Source: Rhodobacteraceae bacterium (ex Bugula neritina AB1) (GTDB taxonomy: Bacteria > Pseudomonadota > Alphaproteobacteria > Rhodobacterales > Rhodobacteraceae). From it: DNA of 59,439 bases. The notes under the pieces were generated by a model. The model was not told where the DNA came from. It saw only the letters and a program-made list of their open reading frames with translations, and did not search any database. The stretch covers positions 1 to 59,439 of the forward strand of contig MDLF01000034.1 in NCBI GenBank assembly GCA_001730095.1, in the 5' to 3' direction. This document shows positions 1 through 59,439 of this stretch, one piece after another. The position numbers and the translations under genes are program-made. Numbering within the stretch: position 1 is the first letter of the stretch; the number at the start of each line of letters is the position of its first letter.

Positions 1-1047
1 CGGAAGCTCATGCAGCGACTGCTGAGGCAGCCCCATGCTGATGCCAGGATTATGGAAGCAACCAGCGGTGAAACCGCATTGGAGCACGCGGATCAGCCGG
101 TGGATGTGATCTTTCTGGACTATCTGCTGCCTGACGGCACCGGACTTGATCTGATAGCGCGGCTGAATGAAGCCTGGCCCAGGGCGGTGCTGTTCATGAC
201 CACGGGCCATGGTGACGAGGAAATTGCCAAAAGTGTCATTCTGGCCGGCGCCAGCGACTATATCCCCAAATCCTCTCTCAGCGCAGAAGCCCTGAAACGG
301 ATGATTGCAAACGGGCTGAAGGTTGCGGAGATGCGCTGGCGGCTTCACGAGCAGCAAAATGAGCTGCGGCTGTTCTCGGACGTGCTGATCCACGACATGC
401 GCGCGCCGCTGCGGGCCATCAAGTTTCTCAGCGACCAGATCCTGGAGGAATACAAAGACGGCGACCTCGAAGAGGTTGCCCGCCAGTTCAAGCTGATGAA
501 GAAGTCCGTGAACAAAACCTCCGAACTGATTGAACGGCTGGCCAGCCACATCAACCCGCACAGCACCGGCCGCGCGGAGCGTGTCACTGTCGACAGTCTT
601 TTTGACAGCCTACGTGCTGTTCTGGCCCAGGACCTTGCGGCGTCCAACGCGCAAATTGATTGGCACTCCGGCGGGTTGAGCGTTCTGTGTTTTCCGCCTG
701 ACATCGTGCAACTGCTGCAGAACCTGATCGGCAATGCCATTAAATACAGCGGTGGAAAGACGCCCGAGATCTCCGTTTTTGCCGAAGCCGCCCAGCCAGG
801 GCTGATGATCTCAGTTGCCGACAACGGCATTGGCGTGCCGACGGAATACCGCGAAAAGATTTTTGAACCGTTCAAGAGACTGCAGCGCGGCAGTGAGCAG
901 CCTGGCACCGGGTTGGGCTTGGCCACTTGCGCCAAAATCGCCAAGCGCCACATGGGTGTGATTTGGTGCGATCCGCAAACCGAAAGCGGCACGACGATCC
1001 GTTTCACGATCAGCCTGGAAGCACAGCCTGTCCGCGAAACGGCCTGA
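1..1047 (+). CDS. Hybrid response-regulator receiver / histidine kinase (5' end outside window)
   Basis: Two-component signalling protein. The frame is open from base 1 (Arg-Lys-Leu before the first Met at 10), so the gene starts before the window and the beginning of the receiver domain is missing. Numbered from that Met, the receiver shows the phospho-acceptor Asp in VIFLDYLLPDGTG (about D37) and the conserved Lys in YIPKSS (about K87). A kinase module follows: H-box HDMRAPLR (about H128), N-box LIGNAIKYS, G1 motif DNGIGVP and G2 motif GTGLGLA. Receiver-first, kinase-second order is seen in cytoplasmic hybrid kinases such as phytochrome-linked or chemotaxis-associated ones; no membrane segment is visible. 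No partner regulator is in the window, so the signal is unknown. The next 190 bases show no gene. Confidence 0.85.
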   Translation, partial: RKLMQRLLRQPHADARIMEATSGETALEHADQPVDVIFLDYLLPDGTGLDLIARLNEAWPRAVLFMTTGHGDEEIAKSVILAGASDYIPKSSLSAEALKRMIANGLKVAEMRWRLHEQQNELRLFSDVLIHDMRAPLRAIKFLSDQILEEYKDGDLEEVARQFKLMKKSVNKTSELIERLASHINPHSTGRAERVTVDSLFDSLRAVLAQDLAASNAQIDWHSGGLSVLCFPPDIVQLLQNLIGNAIKYSGGKTPEISVFAEAAQPGLMISVADNGIGVPTEYREKIFEPFKRLQRGSEQPGTGLGLATCAKIAKRHMGVIWCDPQTESGTTIRFTISLEAQPVRETA

Positions 1048-1239
1048 CCATACGATGAAAGCAGAGCACTGCCCTAAACAAACCCGTCGGAAAAGACACC
1101 TGCGCCCTGCTGCATCCGCCGCTGTCACTGGTGATTGCGCCGCTGTGACAGAAAGGTCAATTCCTGAACCGCCAGAAAAACCAATCACCGCCCGGTCGAC
1201 TGCCCAGCTGCAACCCTGCAGACGGCTTCTGAGCAGCGG

Positions 1240-1854
1240 TTAGCCTTCGAGCGACACCCAAAGCACCTTGGCATCCTCATCGCTGACCGAGACGCAGCCA
1301 TGACCCATGCCGCTGTCATAATAGACGGAATCCCCGGCCCCCATGCGCAGTGGGCGGTAGTGTTCGGTGTAGAGGATCAATTCACCGCTCAACACAAACA
1401 TGAATTCCTCGCCTTGGTGGCGGACCCAATTGTCGAACTCCGTTACATCGCGCGCTTTGATTGTGCTGATGTACGGGACCATGCGCTTGCTGGTGAGTTC
1501 GCTGCACAAAAGTTCATGATCGTAAGTAGAGGTTTCCTTGTGCTCGCCTTCCCCTGTGCGGGTAAAGTCCCGGCGCCCGGTCACGCCGCTTTGGCTGGAC
1601 TGCACAAACAACTGCGGTGTCTCCAGTTCCAGCGTCTGCATCAGGCGGCGGATGATCTCGAAACTGGGGCGGGTCTGGTTGTTCTCGATCTTGGACAGGG
1701 TAGACCTGCCAATGGCGGCGGCCCGGGCAGCTTCCTCCAGCGTCAACCCCTTTTCCTTACGCGCTTCGCGAATCATTTTTCCCAGGATTTCACCATCCGG
1801 CGCCTCGATAGCCTCTGGGCCCAGTCCTATTTCTTCTGAGGGAATTGGTTCCAT
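1240..1854 (-). CDS. XRE-family regulator with C-terminal cupin domain
   Basis: DNA-binding regulator of 204 residues. An HTH_3 domain lies at about residues 25-80 (LTLEEAARAAAIGRSTLSKIENNQTRPS) and a cupin_2 sensor domain at about 125-200 (HQGEEFMFVLSGELILYTEHYRPLRMGAGDSVYYDSGMGHG). This architecture is typical of small-metabolite-responsive regulators of amino acid and amine catabolism, such as PuuR-like proteins. It is divergent from lpdA and the glycine cleavage genes, so it probably controls them and itself. The ATG at 1854 has AGGAG about 10 bases upstream. The 173-base spacer to lpdA holds two short inverted repeats that could be its operator. The ligand is not deducible; glycine or a related amine is a guess from context. 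Confidence 0.85.
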   Translation of the reverse strand: MEPIPSEEIGLGPEAIEAPDGEILGKMIREARKEKGLTLEEAARAAAIGRSTLSKIENNQTRPSFEIIRRLMQTLELETPQLFVQSSQSGVTGRRDFTRTGEGEHKETSTYDHELLCSELTSKRMVPYISTIKARDVTEFDNWVRHQGEEFMFVLSGELILYTEHYRPLRMGAGDSVYYDSGMGHGCVSVSDEDAKVLWVSLEG

Positions 1855-1929
1855 TTCTGCAAATTCTCCTGATCCGCAAACACTTTAGCTTTGATGCATT
1901 TTCTGGTCAAAATTTCCATCACCACAATT

Positions 1930-1966
1930 ATTGCTTGCAATAGGGGAAAAGTTTCCTGTAGGAAAC
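1930..1966. promoter_or_regulatory. Candidate operator palindromes between the XRE-cupin gene and lpdA
   Basis: Two inverted repeats sit in the divergent spacer. One is ATTGC-TT-GCAAT at 1930-1941. The other is GTTTCC-TGTA-GGAAAC at 1951-1966, with exact 6-base arms. Their place between a divergently transcribed XRE-cupin regulator and its likely target suggests operator function. Neither is proven, and the second is the better symmetric site. Confidence 0.4.
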
Positions 1967-2027
1967 ACGGTGTCGCATACAGCTCAATACGCGCCGGTCC
2001 TGGACCGCTTGCCGCAGGAGACATCAC

Positions 2028-3410
2028 ATGAGCGCATATGATCTGATCGTGATCGGAGCCGGTCCGGGCGGTTATGTCGCAGCAATCCGGGCGGCACAGC
2101 TGGGCCTGAAGGTTGCCTGCGTCGAAGGCCGCGGTTCTCTGGGCGGCACCTGCCTCAACGTTGGCTGCATTCCCTCCAAGGCGCTGCTGACCTCCTCAGG
2201 CAAGTTTGCCGAACTCACCGATCTCTCCTCGCACGGCATTTCCGTCGGCGCGATCAACCTGGATCTGGGCACGCTGATGGCGCGCAAAGACAAGATCGTT
2301 GGCGACCTGACCAAAGGCATCGCCTTCCTTTTCAAGAAGAACGGCGTCGACCACATTGAAGGCTGGGCCAATATCCCGGCGCCCGGCCAGGTGCAGGTCG
2401 GCGATGACACATACAGTGCAACGAACATTCTCGTCGCCACCGGATCGGAACCCACCGCCCTCTCCGGCGTGGAGATAGATGAGGTGGACGTGCTGAGCAG
2501 CACCGGTGCGCTGTCGCTTGACGCCGCGCCAAAGCATTTGGTTGTGATCGGTGCCGGCGTGATCGGGCTTGAACTGGGTCAGGTCTGGTCACGCCTTGGG
2601 TCCAGGGTGACGATTGTGGAATACCTGGACCGTATTCTGCCCGGCATCGATGGTGAAATAGCCAAACTGTCCCAGCGTGCCCTGTCCAAGCGCGGATTGA
2701 AGTTCCAACTGGGCCGGGCTTTGAAATCCGTCGAAAAAGGTGAACACGGCCTGACCCTGACCCTTGACCGCACGGGCAAGGACACCGAAGAGCAGATCGA
2801 GGCCGACAAGGTGTTGATCGCCATCGGCCGCCGCCCGGTGACCCGTGGTCTGGGCCTGGAGAAGCTTGGTGTCTCTGTCAACGCCAGCGGCTATATCGAA
2901 GTCGACGAAACTTTCCAAACCTCTGTCCCCGGCATCTTTGCCATCGGCGACTGCGTGCCCGGCCCGATGCTGGCCCACAAGGCCGAGGAAGATGGCGTTG
3001 CCTGCGTTGAAATCATCGCGGGCGAACACGGCCACGTGGACTACAACACTGTTCCGGGCGTGGTCTACACCGATCCCGAGGTGGCCTCAGTCGGGCAGAC
3101 AGAAGAAGCGCTGAAGGAAGCAGGCACCAACTACATTGCCGGCAAGTTTGCCTTCATGGCCAACTCCCGTGCCCGCTCCACCGGCGAGACCGACGGCGCC
3201 GTCAAAGTGCTGGCCACGCCTGAGGGAAAGATCCTCGGCGCCCATATCTGCGGCACGCATAGCGGTGACCTGATTGCAGAGCTGGTGCTGGCCATGACCA
3301 AGGGCGCGACGGTCGAGGAGGTTGCACGGACCTGCCACGCACATCCTGCAATGGGCGAGGCTGTGAAAGAAGCCTGCCTCGACGCCCTTGGCCGTGCCAT
3401 CCACGCCTGA
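2028..3410 (+). CDS. lpdA: Dihydrolipoyl dehydrogenase (L protein / E3)
   Basis: Flavoprotein that reoxidises dihydrolipoamide with NAD+, here most likely for the glycine cleavage H protein. The 460 residues are normal for the family. Visible features: N-terminal FAD Rossmann motif GAGPGGYVAA; redox-active disulfide in GGTCLNVGCIPSK (C42/C47); second dinucleotide motif GAGVIGLELG; FAD motif AIGDC; and the C-terminal His-Glu pair region HAHPAMGEAVKEA. It is the first gene of a plus-strand run (lpdA-lipA-symporter-gcvTHP), 18 bases ahead of lipA, and starts at an ATG preceded by GGAGA. The link to lipA and gcv genes argues for a glycine-cleavage-dedicated copy rather than the pyruvate dehydrogenase E3. 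Confidence 0.95.
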   Translation: MSAYDLIVIGAGPGGYVAAIRAAQLGLKVACVEGRGSLGGTCLNVGCIPSKALLTSSGKFAELTDLSSHGISVGAINLDLGTLMARKDKIVGDLTKGIAFLFKKNGVDHIEGWANIPAPGQVQVGDDTYSATNILVATGSEPTALSGVEIDEVDVLSSTGALSLDAAPKHLVVIGAGVIGLELGQVWSRLGSRVTIVEYLDRILPGIDGEIAKLSQRALSKRGLKFQLGRALKSVEKGEHGLTLTLDRTGKDTEEQIEADKVLIAIGRRPVTRGLGLEKLGVSVNASGYIEVDETFQTSVPGIFAIGDCVPGPMLAHKAEEDGVACVEIIAGEHGHVDYNTVPGVVYTDPEVASVGQTEEALKEAGTNYIAGKFAFMANSRARSTGETDGAVKVLATPEGKILGAHICGTHSGDLIAELVLAMTKGATVEEVARTCHAHPAMGEAVKEACLDALGRAIHA

Positions 3411-3428
3411 CCCTGAGGGAGCTGCAAA

Positions 3429-4373
3429 ATGACGATCCAGCTGAGACCCCGCCACCCGGAAAAAGCCCATAGGGCCGACAGTGCCATTCCGCGCAAACCG
3501 AAGTGGATCCGCAAGAAGAAGATCGACAGCCCGGAGTACTATGAAACCCGCAAGCTGATGCGGGAACATGATCTGGCAACCGTCTGCGAAGAGGCCGCCT
3601 GCCCCAACATCGGCGAATGCTGGTCCAAGCGCCACGCCACCATGATGATCATGGGCGAGGTCTGCACCCGGGGCTGCTCTTTCTGCAATGTGACCACCGG
3701 CAAACCGGACACGCTGGACGCGTTTGAGCCCGGCCGGGTTGCCGCAGCGGTCAAGAAATTGGGGTTGCGCCACGTGGTGATCACCTCTGTCGACCGGGAC
3801 GACCTGCAGGACGGTGGCGCGGAACATATCGCCCAGACCATCCGCGCCACCCGCCATCAGAACCCCGGCACCACCATCGAGGTGCTGACCCCGGATTTCC
3901 TGGGCAAGGGCGCAGCGGCGGATGCGGTATTCGAGGCCGCACCGGACGTTTTCAACCACAACCTGGAAACCGTACCGCGGCTTTACCCGCGGGTGCGGCC
4001 AGGTGCGCGCTATTACACCTCGCTGCGGCTGCTGGACGATGCCAAACGCGCCAATCCGCAGCTGTTCACCAAGTCCGGCATCATGGTCGGCCTGGGCGAG
4101 AGCCTCGACGACGTGCGTCAGGTGATGGATGATCTGCGGGCCGCACAGGTCGATTTCCTGACCGTGGGCCAATACCTGCAGCCCACCCCGAAACACCACC
4201 CGATCGACCGCTTCTGGTCGCCGGAAGAATTCGAGCAGCTGGAACAAATCGCCCGCGCCAAAGGGTTCCTGCACGTGTCTGCGACGCCGCTGACCCGTTC
4301 ATCCTTCCATGCGGATGAAGATTTTGCCGCCCTGAAGGAGGCCCTTCAGATGACCTTGGCAAAGGGTAATTGA
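3429..4373 (+). CDS. lipA: Lipoyl synthase
   Basis: Radical SAM enzyme that inserts two sulfurs into octanoyl groups on carrier proteins to make lipoyl cofactor. Both iron-sulfur motifs are visible: the auxiliary cluster set [12 protein letters not shown] (C53, C58, C64) and the radical SAM CxxxCxxC set CTRGCSFC (C79, C83, C86). The C-terminal RSSFHA stretch matches the RSSYHA motif that ligates the auxiliary cluster. At 314 residues it is full length. It lies 18 bases after lpdA, so the two are probably co-transcribed. The placement makes sense: it supplies the lipoyl group needed by GcvH, encoded 2.8 kb downstream. Confidence 0.96.
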
Positions 4374-4510
4374 CCCAAATGCAATCAGGAGTAGTCTCAT
4401 GGTGAGAAATCACACTCAAATTCGGAAGACGCCCGGCAACGGCACAATGGTCAGACGTTCGCACGTGAAACGTTCGAATTCAGATGCCAGCAACAAACGG
4501 AGGACTGGCG

Positions 4511-5935
4511 ATGTCGTTTCTTGAGAGCATATTCGGCACCATTGGTGACCTGACATGGGGCTGGTCGCTGATCCCCTTCCTGGTGATTTTCGGCGGGTTT
4601 CTGACCATCGCCACCGGGTTTGTTCAGTTCCGCTATTTCAAACGTATGTTCCGGGTGCTGTCTGGCAGCAACCAGACCGCGGATCCGAATACCATTACCG
4701 CCCGCGAGGCGCTGTTCGTGTCCATCGGCGGCAGGGTTGGCGGCGGCAACATTGCCGGCGTTGCGGTGGCGATCACCCTTGGCGGCCCCGGCGCAGTGTT
4801 CTGGATGTGGGCAATTGCCGTCGTCGGCATGGCCACCAGCCTGGTGGAATGCACCCTCGCACAGGTCTACAAGCGCCGCCAGGAAGACGGCTCCTTCCGT
4901 GGCGGCCCGGCCCGGATGATCCTGCACGGCCTGGGCGAAAACTACCGCTGGCTGGCGGTGATCTATGCGGTCTGTCTGGTCGCAGCCTTTGGCATCGGTT
5001 TCCCGGCATTCCAGGGCAACACCGTTGCGGGTGCAGCTGAAAACGCCTTTGGCCTCAGCCGACTGATCACAGGCGCAGTGCTGACAGTTGGCACCGGCTA
5101 TATCGTCTTTGGCGGCATGCAGCGGATCGCCAAGGCGTCGGACATTATCGTGCCGGTCATGGCGCTTGGCTATATCGCGATGGCGCTCATCGTGATCGTG
5201 CTGAACATCGGTGACATCCCGGCTGCCTTTGCGTCTATTTTTGCCAACGCATTCGGCTTTGAAGAAGCCGTCAGCGGCGGTATGGGTGCTGCCATCGCCC
5301 AGGGCCTGCGCCGCGGCCTGTTCTCGAACGAAGCCGGTCTTGGCTCAGCACCTAACGTCGCAGCCACTGCCGACGTGCGCCATCCGATCAGCCAGGGCAT
5401 CACCCAGTCCTTCTCGGTCTTCGTCGACACAATCGTGATCTGCTCCTGTACCGCACTGATGATCCTTGTCAGCGACGTCTATCAGCCGGGCGCCGATATC
5501 GACGGTGTGGTCCTGACCCAGAACGCTTTGGCGGACAGTTTGGGCAATTGGACCAGCTACTTTCTGACCCTTGCGGTCCTGCTGTTCGCCTTCAGCTCGA
5601 TCATCTACAACTACTATCTGGGCGAAAACGCGATTTCGGTCTTTACCAAGAACAGAACCGCGATCCTGGTGTTCAAGCTGGCGCTGATGGCGATTGTCTT
5701 CCTGGGCGCCGTGGCCCCTGGCGCGACTTCGGTGTTCTTCTTCTCCGATCCGCTGATGGGCGTCCTGGCCATCGTCAACCTGCTCGCGCTGATGATGCTG
5801 TTCCCGGTGCTGGCCCGCGTGCTGAGCGATTTCGACAAGCAGTTGAAAGCCGGCACCGACCGCCCGGTCTTTGACCCGGCACAATTCCCGGATCTTGATC
5901 TGGATCATTCTGCCTGGAACAAAAAAGCCGAATGA
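4511..5935 (+). CDS. Sodium:alanine/glycine symporter (AGCS family)
   Basis: Inner-membrane Na+-coupled transporter for alanine or glycine, about 474 residues with many hydrophobic helices. Family signatures are clear: GGRVGGGNIAGVAVAITLGGPGAVFWMW near the N terminus, and GLRRGLFSNEAGLGSAPNVAATADVRHPISQG in the middle. The start at 4511 is chosen over an in-frame ATG at 4484 because GGAGG lies 7-8 bases upstream of it. It sits between lipA and gcvT, so glycine uptake and glycine cleavage would be co-expressed. A perfect 8-bp hairpin follows the stop codon. Confidence 0.92.
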   Translation: MSFLESIFGTIGDLTWGWSLIPFLVIFGGFLTIATGFVQFRYFKRMFRVLSGSNQTADPNTITAREALFVSIGGRVGGGNIAGVAVAITLGGPGAVFWMWAIAVVGMATSLVECTLAQVYKRRQEDGSFRGGPARMILHGLGENYRWLAVIYAVCLVAAFGIGFPAFQGNTVAGAAENAFGLSRLITGAVLTVGTGYIVFGGMQRIAKASDIIVPVMALGYIAMALIVIVLNIGDIPAAFASIFANAFGFEEAVSGGMGAAIAQGLRRGLFSNEAGLGSAPNVAATADVRHPISQGITQSFSVFVDTIVICSCTALMILVSDVYQPGADIDGVVLTQNALADSLGNWTSYFLTLAVLLFAFSSIIYNYYLGENAISVFTKNRTAILVFKLALMAIVFLGAVAPGATSVFFFSDPLMGVLAIVNLLALMMLFPVLARVLSDFDKQLKAGTDRPVFDPAQFPDLDLDHSAWNKKAE

Positions 5936-5964
5936 CCTTGGGCAGATCCCCCAAAACCAATCGC

Positions 5965-5984
5965 GGAGGGCGTCAGCGCCCTCC
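5965..5984 (+). other. Intercistronic hairpin between the symporter gene and gcvT
   Basis: GGAGGGCG and CGCCCTCC form a perfect 8-bp stem with a TCAG loop. No T-tract follows, so it is more likely an mRNA stabiliser or processing point than a strong terminator. Confidence 0.55.
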
Positions 5985-6020
5985 CACCTCCTTCCACCCC
6001 CTTCTGCAAAGGCGCACAGG

Positions 6021-7118
6021 ATGACCGACACACCCAAACTCACCCCGCTTTATGACCTGCATGTCGAGCTTGGCGGCAAGATGGTCGACTTTGCCGGCTG
6101 GGACATGCCGGTCCAGTACCCCATGGGCATCATGGGCGAGCACAAACAGTGCCGCGAGAAGGCCGCGCTGTTTGACGTCTCCCACATGGGCCAGGTGATC
6201 CTGCGCGGCGACAACGTGGGCACCAAGCTGGAATCGCTCTGCCCGCAAGCCTTTGCAACCCTGAAAGCGGGCAAAGCCCGCTACGGCTTCTTCACCAACG
6301 AAGACGGCGGCATCCTGGATGATCTGATCGTCTCCAACGCCGGAGACCACTATTTTGTGGTGGTGAACGCAGCACTTCGCCACCAGGACATCCCGCACAT
6401 GCGGGCCAACCTGGACGACGTCGAAGTGACCGAAATCTTCGACCGCGCGCTGGTTGCCGTGCAAGGCCCCAAAGCCGAGGACGTTGTGGGCGAGCTGTGC
6501 CCCGTCGCCCGTGAGCTGAAATTCATGGAAACAACCCTGGCAGACATCGGCGGTGTCGAATGCCGCATTTCCCGCCTCGGCTACACCGGCGAAGACGGCT
6601 ATGAGATCTCGATCCCCGAAGCAGACGCCATCCGCCTGTCCAAACTGTTCCTGGCCCATGACGATTGCGAGCCTGCAGGCCTGGGTGCCCGCGACTCCTT
6701 GCGTCTCGAAGCCGGTCTCTGCCTCTATGGCAACGACATAGACCCGTCGACTTCGCCGATCGAAGCATCGCTGGCCTGGGCCATCCAGAAGCGCCGCAAA
6801 GAAGAAGGCGGCTTCCCCGGTGCTGCCCGCATCCAAAAGGAACTGGCTGAAGGCGCCGCCAAGAAACTGGTCGGCATCAAGCCAGAAGGCCGTGCCCCCG
6901 CCCGCCGAGATGTGGAAATCCAATCCGCTGAAGGCAACACGATTGGCACGATTACTTCAGGAAGCTTCGGCCCCACAATCGGCGGCCCAGTCGCAATGGG
7001 ATACGTTTCGGCAGGCCACGGCACGCCGGGCGAAAAAGTGAACCTCATCATCCGCGGCAAGGCGCAGCCAGCTGAGATCGTTGTCCTGCCCTTTGTCACC
7101 CAGAACTACAAACGCTAA
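6021..7118 (+). CDS. gcvT: Glycine cleavage system T protein (aminomethyltransferase)
   Basis: Transfers the aminomethyl group held on lipoyl-GcvH to tetrahydrofolate, releasing ammonia. The product is about 365 residues, normal for the family. The N terminus TPLYDLHVELGGKMVDFAGWDMPVQYP and the motif FDVSHMGQ are typical of bacterial GcvT, as are GYTGEDGYEIS and GLGARDSLRLEAGLCLYGND. The longer frame from 5871 overlaps the symporter gene and is rejected; ATG 6021 gives the conserved N terminus. It is followed 21 bases later by gcvH, with an AGGAG ribosome site in that gap. Confidence 0.96.
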   Translation: MTDTPKLTPLYDLHVELGGKMVDFAGWDMPVQYPMGIMGEHKQCREKAALFDVSHMGQVILRGDNVGTKLESLCPQAFATLKAGKARYGFFTNEDGGILDDLIVSNAGDHYFVVVNAALRHQDIPHMRANLDDVEVTEIFDRALVAVQGPKAEDVVGELCPVARELKFMETTLADIGGVECRISRLGYTGEDGYEISIPEADAIRLSKLFLAHDDCEPAGLGARDSLRLEAGLCLYGNDIDPSTSPIEASLAWAIQKRRKEEGGFPGAARIQKELAEGAAKKLVGIKPEGRAPARRDVEIQSAEGNTIGTITSGSFGPTIGGPVAMGYVSAGHGTPGEKVNLIIRGKAQPAEIVVLPFVTQNYKR

Positions 7119-7139
7119 GCCATCATCAGGAGAGTCAAA

Positions 7140-7505
7140 ATGGCCACCTATTATTCCGAAGACCACGAGTGGATCACCGTTGAAGGCGACACTGCAACCC
7201 TGGGCATCACCCAGCACGCGGCAGACCAACTGGGCGAAGTTGTCTTTGTCGAACAGCGCGAAGCCGGCGACGCGTTTGAAAAAGGCGGCGAGATCGGCGT
7301 CATCGAATCCGTAAAAGCAGCCTCTGAAATCTATGCGCCGCTGAACGGCGAAGTGATCGCGGCCAATGAGGCCCTGGCCGACAACCCCGGCGCCCTGAAC
7401 GAAAGCCCAGAAGGCGACGCCTGGATTTACAAGATCAAGATCTCGGACGCGTCCCAGCTGGACGACCTGATGGATCTGGACGGCTACAAAGCCCTGATCG
7501 GCTGA
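7140..7505 (+). CDS. gcvH: Glycine cleavage system H protein (lipoyl carrier)
   Basis: Small lipoylated shuttle protein that carries the aminomethyl intermediate between GcvP, GcvT and the L protein. At 121 residues it is full length. The lipoyl-accepting Lys is in IESVKAASE (about K59), with the family motif GITQHAADQLGEVVFVE upstream. It lies between gcvT and gcvP in the standard order. The 119-base gap to gcvP is longer than others in this run and contains a dispersed palindromic element. Confidence 0.97.
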   Translation: MATYYSEDHEWITVEGDTATLGITQHAADQLGEVVFVEQREAGDAFEKGGEIGVIESVKAASEIYAPLNGEVIAANEALADNPGALNESPEGDAWIYKIKISDASQLDDLMDLDGYKALIG

Positions 7506-7540
7506 CCCCAGCGGCGGCTGTGCTGCCACCTGCACGGATC

Positions 7541-7581
7541 CGCCATTCTTCTGGCTAAAAATATCCCCGCCGGAGGCTCCC
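7541..7581. repeat. Dispersed Roseobacter-type intergenic element, copy in the gcvH-gcvP gap
   Basis: The stretch beginning ATTCTTCTGGCTAAAAATAT and running into CCCCGCCGGAGG resembles the better-preserved stretch at 49821-49880 (CTTCTTTCTGGTTCCAAATA then a CCCGGG block). From general familiarity, this CTTC..CTGG..AAATA..CCC pattern recurs in Rhodobacteraceae intergenic DNA. Family membership is inferred from two divergent copies only. Confidence 0.4.
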
Positions 7582-7624
7582 ATTCTTCCGGCCGGGCGTG
7601 ACCTTCAAACAGGAGCGCTTGCAA

Positions 7625-10477
7625 ATGGCCTTCAAACTGACCGATTACGAAGCCTATGACTTCGCCAACCGGCGCCACATCGGCCCGTCGCCGACCGAGA
7701 TGCGCGACATGCTGCAGGTGATCGGCTTCAAAACCCTGGACGCGCTGATCGACGCAACCGTGCCGCCCGCCATCCGCCAGAAAGAGGCGCTGGACTGGGG
7801 CCCGGCGATGACCGAACGCGACGCTCTCTTTCACATGAAAGAGGTGGCGTCCAAGAACAAGGTGCTGACCTCGCTGATCGGCCAGGGCTACTACGGCACC
7901 ACCACCCCGGCGCCGATCCTGCGCAACATTCTGGAAAACCCGGCCTGGTACACCGCCTATACGCCGTATCAGCCAGAAATCTCCCAGGGCCGTCTTGAAG
8001 CACTGCTGAACTTCCAGACCATGGTCAGCGACCTGACCGGCCTGGACATCGCCAACGCATCCCTGCTGGACGAAGCCACCGCCGCCGCCGAGGCCATGTC
8101 GATGGCACACCGCGGCTCGCGCTCCAAGGCGAACAACGCCGCCTTCTTTGTTGACAAGAACTGCCACCCGCAGACCGTCGCCGTGATCCAGACCCGCGCC
8201 GAGCCTCTGTGCATCGACGTTGTGGTTGCTGATCCCGATGACCTGGACCCGGGTGCCGTCTTTGGCGCCATCTTCCAGTATCCCGGCACCTACGGCCACG
8301 TGCGTGATTTCACCGCAGAAATTGCAGCCATCCACGAACACAAGGGCATTGCCGTCGTCGCAGCCGACATCCTGTCGCTGGCTCTGCTGAAATCCCCCGG
8401 CGAAATGGGGGCTGACATTGCCATCGGCTCCACCCAGCGTTTCGGTGTGCCGATGGGTTATGGCGGCCCGCACGCCGCCTACATGGCGACCACCGACAAG
8501 CTGAAGCGCGCCATGCCCGGCCGTATTATCGGTGTCTCTGTTGATGCGCGCGGCAACAAGGCCTACCGCCTGGCACTGCAGACCCGTGAACAGCATATCC
8601 GCCGCGAAAAAGCCAATTCCAACGTCTGTACCGCACAGGCGCTGCTGGCCGTCATCGCATCCATGTATGCGGTCTACCACGGCCCCGACGGCATCAAGGC
8701 GATTGCCCAGTCGGTGCACCGCAAAACCTCGCGCCTGGCCGCCGGGCTGGAAGAGAACGGTTTCAAGGTTGAGCCGGACGTCTTCTTCGACACCATCACC
8801 GTCGACGTCGGCCCGCTCCAGAAAACTGTCATGGAAGCGGCCGTTGCCCGCGGCGTCAACCTGCGCAAAGTGGGTGAAGACCGCATCGGCATCTCGCTGG
8901 ACGAACAGACCCGCGCCGAGACCATCGAAGCCGTCTGGGCAGCCTTCGGCATCGACAAGAAGGACGACAGCCTTGCCAACCGCGCCTACCGCCTGCCCGA
9001 CTATGCGCTGCGTGAAAGCGAGTATCTGACCCACCCGATCTTCCACAAGAACCGGGCCGAAGCAGAGATCACCCGCTATATGCGCCGTCTGGCCGACCGC
9101 GATCTGGCGCTGGACCGGGCGATGATCCCGCTGGGGTCCTGCACCATGAAGCTGAACGCGACCATCGAGATGATCCCGGTCACCTGGCCGGAATTCGGCA
9201 ACCTGCACCCTTTCTGCCCGGAAGATCAGGCGCAGGGCTACCACCAGATGATTAATGATCTGAACGACAAGCTCTGCCAGATCACCGGCTATGACGCGAT
9301 CTCTCAGCAGCCGAACTCCGGTGCGCAGGGTGAATACGCAGGCCTGCTGACCATCCGCAACTACCACGCGTCGCGCGGCGAAGCGCACCGCAATATCTGC
9401 CTGATCCCGACCTCTGCACATGGCACAAACCCGGCGTCGGCACAGATGGTGGGCTACAAGGTGGTTCCGGTAAAGTCGGACGACAGCGGCAACATCGACG
9501 TTGCCGACTTCCGCGCCAAGGCAGAAGAGCATTCCGCCGATCTGGCTGCCTGCATGATCACCTACCCCTCCACTCACGGCGTGTTCGAGGAAACCGTGCA
9601 GGAAGTCTGCCAGATCACTCATGATCACGGCGGTCAGGTCTATATCGACGGCGCCAATATGAACGCGATGGTGGGCCTCGCGCAGCCAGGCAAGATCGGC
9701 GGCGACGTCTCGCACCTGAACCTGCACAAGACCTTCTGCATTCCGCATGGTGGCGGCGGCCCCGGCATGGGTCCGATCGGTGTCAAGGCGCATCTGGCCG
9801 ACCATCTGCCGGGCCACCCGGAATACGGCACTGCTGTGGGTCCGGTTTCGGCAGCTCCGTTTGGTTCGCCCTCGATCCTGCCGGTCAGCTGGGCCTACTG
9901 TCTGCTGATGGGCGGCGCAGGCCTGACCCAGGCAACCAAGGTTGCGATCCTGAACGCAAACTACATCGCAGCCCGCCTGAAGGATGGCTACAAGATCCTC
10001 TACACTTCGGAAACGGGCCGTGTGGCGCATGAATGCATTCTGGATACCCGTCCGCTGGCCGATGAAGGCAATGTCACCGTCGACGACGTTGCCAAACGCC
10101 TGGTCGACTCCGGTTTCCACGCTCCGACCATGTCCTGGCCGGTGGCTGGCACGCTGATGGTGGAGCCAACCGAATCCGAGCCCAAGGACGAGCTGGACCG
10201 TTTCTGCGACGCCATGCTGTCGATCCGCTCAGAGGCGCAGGACATCATCGACGGCAAGATCGATCCTGAAAACAACCCGCTGAAGCACGCGCCGCACACA
10301 GTGCGCGACCTGGTCGGCGAATGGGACCGTCCCTACAGCCGCGAACAGGCCTGCTTCCCACCGGGCAACCTTGGCGTCGATAAATACTGGCCTGCTGTGA
10401 ACCGGGTGGACAACGCCTATGGCGACCGCAACCTGATCTGCACCTGCCCGCCGATGTCGGACTACGAAGAAGAGTAA
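7625..10477 (+). CDS. gcvP: Glycine dehydrogenase (decarboxylating), P protein
   Basis: PLP enzyme that decarboxylates glycine and loads the aminomethyl group onto lipoyl-GcvH. It is a single-chain 950-residue form with fused alpha and beta halves. The C-terminal half carries the PLP-binding Lys in [20 protein letters not shown] (about K702); the N-terminal motif [10 protein letters not shown] and the segment [13 protein letters not shown] are typical. The start is ATG 7625, with AGGAG about 10 bases upstream, rather than the in-frame GTG at 7598. It ends the glycine cleavage transcription unit and is followed by a repeat element and a strong terminator. A long antisense frame across it is a GC-rich shadow. 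Confidence 0.97.
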
Positions 10478-10666
10478 GCCCAGGCTTGCCAGGCCGACTG
10501 CCCCGCTGGCCTGTCTGGCGGGGCATCCTCCAGGCCGAACAATGCGGCTGCATCCCGCATGACCGCATGACCCGCTCAGTGCGGAGAATGAGGTCCAGTC
10601 TCGACCCGCTGACAGCGTGGCACCCGCCTGCTTCAACGACATCAAAGTCATCTTTGGGCAAAATGA

Positions 10667-10709
10667 AAAAGGCGGCCTCTGGGCCCAGCCCATGCGGTAA
10701 ATGTTGAAA
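10667..10709 (+). repeat. 43-bp terminator-proximal repeat, copy A
   Basis: This 43-bp stretch recurs in inverted orientation at 18717-18759. The copies match at 39 of 43 positions. All four differences fall in the loop of a GGCC-loop-GGCC hairpin (10674-10685): TCTG here, CAGA in the other copy, which are reverse complements of each other. It lies between the gcvP stop codon and a rho-independent terminator. With copy B it flanks the restriction-modification island. Confidence 0.8.
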
Positions 10710-10710
10710 A

Positions 10711-10735
10711 GGCGCGCCGAGCTTATCGGCGCGCC
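10711..10735. terminator. Bidirectional rho-independent terminator between gcvP and hsdR
   Basis: A perfect 10-bp stem GGCGCGCCGA / TCGGCGCGCC with a GCTTA loop is preceded by four A and followed by five T. It can therefore stop transcription of gcvP from the left and of the hsd operon from the right. Confidence 0.9.
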
Positions 10736-10768
10736 TTTTTCCTGTTTCTAAGGGTGCTTATGGAGGCT

Positions 10769-13700
10769 TTAGCGACTAACTTCTGTCGCCAGGGCTTCAG
10801 CCTGCTTGAGCACGATTTTGACGGCATCAGTCGTCAGGTCGGGAGGATATCCGTGGCGCTGTAGAATCTTTTTCACAGCAATCCTCATTTTGGCCCGCAC
10901 ATTTTCACGTCGCCACCAATCCGCGCCGGCATTGCTGCGGACGGTTTTCACAAGCTCCGTGGCAATAACCTGGAGTTCACTGTTGGACATGATCTCAACC
11001 GCACTGTCGTTTTGCGCGAGGGCGTCATAGAACGCCCGCTCATCGGCTGTCAGGCCATCCTCGGGCTCTGCGCGCAGATCCTTGGCGATTTCGATCAGTT
11101 CTTGGATGATCTGAAGAGCGTCAACGCTTCGATTGTGGTATCGGGCAATCGCTTGCTCCAAGCGTGTTGAAAACTCTTCCTTCTTGACCACATTGCTGCG
11201 TGTCCTGGCGCCGATCTCTCCATTCAGGAGTTTCTTCAAGGCTTCGACTGCGAGGTTCTTGTGCTTCATGTTTTGAAGCTCGATCATGAACTCCTCTGAC
11301 AGAACGCTGATGTCCGGTCTGTCGAACCCGCAGGCTTCCAGAATGTCGACAACCTCGGTGGAAGCCACCGCGTTGTTGACGAGTTGCTGGATGGCAAAGT
11401 CGGAGCGCCCGCTTTTCTTCCCTTTGCGGTCTGCGTCCAATTTTTCGATGCCGGTCCTGATGGCGGTGAAGAAAGCCACCTCAACTGCATGATCCGTGGC
11501 TTGGGGGCTGCCTGATGCCAGTTTGAATGCTTTCACCAGTGCAGCGACCGCATCCTGGAACCGCTTCACGGAGGCGCCTTCGTCTTCGACGCCCTTGTTT
11601 AGGATGTGCTCAATTGCCGGTGGCAGGATCTTCAGGCGATCTTTCGGTGAGCCATCAAGTGCAAGGGCATAGTCGAACCCAAACAGCTGCTGGCGGGCAA
11701 CATCCAGCGCATCCAGGAACGCGGCAACGGCTTCGGCCTCGCTCACACCTGTCTTCTCCTGATCGGATTGAGAGTAGTGCGCGAGCGCATTCTTGAGGTC
11801 TGAGGCAATCCCGATGTAATCGACAACCAAACCCGCTGGTTTGCCTTTGAACACACGGTTCACACGGGCGATGGCCTGCATCAGCCCATGCCCCTTCATT
11901 GGTTTGTCCACATACAGCGTATGCATGCATGGCGCGTCAAAACCAGTCAGCCACATGTCCCTGACAATCACGAGCTTGAGCGGATCCGCTGGGTCCTTGT
12001 ATCGGTTCCGGATGGCTTCCTGCTTCGTCTTCGAACGGATGTGTGGCTGCATTTCGGATGGATCCGACGCGCTGCCGGTCATCACGACTTTCACCTCACC
12101 AGTATCATCCGTATCCCCGTGCCATTCCGGGCGGGCAGCAACGATGCGGTTATAGACCTCCACGCAAATCCGACGGCTCATGCAGACGATCATGGCCTTG
12201 CCGTCAATCGCCTCAATGCGGGCATCAAAGTGCTTCAGGATGTCAGCAACAACGGCATCAAGACGATTATCAGCGCCGACAAGGGCCTCCACCTGCGACC
12301 ACTTCTTGGCCACGGCATCTGCTTCATCCTCCTCAAGCTCTTCGGTCGCTTCATCGAACTCTTCGTCAAGCTCTCCAGCTATGTCTTCGTTCAGCTCGAT
12401 CTTCGCAACACGGGCCTCATAGTAGATCGGCACGGTTGCCCCATCTTCGACCGCCTGTGCAATGTCGTAGATGTCGATGTAGTCGCCAAACACACCACGC
12501 GTGTTGGCACCAACCAGTTCCACTGGTGTCCCGGTGAAAGCCACATAGACGGCATTCGGCAGGGCCTGGCGCAGCTGATAGGCGAGGCCGTATTTCACAT
12601 CGCCTTCCTTGGTCATCTTCGCGTCGAACCCGTATTGAGTGCGGTGCGCCTCATCCACCATGACGATGACATTCGAGCGATCCGTAATTTCAGGGAACAC
12701 GCCGCCCGCATCCGGCCGGAACTTCTGGATGGTCGAGAAGACAACCCCGCCAACATCGCGGTCCAACAGGGTCTTCACATCGCTGATGCTGTCGGCTTGC
12801 ACCGGCTCCTCTCCCAGGATGTCTTTGCAGCGCGCGAAGGTGGCAAACAGCTGGTTGTCCAGATCGTTGCGATCTGTGAGCACCAGCAATGTTGGGTTTT
12901 CAAGCTGTGGGTCATGCATGACCCGCCCGGCGAGGAAGGTCATCAACAGCGACTTGCCAGAGCCTTGCGTGTGCCAGATCACACCGGCCTTGCCATCCTG
13001 TCCGCGTGCACCGGCGATGGCATCCATAGCTTTGCGCACGGCAAAGAACTGATGATAGCCGGCGACTTTCTTTATCGGGCCCTTGCCTTCATCCTCGAAC
13101 ACCACACACCAGCGCAGCAGGTCCAGCAGGGTCTGATGGTTCAAAAGCCCGCGCGCCAATGTTTCCAACGCGAGATCAGTGCCCGCAGGCACCAGTGTTT
13201 CACCATCCAGTGTGCGCCATGCCAGGAACCGGTCCAGATTGGCCGAGAGCGAGCCATAACGCGCTGTAAATCCATCGCTGATCACATTGAGCAGCGTCGT
13301 GCGGAACAGGTCTGGAATGTCGGCCTTATAGGTCTCAATCTGGTTGAAGGCGGCCTCAATATCCTTACCTTCGGTGCCTTTCAGCTCGATCACCACAAGG
13401 GGCATGCCATTCAGGAAGAGAACCACATCTGGGATGCGCGGCGCCTTGCCGACCACATCCACCTGATTGACCGCGCGCCAATCGTTATGCTGATCGTTCC
13501 AATCAACCAGATGCACAACCGCGCCGCGCTCTTCGCCGTCCTGAACATAGGTGGTTTTGACGCCTTCGACCATCAGCCGGTGAAGGCGGCGGTTTTCCTG
13601 CACCACATCGGTGGTGAACACCGCATCCAGAACTTTTTTCGACGCTTCCACCAAAGCGCGTTCAGGCAGATCGGGATTGATCGCGCGCAAAGCGTCCATC

Positions 13701-13852
13701 AGCACCGGCTCCAGGATGGTATCGCGGTTGCTGGCGCGCAGGGCTGGTTTCACATCGGGGGAAAGCTGCGCACCATGCATCAGCTGACAGCCAAGATCGC
13801 CCATTTCTTCCATCAGGAAGTCTTCCAAATCCGCTTCGTTCAAAAATGCCAT
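10769..13852 (-). CDS. hsdR: Type I restriction enzyme R (motor/nuclease) subunit
   Basis: ATP-dependent translocase and endonuclease subunit of a type I restriction system, 1027 residues. The N-terminal PD-(D/E)xK nuclease core is visible as [19 protein letters not shown]. The helicase domain has Walker A ([10 protein letters not shown]), Walker B/DEAH ([14 protein letters not shown]) and the later VAFTGTP and [13 protein letters not shown] motifs. The C-terminal third is helical and would contact the methylase complex. It is last in hsdM-hsdS-hsdR order, 58 bases after hsdS. The frame is intact, so restriction is probably active. Long plus-strand frames across it (for example 11888-14077) lack recognisable domains and are shadows. 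Confidence 0.96.
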
Positions 13853-13910
13853 TGTTTCACCTGCAAATCATTTTTTGGGCACATGGCCCGAACATGGCAG
13901 GGCAGCCGCA

Positions 13911-15221
13911 TCACGCGACCGCCTCAACCTGTTCTTTGGCCTCACCCACGCGCATTTCACCTGACATCAGGCGCGGCAAGAGCGTGTCGCGCAGGTTGGC
14001 GATGGTTTGGTTTTCCTTGGCAAGCAATGCCACTTTGTCCATCCACGGGGCAGCCTCTGCTTCAAATGCCCGGGTAAGCGCCTCGGTAGGCCGCACCAAA
14101 GGCATTGCCTTAATCGTTTTTGAGTTCACTGCAGTTGCGATTGAGGAAGTGCTGGCCAAAGAGTCATAGTCGTATCCTTTAAGCGCACAGAACAGAAAAG
14201 CAGAGCCAAAGGCCGAATCCGCTTGGGGCTTCATGTGGGCGATTGCTTCGTTGGTGCAAATATCTTGGCTGGCAATGCAGACTCGACCAACGGTGAGCTT
14301 GAAACTCAACAGCACTGTCCCTGCCGGTGCTATGGCTACCCTAAAGCCTTTAACAGCCTCGTCGGTAAGCCCCTCTGAAGTTGGCCCGGTGAAGACGCCA
14401 CAAGCTCCCATGTCTTTGATTGAGAGCCAGGGAACTCCCTCGTTGGAAGAGGTGAAATGCTGAGGCTGCTTTCTTGGGGGCGTTTTCCCAATGCTGATGT
14501 TCAGTTCCTGGTCGGCGCTGACAATTTCCCACCCCTCCGGCAGGCCATCCTCGCCGAAGCTGTCGGGGAAGAGAGCGGCAGTGGCTGCGTTCATGTGCGC
14601 GGGGGCGCGGCCTGCGGCTTTGGCGTGGACAGGGTCAAAATCGACGAACCACGACCGATACAACGCCCGCGCCATCTCTTCCAATGTCGCCGCCGTCTTG
14701 CGGTTTACCTCGATCTTGTCATCCAGCGCCCCGAGCGTTGCTGCAATGTCCAACTCTTGCTGATGCCCGAAACGCGGGATCGGCAGGGACTTGATTTGTT
14801 CCGCCCCCAGACGCCCTGTGCCATGGCCCGCTGCGTCTACACGACGAAGCAGCTCAGGTTTTGCAGCCTTCAGGGCATGAAAAAGAAAGCGGCTATCAAT
14901 GTTCTTTGGTGAAAGGGATTTGACATCCTGATTGAACGCCATTGGCTTGCTCAGCATGCAAATTGGAACATCGTTATGCAGGGTCATTCCTCGAACGAGA
15001 ATTAGAATTTCGCCGCCATTCGCAACCTTGGTTCCGTTTTCCGCACCAAGTGTAGTCAAATGATCTTCAGCGTCGTCCAGATATGATGATTTCATATCCT
15101 TGGCACTCACCCAAGGAATATCTCCTCCCCAATACTCAGAGCGTTGTTTTGATGGAGTGCCCCCTGATTTAATTTCGACCAAATCTTTAAGCGGCTCCGT
15201 TCGAGACATACCAACGCTCAT
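13911..15221 (-). CDS. hsdS: Type I restriction-modification specificity subunit
   Basis: DNA-recognition subunit of 436 residues with the usual two target recognition domains. TRD1 lies near the N terminus (LVEIKSGGTPSK ... GDIPWVSAKDM). TRD2 starts about residue 225 (LNISIGKTPPRK ... GVPWLSIKDMG). The central conserved helical region (LGALDDKIEVNRKTAATLEEMARALYRSWFVDFDP) and a C-terminal equivalent (MDKVALLAKENQTIANLRDTLLPRLMSGEM) separate and follow them. The start codon overlaps the hsdM stop by 4 bases (ATGA), so M and S are translationally coupled. TRD1 looks more AT-rich than its surroundings, as is common for exchangeable TRDs. The two-part target sequence cannot be read from the protein. 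Confidence 0.95.
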   Translation of the reverse strand: MSVGMSRTEPLKDLVEIKSGGTPSKQRSEYWGGDIPWVSAKDMKSSYLDDAEDHLTTLGAENGTKVANGGEILILVRGMTLHNDVPICMLSKPMAFNQDVKSLSPKNIDSRFLFHALKAAKPELLRRVDAAGHGTGRLGAEQIKSLPIPRFGHQQELDIAATLGALDDKIEVNRKTAATLEEMARALYRSWFVDFDPVHAKAAGRAPAHMNAATAALFPDSFGEDGLPEGWEIVSADQELNISIGKTPPRKQPQHFTSSNEGVPWLSIKDMGACGVFTGPTSEGLTDEAVKGFRVAIAPAGTVLLSFKLTVGRVCIASQDICTNEAIAHMKPQADSAFGSAFLFCALKGYDYDSLASTSSIATAVNSKTIKAMPLVRPTEALTRAFEAEAAPWMDKVALLAKENQTIANLRDTLLPRLMSGEMRVGEAKEQVEAVA

Positions 15222-16738
15222 ACCAACGCCCCCAGCCGATTCTCGATCTCCTTTTCCAGCCGCTGCCCCTCGGCGAACTGCTGGCGCAGTGCACCCATCA
15301 GCCGAGTGAATTTCTCCTCGAAAGGTTCGCCGTCGTCTTCGACCTCTCCGGCACCGACATATCGGCCCGGGGTCAGGACAAAGTTGTGCTTGGCGATCTC
15401 CTCGGTCGTGGCGGATTTGCAGAAGCCTGCCACATCTTCGTATGCGCCTGCGTCCGGCTCACCGCGCCATGCATGGTAAGCGCTGGCGATTTGTTCGATC
15501 TCCGCGCGCGACAGCTCTTTCTGCTTGCGCGATCCGGGCACCAGCGCGCCCATCTTGCGGGCGTCGATGAACAGGACCTCACCACGCCGGTCGCGCAGCT
15601 TGGCGTTTTTGGCCACTCCGTTGGATTTGTCCTTGGCCAGGATCCACAGGCAGGCCGGGATCTGGGTGCCGTAAAACAACTGCCCCGGTAGGGCGACCAT
15701 GGCGTCCACGGCGTCGCCCTCGACCATGGCGCGGCGGATCTCGCCTTCGCCCCCTGACATGGAGGACATCGAGCCGTTGGCCAATACTACGCCGCCAATA
15801 CCTGAGGCGGACAGGTGCGCATGAATATGCTGGAGCCAGGCAAAGTTGGCATTGCCCACCGGTGGTGCGCCGAATTTCCACCGCGCATCCTCACGCAGCA
15901 GTTCGCCGGACCAGTCCGAGATGTTAAAGGGCGGATTGGCGAGGATGTGGTCGAAGCGTTCATCCGGGAAGGCGTCCTTGAGCAGGGTGCCTTCAGAGTT
16001 CCAGCGGATCTCTGCAAAGATGCCGCGGATGGCCAAATTCATCCGCGCCAGGCCATAGGTGGTGTGGTTGCGTTCCTGGCCGTAGATAGCGATGTCGTTT
16101 TTCTGGCCCTTATGGGCGTCGATGAACTTTTCGGACTGCACAAAGAAACCGCCGGTGCCGCAGCAGGGGTCATAGACGCGGCCTTTGGTCGGTTCGATCA
16201 TCTCGATCAGCGTATCCACGACGGGTTTCGGGGTGTAAAACTCGCCCCCGCGCTTACCTTCGGCCGATGCGAACTCGCCAATGAAGTATTCATAGACACG
16301 ACCGATGAGATCGAAATCCTCGTCGTTGCCAGCCAGCTTGAAGTTGGTGAAGAGGTCCATCAGGCCCGAAAGCATGCCACGATCCATGCTTTCCTTGCCG
16401 TAGACCTTGGGAAGCGCGCCTTTCAGGCTTTCGTTGTCGGCCTCAATCGCGCGCATGGCATCATCAAGCATGACGCCGATCTCCGGGCTTTTGGAGTTCT
16501 TGGCCAGATAGGACCAACGCGCCTTTTCCGGCACCCAGAAGATGTTTTCGGCCAGGTATTCGTCGCGGTCCTCGGGGTCGGAGTATTCATCGGCGGCGAG
16601 CTTGTCGTGGAGACGCTGAAACGACTCAGACACATAGCGCAAGAAGATCATACCAAGCGCCACATGCTTGTATTCGCCGGGGTCCATGTTGCCCCACATC
16701 TTGTCCGCTGCGGCGAAAAGGGTTGTTTCGATGCTCAT
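15218..16738 (-). CDS. hsdM: Type I restriction-modification DNA adenine methylase subunit
   Basis: N6-adenine methyltransferase subunit, 506 residues. The N-terminal helical HsdM_N region is followed by the SAM-binding motif DPCCGTGGFFVQ and the catalytic N-P-P-F motif (ILANPPFNISDW). It forms the M2S1 methylase with HsdS and the restriction complex with HsdR. It is the first gene of the hsd operon on the minus strand; the operon promoter probably lies in the 139 bases between it and the transposase-like gene upstream. I could not pick a convincing -35/-10 pair there. Confidence 0.96.
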   Translation of the reverse strand: MSIETTLFAAADKMWGNMDPGEYKHVALGMIFLRYVSESFQRLHDKLAADEYSDPEDRDEYLAENIFWVPEKARWSYLAKNSKSPEIGVMLDDAMRAIEADNESLKGALPKVYGKESMDRGMLSGLMDLFTNFKLAGNDEDFDLIGRVYEYFIGEFASAEGKRGGEFYTPKPVVDTLIEMIEPTKGRVYDPCCGTGGFFVQSEKFIDAHKGQKNDIAIYGQERNHTTYGLARMNLAIRGIFAEIRWNSEGTLLKDAFPDERFDHILANPPFNISDWSGELLREDARWKFGAPPVGNANFAWLQHIHAHLSASGIGGVVLANGSMSSMSGGEGEIRRAMVEGDAVDAMVALPGQLFYGTQIPACLWILAKDKSNGVAKNAKLRDRRGEVLFIDARKMGALVPGSRKQKELSRAEIEQIASAYHAWRGEPDAGAYEDVAGFCKSATTEEIAKHNFVLTPGRYVGAGEVEDDGEPFEEKFTRLMGALRQQFAEGQRLEKEIENRLGALV

Positions 16739-16877
16739 TCTGCTTCCTCAAAAAGTATCGTTTCTTGCCGATAATATGGTGTCGGAACCAATTTCCCAGA
16801 AACTGTTTTTTCCAAAAAGATGGCGCAACCATAACGCGACGGCTGGTTGATGCAAACCATTGCTGTGCCGCTCAAAA

Positions 16878-18662
16878 TCATGAATAGGACAGAAGATCGC
16901 GGACATAAATCTTCCCCTTTGCCAACCCCAATCGCATCGCTGGAGTTTGACCGTCTCCATCTCGTGGAACCAGCATGTAGTTGTAATAAAACCGAAGGAT
17001 GGCGGCCATCTTCGGAACCATCTCGGGATTGTAGAATGAATAAGCATGCCAGATGCGTTGATCATTGGATGCCGTCGGAACCCCGCGCTCAAAAGCAGGG
17101 ACTCGCCTCCTGGCCAAATTGAAGTATGAATCCACTGGGTGAATGGTGGCATTTGCAAAGAACCTCGCCAATCCGTCCCAGCCCATGTCATCCAAATCAG
17201 TCTTGAGACGGATGGTCTTGAATGGCTCCGATTTCGTGTGGAAGGGCCACGGCACTCCCGACTTGGCAAGCTTTGCGGCTCTTTCGGCCGGAGGAAGGGC
17301 TCGATAGTTCTTCCAAAGCAGAATGAGGGTGATTGCTTGGAAGTCGCTTAAATGCGGGAAATCAGCTTTGACCAAAGCCATGTTTTGAGATTCGGAAGCA
17401 ATGGCATTGGTGAGCATGGCTCGACCCTGCGACGCCAAGGCTTGGCGATCATCATTGATCATCCCTTTCTTGAAGCTGATCTCTGCGACATTCACGCGGC
17501 CTGCTTTGATGGCCTCGACATTAAGGGCGCATACGGCTGCGGCAAGCCCAGACTCATCATCAAGGCAGTAGTTTGCGGTTTTGAAGCGATCTCCGATCAG
17601 CTTCTTCACCAGCATCATGTGAGCAAACTTGAATGCATCGCCCCGGACCCTACTACCATGCCCAGGAAGCCGCAACTTGCCTGCGGTGGCAATATCATCC
17701 TTGGAGAATCGCGCGCCTTGCGAGCGCATGAGAGAATCCTGATACTCAGATGCTGCCCAAAGTCTGGCGTGTTTGCGCATGCAGCGTGCCAAGCCGAAGT
17801 CCCCGCAGTTGGCCATGATGGTCTCAAGGTCATCAGGTGCAACTCCTGCATCATAATCAACAGTGGCAGCCACTACGAACTGGGAGAATTTGTGAACAGT
17901 TGCCATGTGCAGCAGGGGAATTGTCCCGCGCCGCTGCTTAACTGGCCAGTTGACCAAGATTGTCTGAATGTCGGTCGAGAAAAATGGCTTTCGATCCTCA
18001 AAGCAAACATCCAGGCGTTTCTCTCGCTCATGGGCGAAGGCCACTGTCTGTCGATAGAGGAAATCCATTTTGCTGTGGATCTGCTTCAAACTGACATCAT
18101 GGATCTCGCAGATCCGACTCAATGGCACCTTGTTCACCAGGCACTTCATGATTGCGCCAGTGTCATCCGTCGACTTGTGTCGCCGCGTAGGTTTGCCGAT
18201 CGAGAAGGTCTTCTTGCATGATTTGCATTGATATCGAGGATCGCCCTTCGCCGTTTGGCCGAAGGAGGAATATGAGCTTGGGCTTAAGGAGATTGCCACG
18301 CCATGGTTCTCACATGCTGCATTTTGGCAGTGTTTTCCGTTTGTTCTTCTATTCAGGCGGCGAAGTCTCCAATACTCTTCAGCCAAGGCACGGTTGGATT
18401 TCACGATGTTGGATCCGCCACATGAAGGGCAGAAGAAGGACCGCTCCTCGCCCGACCCGCTGATCTTTCCTCGGTCGCCCGATGGATTGGGTTTTCCTCG
18501 TCCATCAAGTGGATCAGGGAAGCGACCGAAGGCTTCGCAGAGCGGGTTTCTGCAGAAGTTGACCGAGAATCCACCAGGGGTTGTCGGTAGCCTTCTTTTT
18601 GCAGCTCTCGAAGATTTCTTCGAGACCTTTGTCGCAGCTTTTACAACTCTCTTCTTTGCCAC
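16878..18662 (-). CDS. Large transposase-like protein with two zinc ribbons, next to hsdMSR
   Basis: About 594 residues from GTG 18662, and not assigned to a named family. The longer frame from 18725 is rejected because its first residues are encoded by a terminator hairpin and the end of a 43-bp repeat. Numbered in that longer frame, it has a Lys/Arg-rich start, then two similar zinc-ribbon candidates: C58-x4-C63...C99-x2-C102 and C133-x4-C138...C167-x2-C170. A likely helix-turn-helix follows (about 180-225), then a region with STDIQTILVNW (D262), VVAATVDYDAG (D290/D292) and YCLDDESGL (D389/D390/E391), suggestive of a DDE/RNase H fold. Zinc ribbon-HTH-DDE order is that of transposases, yet no terminal repeats are evident. 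Its bases are visibly less GC-rich than the flanks. It could be a domesticated or lone transposase, or a DNA-binding accessory of the restriction island. Confidence 0.6.
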   Translation of the reverse strand: MAKKRVVKAATKVSKKSSRAAKRRLPTTPGGFSVNFCRNPLCEAFGRFPDPLDGRGKPNPSGDRGKISGSGEERSFFCPSCGGSNIVKSNRALAEEYWRLRRLNRRTNGKHCQNAACENHGVAISLSPSSYSSFGQTAKGDPRYQCKSCKKTFSIGKPTRRHKSTDDTGAIMKCLVNKVPLSRICEIHDVSLKQIHSKMDFLYRQTVAFAHEREKRLDVCFEDRKPFFSTDIQTILVNWPVKQRRGTIPLLHMATVHKFSQFVVAATVDYDAGVAPDDLETIMANCGDFGLARCMRKHARLWAASEYQDSLMRSQGARFSKDDIATAGKLRLPGHGSRVRGDAFKFAHMMLVKKLIGDRFKTANYCLDDESGLAAAVCALNVEAIKAGRVNVAEISFKKGMINDDRQALASQGRAMLTNAIASESQNMALVKADFPHLSDFQAITLILLWKNYRALPPAERAAKLAKSGVPWPFHTKSEPFKTIRLKTDLDDMGWDGLARFFANATIHPVDSYFNLARRRVPAFERGVPTASNDQRIWHAYSFYNPEMVPKMAAILRFYYNYMLVPRDGDGQTPAMRLGLAKGKIYVRDLLSYS

Positions 18663-18684
18663 AGCCCTGCCTACAAAAGGAAAA

Positions 18685-18710
18685 CACCCCGCCAGATTAC
18701 TGACGGGGTG
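18685..18710 (-). terminator. Rho-independent terminator of the polyamine-type ABC operon
   Basis: On the minus strand, an 11-bp stem with one G-T pair (CACCCCGTCAG / CTGGCGGGGTG) and a TAAT loop is followed by TTTTCCTTTT. It lies about 70 bases after the permease stop at 18780, directly downstream of repeat copy B. Confidence 0.88.
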
Positions 18711-18716
18711 CAAGAC

Positions 18717-18759
18717 TTTCAACATTTACCGCATGGGCTGGGCCTCTGGGCCGCCTTTT
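18717..18759 (-). repeat. 43-bp terminator-proximal repeat, copy B (inverted)
   Basis: Reverse-complement partner of 10667-10709, with 39 of 43 positions identical. Its hairpin reads GGCC-CAGA-GGCC on the minus strand, against GGCC-TCTG-GGCC in copy A, so only the loop is flipped. As with copy A, it lies between a stop codon and a strong terminator. The two copies bracket about 8 kb containing the hsd operon and the transposase-like gene. Confidence 0.8.
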
Positions 18760-18779
18760 CTGTTCTTGCAAAGTCCGGA

Positions 18780-20078
18780 TCAGTTGCTTGATCCGCTCTC
18801 CCCGTCGTCGCCGGACAGCGCGGTTGGATCGAACGCACCGCCAAAGCCAGAGCTGCCACCCTCGCCGCTGTCCTGCGGCTGCTCTGCTTCAGCTCCACTC
18901 TCCTCACCCGACAGGGCATTCGGCGCAAAGACACCGCCGAAGCCGGAGTTGTTACCAGACCCGGTGGAGGGCGCTGTTTGCGCCGGGGCTTCGCCCTGCT
19001 GCTCCTGCAGCTGTTGACGGCGGAGTTCACGCTGCTGACGCAGTTCCTGGATACGCAGCTCGGTCTCCAGACGTTTCTGCTCCTGTACGTTGGCGATACA
19101 CTGCTGCGGGCTGTAGACCGTGGCCGTACCGACCACCGCCACCGTTGCACAGGCCACAACCACCAGCGCCACCGCAGCAACGTTGGAGCTGAGGAAGCCC
19201 GGCAGCCGCAGCTTGCCACTTTCCAGCTCTTCCACGGTTGCCTTCTTGCGCGCGTCGGCCACCAACTGCTTGCGGCGGATATTGGCCTCATTGAAGAGCG
19301 CCGCAAGCACCGTCAGGATCACGATGATAAAGGCCAGGGCCGAGATCGCGGGCGTGATACCGTACCGCACCTTCTGCGCCAGCTCGATGGTCAGCGTCGG
19401 GTATTCACCGAAGGTAAAGGTGGTGGTGTTGTAGTTCTCGAACGACGCTAGGAAGGCTAGCACCGCCGCCGAGGCAATGGCCGGCCGCATGAACGGCAGC
19501 AGCACTTTGCGGAAAGCCTGGGCATGGGTGGCGCCCAGATCCAGTGCAGCCTCGGTCAGCGCGATGTCATAGCGCTGCAGACGCGCCACCAGCACCAGCA
19601 TGCAGTAGCTGGCGATAAAGGTGGACTGGCCGATGACGGTCAGGAACAGACCATTCGACAGCCAGCTGTCCGCCCCCAGGCCCAGCATGCGGTTGATCCG
19701 GTCCCAGAACACCAGGGTCGAGATACCAATGACCACGCCGGGGATCAGGATCGGTGCGATGATGATTGTGTAATAGGTCGCCCGCAGCTTGGGCCAGATC
19801 TGGGTCAGCATCAGCGCCCCCGCCAGCCCCATTGCCACCGACAAAACAACCGTGCCTGCCCCGACCAGGATCGAATTCCAGATCCCGTTCAGAATCCGCT
19901 CATCCTGGAACAGAGCCGAGAACCATTCAAACGTCAGGCATTCCCAGGGGGTCATCCGCGGGAAAGACGGTGAGTTGAAAGCCGTCGCCGACATGATCAC
20001 CAAGGGGCCGAGCAAATAGGCAAAGAAGATTGCCAGATAGACCCAAAGGCTTATGCGCATAAAGGAGAAGGTCTTCAT
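18780..20078 (-). CDS. Polyamine-type ABC transporter permease (PotC-like) with unusual C-terminal tail
   Basis: Second membrane subunit of a PotABCD/PotFGHI-type importer. Residues 1 to about 270 are a normal PotC-like permease, with six hydrophobic helices and the EAA loop ALTEAALDLGATHAQAFRKVLLPFMRPA. The protein then continues about 150 residues beyond the usual end. The extra part has one more hydrophobic segment (VAAVALVVVACATVAVVG), a charged Gln/Arg/Glu coiled-coil-like stretch (EQKRLETELRIQELRQQREL), and a Gly/Ser/Asp-rich tail with two copies of an S-G-F-G-G-x-F-x-P-x-A-L-S-G unit. No frameshift or stop suggests the tail is an artefact. The start overlaps the upstream permease stop by 4 bases. 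Confidence 0.88.
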   Translation of the reverse strand: MKTFSFMRISLWVYLAIFFAYLLGPLVIMSATAFNSPSFPRMTPWECLTFEWFSALFQDERILNGIWNSILVGAGTVVLSVAMGLAGALMLTQIWPKLRATYYTIIIAPILIPGVVIGISTLVFWDRINRMLGLGADSWLSNGLFLTVIGQSTFIASYCMLVLVARLQRYDIALTEAALDLGATHAQAFRKVLLPFMRPAIASAAVLAFLASFENYNTTTFTFGEYPTLTIELAQKVRYGITPAISALAFIIVILTVLAALFNEANIRRKQLVADARKKATVEELESGKLRLPGFLSSNVAAVALVVVACATVAVVGTATVYSPQQCIANVQEQKRLETELRIQELRQQRELRRQQLQEQQGEAPAQTAPSTGSGNNSGFGGVFAPNALSGEESGAEAEQPQDSGEGGSSGFGGAFDPTALSGDDGESGSSN

Positions 20079-20995
20079 TTGCCGATATCCCCCATGTTCA
20101 CCTTGAACAGGCGCATGATGGCCAGAACAAGCAGGATACAGGTGACCAGCAGAACCACCGCATAGGCCGCGCCCTGCGGCCAGTCGGAGTTGTCATTGAA
20201 CTGCTGATAGATCAGCTGCGTGAACCATAGGGACGACGGCCCGCCCAGGATCTGCGGCGCCGCCAGTGCGCCTGCCGACAGCATGAACACCATGGTGCAG
20301 CCCGAAGAAATCCCCGGCTTGGCATAGGGAATGACCACCCGCTGGTGAATCTTGGTCCAGCTGGCGCCCATGTCGCGGGCGGCCTCTATCTGATTGCGAT
20401 CCAGGCTCTCGATCACGTTGTAGATCGGGAAGATCATCAACAGGATATAGGCATAGCCAAGACCCGCATAGAGCGCGATGTCATTGCGGATGAAGTCAAA
20501 GGGCGTGTCGAAAATCCCCAAGCCCACCAGCATGTTGTTCAGGACCCCGGTTTCGCCAAAGATGATACGCAGGGCGAATGCCCGCAGGATCTCGTTGATC
20601 CAGTAAGGGATGATCAGCATCAGCGCGAAGATGCGGATGTGATTGCCTTTGGTCTGGGCCAGGTAATAGGCGATCGGATAGCACAGGATCAGGTTGAAGA
20701 TGGTGACGCAAGCTGCCGCCACCAGGGTGCGGAAGAACACCTTGAGGTCAACCGCGTTGTAGTCCTGGCCGCCCCCCTCGGGGCCGAAGATCAGGTATTT
20801 GTAGTTCTCCAGCGTATAGACGTCCTTGGGACCGCCGATCTCTGGCGGCGGCAGGTTGGGACGGAATGAGAAGTCGAGCATCGACAGCTGCGGCAGAATG
20901 ATCAGGCCGATGGTCCAGAACAGGACCAGACCCAGCATCAGGCTGCCCATGCCGACACCATTGCGCTTGAAGAATTCCTTCAGGAAGCTTGGCAT
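20075..20995 (-). CDS. Polyamine-type ABC transporter permease (PotB-like)
   Basis: First membrane subunit of the importer, about 306 residues. It shows the N-terminal helix (VGMGSLMLGLVLFWTIGLIILPQLSMLDFS), a periplasmic segment, and the EAA motif IEAARDMGASWTKIHQRVVIPYAKPGI. The start at 20995 (MPSFLKEFF) is chosen because GAGGAGG lies just upstream; the longer frame to 21097 overlaps the ATPase gene. It lies between the ATPase gene and the PotC-like gene. Confidence 0.92.
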   Translation of the reverse strand: MPSFLKEFFKRNGVGMGSLMLGLVLFWTIGLIILPQLSMLDFSFRPNLPPPEIGGPKDVYTLENYKYLIFGPEGGGQDYNAVDLKVFFRTLVAAACVTIFNLILCYPIAYYLAQTKGNHIRIFALMLIIPYWINEILRAFALRIIFGETGVLNNMLVGLGIFDTPFDFIRNDIALYAGLGYAYILLMIFPIYNVIESLDRNQIEAARDMGASWTKIHQRVVIPYAKPGISSGCTMVFMLSAGALAAPQILGGPSSLWFTQLIYQQFNDNSDWPQGAAYAVVLLVTCILLVLAIMRLFKVNMGDIGK

Positions 20996-21008
20996 GGTAC
21001 GGGCCTCC

Positions 21009-22121
21009 TCATTCTGCGGCCAGCTCACCCGCGGGCACGACGACGGCGTTCTTCGTCTCGTATTCCAGGGTGATGTTCTGGCCGGTGTGATCGTCAAACG
21101 ACTGGCCCAGATTGGGGATCGAGACTTTCAGTTCCTTGCCGCCGTCGCCTTCCATGAAGATGTTAAAGGCATTGCCTTCGAATTCTTCATGATTGACCTT
21201 GGCCGTCACGAAATGATCGCCGGTTGCCCCCTGCGGTGCCAATGCAAAGGCTTCCGGACGGATGAACATCATCGCCTCGTCGCCTTCTTTCATCTTGCCC
21301 CGGTTGGCAGTGGAGATCCGCGCCACCAATTCGCCCGAACGGTTGGTTGCGATCAGCGCTTCGTCTCCCATCACCCGTTTGACCTTGCCGCGGAAGACAT
21401 TGTTTTCGCCGACAAAGGAAGCCGCAAAAGCCGTTGCAGGGTCGTTATAGATGGTCTTGCCGTCGGCGATCTGGTCAATGATGCCCGCCTTCATCACCGC
21501 GATGTTGTCGGACATGGTCAGCGCCTCGCCCTGGTCGTGGGTAATGTAGATGAAAGTGATACCGACCCGCTGCTGGATCTCGCGCAGCTCGGTGCGCATA
21601 TGCTGGCGCAGTTTCAGGTCCAGCGCCGATAGCGGTTCATCCAGCAGCAGCACATCCGGTTCCGCACAAAGCGCGCGCGCGATGGCCACCCGCTGACGTT
21701 GGCCGCCTGACAGTTCACTGGGCAGCTTTTCCCCCTGCCCCGGCAGCGCGATCATATCCAGGAGCTCATCCGCACGTTTGCGGCGTTCCTTGGTAGAAGC
21801 CCCCTTGATTTCCATCGAAAAGGTGATGTTTTCCCAGATCTTCATCAGCGGAAACAGCGCCAGGTTCTGGAAGATCAGTGCGGTCGGACGCTTGTTCGGC
21901 CCGATCCCCTTCATGTCATTGCCGCCGATCAGCACCCGGCCGTCGCTCGGGTCCAAAAAGCCCGAGACGGCACGCAGAATCGTCGTCTTGCCGCAGCCTG
22001 AAGGGCCCAGGAAGGAAAAGAAATCCCCTCCATTGATGTTCACATTGGCATCACGCACGGCGACAAAGTCGCCAAAGCGGATCCAAAGGTTCTCGAGATC
22101 AACGCCGACCCCAGCACTCAT
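21009..22121 (-). CDS. Polyamine-type ABC transporter ATPase (PotA-like)
   Basis: Cytoplasmic ATP-binding subunit, about 370 residues. Visible motifs: Walker A LGPSGCGKTT, Q-loop FQNLALFP, signature LSGGQRQRVAIARAL, Walker B VLLLDEPLSALD and the H-loop (YITHDQGEAL). A TOBE-type regulatory domain follows from about residue 280. The start at 22121 (MSAGVGVDLENL) has GGGGAGA upstream; the longer frame to 22247 includes spacer DNA and a low-complexity N terminus. It follows the binding-protein gene after a 154-base gap containing a hairpin. Confidence 0.93.
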   Translation of the reverse strand: MSAGVGVDLENLWIRFGDFVAVRDANVNINGGDFFSFLGPSGCGKTTILRAVSGFLDPSDGRVLIGGNDMKGIGPNKRPTALIFQNLALFPLMKIWENITFSMEIKGASTKERRKRADELLDMIALPGQGEKLPSELSGGQRQRVAIARALCAEPDVLLLDEPLSALDLKLRQHMRTELREIQQRVGITFIYITHDQGEALTMSDNIAVMKAGIIDQIADGKTIYNDPATAFAASFVGENNVFRGKVKRVMGDEALIATNRSGELVARISTANRGKMKEGDEAMMFIRPEAFALAPQGATGDHFVTAKVNHEEFEGNAFNIFMEGDGGKELKVSIPNLGQSFDDHTGQNITLEYETKNAVVVPAGELAAE

Positions 22122-22228
22122 TTGGCTTCTCCCCAGAGCACAGATCCCCACCCCGGCGGCAGGCGCCGGCCCCGCTAGGTCTGTTTCCTGTTTCATATTC
22201 TTGTGTGATTGCGCCATTACAGCGCGGT

Positions 22229-22256
22229 CGGCCCCCGGAAGATCCACCGGGGGCCG
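22229..22256 (-). other. Hairpin between the binding-protein gene and the ATPase gene
   Basis: CGGCCCCCGG / CCGGGGGCCG forms a perfect 10-bp stem with an 8-base loop, 20 bases after the binding-protein stop. No T-tract follows. Such hairpins commonly protect the upstream mRNA so the binding protein is made in excess. Confidence 0.7.
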
Positions 22257-22275
22257 GTTTATTCAAATGCTGCGA

Positions 22276-23400
22276 TCAGGCGCTTTTGAACTTGTTGACG
22301 AACTCGGTGCGCACATCTGCATACCAGGGTGCTTCCGCAGGCCATGGGTTCAGATTGGCCAGCGAGCTGCCCGGATAGGCTTCGGCGAAGTTCTGTTTAT
22401 AGACATCACCAGAGAAGCCGTCCGCGCCCAGAACCGGCGAATTGTAGCCGTGGCTGTCGATCGCCTTGCCTGCGGGTTCCTGTTCGTAAGCATACGAGAT
22501 GAAGGCGTAGACCTGCTCTTCATTCTGGGCGCCTACCGGCATAGAGATACCGTCAACCCAGGCCATCGCGCCTTCGACCGGCGCCTGGTAATGCACCGGC
22601 TCGCCTGCGGATTTCAGCGCCAGCGGCGGGCCGTCCCAGGTTTGGCCAACCACAACGCCTTCGTTCAGCAGGCCGTTCTTCTGAGTATCCGCATCATTCC
22701 AGATCAGCTTGATCCGGTTTTTGCGCGCCACGCACCAGTCGGTGACCTGGCCCCAGACCTTGCGCATGGTTTCCTCGTCGTCATAGGCGGCCCAGATCGA
22801 ACCCGGCTCCATCTCGCCCGAAGCTTCCATGTAGAGACCTGCACCCAGCATCATCGAATGTGCCCGGCCCATGGTCTTGCCAGCATTTTCTTCTGACCAG
22901 ACATCGCCATAGGACGGCGCGTCACCGGCCGGCAGCCATTTGTCGGTGCGGTAGGCAATGCCTTCGGTGCCCCAGATGTGCGGCAGCCAATGCACGCCAG
23001 AACCACCAAAGTTCCAGGCATCGGTGCCAATCTTGGCCATGGCCGGGTTCACCGCGTCAATGTTGACCTTGTTCATGTCAAACGGCTTCAACAGCTCCAG
23101 CGGACCCCACTGCAGCGAACGGTTGTTGGTCGGCGACACAATGTCGAAACCCTGGCCCTTGGTGGCCTTCATCTTGTTGATGATCTCTTCGTTCGAGCCG
23201 ATGCCGGTGTAGTTCACCTTGATGCCGGTCTTGGCCTCGAAGCCGGAAATGAATTCCGGTGGCAGGTAGTCCGACCACATCAGAATGTTGACTTCACCCG
23301 AAGACGCCAATGCGCTTTTGGAGTAAAGCGGTGCCGCCAAAGCAGCGGCGCCAGCACTCTTCAGAATACTCCGCCGCGTCAGCTTACCAGTGATTGTCAT
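22276..23400 (-). CDS. Periplasmic polyamine-type substrate-binding protein (PotD/PotF-like), Tat exported
   Basis: Extracellular substrate-binding protein of 374 residues. The N terminus TRRSILKSAGAAALAAPLYSKSALA is a twin-arginine signal with a cleavage site near ALA-SS. The mature start EVNILMWSDYLPPEFISGFEAKTGIKV is the classic PotD/PotF fold opening. It heads the importer operon (binding protein, ATPase, permease, permease). Polyamines are the family default, but the divergent neighbour is an FAD/GcvT dehydrogenase of the dimethylglycine type, so a methylated amine or amino acid is possible. Confidence 0.92.
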   Translation of the reverse strand: MTITGKLTRRSILKSAGAAALAAPLYSKSALASSGEVNILMWSDYLPPEFISGFEAKTGIKVNYTGIGSNEEIINKMKATKGQGFDIVSPTNNRSLQWGPLELLKPFDMNKVNIDAVNPAMAKIGTDAWNFGGSGVHWLPHIWGTEGIAYRTDKWLPAGDAPSYGDVWSEENAGKTMGRAHSMMLGAGLYMEASGEMEPGSIWAAYDDEETMRKVWGQVTDWCVARKNRIKLIWNDADTQKNGLLNEGVVVGQTWDGPPLALKSAGEPVHYQAPVEGAMAWVDGISMPVGAQNEEQVYAFISYAYEQEPAGKAIDSHGYNSPVLGADGFSGDVYKQNFAEAYPGSSLANLNPWPAEAPWYADVRTEFVNKFKSA

Positions 23401-23906
23401 TGATCCATTTCTCCCTTTGGACTGCTATTTGTTGTTTTTGTTGTTTCAACGCTGAAACTTTGCGAAGGCTTACCCGCCTCCAACAGTGACAGTTTTTAAA
23501 AACAATAAGACCAGATACCCCATCAACTTGCGCAACATGGTGCCAGTTCCGGCACATTTTTAAAATGACCCGCTCCCCAAGCGCGATGAGATACTAGCTC
23601 TACAGCAGCACTCTGCGCGCACTGGGGCTGGCCGTCAACGCTCCTCGATCAAAAGCCTGCAGAAAGCCGTATCACTCAATCATATGAAAACATCATGACA
23701 CAGCAGTAGGATAGCAGATGACACATTGATTTTCGCGGCATCAGGCAATCGCAGCATCCTGGCTGATTTGAATAGGCCATGCCACATCGGCCTGTTCCCA
23801 AGCCGCTCAATTCCGCTTTCGATTTTTTGCGATGTACGCTGCACTGTCTTGCCGCCACGGTCATCCTGCGGCCAAGTCATTTTGGATCTACCGGGAGGCC
23901 CACCTC
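23401..23906. other. 506-base divergent intergenic region
   Basis: Divergent promoters for the binding-protein operon and the FAD/GcvT gene must lie here. The left part is T-rich and holds a short inverted repeat GTTTCA-ACGC-TGAAAC at 23443-23458. An AGGGAGA-type ribosome site precedes 23400 on the minus strand, and GGGAGG precedes 23907. Small frames inside show no domain and no convincing start. No RNA gene was recognised. Confidence 0.5.
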
Positions 23907-26342
23907 ATGAAATCGCGTACCAAGGCCGTGGTCATTGGCGGCGGAATTGCCGGCTGCTCAACCCTCTACCACCTTACTCAGGAAGGCTGGAGCGACGTTG
24001 TTCTGGTTGAACGAAATGAACTGACAAGCGGCACCACCTGGCATTCGGCAGCGCAGGTTACAAATTTCGGTACGAACCAGACCATGGTCGGCCTGAAAAG
24101 CCACTCCATCAATCTGTACAAGAAACTGGCCGAGCACCCGGAATACCCGATCAACTATCACCACGGCGACGGCGGCATCCGTATGGCCAATACTGAAGCG
24201 CAGATGCAGGGCTACCGCCATTTCGCATCGATGGCACGCGGCATGGGCGTGCATTTCGACGTGATCGACGCCAAGGAATGCGCCCGCCGCCACCCCCTGA
24301 TCTCTACTGACAACCTGATTGGCGGCCTGTGGGACCCGCTGGATGGCGACATCGACCCTGCCCAACTGTGCCAGGCGCTGGCCTACCACGCCCGCAGGGC
24401 CGGCGCAGAGGTCTATCGCAACACGCCCGTGACGGCGCTCACCCAGCACAAAGATGACACCTGGACTGTGCACACAGAACACGGCGATATCGACTGCGAT
24501 GTTGTCGTCAATGCCTGCGGCTACCGGGTGAACGAGGTCGGCGCGATGATGGGAGTCCACCACCCCGTTGCCTCAATGGAGCACCAGTATTTCCTGACCG
24601 AAGACATCCCCGGCATCATCGAGGCAGGCCACCGGATGCCGCTGATCCGCTGCCCGATCTCGGACTACTACTGCCGCCAGGAAAAGAACGGTCTGCTGAT
24701 CGGCTTCTATGAGCAGGATTGCAAGACCTGGGGCATGGACGGCATCGACCCGAACTTTGTAAACGCGCTCTGCCCCGACGATCTCGAACGGGTGATGGGT
24801 GTGCTGGAGGGCGCCTTTGCCCGCATGCCTGCCCTGCGCGAGATTGGCATCCGCTCGATTGTGAATGGCCCCATCACCTATACCATCGACGGCGCGCCAC
24901 TGGTCGGCCCGATCCCGGGCAAACGCAATGCGTTCTGTGCCATCGGCCTGCGGGCTGGACTGGGCGAAGGCGGCGGCCACGGCTGGCTGCTGGCGCAGAT
25001 GATTGTGCATGGCGAGGCCTGTTATGACACCTGGTGTCTGGACCCGCGCCGCTTTGCTGGCCACACCAACGCGGAACTGACTGCGCTAAAGGCCATTGAG
25101 GATTATCAGAACGAATTCCGCTTCCATTTCCCGCATGAGCACCGCCCGGCAGGGCGCCCGGCCAAGACAACGCCGCTGACGCCCGTTATGGCCGCTGAAG
25201 GTGCCGAATTTACCGTGGTGAACGGATGGGAGCGGGTCGACTACATCAAGCCCTCTCCGGACTTTCACCCGTTGCTGTCGTTCAACTTCGACGAAGCCTT
25301 CGACGTGATCGCCGCTGAGGTGAAGAATGTGCAAGAAAACGTCGGGCTGGCCGAGGTCAACGGCTTCAACCGCATCGAGATCACCGGCGCCGACCGCCAC
25401 AGCTTCCTCGACAGGATGTTCTGCGGCACCGTCACCAAACGCGCAGGCCGCGTCGGGCTGGGGTATCTCTTGAACCACAACGGCATGATCAAGGGCGAGG
25501 CCACCGTCGCCAACCTCCCGGCCTCAGACCGCGGCCCGGAGCGGGTCTGGTACGGCTCCGCTGCCACCAGCGAATTTCACGACATGGACTGGCTGACCCA
25601 ACACATCGGCGCGGATGAAGATGTACAGCTCCGCTCGCTCACCAATGATCTGACAATCCTGGTCCTGGCAGGCCCCAGGGCGCGGGATGTGCTCTCAGCC
25701 TGCGCCAGAGGCGACTGGTCCGCCACGGCTTTCCCCTGGCTGTCGACGCGCGAATGCTTCATTGGGTTTGCTCCTGCCACAGTGATGGGCGTCAGCTTCT
25801 CCGGTGAGCTGGCCTATGAAATCCACGTGCCCAACGCCTCGCTTTACGCCGCCTATCTGGCGCTGCGGAAGGCGGGTGAAGAGCACGGGCTCAAACTCTT
25901 TGGCGCCCGCGCGGTCGAATCGATGCGGATGGAGAAAGGTTTCCTGCATTGGAAAGCCGACCTGATCACTGAATTCGACCCGTTCGAGACCGGGCTGGAC
26001 CGGTTCGTGAAACTGGACAAGGGCGATTTCATCGGCCGCGATGCCCTGTTGAAACGACAGTCTCAAGGCCCCTGCAAGAAGCTGGTGACGCTGGAGATCG
26101 CCGCCAGCCACGCCCCGGCCCATGGCGGCGCATCGCTGATGCAAGGGGAGATGGTGGTGGGCACCGTGACCTCCGGCGATTGGGGCCACCGGGTGGGGAT
26201 GAACCTGGCCTATGCTTTTGTTGAGCCGGAGCTGGCTGACGAAGGCAGCACGATGCAGCTCGACCTCTGCGGAGAACTGGTCACGGCGACAGTCATTGCC
26301 ACTTCCCCTTATGATCCCGGCTTTGACCGCATCCGCGGCTGA
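23907..26342 (+). CDS. FAD-dependent dehydrogenase with C-terminal GcvT domains (dimethylglycine/sarcosine dehydrogenase-like)
   Basis: About 811 residues. The N-terminal DAO-type FAD domain begins KAVVIGGGIAGCSTLYHLTQEGWSDVVLVERNELTSGTTWHSAAQV, where the SGTTWHSA stretch is where the DMGDH/SARDH family carries its FAD-linking His. A linker and the GcvT/aminomethyltransferase-like folate-binding domains follow from about residue 410 (GFNRIEITGADRHSFLDRM ... SFSGELAYEIHVPN). These enzymes oxidatively demethylate N-methyl amino acids and pass the formaldehyde equivalent to tetrahydrofolate. The start at 23907 has GGGAGG upstream. The exact substrate is not predictable, since roseobacters carry many paralogues. 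It is divergent from the PotD-like importer operon. Confidence 0.88.
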   Translation: MKSRTKAVVIGGGIAGCSTLYHLTQEGWSDVVLVERNELTSGTTWHSAAQVTNFGTNQTMVGLKSHSINLYKKLAEHPEYPINYHHGDGGIRMANTEAQMQGYRHFASMARGMGVHFDVIDAKECARRHPLISTDNLIGGLWDPLDGDIDPAQLCQALAYHARRAGAEVYRNTPVTALTQHKDDTWTVHTEHGDIDCDVVVNACGYRVNEVGAMMGVHHPVASMEHQYFLTEDIPGIIEAGHRMPLIRCPISDYYCRQEKNGLLIGFYEQDCKTWGMDGIDPNFVNALCPDDLERVMGVLEGAFARMPALREIGIRSIVNGPITYTIDGAPLVGPIPGKRNAFCAIGLRAGLGEGGGHGWLLAQMIVHGEACYDTWCLDPRRFAGHTNAELTALKAIEDYQNEFRFHFPHEHRPAGRPAKTTPLTPVMAAEGAEFTVVNGWERVDYIKPSPDFHPLLSFNFDEAFDVIAAEVKNVQENVGLAEVNGFNRIEITGADRHSFLDRMFCGTVTKRAGRVGLGYLLNHNGMIKGEATVANLPASDRGPERVWYGSAATSEFHDMDWLTQHIGADEDVQLRSLTNDLTILVLAGPRARDVLSACARGDWSATAFPWLSTRECFIGFAPATVMGVSFSGELAYEIHVPNASLYAAYLALRKAGEEHGLKLFGARAVESMRMEKGFLHWKADLITEFDPFETGLDRFVKLDKGDFIGRDALLKRQSQGPCKKLVTLEIAASHAPAHGGASLMQGEMVVGTVTSGDWGHRVGMNLAYAFVEPELADEGSTMQLDLCGELVTATVIATSPYDPGFDRIRG

Positions 26343-26359
26343 GACTTTCAGCAAACAAC

Positions 26360-26388
26360 AAAACGCCCAGGGAAACCCCGGGCGTTTT
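26360..26388. terminator. Bidirectional terminator between the FAD/GcvT gene and the taurine-type permease gene
   Basis: AACGCCC(A)GGG and CCCGGGCGTT pair across an AAAC loop with one bulged A, flanked by an A-run on the left and TTTTCTTTT on the right. It serves both convergent transcription units. Confidence 0.85.
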
Positions 26389-26412
26389 CTTTTGTCTTGA
26401 TGCCGCTTCAGA

Positions 26413-27678
26413 TCAGCTGCGGCCTTTCCACGGCACCAGCCAGTTTTCAGCCTTGCGCATCAGGATATCGATTCCGTAGCCGATGATGCCGATCAGCACG
26501 ATGCCCATGATCACGATATCTGTCAGCTGGAACTTGGACGCGGCGATGATCATCATGCCGGCCCCCTTCTGGGCGGCGACCAGTTCAGCAGCCACAACCG
26601 TACCCCAGCAGACCCCCATGGCAACCCGCGCACCGGTGAAGATTTCCGGCAGCGAGTTCGGCACGATCACATGCCGCATGATCTGCCATTTGGAGGCGCC
26701 CAGAGAATAGGCCGCGTGGATTTTCGAGATATTCACCCCGGAAACCCCGGCCCGCGCCGCAATCGTCATGATCCAGAGCGCGGCCAGGAACAACAGAACG
26801 ATCTTACCAGTTTCCCAGATGCCAAACCAGATGATCACCAGCGGGATCAGCGCCAGAGGAGGCACCGGGCGCATGAATTCGACAATCGGGTCAAACCAGC
26901 CTCGGAACCAGCCGCTGAGACCCATGGCATAGCCCAGAGGAATGCCCACGATTGCTCCGGTCACGAAACCGACGATTACCCGCGTCAGAGACCAGCCCAG
27001 ATGCTGCCACAGCGAGAAATTCTGGTAGCCGTCCGAGGCAATTTCAAAGAAGCGCCCCACCACGGTTTCAGGCGACGGCAGCCAGATCGGGTTCATCTGC
27101 ATGCCTTGATGCGGCGTAAAGCTGATGGCGCCCTTTCCGGTCAGCGTGACGGTGCCATCGCCTGCGTCCACTGAACCACCTGCGCTGATCGCTTCGCCGT
27201 TGATGGCAATGATCTTGGCACCAGCCTTGCGCTTGGCTTCGTCGTTCTTGTCAAACAGCAGCGTGGTTGAGCGCCCGGCCTGAGCCGCCAGCGCATCGTT
27301 GCTGGCGAAACCGTCTCCGGCTTCCACTTCGAACTTCTCGACGTCTTCGCCGAAACCGAACACCCGCACAGTGACTTCGGCGTCATCCGTGGCGCCCTCG
27401 GCATTTTCCAACGTATACGTGAAAGCCGTCTCACCGATAAACGGCCCCGGCACATGGATCGGGATCAGTTTGGAGCCGGTGAACGCCCCCCAGATGATAA
27501 AGATCACCAATACCGAGATAATTGAGGCCGCGCGGTCCGGTGTCACCGCGCTTTCATCGCCGAAGGTCACGGTTTTCAGGCTGGTGAAATCCTGCCGGGA
27601 CTGCATGCCGCGGCGGATCAGCTTCACCAGAAAGAAGGCACCGGCAAACAGTGCGACATAAAAGAGAAGGACTGTCAT
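26413..27678 (-). CDS. Taurine-type ABC transporter permease (TauC/SsuC-like) with inserted periplasmic domain
   Basis: Membrane subunit of 421 residues, far longer than the usual 250-280. The C-terminal part from about residue 190 is a normal SsuC/TauC permease with the EAA loop AAYSLGASKWQIMRHVIVPNSLPEIFTG. Before it come two hydrophobic segments (1-20 and about 50-70) and then a segment of about 110 residues predicted outside the membrane. That segment contains FTYTLENAEGATDDAEVTVRVFG and GTVTLTGKGAISFTPHQG, which resemble cadherin- or Ig-like beta repeats. The start codon overlaps the ATPase gene end by 4 bases. Long TauC variants are known in roseobacters, so this is a lineage feature rather than an error. 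Confidence 0.85.
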   Translation of the reverse strand: MTVLLFYVALFAGAFFLVKLIRRGMQSRQDFTSLKTVTFGDESAVTPDRAASIISVLVIFIIWGAFTGSKLIPIHVPGPFIGETAFTYTLENAEGATDDAEVTVRVFGFGEDVEKFEVEAGDGFASNDALAAQAGRSTTLLFDKNDEAKRKAGAKIIAINGEAISAGGSVDAGDGTVTLTGKGAISFTPHQGMQMNPIWLPSPETVVGRFFEIASDGYQNFSLWQHLGWSLTRVIVGFVTGAIVGIPLGYAMGLSGWFRGWFDPIVEFMRPVPPLALIPLVIIWFGIWETGKIVLLFLAALWIMTIAARAGVSGVNISKIHAAYSLGASKWQIMRHVIVPNSLPEIFTGARVAMGVCWGTVVAAELVAAQKGAGMMIIAASKFQLTDIVIMGIVLIGIIGYGIDILMRKAENWLVPWKGRS

Positions 27679-28481
27679 GCCACCTGCTCCGTCCGGCCCA
27701 TGATTTCCTCTTCCATCTCCCAGATCATAGAGAGGATCTCATCCCGTGTCTCAGCGAAGCCTTCAGATTTCTTCACGTCGCGCAAATCAGCATTCACCCC
27801 GCGCTCGGCAAAGGGCAGGTTGTATTCGCGGTGAATGCGCCCCGGACGCGGCGCCATCACAATCAGACGTTCCCCCAGCAGCAGAGCTTCCTCCACCGAG
27901 TGGGTGATCAGGATGATGGTCTTACCGGTCTCCTTCCAGAGCTTCAGCACCAGCCCCTGCATTTTCTCCCGCGTCAGCGCATCCAGCGCGCCCAGCGGTT
28001 CATCCATCAGAATCACGTCGGGCTCGTTGGCCAGACAACGGGCCAGCGCAACACGCTGCTGCATGCCGCCCGACAATTCATAAACGGCTTTTTCCTTGAA
28101 ATCCTGCAGGCCAACGATTTCCAGCAGATGATCCGAGATCTTCTCCCGCTCTGCCTTGGGCATACCCTTCATCCGGGGGCCAAACTCCACGTTGTCGCGC
28201 ACGTTCATCCATTCAAACAGCGCACCTTTCTGGAACACCATGCCGCGCTCGGCGTCCGGGCCTTCAACCACATGGCCATTCAGTTCCACCGCGCCTTCAG
28301 TTGGCGCCAGAAACCCGGCCAGAATGTTCAAAAGCGTCGTCTTGCCGCAACCCGAAGGCCCCAGAACCGACATCAGCTCACCCGCTTTCAAACTCAATGA
28401 AACGTCTTTCAGCGCCTGTACTGAACTGCCGTTAGGCAAATCGAAGCGCATGGAGACACTCTTGATGTCCAATCCTGACAT
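27675..28481 (-). CDS. Taurine-type ABC transporter ATPase (TauB/SsuB-like)
   Basis: Cytoplasmic ATPase of about 268 residues: Walker A LGPSGCGKTT, Q-loop FQKGALFEWMNV, signature LSGGMQQRVALARCL, Walker B VILMDEPLGALD and switch His in ITHSVEEALLLG. This is the nitrate/sulfonate/taurine ATPase subfamily. The start at 28481 (MSGLDIKSVS) has GGGGAGAAG upstream; the longer frame to 28514 begins inside a hairpin and is rejected. Confidence 0.93.
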   Translation of the reverse strand: MSGLDIKSVSMRFDLPNGSSVQALKDVSLSLKAGELMSVLGPSGCGKTTLLNILAGFLAPTEGAVELNGHVVEGPDAERGMVFQKGALFEWMNVRDNVEFGPRMKGMPKAEREKISDHLLEIVGLQDFKEKAVYELSGGMQQRVALARCLANEPDVILMDEPLGALDALTREKMQGLVLKLWKETGKTIILITHSVEEALLLGERLIVMAPRPGRIHREYNLPFAERGVNADLRDVKKSEGFAETRDEILSMIWEMEEEIMGRTEQVA

Positions 28482-28512
28482 CTTCTCCCCTTCCTGCTGG
28501 AACCGCTGACGC

Positions 28513-28537
28513 AAACGGCCCGAAGCCCGGGCCGTTT
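28513..28537 (-). terminator. Attenuator-like hairpin between the taurine-type binding-protein and ATPase genes
   Basis: AAACGGCCCG / CGGGCCGTTT is a perfect 10-bp stem with a 5-base loop, placed 23 bases after the binding-protein stop. Its stem ends in TTT but no long T-tract follows, so it probably gives partial termination or mRNA protection and favours the binding protein. Confidence 0.65.
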
Positions 28538-28560
28538 ACAATTGTTCTTTCAGTTGCGGC

Positions 28561-29556
28561 TCAGTTCTGCGCGTCAGCCAGCGGGGTGCTGTCGACGGTT
28601 CCGTCATAAGAATCCAGCGCTGCTTCAATGCTGCCCGCCTTCACGAACACATCCGCCACGCCTTTCATGAAGGTCTGTGCGCCGCCGCCCAGCCATTTCT
28701 CGGTCAGCTGTTCATCTGCAGAGGGGAAGCTGAACGTCGCGATGGTTGCTGCTGTTTCATCAACATCCATGCCGGCGTCCTTGGCAATCACTGGCAGCAT
28801 CTTGTCGTTGTGCTCACCCGAATTCCACATGGCGTTGGCGTCCGCGGTCACTTTCAGGAATTTGCTCAGCAGTTCGCCTTCCGACGCGATGAAGTTCGCC
28901 GGCGCACTGGTTACGTCAAATACCAGGATGCCCAGCTCTTCTTTCTCAGCGCCAGTCAGCAGCACATTGCCGTGCTCCAGCATCCGCCGCAGGCCACCGC
29001 CCCAGCCGCAGACCATATCCAGGTTGCCCTGGGCAAAGGCCGCCGCACCGTCTGCCGGCGCCATATCGACGATTTCCATCGAACCGACGTCCACACCGAA
29101 ATGCGCCATCTGCGACAGGAAGCCGTAATGCGCCGCGGTGCCGATCGGCACGCCGACCTTCTTGCCGTTCAATTCGCCTGCGTTGGTCTTGTCGATTTCC
29201 AGCGCTTCGGCCACCACGCAGTTGTCGTTGTCGGAATAGCTGACAGCGACGTCCACGGTCTGGATGTCCTGTCCCGCAGAAGTCGCAACCACAAACGGCG
29301 GCACGCCTTGGCTTACGGCAATCTGCACGTCGCCAGAAGCCATCGCGGCGGACATGGCGGTGCCAGTGTCGAAGGAAACCCAGTTGATCTTGACGCCCAG
29401 CTCTTCCTCATAGGTGCCATTGGCTTTGGCAAACTGGAACGGCATCGGCCATTCAAGGAAATAGGCGACAGTGATCTCGTCCATGGCAGAAGCCGACGTG
29501 GCGGAAATCGCGGCAGCGGCTGCACAGACTGTTGAAAGCAGATACTTTTTGATCAT
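28561..29556 (-). CDS. Taurine-type periplasmic substrate-binding protein (TauA-like)
   Basis: Binding protein of 331 residues with a Sec signal peptide (MIKKYLLSTVCAAAAAISATSASA). The mature protein opens DEITVAYFLEWPMPFQFAKANGTYEEELGVKINWVSFDTGTAMSAAMASGDVQIAVSQG, the NMT1/TauA-type fold for taurine, sulfonates or similar small ligands. It heads the operon binding protein-ATPase-permease. No taurine-degrading genes (tpa, xsc, tauR) are in the window. The divergent LysR and HisD-like genes are the only metabolic context, so the true ligand may be another sulfonate or an amine. Confidence 0.87.
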   Translation of the reverse strand: MIKKYLLSTVCAAAAAISATSASAMDEITVAYFLEWPMPFQFAKANGTYEEELGVKINWVSFDTGTAMSAAMASGDVQIAVSQGVPPFVVATSAGQDIQTVDVAVSYSDNDNCVVAEALEIDKTNAGELNGKKVGVPIGTAAHYGFLSQMAHFGVDVGSMEIVDMAPADGAAAFAQGNLDMVCGWGGGLRRMLEHGNVLLTGAEKEELGILVFDVTSAPANFIASEGELLSKFLKVTADANAMWNSGEHNDKMLPVIAKDAGMDVDETAATIATFSFPSADEQLTEKWLGGGAQTFMKGVADVFVKAGSIEAALDSYDGTVDSTPLADAQN

Positions 29557-29765
29557 CTTTATTGGTTCTCCCAGTTGATACGCCCGGCCCCATTCTGTGT
29601 GGGGCTTAAGGCTTTGATCGTTGCACGGTAGACCATATCCGGGAAGATATTCCGCTGTATAATAAAATTATCATTCCCTCAAAAGTAAAATTCAGTTTCG
29701 TTTTTCTCGGATCTATTGGCGCTAGTGCGTGGATAGCGTATGCAATGCGCAAAGGAGGCCCGTAA

Positions 29766-30737
29766 ATGCCCAAGACGCTGAGTCTGCGCTGGCTGGAAGT
29801 GTTCCAGCTGATCTCAAAATCCGGATCGATCCAGAAAGTTGCGGCGGAAACAGGGCTGTCGATCAGCACTGTGTCCAACCATCTGCGCAGCCTGGAAAGC
29901 GCGCTAGGCGTTGATCTGGTGGATCATACCCGCCGCCCAATGGGGCTGACCCCCGCAGGCGTCGTGTTCGCCCGGTATGTCTTTGAAGGCCTGATGACGC
30001 TCAAGCGCGGTGAGGCTGAAATCCGCTCCGGCAGCTGGCAGCACGCAACCGATCTGCGGATGGCCCTGCTGGATGATTTCGACAATGAAGTCGGCCCGGA
30101 ACTGTTCCAGTTCCTGTCTTCGGCCCTGCCCCGCTGCAGCTTCCGCCATTACACGAGGCCCAGCCACGAGATCATCGAAAAACTGCAGGCACAGAAACTG
30201 GATGCCGGCGTTGCCACCCGCCCGGCAGGGCTACTGCCCGACCTGATTGAATATCCCCTGATGCGCGATCCGTTCATTCTGGTCGTGCCAATTGACTATT
30301 CCGGCAGCGTAGAGGATCTGACCAAGCCTGATGCGGCCCTGCCCTTCTTGCGTTATTCCCGTGATCACACCATCGGCAAGCAGATTGAAACCCAACTGAA
30401 CCGGCTGAAAATCTCTCTGCCCAACAGATTTGAACTGGAATGCAATCAATCGATCATCGGCTTGGTGTCCGAAGGCAGCGGCTGGACCGTCACCACCGCC
30501 GCCAGCTATCACCGCGCCCAGCGCTTTCATGACAAGGTCAAAGTGGTTCGCTTCCCGGGCAAAAGCTTTGCCCGGACCGTGTCACTGTTCACCACCAACG
30601 TCTACCCGGCCGCCACCTCGCAGCTGATCCACGAAGCGCTGCAGAAATCCCTGCGGCATCATTTCATCGATCCCATAAGCACACGGTTTTCCTGGCTTGC
30701 CGAAGAATTCCGGACGCTGCCTTCTGGCGCGGATTGA
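29766..30737 (+). CDS. LysR-family transcriptional regulator
   Basis: LysR-type regulator of 323 residues. The N-terminal winged HTH is SLRWLEVFQLISKSGSIQKVAAETGLSISTVSNHLRSLESALGVDLVDHTRR. The effector domain begins about residue 95 and is atypical in ending RFSWLAEEFRTLPSG. The start is ATG 29766 behind a very good AAAGGAGG. It is divergent from the taurine-type binding-protein gene (209-base spacer) and 154 bases ahead of a co-oriented HisD-like gene, so it may control both. No clear T-N11-A operator could be singled out. Confidence 0.9.
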   Translation: MPKTLSLRWLEVFQLISKSGSIQKVAAETGLSISTVSNHLRSLESALGVDLVDHTRRPMGLTPAGVVFARYVFEGLMTLKRGEAEIRSGSWQHATDLRMALLDDFDNEVGPELFQFLSSALPRCSFRHYTRPSHEIIEKLQAQKLDAGVATRPAGLLPDLIEYPLMRDPFILVVPIDYSGSVEDLTKPDAALPFLRYSRDHTIGKQIETQLNRLKISLPNRFELECNQSIIGLVSEGSGWTVTTAASYHRAQRFHDKVKVVRFPGKSFARTVSLFTTNVYPAATSQLIHEALQKSLRHHFIDPISTRFSWLAEEFRTLPSGAD

Positions 30738-30891
30738 CCGGCACCGCAACTCGAAACAAACATTCGTGTTTATCGAAACCTAGGGAGCACGGCTTGACCG
30801 TCGCGCCTGACGAGCGCTGTTTTAGGCGCAATCCGCACCGTGCCAGATCTCGTGCACCCGGCGGTCCCTTAACCGAAGTGAGCTGACCCGC

Positions 30892-32169
30892 ATGGCAATC
30901 ACCTACCTGAAAAAGGCCCAGGCCCGCCCCGCCGCTGAGAACAGCGATATCCGCGACACAGTCGCTGTCATGCTCGCCAATATCGAGCGTGACGGGGAAG
31001 ATGCCGTGTGCCGCTATGCGGAACAGCTCGACGGCTGGACTGGCCCCATTGCCGTAAGCGCCGCCCAGCGCCGCGCCGCCTGCAACCGGGTGCCTGATCA
31101 GCTCAAAGAAGACATCCAATTTGCCCACGCCAACATCCGCCGCTTTGCAGAAGCGCAAAAGGCCACGATGGGCGAATGCGAAGTCGAGGTTATCCCCGGC
31201 TTGATCGCGGGCCAGAAGCAGATCCCGGTCTCCAGCGCCGGCTGCTACGTGCCAGGCGGCCGCTACAGCCATATCGCCAGCGCGCTGATGACCATCACCA
31301 CTGCCAAAGTGGCTGGCGTGCCGCATATCACTGCTGTCTCTCCGACCCGCCCCGGCATCGGTATTCCAGATTCGATTGTCTACGCAATGGATCTGTGCGG
31401 CGCAGATCTGATCCTGAATCTGGGCGGCGTGCAGGGCATCGCCGCAATGGCCCAGGGCCTGTTCGGCGCCGAACCCGCCGACATCCTGGTCGGCCCCGGC
31501 AACTCTTTCGTGGCCGAAGCCAAGCGGATGCTGTTTGGCAAGGTCGGCATCGACATGTTTGCAGGCCCCACCGACTCGCTGGTAATCGCCGACCATACCG
31601 CGGATGTGGAAACCGTTGCCTGGGATCTGGTCAGCCAGGCCGAGCACGGTGCCGACAGCCCGGTCTGGCTGGTCACCACCAGCGAAAGCCTGGCCACAGG
31701 CGTCATAGCCCGTGCACAGGCCCTGATCGACAGGCTGCCCGAACCCAATCTCTCTGCCGCCCACCGTGCCTGGCACGAGCGCGCCGAAGTGGTGTTCTGT
31801 GATACACGCGAAGAGGCCGCGCAGGTGGCCGACCGCTATGCGCCGGAACATCTGCAGGTGCAAGCTGCCGATCTGGATTGGTGGCTGGACCGCCTCACGG
31901 CCTATGGCTCGCTGTTTCTGGGGAAAGAGACAACGGTTTCCTTTGGCGACAAAACCTCCGGCCCCAACCACGTGCTGCCCACCAGCGGTGCCGCGCGCTA
32001 TACCGGCGGGCTGTCGGTGCACAAGTTCACCAAGACCGTCACCTGGCAGCGCTGCAACGCTGCGGCCTCGCACGAGCTTGCCCAGCGCACCGCCCGCATC
32101 AGCCGGATGGAAGGCATGGAAGGCCATGCCATTGCAGCCGATCTGCGTCTGCAGCCTGAACCCGTCTGA
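30892..32169 (+). CDS. HisD-family zinc dehydrogenase, first of two paralogues in the window
   Basis: NAD-dependent alcohol dehydrogenase of the histidinol dehydrogenase family, 425 residues. The family metal/catalytic positions are visible: QAEHG, the Glu-His pair in YAPEHLQV, Asp and His in GDKTSGPNHVLPTSGAARYTGGLSVHKF, and a C-terminal His in GMEGHA. It sits behind a LysR gene and next to a taurine-type importer, with no his genes near, so histidine synthesis is unlikely. HisD-family members outside his operons include HpsN, which oxidises 2,3-dihydroxypropane-1-sulfonate to sulfolactate. A sulfonate alcohol is therefore an attractive but unproven substrate. Its stop lies 29 bases from the convergent nosL stop. 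Confidence 0.8.
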   Translation: MAITYLKKAQARPAAENSDIRDTVAVMLANIERDGEDAVCRYAEQLDGWTGPIAVSAAQRRAACNRVPDQLKEDIQFAHANIRRFAEAQKATMGECEVEVIPGLIAGQKQIPVSSAGCYVPGGRYSHIASALMTITTAKVAGVPHITAVSPTRPGIGIPDSIVYAMDLCGADLILNLGGVQGIAAMAQGLFGAEPADILVGPGNSFVAEAKRMLFGKVGIDMFAGPTDSLVIADHTADVETVAWDLVSQAEHGADSPVWLVTTSESLATGVIARAQALIDRLPEPNLSAAHRAWHERAEVVFCDTREEAAQVADRYAPEHLQVQAADLDWWLDRLTAYGSLFLGKETTVSFGDKTSGPNHVLPTSGAARYTGGLSVHKFTKTVTWQRCNAAASHELAQRTARISRMEGMEGHAIAADLRLQPEPV

Positions 32170-32198
32170 AGGTCAGCAAGCGTGGTGCACGAAAGCAC

Positions 32199-32717
32199 TT
32201 AGCTCGGAGTCTCCAACTGCTGGTCCAGATCCACCGGCCCCAGCACCGCCTCATCGGGAATACTCTCAAACCTGGTGACACTGCCGCCATAGCGGGCGGC
32301 AAATCGGCTGGCGTCTTCTGCTGATGAAAAGGGAACGATTTCCGGCGCGCCCATGCCGCCCGCCACGTTAGAGCCGACAACAAAATGCGCGCTTCCGGCG
32401 GCAATCCAGTTATTGCCGCCGGGGTGCTCCCAGCTGGGTGCCGCACCCATGTCACTCACATATATGGCGATAATGTCCGCATCTCGTTCCGGGCTTTTCA
32501 CATAGGCTGCCAAATCCCGCACTTGGGCAAAGAACAACGGTGCGGGGAAACCCTCCAAATGGATCTGTCCCTTAGGGCCGCCGTGTCCGGCCACATTCAT
32601 CTGGCAGAAGTAGCTCAGCGCGGCCTCGGTCAGTTCCACGGGTACCGGCGGCGCTTTGGCCTCTTCCTCCTGGCAGGCAGCCAGAACCAGCGCAGCAGCA
32701 AGGATCAGGCGTGTCAT
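32199..32717 (-). CDS. nosL: Nitrous oxide reductase copper chaperone lipoprotein
   Basis: Outer-membrane-anchored copper(I) chaperone that helps mature NosZ. The product is 172 residues from ATG 32717, with GGAGG upstream; longer frames run into nosY. The lipoprotein signal MTRLILAAALVLAAC has a clear lipobox (LAAC). The mature protein has the NosL motif CQMNVAGHGGPKGQIHLEG, where Cys-x-Met and the His are likely copper ligands. The start overlaps the nosY stop by 4 bases (ATGA). It is the last gene of the nos operon and faces the HisD-like gene. Confidence 0.93.
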   Translation of the reverse strand: MTRLILAAALVLAACQEEEAKAPPVPVELTEAALSYFCQMNVAGHGGPKGQIHLEGFPAPLFFAQVRDLAAYVKSPERDADIIAIYVSDMGAAPSWEHPGGNNWIAAGSAHFVVGSNVAGGMGAPEIVPFSSAEDASRFAARYGGSVTRFESIPDEAVLGPVDLDQQLETPS

Positions 32718-33535
32718 GGCTCCACCCTCCGGAATGCGGCACAGGCCAGCAGAAAGCCCAACGCCGGCCACAACAGCAGCGACAGCGGTGCAGCCCAGCC
32801 CGGCAAGGCGCTGGCCGCCCCCGCCATGCCGCTGGACAAGGCCACGCCTTCCGAGGCCGCGACATTCCATACCCGGAACGCATCTGCCGGATTGGCAACC
32901 ATAACCCATGGAAAGATTTTCTGAGTGAAGACCCCACCGCTGTCCATTACCACGGCCCCCAGCAATCCCAGGTCATAGAGCACCACAAACACCAGCCACA
33001 CACCCGCCGATAAGCCCGCTGCTGCCGTTGCCCCGCTGCTGAGCGCCGACAGAGCATAACCCAGGACCAGGAAGACCGCGCCGAGCAGGATCGAGGTCAG
33101 CACCAGCCGCCCCAGCGCCATCAGGCTTTCGGCCCCGGCACCGCCGAACCAGGCCGCAACAGCCCCTGCCGTGCCAAAACCGATGCACATGGCAACCGCC
33201 AAGGCCGCCAGATGCGCCATCAGCTTGCCCAAGAGGATCTCCGCCCGTCCGGCAGGATAAGCCAGCAGGAGGGCAAGACTGCCCCGGTCGCGGTCGCCTG
33301 CCACTGCATCAAACCCCATCATCAGCGCCAGCAAGGGCGCCAGATAGACCGACAGCGTGGTCATCGAGGCCACCGAAACGGTCAGCATGTCCACCCCCAG
33401 CGTCCCCGTCGGCGCCGATCCGGCAAAGGACAACGCCAGCGCAAAGGCCAGCATGATCAGCGTGGCCATGAGCAGCCAGCGGTTGCGCCGCAGGATCAGC
33501 ATTTCGGCGCGGGCGATGGCAAAGGCACGTTTCAT
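32714..33535 (-). CDS. nosY: Nos maturation ABC transporter permease
   Basis: Integral membrane subunit of 273 residues with about six hydrophobic helices, beginning MKRAFAIARAEMLILRRNRWLLMATLIMLAFALALSFAG. It pairs with NosF and NosD to deliver a sulfur species and support copper-site assembly of NosZ. It overlaps nosF upstream and nosL downstream by 4 bases each. Confidence 0.93.
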   Translation of the reverse strand: MKRAFAIARAEMLILRRNRWLLMATLIMLAFALALSFAGSAPTGTLGVDMLTVSVASMTTLSVYLAPLLALMMGFDAVAGDRDRGSLALLLAYPAGRAEILLGKLMAHLAALAVAMCIGFGTAGAVAAWFGGAGAESLMALGRLVLTSILLGAVFLVLGYALSALSSGATAAAGLSAGVWLVFVVLYDLGLLGAVVMDSGGVFTQKIFPWVMVANPADAFRVWNVAASEGVALSSGMAGAASALPGWAAPLSLLLWPALGFLLACAAFRRVEP

Positions 33536-34428
33536 TTGCGGTCCTCCCCGGAATAGTGGCGGTAAAGGTCTTCCAGCCGCGGCGGCACCATGTCGATGTC
33601 AGCCACCACATCGCCCATGGCAGCGATCCTGCGCAGCTCGGCCATCTTGTCCTGCGGCCGACACAGGATTTCGACCGAGGCACCGTTGATCCGCCGCCCG
33701 CCGGTCTCCTCCGCAATCCGGTTGGCATGCGCGCCGCTGGACTGCACCTGCAACTTGACCGGCAGCCCGGCCTGCGCCGACAGGCCTGCCAGCGTGTCGT
33801 CCGCCACTTTCACGCCTCTGCGCAGGATGGCGATACGGTCGGTGCGCGCCTCTACTTCGGTCAGCGCATGCGAAGCAATCAGCACCGCCGCGCCCTGCTC
33901 TGCCAGCTCATTTATGATGGCATAAAGATCCTGGCGCGAGATCGGGTCAAGCCCGCTGGTGGGTTCATCCAGCAGTGCCAGTTTCGGACGGCCCAGCAGC
34001 ACCTGCGCCAGCCCCAGCCGCTGGCGCATCCCTTTGGAATAGGCGCCGATGCGGCGATGCATTGCCTCCCCCAGCCCCACGCGCTCCAGCAGGCTGTCGA
34101 CATCCGCGCGTTCGCCGGCAAGCCGACCAAACAGGGACAGCTGCTCATGCCCGGTCAAGGCCGGGTGAAAGCTGACGGCTTCCGGCAGAAAGGCTGTCGC
34201 GGTCCGTGCTGCAGCACTGCCGGGCGCTGCGCCGCAGATACGGATGCTGCCGCCCTCAGGCCGGATCAACCCCAAAACGGCCTTGATCAGCGTCGACTTG
34301 CCCGCGCCGTTATGGCCCAACAGCGCCAGCCGCTCGCCCGGCGCGATGTCCAGGTCGATGCCATGCAGCACCTGTGTCTTGCCGCGGAACTTGTCCAGCG
34401 CGCGGATCTGAAGCGAAGCGTTATCCAT
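33532..34428 (-). CDS. nosF: Nos maturation ABC transporter ATPase
   Basis: ATPase partner of NosY, about 298 residues. Walker A is LLGHNGAGKST; the signature stretch is YSKGMRQRLGLAQVLLG; Walker B is LALLDEPTSGLDP. The ATG at 34428 is preferred; a TTG 9 bases upstream is possible. The gene overlaps the 3' end of nosD by a few bases, so the two are translationally coupled. Confidence 0.93.
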   Translation of the reverse strand: MDNASLQIRALDKFRGKTQVLHGIDLDIAPGERLALLGHNGAGKSTLIKAVLGLIRPEGGSIRICGAAPGSAAARTATAFLPEAVSFHPALTGHEQLSLFGRLAGERADVDSLLERVGLGEAMHRRIGAYSKGMRQRLGLAQVLLGRPKLALLDEPTSGLDPISRQDLYAIINELAEQGAAVLIASHALTEVEARTDRIAILRRGVKVADDTLAGLSAQAGLPVKLQVQSSGAHANRIAEETGGRRINGASVEILCRPQDKMAELRRIAAMGDVVADIDMVPPRLEDLYRHYSGEDRK

Positions 34429-35704
34429 CCTGTTCAATCTTTCTGGCGGCTTCCGGCCGTTTGGGCCGCATCAGCGGGTGGCTGTCGATCACCCCGCCGG
34501 GCAGCAGCGCCGGAAAAGCGGACTGCGACCAGCGCACCAGCTGCACTGCAGGTGATCCCATCAAGAGCTTCGCCGCTGGCTGGGTCCACAGCACATGGTC
34601 CATGCTGTCATTCGGGCGGTAGGGCGCATCCGCGATGCCATCCCCGTCCACATCAAACCCTGCGAAATCGGACCAGTAATTGCCGCGGCCATCTTCGCTC
34701 CATTCCACCCATTTGGTGGAGACGAATTTCACCTGATGCCGGTTGCCGACAAAGGCATTGCCCACCATCCGGTTGCCGTCGCTGCCTGCGGTAAAATGGA
34801 TGCCGATGCCGCAGCCCTCGAACCAGTTGCCCGAAAAATCATTCTTGTGTGCGTTATAGAGAAAGGTGCATTTGCCTTTGGCCCCCTTCACATAGTTGCC
34901 GCGCACTTCGCCCTGATTGGCATAGTTCAGCATCACTCCGTGGTCGCGGTCATTCAGCGAGACATTTCCGGTCACCTTGACCCGTTTGGAGAACATCACC
35001 GCATAGCCCAAGTGATTGCCGATCGAGACATTGCCGGACACCTCGGAATTATTGGCATACATGTAATGCACCGCAAAACGCAGGTCCCGGAACAGGTTGT
35101 TCGTAAACGCATTCTTCTTGGAGCTATTCACAAAGATCCCGTCACGGCCAAAGCGGATGTCATTGCCGTCCACAACCGCACCCGGCGCGTTCCAGACATA
35201 GACTCCGTTGCCGCGCGCATTCATATGCCGGTCCAGGCGGCCTTCGATCCGATTGCCCTGAACCAGGCTGTCCCGGGCACCGTGAATATCGACGCCGTAC
35301 AGGTTGCCCAGCAGCACATTGTTCAGGATCTGCGGCGCCTTCGCCGCCTTGGTCAGCTTAATGCCGCTGTCGATCTCCTGATGCGAGGAGCCAGAGCCGG
35401 TAACGATCAGGTTCTGAACGGTCACGCCCGGCCCGGTCACGGTGATCACCGATCCCTTGCCCTGCCCGTCCAGCGTGGCATGGCCCTGCCCGTCCAGCGT
35501 CACAGGCCGGTCCAGCACCAGGGTTTCGGCGTATTTGCCGGGGGCGAGGCGGAGGGTGTCACCATCCGCCGCCTGCGCCAGTGTTTCAGCGATGGCCCCT
35601 GCCCGGTTGGGCACATCCCAATCCGCCGCCCAGCCCGGTGTAAGACAGTAGGGCGTCAGGCTGGCAAGGGCCGCAACCAGGGATATGGGCAGGAGCCGTT
35701 TCAT
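34421..35704 (-). CDS. nosD: Periplasmic nitrous oxide reductase maturation protein
   Basis: Periplasmic parallel beta-helix protein (CASH/carbohydrate-binding-like repeats) of 427 residues, with signal peptide MKRLLPISLVAALASLTPYCLTPGWA. Repeating N-x-h-x-G-N units are visible (for example GNRIEGRLD, GNDIRFGRD, GNVSIGNHLG, GNYVKGAKG). It works with NosF and NosY to assemble the CuZ site of NosZ. It starts two bases after the nosZ stop. Confidence 0.94.
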   Translation of the reverse strand: MKRLLPISLVAALASLTPYCLTPGWAADWDVPNRAGAIAETLAQAADGDTLRLAPGKYAETLVLDRPVTLDGQGHATLDGQGKGSVITVTGPGVTVQNLIVTGSGSSHQEIDSGIKLTKAAKAPQILNNVLLGNLYGVDIHGARDSLVQGNRIEGRLDRHMNARGNGVYVWNAPGAVVDGNDIRFGRDGIFVNSSKKNAFTNNLFRDLRFAVHYMYANNSEVSGNVSIGNHLGYAVMFSKRVKVTGNVSLNDRDHGVMLNYANQGEVRGNYVKGAKGKCTFLYNAHKNDFSGNWFEGCGIGIHFTAGSDGNRMVGNAFVGNRHQVKFVSTKWVEWSEDGRGNYWSDFAGFDVDGDGIADAPYRPNDSMDHVLWTQPAAKLLMGSPAVQLVRWSQSAFPALLPGGVIDSHPLMRPKRPEAARKIEQDG

Positions 35705-35706
35705 TG

Positions 35707-37614
35707 TCAGGCGCTCCGCGGTTCAACCAGCATCCGGCCGCGCATCTCCATGTGCAGCGCGTGGCAGAACCACTGGCAATAGTACCAATGCACGCCCGGC
35801 CGCTCTGCCTTGAAGGTGACAGATGCGGTTGCAAGCGGCCCGACCTCCATCGCAATGCCAAAGTTCGACAGGCAGAAGCCATGGGTCAGGTCGTCGATGT
35901 CGTCCAGGTTGGTGACATAGACAGTGACCTCGTCGCCCTGTTTGACGGTGAACTTCTCAAGGCTGAAGTTCGGCGCCTGACTGGACATATAGACACGCAC
36001 CTTGTCGCCATCACGAATGATGGTGTCCTGATAATCGTCCAGGTCGACGCCATCCGCCTCGGCCTGTTTGCGCGCGTCTTCCCACATCGGGTCGTTGCGC
36101 TGCCAGGTGCTGGCCGGGTTCACCTTGGAGCGGTGCACGATGATCGAGTCATGCGGCTCGGCAAAGGTCGGACCGTCGTGGACCACTTTCATCTTGTCGC
36201 CGGAGATATCGATCAGCTGCTCGTTTTCGGGCTTCAGCGGGCCCACATTCAGGAACCGGTCCTTGGAGAACTTGTTCATCGAGATCAGCCATTTGCCGTC
36301 GGCCTCAGCAGTTTCACCCATCGAGGTCGAGTTGTGGCCCGGCTGATATTGCACATCAACCTTGTCCAGGATCGGGTCCACATCGGCACCGGCATAGGCC
36401 TCAATCGCCTTGGCGATATCCCATTTCACAATCTGACTGTCGAGAAACAGCGTGGTGTAGGCATAACCACGGTTGTCGAAAGCAGTGTGAAGCGGACCAA
36501 GACCCAGCTGCGGTTCCGCCACGATGGCAGAACGCGGGTCGGCATTGTCATTGAACAGCGCGTCGACCTTTTCCACATCAATCACCGAGACGGTCGGCGA
36601 CAGTTTACCGTTGATCATGATATGCTTTTTGTCAGGCGCGGCGTTCACACCATGCGGCGAGTTCGGGATCGGTATATAGCGGGTGAAGTTCTTGCCGGAC
36701 TCCTTACGCCCGTCCACAACCTTGGCCCCGTTCAGCTCCTGATAGTCGCCAGCAGTAATCGCCGCTTCGATGGCTGCGATATTGAAGACAACCACGTGAT
36801 CCAGCTCGCTCTCTGTCATCTCGGCCAGGGTCATGCCCATTTCCGAGTTGTAGGAGGTCGAGAAGGCGTATTTGCCCTGATAGTCACAGTCGGTGTTGTC
36901 CAGGTTGCCCGAGACGATCACCTGCCAGGCGACTTCCATCGTGTCGCCATCAATGGCCGAGAAGATGTTCACGTATTGCGACGGATCATCCAGGATCTGG
37001 CCATCGTTGATCAGCGGCGCTTCGTGTTCGCCATTGGCAAAGACATAACCGGTGCGCGGGAATTTCTGTGGGCGCAGACCGTGGATGTCCTTGGCGTTCG
37101 GGATCTCGATGATCTTGTCGCATTTCATCACGTCGCAGCGCACCCGGGCCACCCGGGTGTTGGCCTTGTCGTTCATGAACAGATAGCGGCCGTCATAGGT
37201 GCCATCGGTGAACGACATATGCGGGTGGTGCAGATCGCCGTTGTCATAGGTGACCTTGCCGTTGGCAGCCAGGAACTCCTTGGTTTCCGGCAGCAGACCC
37301 TCGGTCAGGATTTTCAGCGACTCGTTGGTCTGGCCCCAGCCGGTGGCCGAGCAGCGGTTGAACACTGGCACCCGCATCAGCTCGCGCATGGACGGCACGC
37401 CCAGGATACGCAGCTCGCCGGTCTGGCCAGAGGACCAGAAGCCATAATATTCGTCCAGTTCGCCCGGCTCCAGACCGAAACCTGCCGCCTGCGCAGGCTT
37501 CGCCCCCAACAGGGCTGTGCCGACACCCGTTGCCGCCAGAACAGCACCTGAGGCTGTGGCCCCAAGGAGGCCGCGGCGGGTGACGGGCAGTTTGTTTTTC
37601 AGTTCTTCAGACAT
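35707..37614 (-). CDS. nosZ: Nitrous oxide reductase, clade I (Tat exported)
   Basis: Periplasmic multicopper enzyme reducing N2O to N2, about 635 residues. The start at 37614 ([18 protein letters not shown]) has GGAGG upstream and gives a twin-arginine signal ([19 protein letters not shown]), the clade I mark. The beta-propeller carries CuZ histidines, for example in [13 protein letters not shown]. The C-terminal cupredoxin domain ends with the CuA set C613-x-W615-x-C617-x3-H621-x2-M624 ([12 protein letters not shown]). All key residues are present, so the enzyme should be functional. It lies between nosR and nosD. Confidence 0.97.
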
Positions 37615-37625
37615 GATGTCCTCCT

Positions 37626-39815
37626 TCAGGAAACTTTGATCCTGTTCGCGTTGGGGTGGCTGGCCGGCGGTCGGCCCAGCGCGGTGTCCGGTCCGGGTGC
37701 GCCGGTTTTGGCCCGGCGTTTCAGCTGTTTGATCACAACCGGGCATTTGGCTTCGGACTGGTACAGAACCTGACAATGCAGGCAGTCCACACATTCGTTC
37801 GGATTGATCTCACCGGTGGGGTGAATGGCCTGAACCGGACACTCATTTGCGCAGGTCTGACAGGGGTGGCCGCAATCGTGATAGCGTTTCAGCCAGTCAA
37901 ACATCCGCACCCGTGCCGGGATCGCCAGCGCTGCTCCCAGCGGGCACAGATACCGGCAATAAAAACGCTCAACGAACAATCCGGCCAGCAGCAGCGCCAC
38001 GGCAAAGACCACAAACGGCCAGTCGCGCACGAATTTCAGGATGATCGCCGTCTTGAACGGCTCCACCTCGGCATAGGTTTCGGCCAACGGGATCGACACC
38101 ATCGACAGGCCGAACAACCCGAGAAAGATCATGTATTTCACTGGCCACAGGCGTTCATGCAGTCCCCATGGCAGGCTGATCTGCGGCACTTTGCAGGCGC
38201 GGGCAATCTTGTTGGCCAGCTCCTGCAGCGCGCCAAACGGACACAGCCAGCCGCAATAGGCGCCACGGCCCCAGAACAGCAGCGCCGCCGCCACCGCAAA
38301 CCACTGGATAAACACCAGCGGATCCAGCAGGAAGGCGTCCCAGGAAAACCCGCTGCGCAGGCTGCCTGCCAGCGCCATCAGGTTGACCACGCTCAGCTGC
38401 GCATTGGCGTACCAGCCAAGGAACACCAGTGTGACCGTCAGATAACCGATGCGGAACCAGTAGAAAATGCGCGCGTTCACGGTTGCCTGGAACTGGAAGA
38501 AAAACACGCCTGTCAGCACCAAGAGCATCACGCCCAGCGCGGCAATTTCAAAAGTGCGGTCTTTCCAGATCCGCTGCCACAACGCCGCCTTGGCAGCTGC
38601 CTCATCGGTGGCATCCTCCATAACCTTGGCTGCAGGCGCGGCAGGCAGCAGATATTGCTCCGGCAGCTTGTAGCCCAGGTCAAAAGTCAGGAACGACCGC
38701 TCCAGCGCCCCCACCGCCCGCTGCACCAAGAGCTGCAGCCGGAACGGCTCTGCCGGATCAAACTCGGCATCTGCCGGGATCTTGAACAGATCCAGTTCGG
38801 CAAAGCTGGGGCTATCTTCTGTTGCCAGCGCGCCAAGCCGTTTGTGCTGCTTGTCAAAGAATCGCACTGAGCCGTCGCCCTGGATCAGTTGGATCCGGTC
38901 AAAGATGCCGCCGCGCACATAGCCCGAGCCCTTGAAGCTGTAGCTGCCGCGTCCCAGCACCAAAATGGCCTGTTCGCCATCCGTCAGCCAGTTCCGCAAA
39001 TTCTGATATTCCGCCTCGCCCAGCAGCGACTTGCCGATGGAAGGCACAGAAACCAGCGCCAAATGCATATCGATAAAGATGTCATCCGGCGCGCCCTGCT
39101 CAGGCCGTTTTATCGCACGCTGATCGCCGGTCGCCTCAAATGCCGCGTTGATCTGCCCCACGTCCAGCGTCATCCGCCGGACAGAGCCATCGCCTGCCAG
39201 CGTGGTCCAGTCCGCGACCACCTCGCGGGCCATGTCGACCTCGCGCCTGGGCCCGTCCGGCTGCACCGGCGACAGGCCGCCCAGCCCCAATGCGCGGGCT
39301 ACCTTGATCCCTGCCCGCACCAGGCTGTCGTCGATAACCATGATGGTGACAGTCGCGCCCGAGATAATGTCGAGATCATGCGCATCGCCGCCCGCGGCCG
39401 CCTCGGCCTTCAGGTCCAGCCCGGCATAGCCTTCGGTCAGTTTGACCATTTTCGCGTTTGGGATACCGATCAGTACAATCGGTTCGGAGTGCTTCACCAG
39501 CTTCACACCGGTCAGCACTGCATCGGTGTCCATCGCCGCCACCACATGGATCGGCTTGCCGCTATAGCCGGTGGTGCCGACGAAATCAGACGTCAAGAAG
39601 GCATAGGCAACGGTCTCGCCGCTCTTCAGCACCGGCGCCACCGGCACATCACTGCGCACCGGGCCAAACGCCTCGGCGCCGGGTACCAGATCAGCGGGGG
39701 TCAGTTCTGTCAGGAAACTGTCGAGACTATCGGCCTCGGCTGCAGCAGCACATACTGCGGCAAATGTCATCATCAAGGCTGTCAGCCAGCCTCGGCAAGC
39801 GCGTGTCAGATCCAT
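37626..39815 (-). CDS. nosR: Nos regulatory/electron-transfer membrane flavoprotein
   Basis: Membrane iron-sulfur flavoprotein of 729 residues, needed for nosZ expression and electron delivery. The order is signal peptide (to about residue 27), periplasmic FMN-binding domain with the Thr attachment region [16 protein letters not shown], several transmembrane helices, two CxxxCP motifs ([24 protein letters not shown]), and a C-terminal ferredoxin pair ([31 protein letters not shown]). The start has GGAGAGG upstream and overlaps the preceding small gene, implying coupling. NosZ follows 11 bases after it. The usual partner gene nosX (ApbE-type flavin transferase) is not present here. Confidence 0.96.
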
Positions 39816-40270
39816 GGCGCCTCTCCTTCAATTTGAGTGGCTGCCACGGGCGCGCCGGGCGTATGTTCGGAGTGCTTTTTGTTCACCAGCGGAGGCCCGC
39901 GGCCGTCATTCCAGTATTGTGCCGGGTTCGGTTGCACTGCCGCACCCGGAGGCAGCAGAACATTGCACTCCGCCATCCGGTTGGGGCCAAGAAACAGCAC
40001 CCCGGCGGACCTGGCGGCGCTTTCAGCTGTACACATGGGACAGGCAGTGCATTCGGGGCAGTCCTGCACCCTGCCGTCCTGTTCGGAATCAACTTGAATT
40101 TCCACGGCACCATATTCGCCGCAGATCTCAATCCACTCTCCATCGGCCGCTACCTGCCCTGCTCCGGCAAAGGACACTTGCAGCACCAGCATGAAAACCG
40201 CCCACATCCCCGCCAGCCGCCGGAAAATCCCGGCGCCGTTTTTGGCAGATTGGAAAGAAACGCGCGGCAT
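39806..40270 (-). CDS. Small Cys-rich secreted/membrane protein ahead of nosR (DUF2946-like)
   Basis: About 154 residues, not assignable to a characterised family. A hydrophobic N-terminal segment (AGMWAVFMLVLQVSFAGAG) looks like a signal or anchor. A compact Cys-rich core follows: ADGEWIEICGEYGAVEIQVD then CPECTACPMC. This pattern resembles DUF2946 proteins, which are often found beside copper or metal genes. As first gene of the nos operon, overlapping nosR by 10 bases, a role in periplasmic copper or sulfur handling is plausible but inferred. The ATG at 40270 is preferred over a TTG at 40279. Confidence 0.65.
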   Translation of the reverse strand: MPRVSFQSAKNGAGIFRRLAGMWAVFMLVLQVSFAGAGQVAADGEWIEICGEYGAVEIQVDSEQDGRVQDCPECTACPMCTAESAARSAGVLFLGPNRMAECNVLLPPGAAVQPNPAQYWNDGRGPPLVNKKHSEHTPGAPVAATQIEGEAPWI

Positions 40271-40332
40271 CTGATACAAGATTCTCTTGCTTCGTTCGCC
40301 GCAGACACTACTGGGAACAGTCGTTACGCAAT

Positions 40333-40346
40333 TTGATATATGTCAG
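40333..40346 (-). promoter_or_regulatory. FNR/NNR-type box upstream of the nos operon
   Basis: On the minus strand the site reads CTGAC-ATAT-ATCAA, matching the FNR/DNR-type pattern TTGAY-N4-RTCAA at 9 of 10 arm positions. It is centred about 69 bases before the first gene's ATG, consistent with a class II activator site. Low-oxygen or nitric-oxide control of the nos operon follows from the family. Confidence 0.65.
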
Positions 40347-40489
40347 ATGTTTTTGAAATTCCTGGTCTATTTCCAACCAGCCAGTACAGTCCGGACTTGC
40401 AAAGCGGACCCAACCAAGCCGCTGAAAAGAAAAGACGATCCTGCATGAAATTGCTGCATCAACCAGAGAGGCCGCGAAAACGTCGCACA

Positions 40490-40692
40490 GACAGCGCAGC
40501 TTTCCACATGTCGGCGGGTCCAGAGCTTGATCTGCTGGAGCACTTTCGCCAGCTTGATGCGGATGCGGTCGACCTACTTCCGATTGGCCGGGTCAGAACC
40601 GCCGGTGATCGCCACCACATTCCCTGCTGTGCAGTCAGATCCACATCTTTCAGGACCAGCGGACGACCGAAGGACTTATACAAATCCTCCAC
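40490..40692 (-). pseudogene. Decayed amino-acid-type ABC transporter ATPase fragment
   Basis: The minus strand first encodes VEDLYKSFGRPLVLKDVDLTAQQG, the N terminus of a polar amino acid ABC ATPase (HisP/GlnQ type). One base is then lost or gained, and the next frame continues NVVAITGGS, the start of Walker A. The rest of the P-loop is missing and a stop codon follows. The stretch RIRIKLAKVLQQIKLW matches the family's RIRTKLGMVFQQFNLW Q-loop region. Frameshift, internal deletion and truncation together mark a dead remnant. The region 40280-41012 otherwise holds only the nos promoter side and the aminotransferase promoter. Confidence 0.75.
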
Positions 40693-40943
40693 TCAGGTTG
40701 CCTCTTGGCTCGTCTCTGGCACCTGAATTGATACAGCTGCTGCGGCGGTATCCATTGCAGTGGCACCCTGAAATTGTGATTGCTGTTAGCCATGTCCTCA
40801 TTAATTATTCACTTGTATACTTGTTTCAGCCCGCAAAGGGGGAACTGACGTGCTTTTTGGAACAAAGTGCAAAACGACCCTCAGATGAAGCCCACAGGCG
40901 CGAAGACAGCGCGCTGACCGCTCCCTTTCACGCCCGGGTAACC

Positions 40944-40965
40944 GACTGAAATCGGACTGAAATCC
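40944..40965. repeat. 11-bp tandem repeat upstream of the aminotransferase gene
   Basis: GACTGAAATCG is followed at once by GACTGAAATCC, an 11-bp direct repeat flanked by GGTAAC and GTTACC arms. It ends 47 bases before the aminotransferase ATG. Helical spacing suggests a regulator-binding site, but nothing identifies the regulator. Confidence 0.45.
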
Positions 40966-41012
40966 GTTACCGCCATTACTGGCCTGAACTTAGCGCAGGA
41001 GGCTGACAAGAC

Positions 41013-42218
41013 ATGAGGCTGACAGCAATCACCAAACGCCTGGCCGGATTGGGTGGCGGCAAATGGGCGGTGCACCTGAAAGCGCGCCAAATGGCGACGG
41101 ACGGTGCCGACCTTGTCGAAATGACCATTGGCGAACCGGATGTTCCCGCCCCGCAGGAACTGCTGGATGCAGCAGCGCAGGCTCTGCGGTCGGGCCGCAC
41201 CGGCTATTCCAACGGTCGCGGCGAGGCCGGTCTATGTGCAGCTTTGGCTGACTCTTACACCGCCAGCCGGGGCCGCGCATTCGCTGCGGAAAACATCCTG
41301 TGTTTTCCGGGCACCCAGACCTCGCTTTATGCGGTCCTGCAGGGCGTGGCCGAGGCAGGCACCGAAGTGCTGGTAGGAGATCCGATGTATGCCACCTACG
41401 AGGGGGTGATCCGGGCCTCCGGCGCAGACCCCGTACCGGTTCTGCTGCGCCCTGAGGCAGGCTTTCGCATGCAGGCTGCCGATGTCGCAAGGCGCATCAC
41501 TTCCCGCAGCCGCGCCATCCTGCTCACCACTCCGCACAACCCGACCGGCGCCATCCTGACCGCCCAAGACCTGCAGAAAATCGGCGAACTCGCCATCAAA
41601 CATGATCTCTGGATCATCTCTGATGAAGTTTATGAGCATCTGGTGTTCGACGGCGCAAAGTTTGTTTCCCCGCTTTCAGATCCAGCCCTGGCAGACCGGG
41701 TGATCGCGGTCTCTTCGATTTCTAAATCCCATGCCGCGCCGGGCTTTCGCAGCGGCTGGTGCGTCGGGCCTGCGGACTTTTGCACCGCGCTGTTGCCGGT
41801 CTCTGAAACCATGCTGTTCGGCAATCAGCCCTTTATTGCCGACATGACCGAAAAGGCAGTGCGGGCGGGCTCCTCTGTCGCTGCCGGAATGGCCGCCCGC
41901 TATTCTGCCCGCGCAGACCTGATGGTGCAGCGTCTGCACGATGAGACCGGTCTGACCGTGCACCGCCCCGACGCAGGCATGTTTGCGCTCGTGAATGTCG
42001 CAGCCACCGGCATGGACGGCGACACCTACGCCTGGGACCTGTTGGAGCACGGCGTGTCCGTCATGCCCGGCTCTGCTTTTGGCGACAGCCTGCGCGACTG
42101 GGTGCGGGTTGCCCTCACCATCGACGATGGCCAGTTTACCACTGCGCTTGACCGCATCGTGGCGCACGCAAACCACCGGAACCGAAGCCTCGCCTTAGAC
42201 CGTGGTTTTACGCCATAG
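41013..42218 (+). CDS. Class I/II PLP aminotransferase (AruH-like)
   Basis: PLP-dependent aminotransferase of 401 residues. Visible: the substrate-side motif TIGEPDVPAP, the Asn in TTPHNPTGAIL, the Asp/Tyr in IISDEVYEHLVFDG, the Schiff-base Lys in SSISKSHAAPGFRSGW, and the Arg near the C terminus in WVRVALTIDD. The overall pattern is closest, as I recall it, to arginine:pyruvate transaminase AruH, including MRLTAITKRLAGLG at the start and PMYATYEGVIRASGA. The start has GCAGGAGGC upstream. It converges on the RraA-like gene with only 24 bases between stops. The substrate is not certain. Confidence 0.85.
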   Translation: MRLTAITKRLAGLGGGKWAVHLKARQMATDGADLVEMTIGEPDVPAPQELLDAAAQALRSGRTGYSNGRGEAGLCAALADSYTASRGRAFAAENILCFPGTQTSLYAVLQGVAEAGTEVLVGDPMYATYEGVIRASGADPVPVLLRPEAGFRMQAADVARRITSRSRAILLTTPHNPTGAILTAQDLQKIGELAIKHDLWIISDEVYEHLVFDGAKFVSPLSDPALADRVIAVSSISKSHAAPGFRSGWCVGPADFCTALLPVSETMLFGNQPFIADMTEKAVRAGSSVAAGMAARYSARADLMVQRLHDETGLTVHRPDAGMFALVNVAATGMDGDTYAWDLLEHGVSVMPGSAFGDSLRDWVRVALTIDDGQFTTALDRIVAHANHRNRSLALDRGFTP

Positions 42219-42242
42219 AGCTGAGCCCACCCTGCCCCGACT

Positions 42243-42938
42243 TCAGGTTCGTGCCTTTTCAAAAGCGGCCCAGGCTTTCTCGAAACTGGCAAAGTCGAAA
42301 CCGTCGCGCCGCGCAGGTTCCAGGACCAGTTTTTCGGTTTCCAGGAGCTTCCGGATGGCACGTTCCAACATCGGCACAATATCCGCTGGAATGACGAGCG
42401 CGCCATGGCGGTCCGCATGGATGAGTTCGCCGTCATTCACCGCCATCCCGAAGACAGAGACCGGAGTGCCGACTTCACACACATGCACGAAACCATGGCT
42501 GGGACCGATTGAACCGGCAACTACGGGGAACCCTTGCGGCAGGTCGCCCAGATCGCGCATGACGCCGTTGGTCAGCGCTCCGGAAAGACCGAACCCCTTG
42601 TGTACCGTGGTGTTGATCTCCCCCCAATAGGCGCCGATGCAGTCTGGGTAGTCCAGGTCTTCCACCACCGCCACGCCCGGGCGCGGACCCTCAGACATGT
42701 GCTTGTAGTAGGCCATGCGCCGTTCACGGATCACCTCGGGCGGTTCTGAGGGCGGGTTGACGGCCGCAATTTTGGCTGTGCGGGCGTAACCCACGATTGC
42801 GCCAGCTTCCGGCGCAGAGCACAGCATGGTGCCGCGGGTGAAATTGGCAAACCCGCGCTTGCCCTGGGCGACTTCGATTGCGTTGCAGACAGTGGGGGTG
42901 TCAACCGACTTCAGCAGATCCAGAAGAGTGTTTTCCAT
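42243..42938 (-). CDS. RraA-like / HMG aldolase family protein
   Basis: 231-residue member of the RraA-like superfamily, which includes 4-hydroxy-4-methyl-2-oxoglutarate/4-carboxy-4-hydroxy-2-oxoadipate aldolases as well as RraA. The core G-x-L-T-N-G-V-M-R-D motif (GALTNGVMRDLGDLP) carries the Arg-Asp pair that binds substrate and metal, and VNDGELIHADRHGALVIP is also typical. Many family members have retro-aldol or oxaloacetate decarboxylase activity. It overlaps the hydrolase stop (TAATG), so it is the third gene of a coupled MetE-like/hydrolase/RraA unit. A retro-aldol step is the likeliest role. Confidence 0.82.
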   Translation of the reverse strand: MENTLLDLLKSVDTPTVCNAIEVAQGKRGFANFTRGTMLCSAPEAGAIVGYARTAKIAAVNPPSEPPEVIRERRMAYYKHMSEGPRPGVAVVEDLDYPDCIGAYWGEINTTVHKGFGLSGALTNGVMRDLGDLPQGFPVVAGSIGPSHGFVHVCEVGTPVSVFGMAVNDGELIHADRHGALVIPADIVPMLERAIRKLLETEKLVLEPARRDGFDFASFEKAWAAFEKART

Positions 42939-43630
42939 TAGGCCTCCAGCCAGCGGACCAGCGCCGCTGTGGTTTCTATAGGTTGTTCCAGCGTGGGCAA
43001 ATGGCCCGCGTCTTCAATCACTTCAAGACGGCAGCTGGAAATGAGCTCGGCCATCAGTTCATGCCGTTCAAGGGGGCACAGAACATCCTGGCGACCACAG
43101 AGCACCAGCGCAGGCAGACTGGCCTGCGCCAAGGTTGCGGTCTGATCCGGCCGGTCCATCAGGGCGCGGGACTGGGACAGAAACACCTGCGACCCCAGCC
43201 CCAGTGCCATCTCCATGCAAAGATCCAGCACATCCTGCCGCTGCGGGCCGGGCGCCAGATAATTCGGCTTCATCTCGTCTCGCATGACCTCGGCTAGGCG
43301 GCCTGCGCGCACCGCCTGCATTTGCGGTAGGCGGCGCTGTTTGACCTCTTCCCGCTCAGCCAGCGGATTGGTATCCAGCAGCGCGATCCGGTCGACCCGC
43401 TGCGGTGCCTGACGCAGGATTTCCATCGCCACGATCCCGCCCATCGACAAGCCGCACAGCGCAAAGCGCTGCGGGGCTGTCTGCAATATTGCCTGGGCCA
43501 TGGCCTCGATGCTGCCGTGGTGTGCCAGCGAGGCCAGAAGCAAGTCACGCTGACCGGACAGGGCGGCGATCTGCGGGCTGAACAACCGCGCATCGCACAT
43601 CATGCCGGGGATCAGGACAAGCGGTGTCAT
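42938..43630 (-). CDS. Alpha/beta hydrolase
   Basis: 230-residue alpha/beta-hydrolase fold protein. The nucleophile elbow is GLSMGG (in FALCGLSMGGIVAMEIL), the likely acid is the Asp in CGRQDVLCP, and the His is in EDAGHLPTLEQP. The N terminus MTPLVLIPGMMCDARLF has the oxyanion-hole region. It would cleave an ester, lactone or thioester. The start overlaps the MetE-like gene stop by 4 bases (ATGA). Confidence 0.87.
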   Translation of the reverse strand: MTPLVLIPGMMCDARLFSPQIAALSGQRDLLLASLAHHGSIEAMAQAILQTAPQRFALCGLSMGGIVAMEILRQAPQRVDRIALLDTNPLAEREEVKQRRLPQMQAVRAGRLAEVMRDEMKPNYLAPGPQRQDVLDLCMEMALGLGSQVFLSQSRALMDRPDQTATLAQASLPALVLCGRQDVLCPLERHELMAELISSCRLEVIEDAGHLPTLEQPIETTAALVRWLEA

Positions 43631-44748
43631 TTGGACAGCTGCGCCCCTTCAGACAGAGCCGCGAGCTTGGCATAGGCGATTTCCGGATCGACCGCGCCAA
43701 AGCCTGCAAAGGTGCCAAAGCCGCAATCCGACCCCGCGATCACGCGATCAGATCCAACGATTTGTGAAAACTTATCAATTCGCTGCGCGACCAGTTCGGG
43801 GTGTTCGACAAAATTGGTGGTGGTGTCCACAACACCGGGGACCAGCACCTTATCCTCCGGGATTTCCGCCTTGCGGTCTCGGAACACGGTCCATTCATGG
43901 GCATGGCGCGGATTGGAGGTTTCAAACAGAACATAGCGCGACTTGGTGTTCATCAAAGTGGTGAACACTGTGTCCATCGGAATATCGCAGCAATGCGGAC
44001 CTTCGTAGTTACCCCAACAGATATGCACCCGGACCCGCTCGGTCGGCACGTTCTGCAAAGCGTGGTTCAGGGCCTCCACATGCATATCAGCGATTTTGAC
44101 AAACTCGGCATCTGTCAGGTCATTGAACAACATATGCCGCGACAAGGCCAGATCGGGGCAGTCGAGCTGCAAATCCAGCCCCGCAGCCACGATGGTTTCA
44201 TATTCTGCCTTCATCGCATCAGCCAGCGCGGCCAGATACGCCTCTCGGGTGGGATAGTAATCGTTTTGCAAAAACAAAGAGATAACCCCGGGCGATGCCG
44301 CATTCATAAAGCCACGTTCGGCGCCGTGTTCCGCCATGGCAGCTTTGAGATTGGCAATGTCCTTTTCCAGCTCATCCTGGCCTTTTGAGCGCACTTCGCC
44401 AGTACACATGGGACGGGCGTATTGCGGCGTGCCGCCGTCATCCGCAAGCCGCTGCAGAAAGCCCGGGAACATCTTCAGATCAGCTGGCGCATTGCGCGGG
44501 CTGTCGCCGGAAAAGCCGGTGTAGCGGTCCTTGACGTAAGTGGCATAGGAGATCTTGGACGTTTCGCCATCGCTGACGATATCCACCCCGGCGGAGACCT
44601 GCTTGCGGACCGTTTCAGAGACGGCGGCGGCCATGCAGGCGTCGAATTCAGACTGGTCAAATGGCACGTCCCGTTCGCGTGCAAATATGTAGTCCACGAC
44701 CTGTTGTGTCCGGGGCAGCGACCCGACATGGGTTGTCTTGACCATCAT
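43627..44748 (-). CDS. MetE-like (cobalamin-independent methionine synthase family) zinc enzyme
   Basis: 373-residue single-barrel homologue of the catalytic half of MetE. The zinc set His-x-Cys...Glu...Cys is visible: VHICWGNYEG, LFETSNPRHAHEW and AGSDCGFG. The N terminus KTTHVGSLPRT is typical of these short homologues. The N-terminal folate-binding half of true MetE is absent, so it is unlikely to be the housekeeping methionine synthase. Relatives act on thiols, including epoxyalkane:coenzyme M transferase, or transfer methyl groups from other donors. It is first in a coupled run with a hydrolase and an RraA-like gene. Confidence 0.83.
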   Translation of the reverse strand: MMVKTTHVGSLPRTQQVVDYIFARERDVPFDQSEFDACMAAAVSETVRKQVSAGVDIVSDGETSKISYATYVKDRYTGFSGDSPRNAPADLKMFPGFLQRLADDGGTPQYARPMCTGEVRSKGQDELEKDIANLKAAMAEHGAERGFMNAASPGVISLFLQNDYYPTREAYLAALADAMKAEYETIVAAGLDLQLDCPDLALSRHMLFNDLTDAEFVKIADMHVEALNHALQNVPTERVRVHICWGNYEGPHCCDIPMDTVFTTLMNTKSRYVLFETSNPRHAHEWTVFRDRKAEIPEDKVLVPGVVDTTTNFVEHPELVAQRIDKFSQIVGSDRVIAGSDCGFGTFAGFGAVDPEIAYAKLAALSEGAQLSK

Positions 44749-44786
44749 TCAATCTCCCTGATTTTCAGGGGCTGGCATCCATACCC

Positions 44787-44841
44787 CCCCCTGTGGACCC
44801 CCTGTAGCCCCCCTGTGCAACGGACGGCGCCGCACAGGGGG
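44787..44841. repeat. Three CCCCCTGT repeats at 11-bp spacing plus an inverted copy
   Basis: CCCCCTGT occurs at 44787, 44798 and 44809, exactly 11 bp apart, and its inverse ACAGGGGG at 44834. The last direct copy and the inverted copy form a 9-bp stem (CCCCCTGTG / CACAGGGGG) with a 15-base loop. The minus strand has successive G5-G8 tracts. It lies between the bicupin stop and the MetE-like start, so it could be a terminator, a regulator-binding array or a G-quadruplex former. Confidence 0.6.
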
Positions 44842-44850
44842 AATTTGCAA

Positions 44851-45810
44851 TCAGCCCTGCCAAGTGGCGCCGGCCGGGTCGTCTGTTGCGGTGATGCGGT
44901 AAAGGCCAGCCTGCCCGGTCATCGACGGCGCGGCGCTGTAGCTTTCACCGGGCAGGACCAGCGCTGTGTCGCCGTTGGACAGGGTGGTTTCGACATCGTT
45001 GATAGTAATGCGCCAATGGCCGCTGGCGGGCATCAGCACCACCGGCTTATCCGCCCTGACCTGATCCGCCACGGCAGAACCGCGGGCCAAAAAGTCGACC
45101 TCAAAACCCGGCTTGTCCTTGATCAGGCCGTTCTCGCCGATAACCACAGCCGGTTTACCAGCCGCCAGCGCCATCAGGTCCCAGTAGCGGGCGACATATT
45201 TGCCAATGACATCTTCCACCGGCACCTCGGGGTAGGCTTGCAGCTGCTCTTGGGTCAGCACTGGCATCGGTTGCACGTTGTGCGGCAGTTCCTGGCCTTT
45301 CTTGCTGTCATAAAGCACGCCGTTGTTGCCCAGCATCAGGCCGTGGGCCTGCGCATCTTCGATCACCTGTGGGGCCCAGGTGACGCCGCCGCCGGCATCA
45401 TCGCCGCCCAGGACCGCCATGATCATGCCGTAGTCCTGGCCGACGTTTTCAAAGCCGCGGAAGATACCAGTGGGGATGTTGAAGATGTCGCCCTCTTCGG
45501 CGATGAATTCGCCAGCGGTGCCGTGCAAACCCCAGAAAAACCGCCAGCGCCCCTTGGCGACGAAAAACACCTCAGCCGTGGTATGGGAATGCAGCGAGTT
45601 TCGGCACTTCGGCGGCTGGCCTGCCGCACCGATGTTGAAGCCGATGTTGTCAGTGATGTGGACATGCTGATCCGGGGATTCCGAGACGCCGCCGCCAATG
45701 ATGGTGAAGTTTTCTTTTTGGTCCGAGCCCGGAGTATGGGCGTCGATGAAGGCAGTTTTGCAGGGTTTCAATTCGCCGTAGCGAACGATGCGGGACTGAA
45801 TGGTGCTCAT
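44851..45810 (-). CDS. Bicupin protein
   Basis: 319 residues from ATG 45810, with AAGGA upstream. The N-terminal cupin has metal-binding-type residues in RNSLHSHTTAEVFFVAKGRWRFFWG and GDIFNIPTGIFRGFEN. A second cupin-like segment lies near the C terminus (VVLMPASGHWRITINDVETTLSNGDTALVLPGE). Such bicupins may be dioxygenases, isomerases or sugar-modifying enzymes; no specific family signature was recognised. It is the last gene of the long operon starting at 56298, separated from the gene before it by a 22-base-loop hairpin. Confidence 0.75.
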   Translation of the reverse strand: MSTIQSRIVRYGELKPCKTAFIDAHTPGSDQKENFTIIGGGVSESPDQHVHITDNIGFNIGAAGQPPKCRNSLHSHTTAEVFFVAKGRWRFFWGLHGTAGEFIAEEGDIFNIPTGIFRGFENVGQDYGMIMAVLGGDDAGGGVTWAPQVIEDAQAHGLMLGNNGVLYDSKKGQELPHNVQPMPVLTQEQLQAYPEVPVEDVIGKYVARYWDLMALAAGKPAVVIGENGLIKDKPGFEVDFLARGSAVADQVRADKPVVLMPASGHWRITINDVETTLSNGDTALVLPGESYSAAPSMTGQAGLYRITATDDPAGATWQG

Positions 45811-45826
45811 GGGTTTTCCTTGGTGT

Positions 45827-45870
45827 GCCGGGATAAAAGAGGTGTAGGAGAGACCCTCATTTATCCCGGC
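45827..45870 (-). other. Intercistronic inverted repeat upstream of the bicupin gene
   Basis: GCCGGGATAAA and TTTATCCCGGC are exact 11-bp inverted arms with a 22-base spacer, 17 bases before the bicupin ATG. It may be an mRNA hairpin or a protein-binding site; there is no T-tract. Confidence 0.55.
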
Positions 45871-45971
45871 GGCCGCAGGTTCAGCCGGCGTGCGCGCAGC
45901 GAGGCACGGTGCCGGTGATAGCGGCAAGTGGACTGCCGGTTATCCAGCAGATATGCGCCGAACGTAATCAT

Positions 45972-46961
45972 CTAAAGCGCGCCCGTGTGCAGCAGGATCT
46001 GCTTTTGTACTGCGGTTTCGTCAAACAATGTCCATTCACGACGCAGCTTGATATCGCCGCCAACCAGCGCGCCCCATTCGGCGTGGCTGATGCCCAGCAC
46101 ATATAGATCAGCGCCCGAAGGTGCGCCCAGGCTGCCCCAGCCGTCATGCGTGCCGTGCAGGCTCCAGCGAAGCGCAGAGCGCGGCGGCATGTTGGGATCA
46201 TCGCGGCCGATCTGGTGGTGGATTGTGAACTTGGCCGAAGGCAGCGAGGCCCGCAGTCCCATCCAGAAACGTTCCACAGGGTCGAAACTGTGGCCGGTGG
46301 CGCCGCCGGGATACTCAGATTGCACTGCCCGGTCGTATTCGGATTTGATAGCGGTCATGTCGGCATTCATGATCCGGGTCAGCAGATCGGCGTGACGCTG
46401 TCCCCATGGATTGTCGTTGCCGCGCCCTTTGTAGGGGCCCTCCAGATCATTGTCAGGTGTCAGCGGTTTGATGCAAGCCTCTGGGCCGCCTTCACGGGCG
46501 ATCTGATCGCGGGAGAACGCCACCGGATCCCAGCCCATCTGCCGCACCACGGCGCCGTTGTCGCGGATCAGCCATTCATCGTCGATGGCATTGTTGCGCG
46601 CGTGGCAATCTGCCAGAATCCGGTAGACCAGCGGCTTGCCGGTGGCCTTGCCAAAGGCACCGTCGCCCAGATGGGTTGCGGTCGACAGAATGCGGTGGCT
46701 GGACAGCATCCCCGCTTCCGGGCTGCCGGACCAGATCACGTCCTCCCCCAACAGGGTCCGGTCCGGAAACTCCGACAGCGTTGCCATGGTCGCGGCAATC
46801 ACCCCCTGATTGCCAGTAGAAACTGATCCGGGCATGCGCACCACGATTTGGGGCGCGTAGTAGTCATGCAAAGTGGCAAAGCCGCGGCTTTCCCAGATTT
46901 CATGGGTGATCCCGATGATGTAATCGGGGAAGTCGCGGAATTTCGGGTCAAAACCCTTCAT
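45972..46961 (-). CDS. NTF2/SnoaL-like protein (A)
   Basis: About 329 residues. The N-terminal half (DYIIGITHEIWESRGFATLHDYYAPQIVVRMPGSVSTGNQGVIAATMATLSEFPDRTLLGEDVIW) is a SnoaL-type ester-cyclase-like fold. The second half (RFWMGLRASLPSAKFTIHHQIGRDDPNMPPRSALRWSLHGTHDGWG) is another, so the protein looks like a double domain. The start at 46961 overlaps the LacI stop as ATGA and has AAGGA 8 bases upstream; a second ATG 9 bases earlier has no room for a ribosome site. SnoaL-fold proteins catalyse aldol-type cyclisation, isomerisation or hydrolysis; the reaction here is unknown. It differs from the other three in the cluster. Confidence 0.72.
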   Translation of the reverse strand: MKGFDPKFRDFPDYIIGITHEIWESRGFATLHDYYAPQIVVRMPGSVSTGNQGVIAATMATLSEFPDRTLLGEDVIWSGSPEAGMLSSHRILSTATHLGDGAFGKATGKPLVYRILADCHARNNAIDDEWLIRDNGAVVRQMGWDPVAFSRDQIAREGGPEACIKPLTPDNDLEGPYKGRGNDNPWGQRHADLLTRIMNADMTAIKSEYDRAVQSEYPGGATGHSFDPVERFWMGLRASLPSAKFTIHHQIGRDDPNMPPRSALRWSLHGTHDGWGSLGAPSGADLYVLGISHAEWGALVGGDIKLRREWTLFDETAVQKQILLHTGAL

Positions 46962-47986
46962 GAGGTCCATCCTTTGGGTATGCGCGCCGAGCCGCGCACG
47001 ATCAGCGGCCCGTCTATCGCAACCCGTCTTGGGTTGGCGGTTTCGGGAGTGGCGATGTGCTCCATCAGCGCAGCAACGGTTTCATCGACCATCAGATTGG
47101 CACGCTGGCGCACAGTCGTGAGATTATAGGCAGGCCAACCAGCAGGCGGCACATCATCATAACCGATGACAGAGACATCGCCGGGCACGGACAGGCCAAG
47201 TTCAAAGCGGATCACATCCATGACTGCCAGCGCCATGTGGTCATTGGCAACAAAGACAGCATCGGGGCGCTTCTGAGCAGGCCGGGAAAACATCTTGCGG
47301 GCAGCTTCGCGGGCGGTCTCGGTGTGAAACTCGCCATTTTCGCGGCAATGCATATCCGCGCCCGCATCGTGAAGGGCTGCCAGAAATCCGGCCTCGCGGT
47401 CACGCTGGGTCGAGGCCCCCTCCCAGCCGGCGATATAGCCGATCCGCTGATGGCCGCCTGCCAGCAGGAACTCCGCTGCCTTGCGCCCGCCGGCATAGTT
47501 GTCTGACGTGACAGAGGTAATACCCGCGATATCCTGGGACCGGTTGAACAGCACCATCGGCACGCCCGCGTCCTGGCAGCGCCGCGCGATATCAGAGGAC
47601 ATGGCGACAGAGGCGGTGACGATGCCATCTACCTGATAGTCCAGGATTTCCTCCATGACATCCTCGACATTGCCGGAAGTTTGCGAGGCCAGAAAGACCA
47701 GCACATGATAGCCATGTTCCTGCAGCGCGTTCGACAGCTTCTCAATGGCTTCGGGATAGAACTGGTTTTCCAGATAGGCCACTACCAGCCCAATGATGCG
47801 CGAACGCCCCGACACCATGGCGCGGGCCAGAACATTGGGGCGATAGCCCAGCTCAGCGGCCGCTTTCCTGACTTTGTCGGTGGTCTTTTTACTGACCGAC
47901 GCGCCGGGGGTGAACACGCGTGACACAGCCGACTGGCTGACGCCCGCGCGTTCCGCGACCTGAAGAGAGGTGACCTTCTCTGCCAT
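46958..47986 (-). CDS. LacI-family transcriptional regulator of the catabolic cluster
   Basis: About 342 residues. The N-terminal LacI HTH is TSLQVAERAGVSQSAVSRVFTPGASVSKKTTDKVRKAAAELGYRPN with the hinge helix LARAM, followed by a periplasmic-binding-protein-like effector domain (IIGLVVAYLENQFYPEAIEKL ... VFVANDHMALAVMDVIR ... VSVIGYDD). The start at 47986 overlaps the SDR stop as TGATG. It is embedded in the operon it probably controls. Two 16-bp palindromes of LacI type lie in the divergent promoter at 56330-56399. Confidence 0.93.
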   Translation of the reverse strand: MAEKVTSLQVAERAGVSQSAVSRVFTPGASVSKKTTDKVRKAAAELGYRPNVLARAMVSGRSRIIGLVVAYLENQFYPEAIEKLSNALQEHGYHVLVFLASQTSGNVEDVMEEILDYQVDGIVTASVAMSSDIARRCQDAGVPMVLFNRSQDIAGITSVTSDNYAGGRKAAEFLLAGGHQRIGYIAGWEGASTQRDREAGFLAALHDAGADMHCRENGEFHTETAREAARKMFSRPAQKRPDAVFVANDHMALAVMDVIRFELGLSVPGDVSVIGYDDVPPAGWPAYNLTTVRQRANLMVDETVAALMEHIATPETANPRRVAIDGPLIVRGSARIPKGWTS

Positions 47987-48750
47987 CAATCCGCCGTCCA
48001 TCCGCCGTCGATCAGCATCGAGGTGCCAGTGACCATGCCCGAGGCAGGCGAGGCCAGATAGAGCACCGCCCCCATGATGTCTTCGACCTCGCCGATGCGG
48101 TCCAGCTTGATCTTGCCCATGATCCAGGCTGCGCGCTCCGGGTTGGCAAAGGTCTGTTCAGTGAGCGGCGTCCTGATGAAGGTCGGACAAACGGTGTTGA
48201 TCCGCACCCCCGATTTGCCCCACTCGATGGCCATGGATTTGACCATGCCCTCCAGTCCGTGTTTGGAGGCGCAGTAGACCGCCCGGTCGATGCCCCCGAC
48301 ATGGCCCATCTGGCTGGAGATATGGATGATCGAACCGCGCTTTCCTGCGCTGATCATCGCCTGCGCCGCCCAGGCCGACAGGAAATAGGCCGAGCGCAGA
48401 TTGACGCCCATCACCGCGTCGAAGTCTTCGGGCTGTGTTTCTGCGGCAGGGCCATGGCGCGCCAGACCTGCCGAGTTCACCACCACGTCAAATGCGCGGG
48501 TTTCCAGCACTGACCGCAACGCCGCGAGATCGGCCTGATCCAGCACCAGGGCCTCTGCTGATCCCCCTTCGGATTTCAACGCTTCAACAGACTCCTGCAA
48601 CCGCTGCGCCCCCCGTGCGGCGCAAACAACATGCGCGCCAGCCTGCGCCAATGCTGCGGCACAGCCCTGACCGATGCCAGAGGAGGCGCCGGTGACCAAA
48701 GCGGTCTGTCCAGTCAGATCAAAAGAAGGGGTGCGAGGCAGCTTGGGCAT
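47986..48750 (-). CDS. Short-chain dehydrogenase/reductase
   Basis: 254-residue classical SDR. The cofactor motif is TGASSGIG (TGxxxGxG), NSAGLA is the NAG-like motif, the catalytic Ser lies in IIHISSQMGHVGG, and Tyr-x-x-x-Lys is YCASK. It begins with a TGATG overlap with the gene upstream. An NAD(P)-dependent alcohol oxidation or ketone reduction on the cluster's substrate is expected. Confidence 0.92.
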   Translation of the reverse strand: MPKLPRTPSFDLTGQTALVTGASSGIGQGCAAALAQAGAHVVCAARGAQRLQESVEALKSEGGSAEALVLDQADLAALRSVLETRAFDVVVNSAGLARHGPAAETQPEDFDAVMGVNLRSAYFLSAWAAQAMISAGKRGSIIHISSQMGHVGGIDRAVYCASKHGLEGMVKSMAIEWGKSGVRINTVCPTFIRTPLTEQTFANPERAAWIMGKIKLDRIGEVEDIMGAVLYLASPASGMVTGTSMLIDGGWTAD

Positions 48751-49817
48751 CAGGTCATTCCATCCGGTATTGCTATAGGACCCATGTTGCGGGCCTTGTT
48801 GAACTCGCGCAGCCGGGCCAGGACGTCAACGCCCAGCTGCCGATAGACATCCAGAAGATCCACCAGCACCCAGTTCTCGCGGATCAGCCCGTTCTCCAGC
48901 CGCCAGAAGTCGAGCGACCGAAGTTCGATCTGTTTGCCTGCAGCCGCAATCCCCAGCCAGCCGTCGTGGCTGAGGGTCTGGCGCATGTTGGGCCAGCCGG
49001 TGACCGCAGCATAAGGACCGTCACCAAAGAAATGGAAGGTAAGATCGCAAGCATTCTGCCCCCGGTCCGGCATCGCATTCAGAAACGGGATCTGATGCCA
49101 GTTGCGAAACCCGGCAATGCCCCGGGCCGTGCCAATGCCCGCAGGCCCGTACCAGTTCATCCGCGGGTGCCAGAACCGCTCCATCTGCATCACATCCGGC
49201 CCGCCCTGACCGGGATAGCGCTGCAGATGCTCCAGCATCTCCAGAACCAGATTGCAGCTGGCGGTACTTTGGCCCGCGTCCCAGGGACCGGTCCGCAACC
49301 CGTCCTGAGCAGCAGGGCCGGGCACCTGCCACTCGCGCCCCAGCGAAGGCGCCATCGGCCAGGCTTTGGCCTGCATCATCACTTCCGGAATATCCCAGAG
49401 CGCCTGCACCTCAGCGACTTTTCCCTCTTCAAAGCGATAGAACTCATGAAACCGCATCGCCGCCTGATGGCCCGTCGGCGGGATATCCAGCCAGGGTGTC
49501 AGAAACGTTCCAGTATAATAGCCGCCGCAGCCGACCCAGTCGAAACCATGTTCGTCGCGGCCCGCCATAACAATATAGTCGCGCCGCTCCAGATCTGGCC
49601 AGGCCGCTGCAAGCGGCGCATAGGCAGTGTCATACAGCGCAGCCGGACCAGTCAGATCCCCAAGCGGATGGCAAAGATGGACAGCTGCATCCGCCGCAAA
49701 AACAGCGTCCAAGGCTGCACGCACAGGGGCCGCAGCGAAATCGCGCATCACCGCCCGCAGCGGCGCCAGGCGCGCCGTGTTGCCGCTATGTACGTCCGTT
49801 TCCTTCGCTGACTGCAT
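48750..49817 (-). CDS. Two-domain NTF2/SnoaL-like protein (B)
   Basis: About 355 residues from ATG 49817 (weak AGAAAGAAG upstream). Both halves look like SnoaL/NTF2 domains: the first runs through AVHLCHPLGDLTGPAALYDTAYAPLAAAWPD, and the second begins RFWHPRMNWYGPAGIGTARGIAGFRNWHQIPFLNAMPDR and ends ENWVLVDLLDVYRQLGVDVL. The second half closely resembles the second half of protein D (56472) and the single-domain protein C (51284). No function can be assigned beyond the fold. It overlaps the SDR start by one base (TGATG). Confidence 0.75.
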   Translation of the reverse strand: MQSAKETDVHSGNTARLAPLRAVMRDFAAAPVRAALDAVFAADAAVHLCHPLGDLTGPAALYDTAYAPLAAAWPDLERRDYIVMAGRDEHGFDWVGCGGYYTGTFLTPWLDIPPTGHQAAMRFHEFYRFEEGKVAEVQALWDIPEVMMQAKAWPMAPSLGREWQVPGPAAQDGLRTGPWDAGQSTASCNLVLEMLEHLQRYPGQGGPDVMQMERFWHPRMNWYGPAGIGTARGIAGFRNWHQIPFLNAMPDRGQNACDLTFHFFGDGPYAAVTGWPNMRQTLSHDGWLGIAAAGKQIELRSLDFWRLENGLIRENWVLVDLLDVYRQLGVDVLARLREFNKARNMGPIAIPDGMT

Positions 49818-49820
49818 CCC

Positions 49821-49880
49821 GCTTCTTTCTGGTTCCAAATACTCCCGGGGGAAGGCCGCAGGCCTGGGGGCAGAGCCCCC
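49821..49880. repeat. Dispersed Roseobacter-type intergenic element, second copy
   Basis: CTTCTTTCTGGTTCCAAATA is followed by a CCCGGGGG block, a GGCC-GCA-GGCC hairpin at 49854-49864 and a GGGGG-CAGAG-CCCCC hairpin at 49866-49880. It lies between the HisD-like gene and protein B and supplies the latter's ribosome-site region. It resembles the stretch at 7541-7581. Confidence 0.55.
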
Positions 49881-49896
49881 AAAGCCCTCTTTGCGT

Positions 49897-51228
49897 CTAT
49901 TCGCCGACCTCGCGGTAAGCTGCCGCCTCTCCGTAAGGCACATTGATGCCACCATAGCGGCGCACCCGGACGTTGCACTGCTCGGCATGGCCGACAAACC
50001 CTTCCAGCATGCACAGCCGCGAACCGTATTCGCCAATCAGAGTTGCCGCCTCATCGGTCAGGACCTTCTGATAGCTATGGGTCTTCAGATATTTTCCGAC
50101 CCACAACCCGCCAGTATAGCGGCCCGCCTTCTTGGTCGGCAGCGTGTGGTTGGTGCCAATCACCTTGTCCCCGTTGGAGACGTTGGTGCGGGCACCCAGG
50201 AACAACGCACCATAGCAGGTCATGTTCTCCAGGAACCAATCGTCGCGGTCGGTCATTACCTGAACATGCTCCGAGGCGATATCATCCGCCACCTGCAGCA
50301 TCTCGTCATAGGTGTCGCAGACGATGACCTCGCCATATTCCTCCCAGGAAACCTTGGCAGTGCCGGCCGTCGGCAGCACACCCAAAAGGCGGTCCACCTC
50401 GGACAGGGTTTCTTCAGCCAGCTTGCGGGAGTTGGTCAGCAGCACACAGGGGCTGTTGTAGCCGTGCTCAGCCTGGCCCAGCAGGTCGGTTGCGCATAGT
50501 TCCGCATCGGCGGCGGTTTCATCTGCAATGACCATGGTCTCGGTCGGACCAGCAAAAAGGTCGATGCCGACACGGCCGAACAGCTGGCGTTTGGCCTCGG
50601 CCACAAAGGCATTGCCGGGGCCGACCAGCATATGAACGGGGTCGATGGTTTCGGTGCCGATTGCCATCGCGCCGATCGCCTGAATGCCGCCCATCACATA
50701 GATTTCATGGGCACCGCCCAGATGCATGGCGGCAATGACAGCCGGGTTTGGTTTGCCGTTGAAAGGCGGGGTACAGGCGATGATGCGTGGCACGCCAGCC
50801 ACCGAGGCGGTTGCAACCGACATATGGGCCGAGGCCACCATCGGGAATTTACCGCCGGGCACATAGCAGCCCACGGATTGAACCGGGATGTTCTTGTGGC
50901 CCAGGATCACGCCAGGCAGGGTCTCGACCTCGATGTCCAGCATCGAGTCGCGTTGTGCTTGGGCGAAGTTGCGCACCTGCGCCTGGGCGAATTTGATGTC
51001 CGCCAGCTCGCGGTCGCTCAGCTGGGCGATCAAAGCGTCGATCTCCTGCTGGCTGAGACGGAAGGAGGCGGGGGAGTAGTTGTCGAACTTCTCGGAAAGC
51101 GCGCGCACCGCCGCGTCGCCGCGGGTGTCGATGTCTTTCAGCGTGGCTTCCACCACGGTGCGGGTCTTGGCGTCGTCCACGGCCCGGTCGGCCTCTGGTT
51201 TGCCGCGTTTCAGATATTCAATGGTCAT
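49897..51228 (-). CDS. HisD-family zinc dehydrogenase, second paralogue
   Basis: 443-residue NAD-dependent dehydrogenase of the histidinol dehydrogenase family. Visible metal/catalytic positions: GQAEHG, the Glu-His pair in ASEHVQV, Asp and His in [24 protein letters not shown], and the C-terminal His in [15 protein letters not shown]. It ends differently from the paralogue at 30892 and has a longer C terminus. It is part of the ABC importer/SnoaL operon, so it most likely oxidises a primary alcohol of the imported compound to an acid, as HpsN does with dihydroxypropanesulfonate. No his genes are near. Confidence 0.85.
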
Positions 51229-51283
51229 GGGGTATCCTCAATCTGGAGGGGCCGGACGACACGTGGCACCGTCCGGCAATAGT

Positions 51284-51814
51284 TCACTTGTCCGGGCTGG
51301 GAGCCGTCTTGTCTCCGCGGTCATAAGCTTCCCAGCCTTCGCCGTTGAACACATCGACACCCAGCTGGGCCGCGACATGGGCAAAGTCCACATTGACCCA
51401 GTTGTCGACGATCTTGCCGTCGACAACTTTCCAAAAGTCCATGTAGCGGATCTCGACCCGTTTGCCGGTGGCCTCAATACCCAGGAACCTGCCCGAGTGG
51501 GTGGCTTCCTGACGACCAAAGGCGGCGGCCCATTCCCCCATGTAAAGGCGGGCCTCGTCGATGCAGACTTTGTCTGAAAACGCCGCCTGGAACGGGCGCT
51601 GCCAGTTGTCCTGGAATTCCTTCAGCCCCGTTTTCGTGCCACAGCCCTGGTTGCCCAGCCAGCGGAAGCCTTCGGAAAAGAATTCTCCGATGTCGTTGAT
51701 GCGGTGATCATTCAGACCGTCGACCATGCCTTCGATAACGCGGCGAGTGTCTTCGGTCTTGCTCATGTCCGTGTCTTTGGTCAGCACGGCCTGTTCGGGG
51801 CGGGAGCCCTTCAT
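51284..51814 (-). CDS. Single-domain NTF2/SnoaL-like protein (C)
   Basis: 176 residues; ATG 51814 has AAGGATAAG upstream. It is one SnoaL/NTF2 domain (FFSEGFRWLGNQGCGTKTGLKEFQDNWQRPFQAAFSDKVCIDEA ... DFWKVVDGKIVDNWVNVDFAHVAAQLGVDVF). It aligns by eye with the C-terminal halves of proteins B and D, sharing the W-x-G-x-x-G-x-G turn and the ending NW-x-x-x-D...GVD. It lies between the second permease gene and the HisD-like gene. Confidence 0.75.
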   Translation of the reverse strand: MKGSRPEQAVLTKDTDMSKTEDTRRVIEGMVDGLNDHRINDIGEFFSEGFRWLGNQGCGTKTGLKEFQDNWQRPFQAAFSDKVCIDEARLYMGEWAAAFGRQEATHSGRFLGIEATGKRVEIRYMDFWKVVDGKIVDNWVNVDFAHVAAQLGVDVFNGEGWEAYDRGDKTAPSPDK

Positions 51815-51947
51815 GTGTCTTATCCTTGGTAAATGCGTGTCAGGTTTCGGCGGTTTGCAGAAACTGAAAGGACATGCAGAAAGTCTCGGGGCATACGGTT
51901 GAGCGCCGGGTGGCGCCCGACCGCGTTACAGCGGGCGGAAGCGCTCA

Positions 51948-52829
51948 TCACCCTTTCACCGCGCCTGCGGTCAGGCCGCTGACGATCTGGCGCTGGAAGA
52001 ACATCACCAGCACGAACAGCGGGGCGGTGGCAGAAACCACGGCGGCAACCGCGAACATCACGTTGCCTTCTTCCAGGGTGGAGCCGAGGAAGCCCGCAAT
52101 GGCAGGAACCATGGTACGGTTTTCCTCGCTCAGCAGCATCGCGGTGACAGCAAAATCGTTGTAGGCCAGCAAGAAGGAAAACAGGCCGGTGGTGATGACG
52201 CCGGGCCACATCACCGGAATGATCACATGGCGGAAAGCCTGGAACTGGGTACAACCGTCAACCTTGGCGCTTTCGTCCAGATCCTTGGGGATGTTCAAAA
52301 AGAAGGAGTGCAGCATCCACAGGGTGAAAGGCTGGTTGATTGCCACCAGCACGATGATCGAGGTGGGCAGATGCCCCCAGAGGTTCCACTCGAAGAAGGG
52401 CAGCAGATAGCCGGAGACCAGCGTGATATGCGGCATGGCACGGAACACCAGGGCGATCATCAAGAGCCAGAAGGCGTAGTTGTGGCCCGAGCGCGCCAGT
52501 GCATACCCGCCCAGCGTGCCGAAGGTCAGCGAGATGACCACAGTAAAGAAGACGACGATCATCGTATTGATCGCGGCCCGCCAGAACTCTTCCTGGATCC
52601 AAGCGCCTTCATACCCGGCGCCGGTGAAGGTGCCGCCGGCCTCGATCATCGTGCGGGTGCCCCACAGCGCGTTGCGCCAGTCGGCCTTGGAAAAGAAGTC
52701 AGCCTGCACCTTGAACGAGCCCCAGAGGGTCCAGATGAAGGGGAAAGACGCAATCACCACCCACAGGAGGACAAATACCGACGAAAAGATGATGACAGAG
52801 CGGGAGGAGCGGTTTGCAATGCTGGACAT
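51948..52829 (-). CDS. Carbohydrate-type ABC transporter permease (MalG/UgpE-like)
   Basis: 293-residue inner-membrane permease of the CUT1 family with six hydrophobic helices. The EAA motif is LDESAKVDGCTQFQAFRHVIIPVMWPGV. It starts with a one-base TGATG overlap with the other permease gene. With its partners it forms an importer for a sugar, polyol or glycerol-phosphate-like compound. A 133-base gap without a gene separates it from protein C. Confidence 0.92.
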   Translation of the reverse strand: MSSIANRSSRSVIIFSSVFVLLWVVIASFPFIWTLWGSFKVQADFFSKADWRNALWGTRTMIEAGGTFTGAGYEGAWIQEEFWRAAINTMIVVFFTVVISLTFGTLGGYALARSGHNYAFWLLMIALVFRAMPHITLVSGYLLPFFEWNLWGHLPTSIIVLVAINQPFTLWMLHSFFLNIPKDLDESAKVDGCTQFQAFRHVIIPVMWPGVITTGLFSFLLAYNDFAVTAMLLSEENRTMVPAIAGFLGSTLEEGNVMFAVAAVVSATAPLFVLVMFFQRQIVSGLTAGAVKG

Positions 52830-53857
52830 CAGGCAGCCTTTCCTTTGAAGTCGCGCCAGGTGCGGACAAGTACCGGAGAAAGCAGGATCGCCACGCCGAT
52901 GACAGTCAGCACCGATGTCGCTGCGGCTGAATTGAAACGGGTGATGTCGCTGCGCATATCAGCAAAGATGATATAGGACAGCGACGTCGCATTGGCCTGG
53001 GCAGAGAAGCCGACAATCGGCTCGAACACCCGGAAGTTATCCATCAGCTGGATCAGCGAGATAAACACCACCAGCGGTGTCAGATGCGGGATCACCACAT
53101 AGCGGATGCGCTGCCAGCGGGTGGCGCCGTCGATCATCGCCGCCTCGATCGAATCCGAGTTCACGGTTTGAAGCCCGGCATAAAAGACCACGAAGGCAAA
53201 CGGAGCCGAGCTCCAGACGCCATAGACCATCAGTGTGATCCAGGTCAGCACCGGCGATGCCTTCAGCGACAGATCCGGGTCGTCAAACAGCCACTGCAGA
53301 GTTTTGCCAATCACCCCTTGCGCGTCGATCATCCAGAACAGGATCAGCGACCCGATCAGCGGCGTGATGATCATCGGCAGCAGGGAAACAAATATGGTTG
53401 GCCCCTTCAGCACTGGCGTCAGCCGGTTGACACCAAGGGCGATCATCAGCCCCAGCACGATCACCAGCGGCGTCACCAGGAAGGTATAGGTCAGCGTGAA
53501 GGCCAGCGCCTTGTAGAACGGCAAGTTGTAGAGTGCGGAGAAGAACCCGCCCAGGCCGTCCCGGCTGCGCCAGGCCTCGGCAACCTCGGCGGTGGCCAGA
53601 TGGCCGCGGTCGAAATAAGTGGTCAGGCCGGCAAAGCGGCCCAGTGGCTGTTCAGCGCGCAATGCGGCAGTGGCCTCGGTATCGACAGAGCTTTCCTCGG
53701 TGCAGCCGAACGGGCCGCAGTTTTCGGTGGTCACGATCACCTGCTCATGTTCGATGTGGAGCGACTGTATCACAACCGATACCAGCGGCAGCGCAATGAA
53801 GAGGATCATCGCTGCCAGGCTGGGCAGAATGAACCAGAAGAACGTTTTATGGCGCAT
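52829..53857 (-). CDS. Carbohydrate-type ABC transporter permease (MalF/UgpA-like)
   Basis: 342-residue CUT1-type permease. After the first helix it has a periplasmic loop of about 90 residues (with the possible disulfide ENCGPFGCTEESS), then the remaining helices and the EAA motif IEAAMIDGATRWQRIRYVVIPHLTPLV. It follows the binding-protein gene after 72 bases containing a hairpin. Confidence 0.92.
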   Translation of the reverse strand: MRHKTFFWFILPSLAAMILFIALPLVSVVIQSLHIEHEQVIVTTENCGPFGCTEESSVDTEATAALRAEQPLGRFAGLTTYFDRGHLATAEVAEAWRSRDGLGGFFSALYNLPFYKALAFTLTYTFLVTPLVIVLGLMIALGVNRLTPVLKGPTIFVSLLPMIITPLIGSLILFWMIDAQGVIGKTLQWLFDDPDLSLKASPVLTWITLMVYGVWSSAPFAFVVFYAGLQTVNSDSIEAAMIDGATRWQRIRYVVIPHLTPLVVFISLIQLMDNFRVFEPIVGFSAQANATSLSYIIFADMRSDITRFNSAAATSVLTVIGVAILLSPVLVRTWRDFKGKAA

Positions 53858-53886
53858 CTCGGAATGTCCCCTAGTCGGGTGGCTGA

Positions 53887-53913
53887 GGCAGAGCCGGCAT
53901 CCCCGGCTCCGCC
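53887..53913 (-). other. Hairpin after the binding-protein gene of the sugar-type importer
   Basis: GAGCCGG / CCGGCTC with outer GGC / GCC pairs forms a stem of about 10 bp interrupted by one mismatch. It lies just downstream of the binding-protein stop and, like 22229-22256 and 28513-28537, probably favours expression of the binding protein. Confidence 0.6.
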
Positions 53914-53929
53914 TGCATGAGCGGTTTCC

Positions 53930-55165
53930 TTAGTTCAGGAAGCCTTTTTCTTTGGCTGCGGCGACATAGGACGCCTCAGCATCGGCCAGAGCCTGTTCCG
54001 CAGATTCAGAACCTTGCAGGAACTCGGTCAGTTCAGCCCCCAGCGCGGTGTGCATCAGGCCCATGAAAGGGATCATCGGATAGGGCTTGGTGCCGCCAGT
54101 TGCCGTGGCCGAAACCCCTGCAGAGGCCGGCGAGGGTTCATAGCCTTTGACCAGCCAGACGGCAGCGTCGTTATTGGCCTTCACGACCTCGGGGCTGATG
54201 CCGTTCACCATCGCAACAAAGCTTGCCTCGGCATCTTCGTCGCTGACATTGCTGGCAATGACAAATCCGTCCCACCACAGCGTAGACGCCGGGGTGCTGC
54301 CGCCACCGACGGTCGGCGAGGCGATGAGAGCCGTGTTGCCGACGATCTCTGCAGTGGAGCCTTCGTCGTCCAGAATGCCAGTGCCGCGCGACCCCCACAG
54401 ATGGGCCATCGCCACCTCACCTGCTTCCCAGGAAGCCTGGACCGCATTGGAATCGAAAGTCAGGTAGTCGGGGTTGGACAGCGCCACCAGCTCCTTCAGC
54501 GTGTTCAGCGCTGCAACACCGGTCTCGTTGTTGACATTCGGCTCAGCGGTGCCCGGTTTAAAGAAGCTGCCGCCGTGGCCGAGGTACATGTTCACAAACT
54601 CCTGCGCCAGATCCCAGCCGGTTTTGCTGGTGGTGGCAAAGGGGTACTGCAACAGGCCTGCGTCTTTGATCGCCTTGCCTGCCGCAATCACCTCTTCATA
54701 GGTCTGCGGAGCTTTGACACCGGCTGCCTTCAGGATGTCTTCGCGGATGAACAGGTGCTGGGCGTTGGCCATAAAGGCAACGGCCATGACCTTGCCGTCA
54801 ACGGTGATCATCTGGCTTTTGCTGAGATGCTGACCGTGTTTGGCGATCAGCTCATCCAGTGGGCGGATCAGGTCGCTGTTCAGCAGCGGTACAATGGCTG
54901 CGTTGGTTGTGGTGACCGCCGTGTATTGCGCCGGATTGGCGGTCAGCGCAGCCACCTGCAGCTCGCGGTAGTCCTTGTTCAGGTTGCTTTCCACCGTCAC
55001 GCCATCGCCAGCACATTGCTTGGCGCCTTCGGCAACCGCCTGAATGGCGGCGAATTCATTGCCGAGAATGCTGACGTTGCCGCCGCTAAGACCGCAGCCC
55101 GCGTAGGCGGTTGTGCCCAAGAACACAGCCGCAGCGCTTAGAATGAATTTGCTCTTGATCGACAT
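53930..55165 (-). CDS. Sugar-type periplasmic substrate-binding protein
   Basis: About 411 residues from ATG 55165, with GGGAGG upstream. It has a Sec signal peptide (MSIKSKFILSAAAVFLGTTAYA). The mature protein is a family 1 (UgpB/MalE-type) binding protein: GGNVSILGNEFAAIQAVAEGAKQ, AQHLFIREDILKAAGVKAPQTYEEVIAAGKAIKDAG, and FATTSKTGWDLAQEFVNMYLG. It is the second gene of the operon, after the ATPase gene. The ligand is unknown. Confidence 0.9.
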   Translation of the reverse strand: MSIKSKFILSAAAVFLGTTAYAGCGLSGGNVSILGNEFAAIQAVAEGAKQCAGDGVTVESNLNKDYRELQVAALTANPAQYTAVTTTNAAIVPLLNSDLIRPLDELIAKHGQHLSKSQMITVDGKVMAVAFMANAQHLFIREDILKAAGVKAPQTYEEVIAAGKAIKDAGLLQYPFATTSKTGWDLAQEFVNMYLGHGGSFFKPGTAEPNVNNETGVAALNTLKELVALSNPDYLTFDSNAVQASWEAGEVAMAHLWGSRGTGILDDEGSTAEIVGNTALIASPTVGGGSTPASTLWWDGFVIASNVSDEDAEASFVAMVNGISPEVVKANNDAAVWLVKGYEPSPASAGVSATATGGTKPYPMIPFMGLMHTALGAELTEFLQGSESAEQALADAEASYVAAAKEKGFLN

Positions 55166-55245
55166 AGTTTCCTCCCTGTTTCGGGCCACAAAAAAGGGTT
55201 TGGCCCGGTGTGCCTTCTCTGCATGCAGGATGGCGTTGCGCTGGA

Positions 55246-56298
55246 TCAGTTCTCCAGCCGCGCACCGCTCCCAGCCTGGAAGAGGTGGCAGATTTCCCTG
55301 GGCACCGAGAGCGAAACCATATCGCCAATCTCGGCCCGGAAGCTTTTGTCCGCCTTGACAGAGACCAGGGCACCGCCGACGCGGACCGAGATCATGGTGG
55401 CATCACCCAGCAGTTCAAGCGTGTAGATCGGGGCGTTGATCTGGCCGCTGCCGCCGGCTGCCAGGCCCGCGTCTTCGGCACGAAAACCCAGCGTCAGGGG
55501 GCCATCTGTTACGGACAGCCCACCAATCTCGACGTTCTCGGCACGGAACACGCCACCGGCGACCTCGCCGTCCATCAGGTTCATCGCCGGAGAGCCGATG
55601 AAACTGGCAACAAAGGTGTTGGCGGGGCGGTCGTAGATTTCAGTCGGAGCGCCGACCTGCTGGACCACGCCTTTCTTCATCACCACAACCCGGTCAGCCA
55701 GCGTCATCGCCTCGATCTGGTCATGAGTCACATAGATGGTGGTGGCCTGCAGGTCATGGCTGAGGTTCTTGATCTGGGCGCGGGTAGAGACCCGCAGCTT
55801 GGCATCAAGGTTGCTGAGCGGCTCATCCATCAGGAAAACCTTGGGCTTACGCACGATGGCCCGGGCCAGGGCCACACGCTGGCGCTGACCGCCCGACAGC
55901 TCGGCAGGCTTGCGATGCAGGAAGTCACGCAGCTCTACCCGGTCGGCGGCCTGCATGACGCGTTCATCATGGGTGGCCGGGTTAATGCCGCGCACCTTCA
56001 GCGGAAAGCGGATGTTCTCGTAGACATTCATGTTGGGATAAAGCGCGTAGGACTGGAACACCATCGCCACATCGCGGTCCTTGGGGTCGAGATCATTGAC
56101 CACCTCACCGTCGATCCGGATCTCGCCGTCAGTGACATCCTCCAACCCTGCGATCATCCGCATGGTGGTGGTCTTGCCGCAACCCGAAGGGCCAAGCAGC
56201 ACCAGGAACTCCTTGTCAGCAATCGTCAGGTCAAAGTTTTCAACCCCCACGAAGCTGCCCCAGCGCTTGCCTACATTGCGTAACTGAATCTCGGCCAT
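55246..56298 (-). CDS. Sugar-type ABC transporter ATPase (UgpC/MalK-like)
   Basis: 350-residue CUT1 ATPase and first gene of the long minus-strand operon. Walker A is LGPSGCGKTTT, the signature LSGGQRQRVALARAI, Walker B VFLMDEPLSNLD, the H-loop YVTHDQIEAMTLADR, and a TOBE regulatory domain follows from about residue 240. The start has GGGAGG upstream. Its promoter shares the 173-base divergent region with the facing SnoaL-like gene and contains the two LacI-type operators. Confidence 0.94.
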   Translation of the reverse strand: MAEIQLRNVGKRWGSFVGVENFDLTIADKEFLVLLGPSGCGKTTTMRMIAGLEDVTDGEIRIDGEVVNDLDPKDRDVAMVFQSYALYPNMNVYENIRFPLKVRGINPATHDERVMQAADRVELRDFLHRKPAELSGGQRQRVALARAIVRKPKVFLMDEPLSNLDAKLRVSTRAQIKNLSHDLQATTIYVTHDQIEAMTLADRVVVMKKGVVQQVGAPTEIYDRPANTFVASFIGSPAMNLMDGEVAGGVFRAENVEIGGLSVTDGPLTLGFRAEDAGLAAGGSGQINAPIYTLELLGDATMISVRVGGALVSVKADKSFRAEIGDMVSLSVPREICHLFQAGSGARLEN

Positions 56299-56329
56299 TC
56301 CGCTGCTCCCTCCCCAGGAGAATCACTAT

Positions 56330-56345
56330 TTGCATACGTTTGCAA
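56330..56345. promoter_or_regulatory. LacI-type operator 1 (imperfect)
   Basis: TTGCATACGTTTGCAA is a 16-bp palindrome with one mismatched pair and the central CG typical of LacI-family sites. It is 32 bases upstream of the ATPase gene start. Confidence 0.75.
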
Positions 56346-56383
56346 AAGTGTATTCCTGTGGCACGAAATCTGGCAAGACATTT

Positions 56384-56399
56384 TTGCATACGTATGCAA
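56384..56399. promoter_or_regulatory. LacI-type operator 2 (perfect palindrome)
   Basis: TTGCATACGTATGCAA is a perfect 16-bp palindrome with central CG. Its centre is 54 bp from operator 1, about five helical turns, which would allow looping or cooperative binding by the LacI protein encoded at 46958-47986. Confidence 0.82.
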
Positions 56400-56471
56400 T
56401 ATTGCTGGAAAGGCGATGATTCACTTCGGCACACACAGCCGGGAAATCGTTGAATAGAAAGGAATTTTGCA

Positions 56472-57473
56472 ATGGGCTTTCAAGCCGAAAAGCAGGTGGT
56501 GCGCAACTTCTACCACGCTCTGGATCAGGCAGCGGTAGCGGAGGTGCCAACTGTTATGGCGCAGCATTGCAGCCCGGATCTGCTGTGGCGCGGCTTTCAC
56601 CCCTTTGGCGAAATTCGCGGCGCTGAGGACGTTGGCGCGCAATTCTGGGTGCCGCTGCGGCAGAACCTGACCCGCTTGCAGCGCCGTATTGATGTGTTTT
56701 TTGCCGGGCAGAACCGATATGATGATCCGGGCGGTGTTTGGGTCTGCTCGATGGGGCATCTGATGGGGCTGCATGACGGGCCCTGGCTGGGTATCCGCCC
56801 GACCCGAAAAATGGCGTTCTTGCGTTACTGCGCCTTTCACCGGGTCGAAGGTGGCAGGATCACCGAAACCGCGATGTATTTCGACATCCCACATCTGATG
56901 CTGCAAGCCGGACTGCAGCCCTTCCCGGTCGAGACCGGCGCACAGCTGGTGCAGCCGGGACCGATGACACATGACGGTCTGCTGTTTGCCGCGCAGCCGG
57001 AGGAAGAGGGCACCAGAACCCTGGCAGCCATCGAAGCCATGATTGCCGATCTGGGGCAATGGGACAGCAAAATGGCGCTGGAAGAGGAGCTGGCCCGCAC
57101 CTGGCATGACGATATGATCTGGTGGGGGCCCTCTGGCATCGGTGCCACCTATACGATCGAACGCTATGCAAAGCAGCACTCTGGACCGTTCCGGGCCGCC
57201 TTCACCGAGCGGTCCAAGACCGGTCACCTGTGCCGTATGGCAGAAGGACACTATGGCGGGTTTTTCGGCTGGCCGAACTTCACCGCCCGCCATACCGGCG
57301 GCTTCATGGGGATGCCCGCCACCGGCAAAACCGGCGAGTTTCGGGTGATCGACATCTACCGGCGGCACGAAGACAAGCTGGCGGAAAACTGGATTTTTAT
57401 CGACCTGCTGCACTTCTGGCATCAGCAGGGCGTGGATATTCTGGGACGGACAACAGGGATTGAACAGCCATGA
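56472..57473 (+). CDS. Two-domain NTF2/SnoaL-like protein (D)
   Basis: 333 residues; ATG 56472 has AAAGGA upstream. Domain one covers about residues 5-165 (VVRNFYHALDQAAVAEVPTVMAQHCSPDLLWRGFHPFGEIRGAEDV ... DIPHLMLQAG). Domain two covers about 190-330 (DDMIWWGPSGIGATYTIERYAKQHSGPFRAAFTERSKTGHLCRMAEGHYGGFFGWPN ... ENWIFIDLLHFWHQQGVDIL). Each has the SnoaL-like order of helices, a W-x-G turn, and a terminal aromatic-D...GVD strand. It is divergent from the importer operon and overlaps the amidohydrolase start by 4 bases. It is the counterpart of protein B; enzymatic role unknown. Confidence 0.77.
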   Translation: MGFQAEKQVVRNFYHALDQAAVAEVPTVMAQHCSPDLLWRGFHPFGEIRGAEDVGAQFWVPLRQNLTRLQRRIDVFFAGQNRYDDPGGVWVCSMGHLMGLHDGPWLGIRPTRKMAFLRYCAFHRVEGGRITETAMYFDIPHLMLQAGLQPFPVETGAQLVQPGPMTHDGLLFAAQPEEEGTRTLAAIEAMIADLGQWDSKMALEEELARTWHDDMIWWGPSGIGATYTIERYAKQHSGPFRAAFTERSKTGHLCRMAEGHYGGFFGWPNFTARHTGGFMGMPATGKTGEFRVIDIYRRHEDKLAENWIFIDLLHFWHQQGVDILGRTTGIEQP

Positions 57474-58360
57474 TCGTCGACGCGCATCACCATCTCTGGG
57501 ACCTGCAGGCGGTGCATTACCCCTGGCTGATGGAAGTCGGCGCCCGGCGGTTCTTTGGCGACCCGACACCAATCCAGCGGAATTACCTGATCGAGGAATT
57601 CCGCAAGGATGCCGCAGCCCTGGGCGCCGGGGCTTCGGTGCATATCCAGGTTGGGGCAGCCGATGGCTGGCAGGAGGCACAGTGGGTCGACAGCATAGCC
57701 CGTGCCAATCCGGACTGGGTGATGGCGCAGGTCGTGTTCTGCGATTTGACTGCACCGGACCGGGACGCGCAACTGGACCGGTTCCAAAGCCTGTCCACGG
57801 TGCGCGGCACCCGCCAGATCGTCGGGCGGGCGCCGGGCGAGGACGCTTTGACCGGCACCAATACGCTGCTGGATGATCCCCGGTTTCTGGACGGACTGCG
57901 CGAGCTGGGACGGCGCGGCCTGTCCTTTGATCTGCAATTGCTCCCCGAACTGATGGCAAAAACCGCTACGGTGCTGGCCCAGGCGCCGGAAACACAGGTG
58001 GCCCTGTGCCACGCAGGATCGCCGCATGACAGGAGCCCGGCGGGCATCGCCGCCTGGACGCAGGCGCTGCGACATCTGTCTGCGCTACCAAACGTCACCT
58101 GCAAGCTGTCCGGCCTGGGCATGTTCGACCATGGCTGGACCCAGGACAGCATCCGCCCGCTGGTCGAAACCTGCCCGCGCCAATTCGGCCCTGATCGCTG
58201 CATGTTCGGTTCCAACTTCCCCGTCGACAGCCTGTCTTCGGATTACACTGCGCTTGCCAAGGCCTACCGCGCGCTTGTCCCACCAGAGCAGCATGCCATG
58301 GTTTTCGGCACAACAGCTGCGCGGTTCTATGGCCTGGCACAGCCAGCACAGAAGGGGTGA
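57470..58360 (+). CDS. COG3618-type TIM-barrel lactonase/amidohydrolase
   Basis: 296-residue amidohydrolase-superfamily barrel. The N-terminal metal motif is VDAHHHLWDLQAVHYPWL, with later His in LCHAG and Asp in MFGSNFPVD. Family members include 2-pyrone-4,6-dicarboxylate lactonase and sugar lactonases such as L-fucono-1,5-lactonase. A lactonase next to two dehydrogenases in an importer cluster suggests hydrolysis of an oxidised, lactone-form intermediate. ATGA overlap with the upstream gene shows coupling. Confidence 0.85.
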   Translation: MIVDAHHHLWDLQAVHYPWLMEVGARRFFGDPTPIQRNYLIEEFRKDAAALGAGASVHIQVGAADGWQEAQWVDSIARANPDWVMAQVVFCDLTAPDRDAQLDRFQSLSTVRGTRQIVGRAPGEDALTGTNTLLDDPRFLDGLRELGRRGLSFDLQLLPELMAKTATVLAQAPETQVALCHAGSPHDRSPAGIAAWTQALRHLSALPNVTCKLSGLGMFDHGWTQDSIRPLVETCPRQFGPDRCMFGSNFPVDSLSSDYTALAKAYRALVPPEQHAMVFGTTAARFYGLAQPAQKG

Positions 58361-58362
58361 AA

Positions 58363-58818
58363 ATGGTCTTCAGCTTTGAAACAAATGTCCTGCCCGAGTG
58401 GATCGATTACAACGGCCACATGCGGGACAGCTATTATGGGCTTGTCTTCAGCCTGGCGGTTGATGCCTTTCAGGATGAGGTCGGATTTGATGCGGCCTAC
58501 CGCAAACGCACCGGCTGCACCATTTATCTTCTGGAGGATCACAAATTCTTCCTCCGCGAGGTCAAGGAAGGCACCCGCATCCGGATCGAAACTCGGATCA
58601 TCGGATGCGACCACAAACGGTTTCATCTGCACATGCAGATGTTCGACGGCACTGCCTTGGCCAGTGTAGGCGAGTTCATGGAATTGCACGTGTGCCAGCA
58701 CCCCCAACCACACGCGATGGCCATGCCCGAAGAGATCTTGCAAAAGCTTTTGTCCTCCCGGCTGTCTGAAGGAGAGGCAGCAGCCCTGCCCGGACAATCA
58801 CGCCGCCTGTCACTTTAG
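58363..58818 (+). CDS. Hotdog-fold acyl-CoA thioesterase (FcbC / betainyl-CoA thioesterase-like)
   Basis: 151-residue 4-hydroxybenzoyl-CoA thioesterase-like protein. The active-site Asp region is VLPEWIDYNGHMRDSYYGLVFSLAVDAF, followed by YLLEDHKFFLREVKEGTRIRIETRIIG. The pattern recalls the betainyl-CoA thioesterase of carnitine catabolism, though the other carnitine genes are absent. The ATG at 58363 is chosen, with AAGGGG 5-6 bases upstream; a GTG at 58357 overlapping the previous stop is possible. It ends the rightward operon. Confidence 0.83.
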   Translation: MVFSFETNVLPEWIDYNGHMRDSYYGLVFSLAVDAFQDEVGFDAAYRKRTGCTIYLLEDHKFFLREVKEGTRIRIETRIIGCDHKRFHLHMQMFDGTALASVGEFMELHVCQHPQPHAMAMPEEILQKLLSSRLSEGEAAALPGQSRRLSL

Positions 58819-58970
58819 ACGGTGGTTAAACGATCCAGGGTTGAAGCTTTAAGTGTTCGGTCCAGGTATCTGGCGGGTTGGATCAACAATGAACCGATCC
58901 AGTACTGAAGACCCGGCTTTGCAGATGCACTCTGGACATGACCCGTTTTTGTTCCGCCCCGCGTGCTCGT

Positions 58971-59439
58971 TTAAGCCACTTTCTTTTCGAATGCGACGGG
59001 GCTTTTCCAGCCCAGTGCCGAATGCCGCCTTCGCGGATTGTAGAATCCGTTGATGTGCTCAAAGATGGCCATCTCGGCCTGCCTGCGCGTTTCCCATGAC
59101 CGCAGCCCCATCAGTTCAGCTTTGATGGTCGTGAAGAAGGTTTCGACTGCGACGTTGTCGTAACAATAACCTTTGCAGCTCATTGAAGGCCGCAGTTTGT
59201 GACGTCGAAGGTGTTTCTGGTACTCATGAGCACAATATTGGGCGCCCCGATCGGTGTGGTGAATGCAGCCGGGTGGTGGTCGGCGCAACGCGATGGCTAT
59301 GTCCAAGTACCGCAACGCCAGGTCCTGCTTCCTACGATTGCCAATCGCCCAGCCGATCACGCGACGTGCGTGCAGGTCCAGAATCACTGCCAAACACAAC
59401 CAACCCTCACGTGTCCACACATAGCTCATGTCACCTGCC
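58971..59439 (-). mobile_element. IS3-family transposase OrfB (integrase core), cut by window edge
   Basis: The C-terminal 152-plus residues of an IS3-family OrfB. The frame continues past the window edge (Ala-Gly-Asp before MSYVWTREGW, where the Asp is likely the first DDE residue). The second Asp is in HHTDRGAQYCAHEY and the Glu in NVAVETFFTTIKAEL, followed by the usual ending NGFYNPRRRHSALGWKSPVAFE. The element's right end lies in the 150 bases after 58818, but I could not define its terminal repeat. The region 58819-58970 holds no gene. Confidence 0.88.

Follow-up and report, generated by a model that had tools for sequence, protein, structure and literature searches.

A conserved LacI-controlled importer cluster with four SnoaL-fold proteins in a Rhodobacteraceae bacterium, a candidate system for the breakdown of mycosporine-like amino acids

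The window analysed here, a 59,439-nucleotide stretch from Rhodobacteraceae bacterium (ex Bugula neritina AB1), contains a 17-gene unit that is a conserved catabolic system. Its gene set and operators support the proposal of the initial annotation that the cluster is a LacI-controlled unit of importer and enzymes, distinguished by several SnoaL-fold proteins. No description of the cluster was found in the literature searched, in agreement with the earlier statement that no characterised pathway of this kind is known. We consider the chances about evenly balanced that it serves to break down mycosporine-like amino acids (MAAs, among them shinorine, porphyra-334, mycosporine-glycine, and related compounds) or the cyclohexenone core of these molecules.

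The fourteen genes first proposed are all present at about the coordinates then given, and window ORFs and profile searches agree on their families. Eleven are on the minus strand (ATPase, solute-binding protein (SBP), two permeases, SnoC, HisD-like, SnoB, SDR, LacI, SnoD, and bicupin) and three on the plus strand (SnoA, the COG3618-type amidohydrolase, and the 4HBT thioesterase). The genes assigned to 44851..58818 are thus real, but the cluster does not end there: the minus-strand operon continues past 44851 to 42243 with three more genes (MetE-like, alpha/beta hydrolase, and RraA-like). The features are:

42243..42938, minus strand, RraA-like protein, predicted pyruvate-releasing aldolase (4-carboxy-4-hydroxy-2-oxoadipate type); Pfam RraA-like, 57.4 bits
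42938..43630, minus strand, alpha/beta hydrolase, predicted esterase or C-C hydrolase; Pfam Abhydrolase_6
43627..44748, minus strand, MetE-like zinc methyltransferase (cobalamin-independent methionine synthase II family), predicted O-demethylase; PF01717
44851..45810, minus strand, bicupin, predicted ring-opening (enediol) dioxygenase
45972..46970, minus strand, SnoD, two-domain SnoaL protein of a second type; PF07366, 47.5 bits, and PF12680
46958..48001, minus strand, LacI-family repressor of the cluster; PF00356 and PF13377; dedicated operator pair
47986..48750, minus strand, SDR oxidoreductase, KduD-like; PF13561, 190.9 bits
48750..49817, minus strand, SnoB, two-domain SnoaL protein; PF07366, 78.4 bits
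49897..51228, minus strand, HisD-like protein, predicted 4-electron alcohol dehydrogenase, motif GKFPM; PF00815, 437.6 bits
51284..51814, minus strand, SnoC, single-domain SnoaL protein; PF07366, 72 bits
51948..52829, minus strand, ABC importer permease, MalG type
52829..53857, minus strand, ABC importer permease, GlcT/UgpA type
53930..55165, minus strand, CUT1-type solute-binding protein; relatives among sugar-binding proteins of the PDB, best 5iai (E 5e-16)
55246..56298, minus strand, UgpC-type importer ATPase; PRK11650, 447.1 bits, above the cut-off of 432
56330..56345, no strand, predicted LacI operator 1, TTGCATACGTTTGCAA; conserved palindrome
56384..56399, no strand, predicted LacI operator 2, TTGCATACGTATGCAA, 54 bp from operator 1; conserved palindrome
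56472..57473, plus strand, SnoA, two-domain SnoaL protein; PF07366, 69.7 bits
57470..58360, plus strand, COG3618-type amidohydrolase, apparently accessory; PF04909
58357..58818, plus strand, 4HBT_2 thioesterase, apparently accessory and sporadic; PF13279, 91.7 bits

The description of most junctions as overlapping was too strong. Overlaps occur at 6 of the 12 same-strand junctions among the fourteen genes (8 of 15 with the three added genes); the other same-strand junctions have gaps of 55–161 bp, the HisD-SnoB gap being 79 bp if the SnoB ATG is taken at 49817. In records of Ruegeria and Octadecabacter, too, the bicupin is followed by MetE-like, alpha/beta hydrolase, and RraA-like genes, and the last two of them are present in Paracoccus. 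Among 80 loci from named genomes, 64 have HisD, SnoC, two permeases, SBP, ATPase, and SnoA as an ordered block, far beyond chance; many of the other 16 are rearranged or ended by contig edges. The bicupin occurs in 83 of 198 sampled genomes of this marine bacterial family. A search across Rhodobacterales and rhizobia, which the initial annotation had suggested, found the cluster common to both (Ensifer L018, Rhizobium L022), and the gene set also extends to further Alpha- and Gammaproteobacteria, in which the importer and aldolase are exchanged. The SnoaL proteins are the part kept most widely. Some loci have only the importer and SnoaL genes of the set (Phaeobacter L023, Vibrio L019), others bicupin, aldolase, and hydrolase with no SnoaL or HisD gene within the mapped stretch (L206, L207); two such separable modules are expected of a 'strip, then cleave' logic.

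Twin palindromes sit in the divergent promoter of the cluster. Two sites were found in 55 of 66 divergent regions and one site in the remaining 11, and three such sites were found outside these regions in 1,274,774 bases searched. LacI control through this predicted operator pair is well supported, and conservation of the pair supports the co-regulation that had been assumed. By family membership of its parts, a UgpC-type ATPase, two permeases of the MalF/MalG superfamily, and an SBP of the sugar-binding superfamily, the importer is classed as CUT1 sugar-type.

All four Sno proteins have Pfam matches to the SnoaL/NTF2 fold; for SnoB, the fold is further indicated by an AF2 model (pLDDT 92.5) with NTF2-fold matches in a fold search, including PhzA/B (3juq, rank 50). 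PhzA/B catalyses C=N bond formation on aminocyclohexenones, a point in favour of MAAs. The window proteins share the fold of SnoaL/SnoaL2-type polyketide cyclases/hydroxylases and PhzA/B and, as predicted, their cyclohexenone-like substrates, but are mostly two fused domains and belong to a catabolic operon. In SnoC, the one protein compared (nearest structure 1sjw, E 3e-10), the catalytic Asp and His of SnoaL, which we take to be D121 and H107, are not conserved, V140 and D126 occupying those places.

A SnoA relative (E<=1e-20) is present in 33 of 118 genomes of the Vibrio-type genus of G459. Close SnoA loci (E<1e-90) number 35, comprising 34 tallied and a V. pelagius plasmid copy (L019). In 29 of the 35, an L-serine ammonia-lyase gene (655 bits in L162, cut-off 345) lies behind an SSS symporter gene on the same strand, the symporter gene being divergent from SnoA; these 29 modules have 22 distinct flank contexts. 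Two points weigh against this evidence: the Vibrio synteny is partly due to shared ancestry, and the additional lyase copy is only modestly visible in copy number. The lyase linkage suggests that SnoA activity yields L-serine. Since the SnoaL proteins are also the most widely kept component, an early role as hydrolases that release amino acids is probable for them. The V. pelagius copy has no lyase and adjoins sarcosine oxidase and purU, a possible sign that the substrate is N-methylated. Within the clusters of Alphaproteobacteria, no enzyme acting on serine or glycine was recognised. According to a review, Dunlap and Shick suggested that V. harveyi converts shinorine and porphyra-334 to mycosporine-glycine by hydrolysing their hydroxyamino acids (PMC3083659). 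This suggestion and the SnoA/lyase linkage are the strongest support for MAAs as substrates.

The HisD-like protein belongs to the HisD superfamily (Pfam Histidinol_dh, 437.6 bits, residues 16-422), and its nearest solved structures are the HpsN enzymes 8v35 and 8wwe. Among 93 aligned proteins the motif is GKFPM in 85, GKYPL in 5, and GKFPI, GKYPM, and GRYPL in one each, that is, GK[FY]P[MLI] in 92. HpsN, the DHPS dehydrogenase, has GRY[AS]H with a sulfonate-binding His126, as given in a section of PMC11382572. Neither this motif nor the GSAPL of biosynthetic histidinol dehydrogenase was found in any of the 93, and both identities were rejected; TIGR00069 scores 419 bits, above its cut-off of 243.8 despite the motif mismatch. 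The enzyme appears to form a third specificity class, a predicted 4-electron alcohol dehydrogenase. The cluster resembles the hps genes in its predicted NAD-dependent alcohol-to-acid oxidation by a HisD-superfamily enzyme, its marine Roseobacteraceae setting, and a nearby KduD-like SDR (204.3 bits against TIGR01832 kduD, under the cut-off of 338.85); it differs in the motif and in adding the SnoaL set, bicupin, and aldolase.

The ring-cleaving quercetin 2,3-dioxygenase and gentisate and salicylate 1,2-dioxygenases are among the best fold matches of the bicupin model, but oxalate decarboxylases and seed proteins match it equally well. Ring-cleaving bicupin dioxygenases have three metal-binding His; in 18 aligned window-type bicupins H74, H76, and E80 are invariant, but the third metal His is replaced by an invariant R118, and identity to these dioxygenases is 9–15% among the matches listed. 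The MetE-like protein retains H242, C244, E276, and C342 in 18 aligned, corresponding to the His-x-Cys, Glu, and Cys zinc ligands of MetE-type enzymes, and does not reach the methionine synthase cut-offs. A close relative was not found in 7 of 7 bicupin-bearing Vibrio-type genomes searched nor in G195, whereas the search was positive in four control genomes; the demethylation step therefore cannot be universal. The alpha/beta hydrolase (S62, D182, and H210 conserved in 17 aligned) may release a methyl ester. The RraA-like protein matches PF03737, and the functional Arg-Asp pair of RraA-type aldolases (R128, D129) is invariant in 15 aligned; at 31.8 bits against LigK/PcmE TIGR02798 (cut-off 304.5) it is a remote relative. 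An HpcH/HpaI aldolase is present in clusters L146, L163, L193, L243, and L251, in whose genomes no close RraA relative was found (positive controls matched). An RraA- or HpcH-type aldolase is the likely terminal step, outside the span first assigned. The protocatechuate 4,5-cleavage/gallate lower pathway (LigI, LigJ, and LigK) leads through 4-carboxy-4-hydroxy-2-oxoadipate (CHA) to pyruvate and oxaloacetate. The window cluster shares with it an RraA-family aldolase, an Amidohydro_2 enzyme, and CHA as a predicted intermediate, but its aldolase is remote, its importer and regulator are different, and no aromatic ring-cleavage gene was recognised in it.

From the observed gene set, synteny, predicted operators, lyase linkage, motifs, and predicted folds we infer the substrate, each reaction, and their order. 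The importer would bring an MAA into the cell, where LacI on its two operators 54 bp apart would repress both divergent operons until an MAA or derivative is present. SnoaL paralogues would hydrolyse the ring amino acids off singly, SnoA a serine-type substituent and the others glycine and further amines, leaving 4-deoxygadusol. The HisD-like enzyme would oxidise the ring CH2OH to COOH with 2 NAD+; the 2-O-methyl group would be removed by the MetE-like protein or leave in a methyl ester that the alpha/beta hydrolase cleaves. With O2, the bicupin would then open the resulting cyclic enediol to CHA (C7H8O8), which the RraA-like aldolase would split into pyruvate and oxaloacetate. The atom balance, fitted once the enzymes were known, is exact: 4-deoxygadusol (C8H12O5), minus CH2, with CH2OH converted to COOH, plus O2, equals C7H8O8, which equals pyruvate plus oxaloacetate. 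As predicted, the pathway reverses the last steps of MAA biosynthesis (desmethyl-4-deoxygadusol synthase, O-methyltransferase, ATP-grasp), described in a passage of PMC10057719 as amino-acid ligation and O-methylation, but with enzymes of other families and in the catabolic direction. It assigns no firm step to the SDR, amidohydrolase, or thioesterase, and the Arg at the third metal position of the bicupin, its tied fold matches, and the patchy occurrence of the MetE-like protein count against it.

One possible but rather unlikely alternative is another amino-acid-bearing, polyol-like metabolite processed by the same strip, oxidise, and cleave logic, such as a Ser/Gly conjugate of another kind, an O-methylated aminocyclitol, or a head group of the glycerol-ether or betaine type. 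The lyase linkage suggests no more than L-serine release, and the genes beside L019, like an aminomethyltransferase near the Halobellus cluster, hint at one-carbon/N-methyl chemistry. Such a metabolite alone leaves four SnoaL paralogues, a dioxygenase-like bicupin, and an aldolase of the C7H8O8 kind unexplained, and we know of no equally abundant candidate for seas, salterns, and soil.

Among the 80 named loci, 49 have the amidohydrolase, which immediately follows SnoA in 37, and 13 have the thioesterase, directly behind in 10; in 34 mapped bicupin and HisD-like loci, which extend to other lineages and are often incomplete, the counts are 4 and 0, and SnoD is in 33. Given this patchy presence, both look accessory. 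The amidohydrolase is of the COG3618 type first annotated (PF04909), but the name lactonase is only a superfamily guess, since it scores 118.8 bits against NCBIfam L-fuconolactonase NF052480 (cut-off 400). The order first proposed, from alcohol to acid or lactone, lactone opening, and then SnoaL conversion, is not supported in that form: the amidohydrolase looks accessory and the SnoaL proteins probably act early. A non-phosphorylative sugar or sugar-acid pathway close to that logic, with CUT1 import, oxidation by SDR and HisD-like enzyme, a COG3618 lactonase, dehydration by a SnoaL protein, the bicupin, or a neighbour of the enolase type, and cleavage by a 2-keto-3-deoxy-acid aldolase, is unlikely. 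It would suit the importer and LacI regulator, the amidohydrolase where present, the KduD-like SDR (though under cut-off), HpcH aldolases closest to GarL/HpaI, and bicupin sister clusters, one (L206) beside L-threonate genes. The galactonate-dehydratase-like genes near L144 and L172 favour it and count against MAAs, but such a gene is near only 2 of 44 mapped loci; the amidohydrolase is missing in 31 of 80, the serine ammonia-lyase has no place, and the MetE-like protein is unexplained.

An accessory role for the SnoaL proteins, in binding or isomerisation, with the SnoA-SdaA linkage reflecting a shared regulator and not a shared substrate, is improbable: the fold by itself proves no hydrolase and SnoC lacks the SnoaL catalytic residues, but the variety of flank contexts of the 29 modules and the minimal importer-SnoaL modules argue otherwise. 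A pathway for DHPS or another sulfonate with the HisD-like protein as HpsN is most improbable of all, for the nearest structures, the marine context, and a KduD-like SDR matching the modelling of HpsO on a KDG dehydrogenase (in a section of PMC11131964) are outweighed by a published sulfonate-recognising His missing in 93 of 93 and by a separate HpsN-type gene with GRYSH already in the window (30892-32169).

Algae, cyanobacteria, corals, and fungi produce large amounts of MAAs, and no bacterial genes for their breakdown were named in the literature searched. With the scales standing roughly level, the cluster may be the first genetically defined route for complete MAA breakdown, by SnoaL stripping and conversion of the C7 core to pyruvate and oxaloacetate. 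Predicted optical signs would be absorbance loss near 334 nm and a rise near 310 nm, with serine release. It would reveal new chemistry for SnoaL-fold and HisD-like proteins and allow many that are at present annotated as 'ester cyclase' or 'histidinol dehydrogenase' to be named more aptly. Should the MAA assignment prove wrong, the cluster with its own predicted operators is still a clear target toward a probably common substrate. If it is right, the pathway would be carried by a large part of one marine family, by Alphaproteobacteria with small genomes, by vibrios, and partly by a haloarchaeon, and, judging by the occurrence of the bicupin in the sampled family genomes, would be a substantial unnoticed route of marine carbon and nitrogen.

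All 14 genes that the initial annotation had placed in two divergent operons are present in the window as described. The minus-strand operon extends by three further genes, a MetE-like methyltransferase, an alpha/beta hydrolase and an RraA-like protein, and the unit therefore comprises 17 genes. Its parts are as follows, SnoA to SnoD denoting the four SnoaL-fold proteins:

Minus strand, in order of transcription: ATPase, solute-binding protein (SBP), two permeases, SnoC, HisD-like enzyme, SnoB, KduD-like oxidoreductase (SDR), LacI, SnoD, bicupin
43627–44748, minus strand: MetE-like methyltransferase, continuing the minus operon
42938–43630, minus strand: alpha/beta hydrolase, continuing the minus operon
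42243–42938, minus strand: RraA-like protein, continuing the minus operon
Plus strand: SnoA, COG3618-type amidohydrolase, thioesterase
56330–56345: operator TTGCATACGTTTGCAA, divergent promoter
56384–56399: operator TTGCATACGTATGCAA, divergent promoter

Gene junctions overlap less often than the "most" first put forward, in 6 of 12 same-strand cases in the claimed set and 8 of 15 in the 17-gene unit. The gene maps used throughout are longest-ORF calls with BLAST labels, with no trained gene finder behind them. An IS3-family transposase gene (58971–59429; 170.8 bits against a cut-off of 160) directly adjoins the plus-strand operon, as would fit a mobile island. At the other end, a PLP aminotransferase gene (41013–42218; best model GntC-like, well below cut-off) converges on the end of the minus operon. 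By ORF reading, the window also holds a nitrous-oxide reductase (nos) gene set (32199–40336), about 2 kb or more past the minus-operon end, and a type I restriction-modification system (hsdR, hsdS, hsdM; 10769–16738). An FAD oxidoreductase fused to a GcvT-like domain (23832–26342), with ABC importer genes nearby, is sarcosine/TMAO-demethylase-like but under all listed cut-offs. The search for RNA families and tRNAs returned none at the thresholds used.

The operators recur in related clusters. Sites were searched with at most one mismatch, using a pattern itself derived from such divergent regions. Among 80 listed loci, 66 have a divergent ATPase/SnoA region (the 14 others are arranged otherwise); 55 of these regions contain two sites and 11 contain one, with a spacing of 54 bp in 30, 55 in 21, 56 in 3 and 57 in 1. 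The remaining 1,274,774 bases hold three. Twelve whole genomes yielded 23 distinct sites, 1–3 per genome, 22 of them placed by their coordinates inside a SnoaL cluster or no more than a few kb from one, including one (G1188:C1:1486975) within a second SnoaL/importer cluster (L200); a reversed control pattern gave no sites in the same genomes. The single site away from SnoaL clusters (G000:C1:46426) is beside a gene reading like aconitase (L201). On the natural reading of this pattern, LacI would govern a regulon of its own here, perhaps by looping the DNA between the twin operators.

The named-genome scan, with at least 567 relatives among the 591 matches listed, gave at least 80 loci, mostly in Rhodobacterales, with others in SAR116 and Pseudovibrio. 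The nearest among the matches listed is from Leisingera aquimarina (SnoA 94%), and the ordered block of HisD, SnoC, permeases, SBP, ATPase and SnoA occurs in 64 of the 80 listed loci. A SnoA relative is present in 23 plasmid records. Near-complete sets, each ending in bicupin, hydrolase and RraA-like genes, are annotated in Ruegeria sp. THAF33, Paracoccus alcaliphilus (without the MetE-like gene) and Octadecabacter arcticus (rearranged around a transposase). Smaller forms occur in Phaeobacter piscinae (SBP, permeases, LacI and three SnoaL proteins), Vibrio pelagius (importer and four SnoaL proteins) and the haloarchaeon Halobellus limi (importer, five SnoaL proteins and a MetE-like gene). At E ≤ 1e-3, SnoB matched 7 of 21 sampled genomes of the genus, and SnoA or SnoB matched 38 of 385 of the class (28 with E < 1e-40) and 29 of 398 of the phylum (22 with E < 1e-39). 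The bicupin (E ≤ 1e-20) is found in 83 of 198 family genomes, 79 with E < 1e-120 and the others from sister clades, and in 8 of 274 gammaproteobacterial genomes, where two are half-length matches of another clade.

The composition of the cluster was tallied over the 34 loci, among 56 mapped and with the window itself excluded, that contain both bicupin and HisD-like genes; the counts are lower bounds because many loci end at contig or stretch edges. SnoD (33), LacI (32), SnoB (28), SDR (25), SBP (24), ATPase (23), hydrolase (23), MetE-like (22), RraA-like (19), SnoC (18) and SnoA (17) are followed by HpcH/HpaI aldolase (5), sodium:solute symporter (SSS; 4), amidohydrolase (4), TonB receptor (3) and thioesterase (0). 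Several parts are replaceable. An HpcH/HpaI-type aldolase is found in L146, L163, L193, L243 and L251, stretches with no RraA-like gene, and both aldolases are found in L192 and L199. Genome-wide, a close RraA relative was absent from all seven Vibrio-type genomes searched, with three control genomes matching at 33–78% identity; G195 and G410 have only remote relatives, on other contigs. A PDB sequence search with the RraA-like protein returned nothing at 1e-5. TonB receptors and sodium:solute symporters replace the ABC importer in several loci. Two 1.4-Mb genomes (L144, L145) retain permeases, SBP, SnoaL proteins, HisD-like, SDR, bicupin, MetE-like and RraA-like genes, with LacI and the hydrolase missing from the mapped stretch. 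Among L054–L133, importer genes vary far more than enzymes: relative to the window, SBP identities form three groups, 43–47%, 51–68% and 81–94%, and that of the HisD-like enzyme is 77–98%. Importer cassettes seem to be exchanged, perhaps for different substrate variants. GMC-type oxidoreductase genes lie in or near the cluster in L158, L176 and L179, the last with a choline dehydrogenase-like gene.

Five sister loci carry a related bicupin with an RraA and/or HpcH aldolase. Importer and hydrolase genes accompany these in L206 and L207, importer genes in L204, an ATPase and a hydrolase gene in L210, and a hydrolase gene in L208, which also has SnoD and importer genes about 5 kb off. No HisD-like or MetE-like gene was mapped in these five, and the cluster therefore splits in two, one module of SnoaL proteins and one of bicupin and aldolase. 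The sister bicupin possibly acts on a different enediol substrate. L206 adjoins genes for L-threonate dehydrogenase, OtnK, OtnC and OtnI, the last just below cut-off.

The solved structures closest to the HisD-like enzyme are dehydrogenases of the sulfonate DHPS. The available text of PMC11382572 gives a discriminating motif, GRY[AS]H in HpsN, whose His binds the sulfonate, and GSAPL in HisD. The window protein reads GKFPM; among 93 aligned HisD-like proteins, the window included, 85 read GKFPM, five GKYPL, and one each GKFPI, GKYPM and GRYPL, and the sulfonate-binding His is present in none. By motif, the cluster enzyme is a third class beside HpsN and HisD, and a DHPS or sulfonate pathway was dropped for want of the HpsN motif. 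A second HisD-like gene of the window (30892–32169, plus strand), near a LysR regulator (29766–30737), reads GRYSH and probably encodes a true DHPS dehydrogenase.

SnoA, SnoB and SnoD each contain two SnoaL domains and SnoC contains one. A model of SnoB (pLDDT 92.5), built from 49802, slightly inside the likely ATG at 49817, matches NTF2-fold enzymes, mostly a single domain per match; these include polyketide cyclases and epoxide hydrolases, with PhzA/B at rank 50. In an alignment of SnoC with nogalonic acid methyl ester cyclase, V140 and D126 stand opposite Asp121 and His107, which we take to be the catalytic residues of that cyclase. Their replacement makes a cyclase of this type improbable, and SnoC is unlikely to be one.

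A clue to the substrate comes from Vibrio-type genomes of one genus, of which 33 of 118 contain a SnoA relative (E ≤ 1e-20); the genus is evidently Vibrio in the wide sense, since the hit G1239:C3:112138–113136 shares its coordinates with the V. pelagius plasmid hit. They hold 35 close SnoA loci (E < 1e-90); two genomes contribute two each, one of these four being a V. pelagius plasmid copy (L019; NZ_AP025505.1, 112138–113136). Within 8 kb of SnoA, the 34 tallied loci contain LacI in 30, a porin in 24, an MFS transporter in 32, an SSS symporter in 32 and an L-serine ammonia-lyase in 29 (29 of 35 with the plasmid copy added back). The lyase, whose L162 copy reaches 655 bits (cut-off 345), lies behind the SSS gene and in the same orientation in all 29, at a distance of −59 to +43 bp as measured from longest-ORF starts; one locus has an extra SSS fragment at 607. 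The 29 modules stand in 22 distinct flank contexts, and the linkage is therefore preserved while the surroundings change. Five tallied loci are without the lyase (L216, L218, L236, L240 and L243); L243 has instead a compact pathway of SSS, SnoB, SnoD, LacI, HpcH aldolase, HisD-like, SDR, bicupin, hydrolase and SnoA. Genomes with SnoA tend to hold one serine ammonia-lyase more (3, 3, 3, 2, 1, 3, 2, 3, 3, 2, 3, 3, 3 and 2 matches in 14 genomes) than those without (1, 5, 1, 1, 3, 2, 2, 2, 1, 1, 2, 2, 2 and 2 in 14, the 5 and one 3 including fragments), a modest difference. A search covering part of such families recognised no serine or glycine enzyme within the alphaproteobacterial clusters. The plasmid copy is also without the lyase, and sarcosine oxidase subunits and purU adjoin its SnoaL cluster (2406–8572 of L019). 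This could indicate an N-methyl substrate or an N-substituted glycine such as mycosporine-glycine; an N-methyl or sarcosine pathway was dropped, the oxidase having been seen beside this one plasmid copy.

We give about even chances to mycosporine-like amino acids (MAAs) as the substrate. L-serine would be releasable from it, with several paralogous SnoaL proteins at hand; a CH2OH beside a carbinol would be oxidised, a methyl group removed from the ring, and a ring-dioxygenase-like bicupin would act before a pyruvate-releasing aldolase. Together these features describe shinorine-type MAAs. In MAA biosynthesis, according to the available text of PMC10057719, a methyl group and then amino acids are added to desmethyl-4-deoxygadusol. 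The cluster would undo both additions. 4-Deoxygadusol is C8H12O5; its demethylation gives C7H10O5, oxidation C7H8O6 and addition of O2 C7H8O8, the sum of pyruvate and oxaloacetate. C7H8O8 is also the formula of 4-carboxy-4-hydroxy-2-oxoadipate (CHA), the substrate of RraA-family CHA aldolases. This chemistry is composed with the enzymes already in view, and the SDR, amidohydrolase and thioesterase are without a place in it; the last two are present in 49 and 13 of the 80 named-genome loci listed.

Some observations weaken this chemistry. The RraA-like protein is only remotely like LigK (31.8 bits vs a cut-off of 304.5). The third metal His of the bicupin is an invariant Arg, and the top structural matches of the bicupin include non-dioxygenases. 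None of the seven Vibrio-type genomes that carry the bicupin, nor G195, has a close MetE-like protein, and the same search matched in four control genomes; that the methyl would be lost as a methyl ester via the alpha/beta hydrolase is a guess. Where the bicupin lies 4 kb or more from each end (19 loci), MetE-like and hydrolase genes occur together in 10, the hydrolase alone in five and the MetE-like gene alone in four; no locus is without both, against about one expected, which is not significant; one row, L193, is really both, since it shares a contig with L161 and its MetE-like gene lies just beyond the stretch.

Among other substrates, a sugar acid would suit the KduD-like SDR and also the genes resembling galactonate dehydratase (enolase superfamily, scores below family cut-offs) that two of 44 loci have close to the cluster (L144, 114–1244; L172, 17883–19115). 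An ascorbate-type substrate of the bicupin, prompted by the sister loci, was not pressed, the four-gene L-threonate set occurring at one of the five sister loci. A carnitine or betaine route, prompted by the likeness of the thioesterase to a carnitine dehydrogenase tail, was dropped, the thioesterase occurring in 13 of the 80 listed loci.

Judged on titles and abstract openings, mostly of non-subscription papers, the literature searched on SnoaL/LacI/HisD clusters or MAA breakdown contained no paper describing the cluster or MAA-degrading genes, and we know of no system that matches its enzyme set. The cluster is a known kind of system, with importer, repressor and catabolic enzymes. We hold it very likely that there is a catabolic pathway here which is dedicated, widespread and, it appears, undescribed. 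If MAAs are indeed its substrate, the pathway itself would be new.
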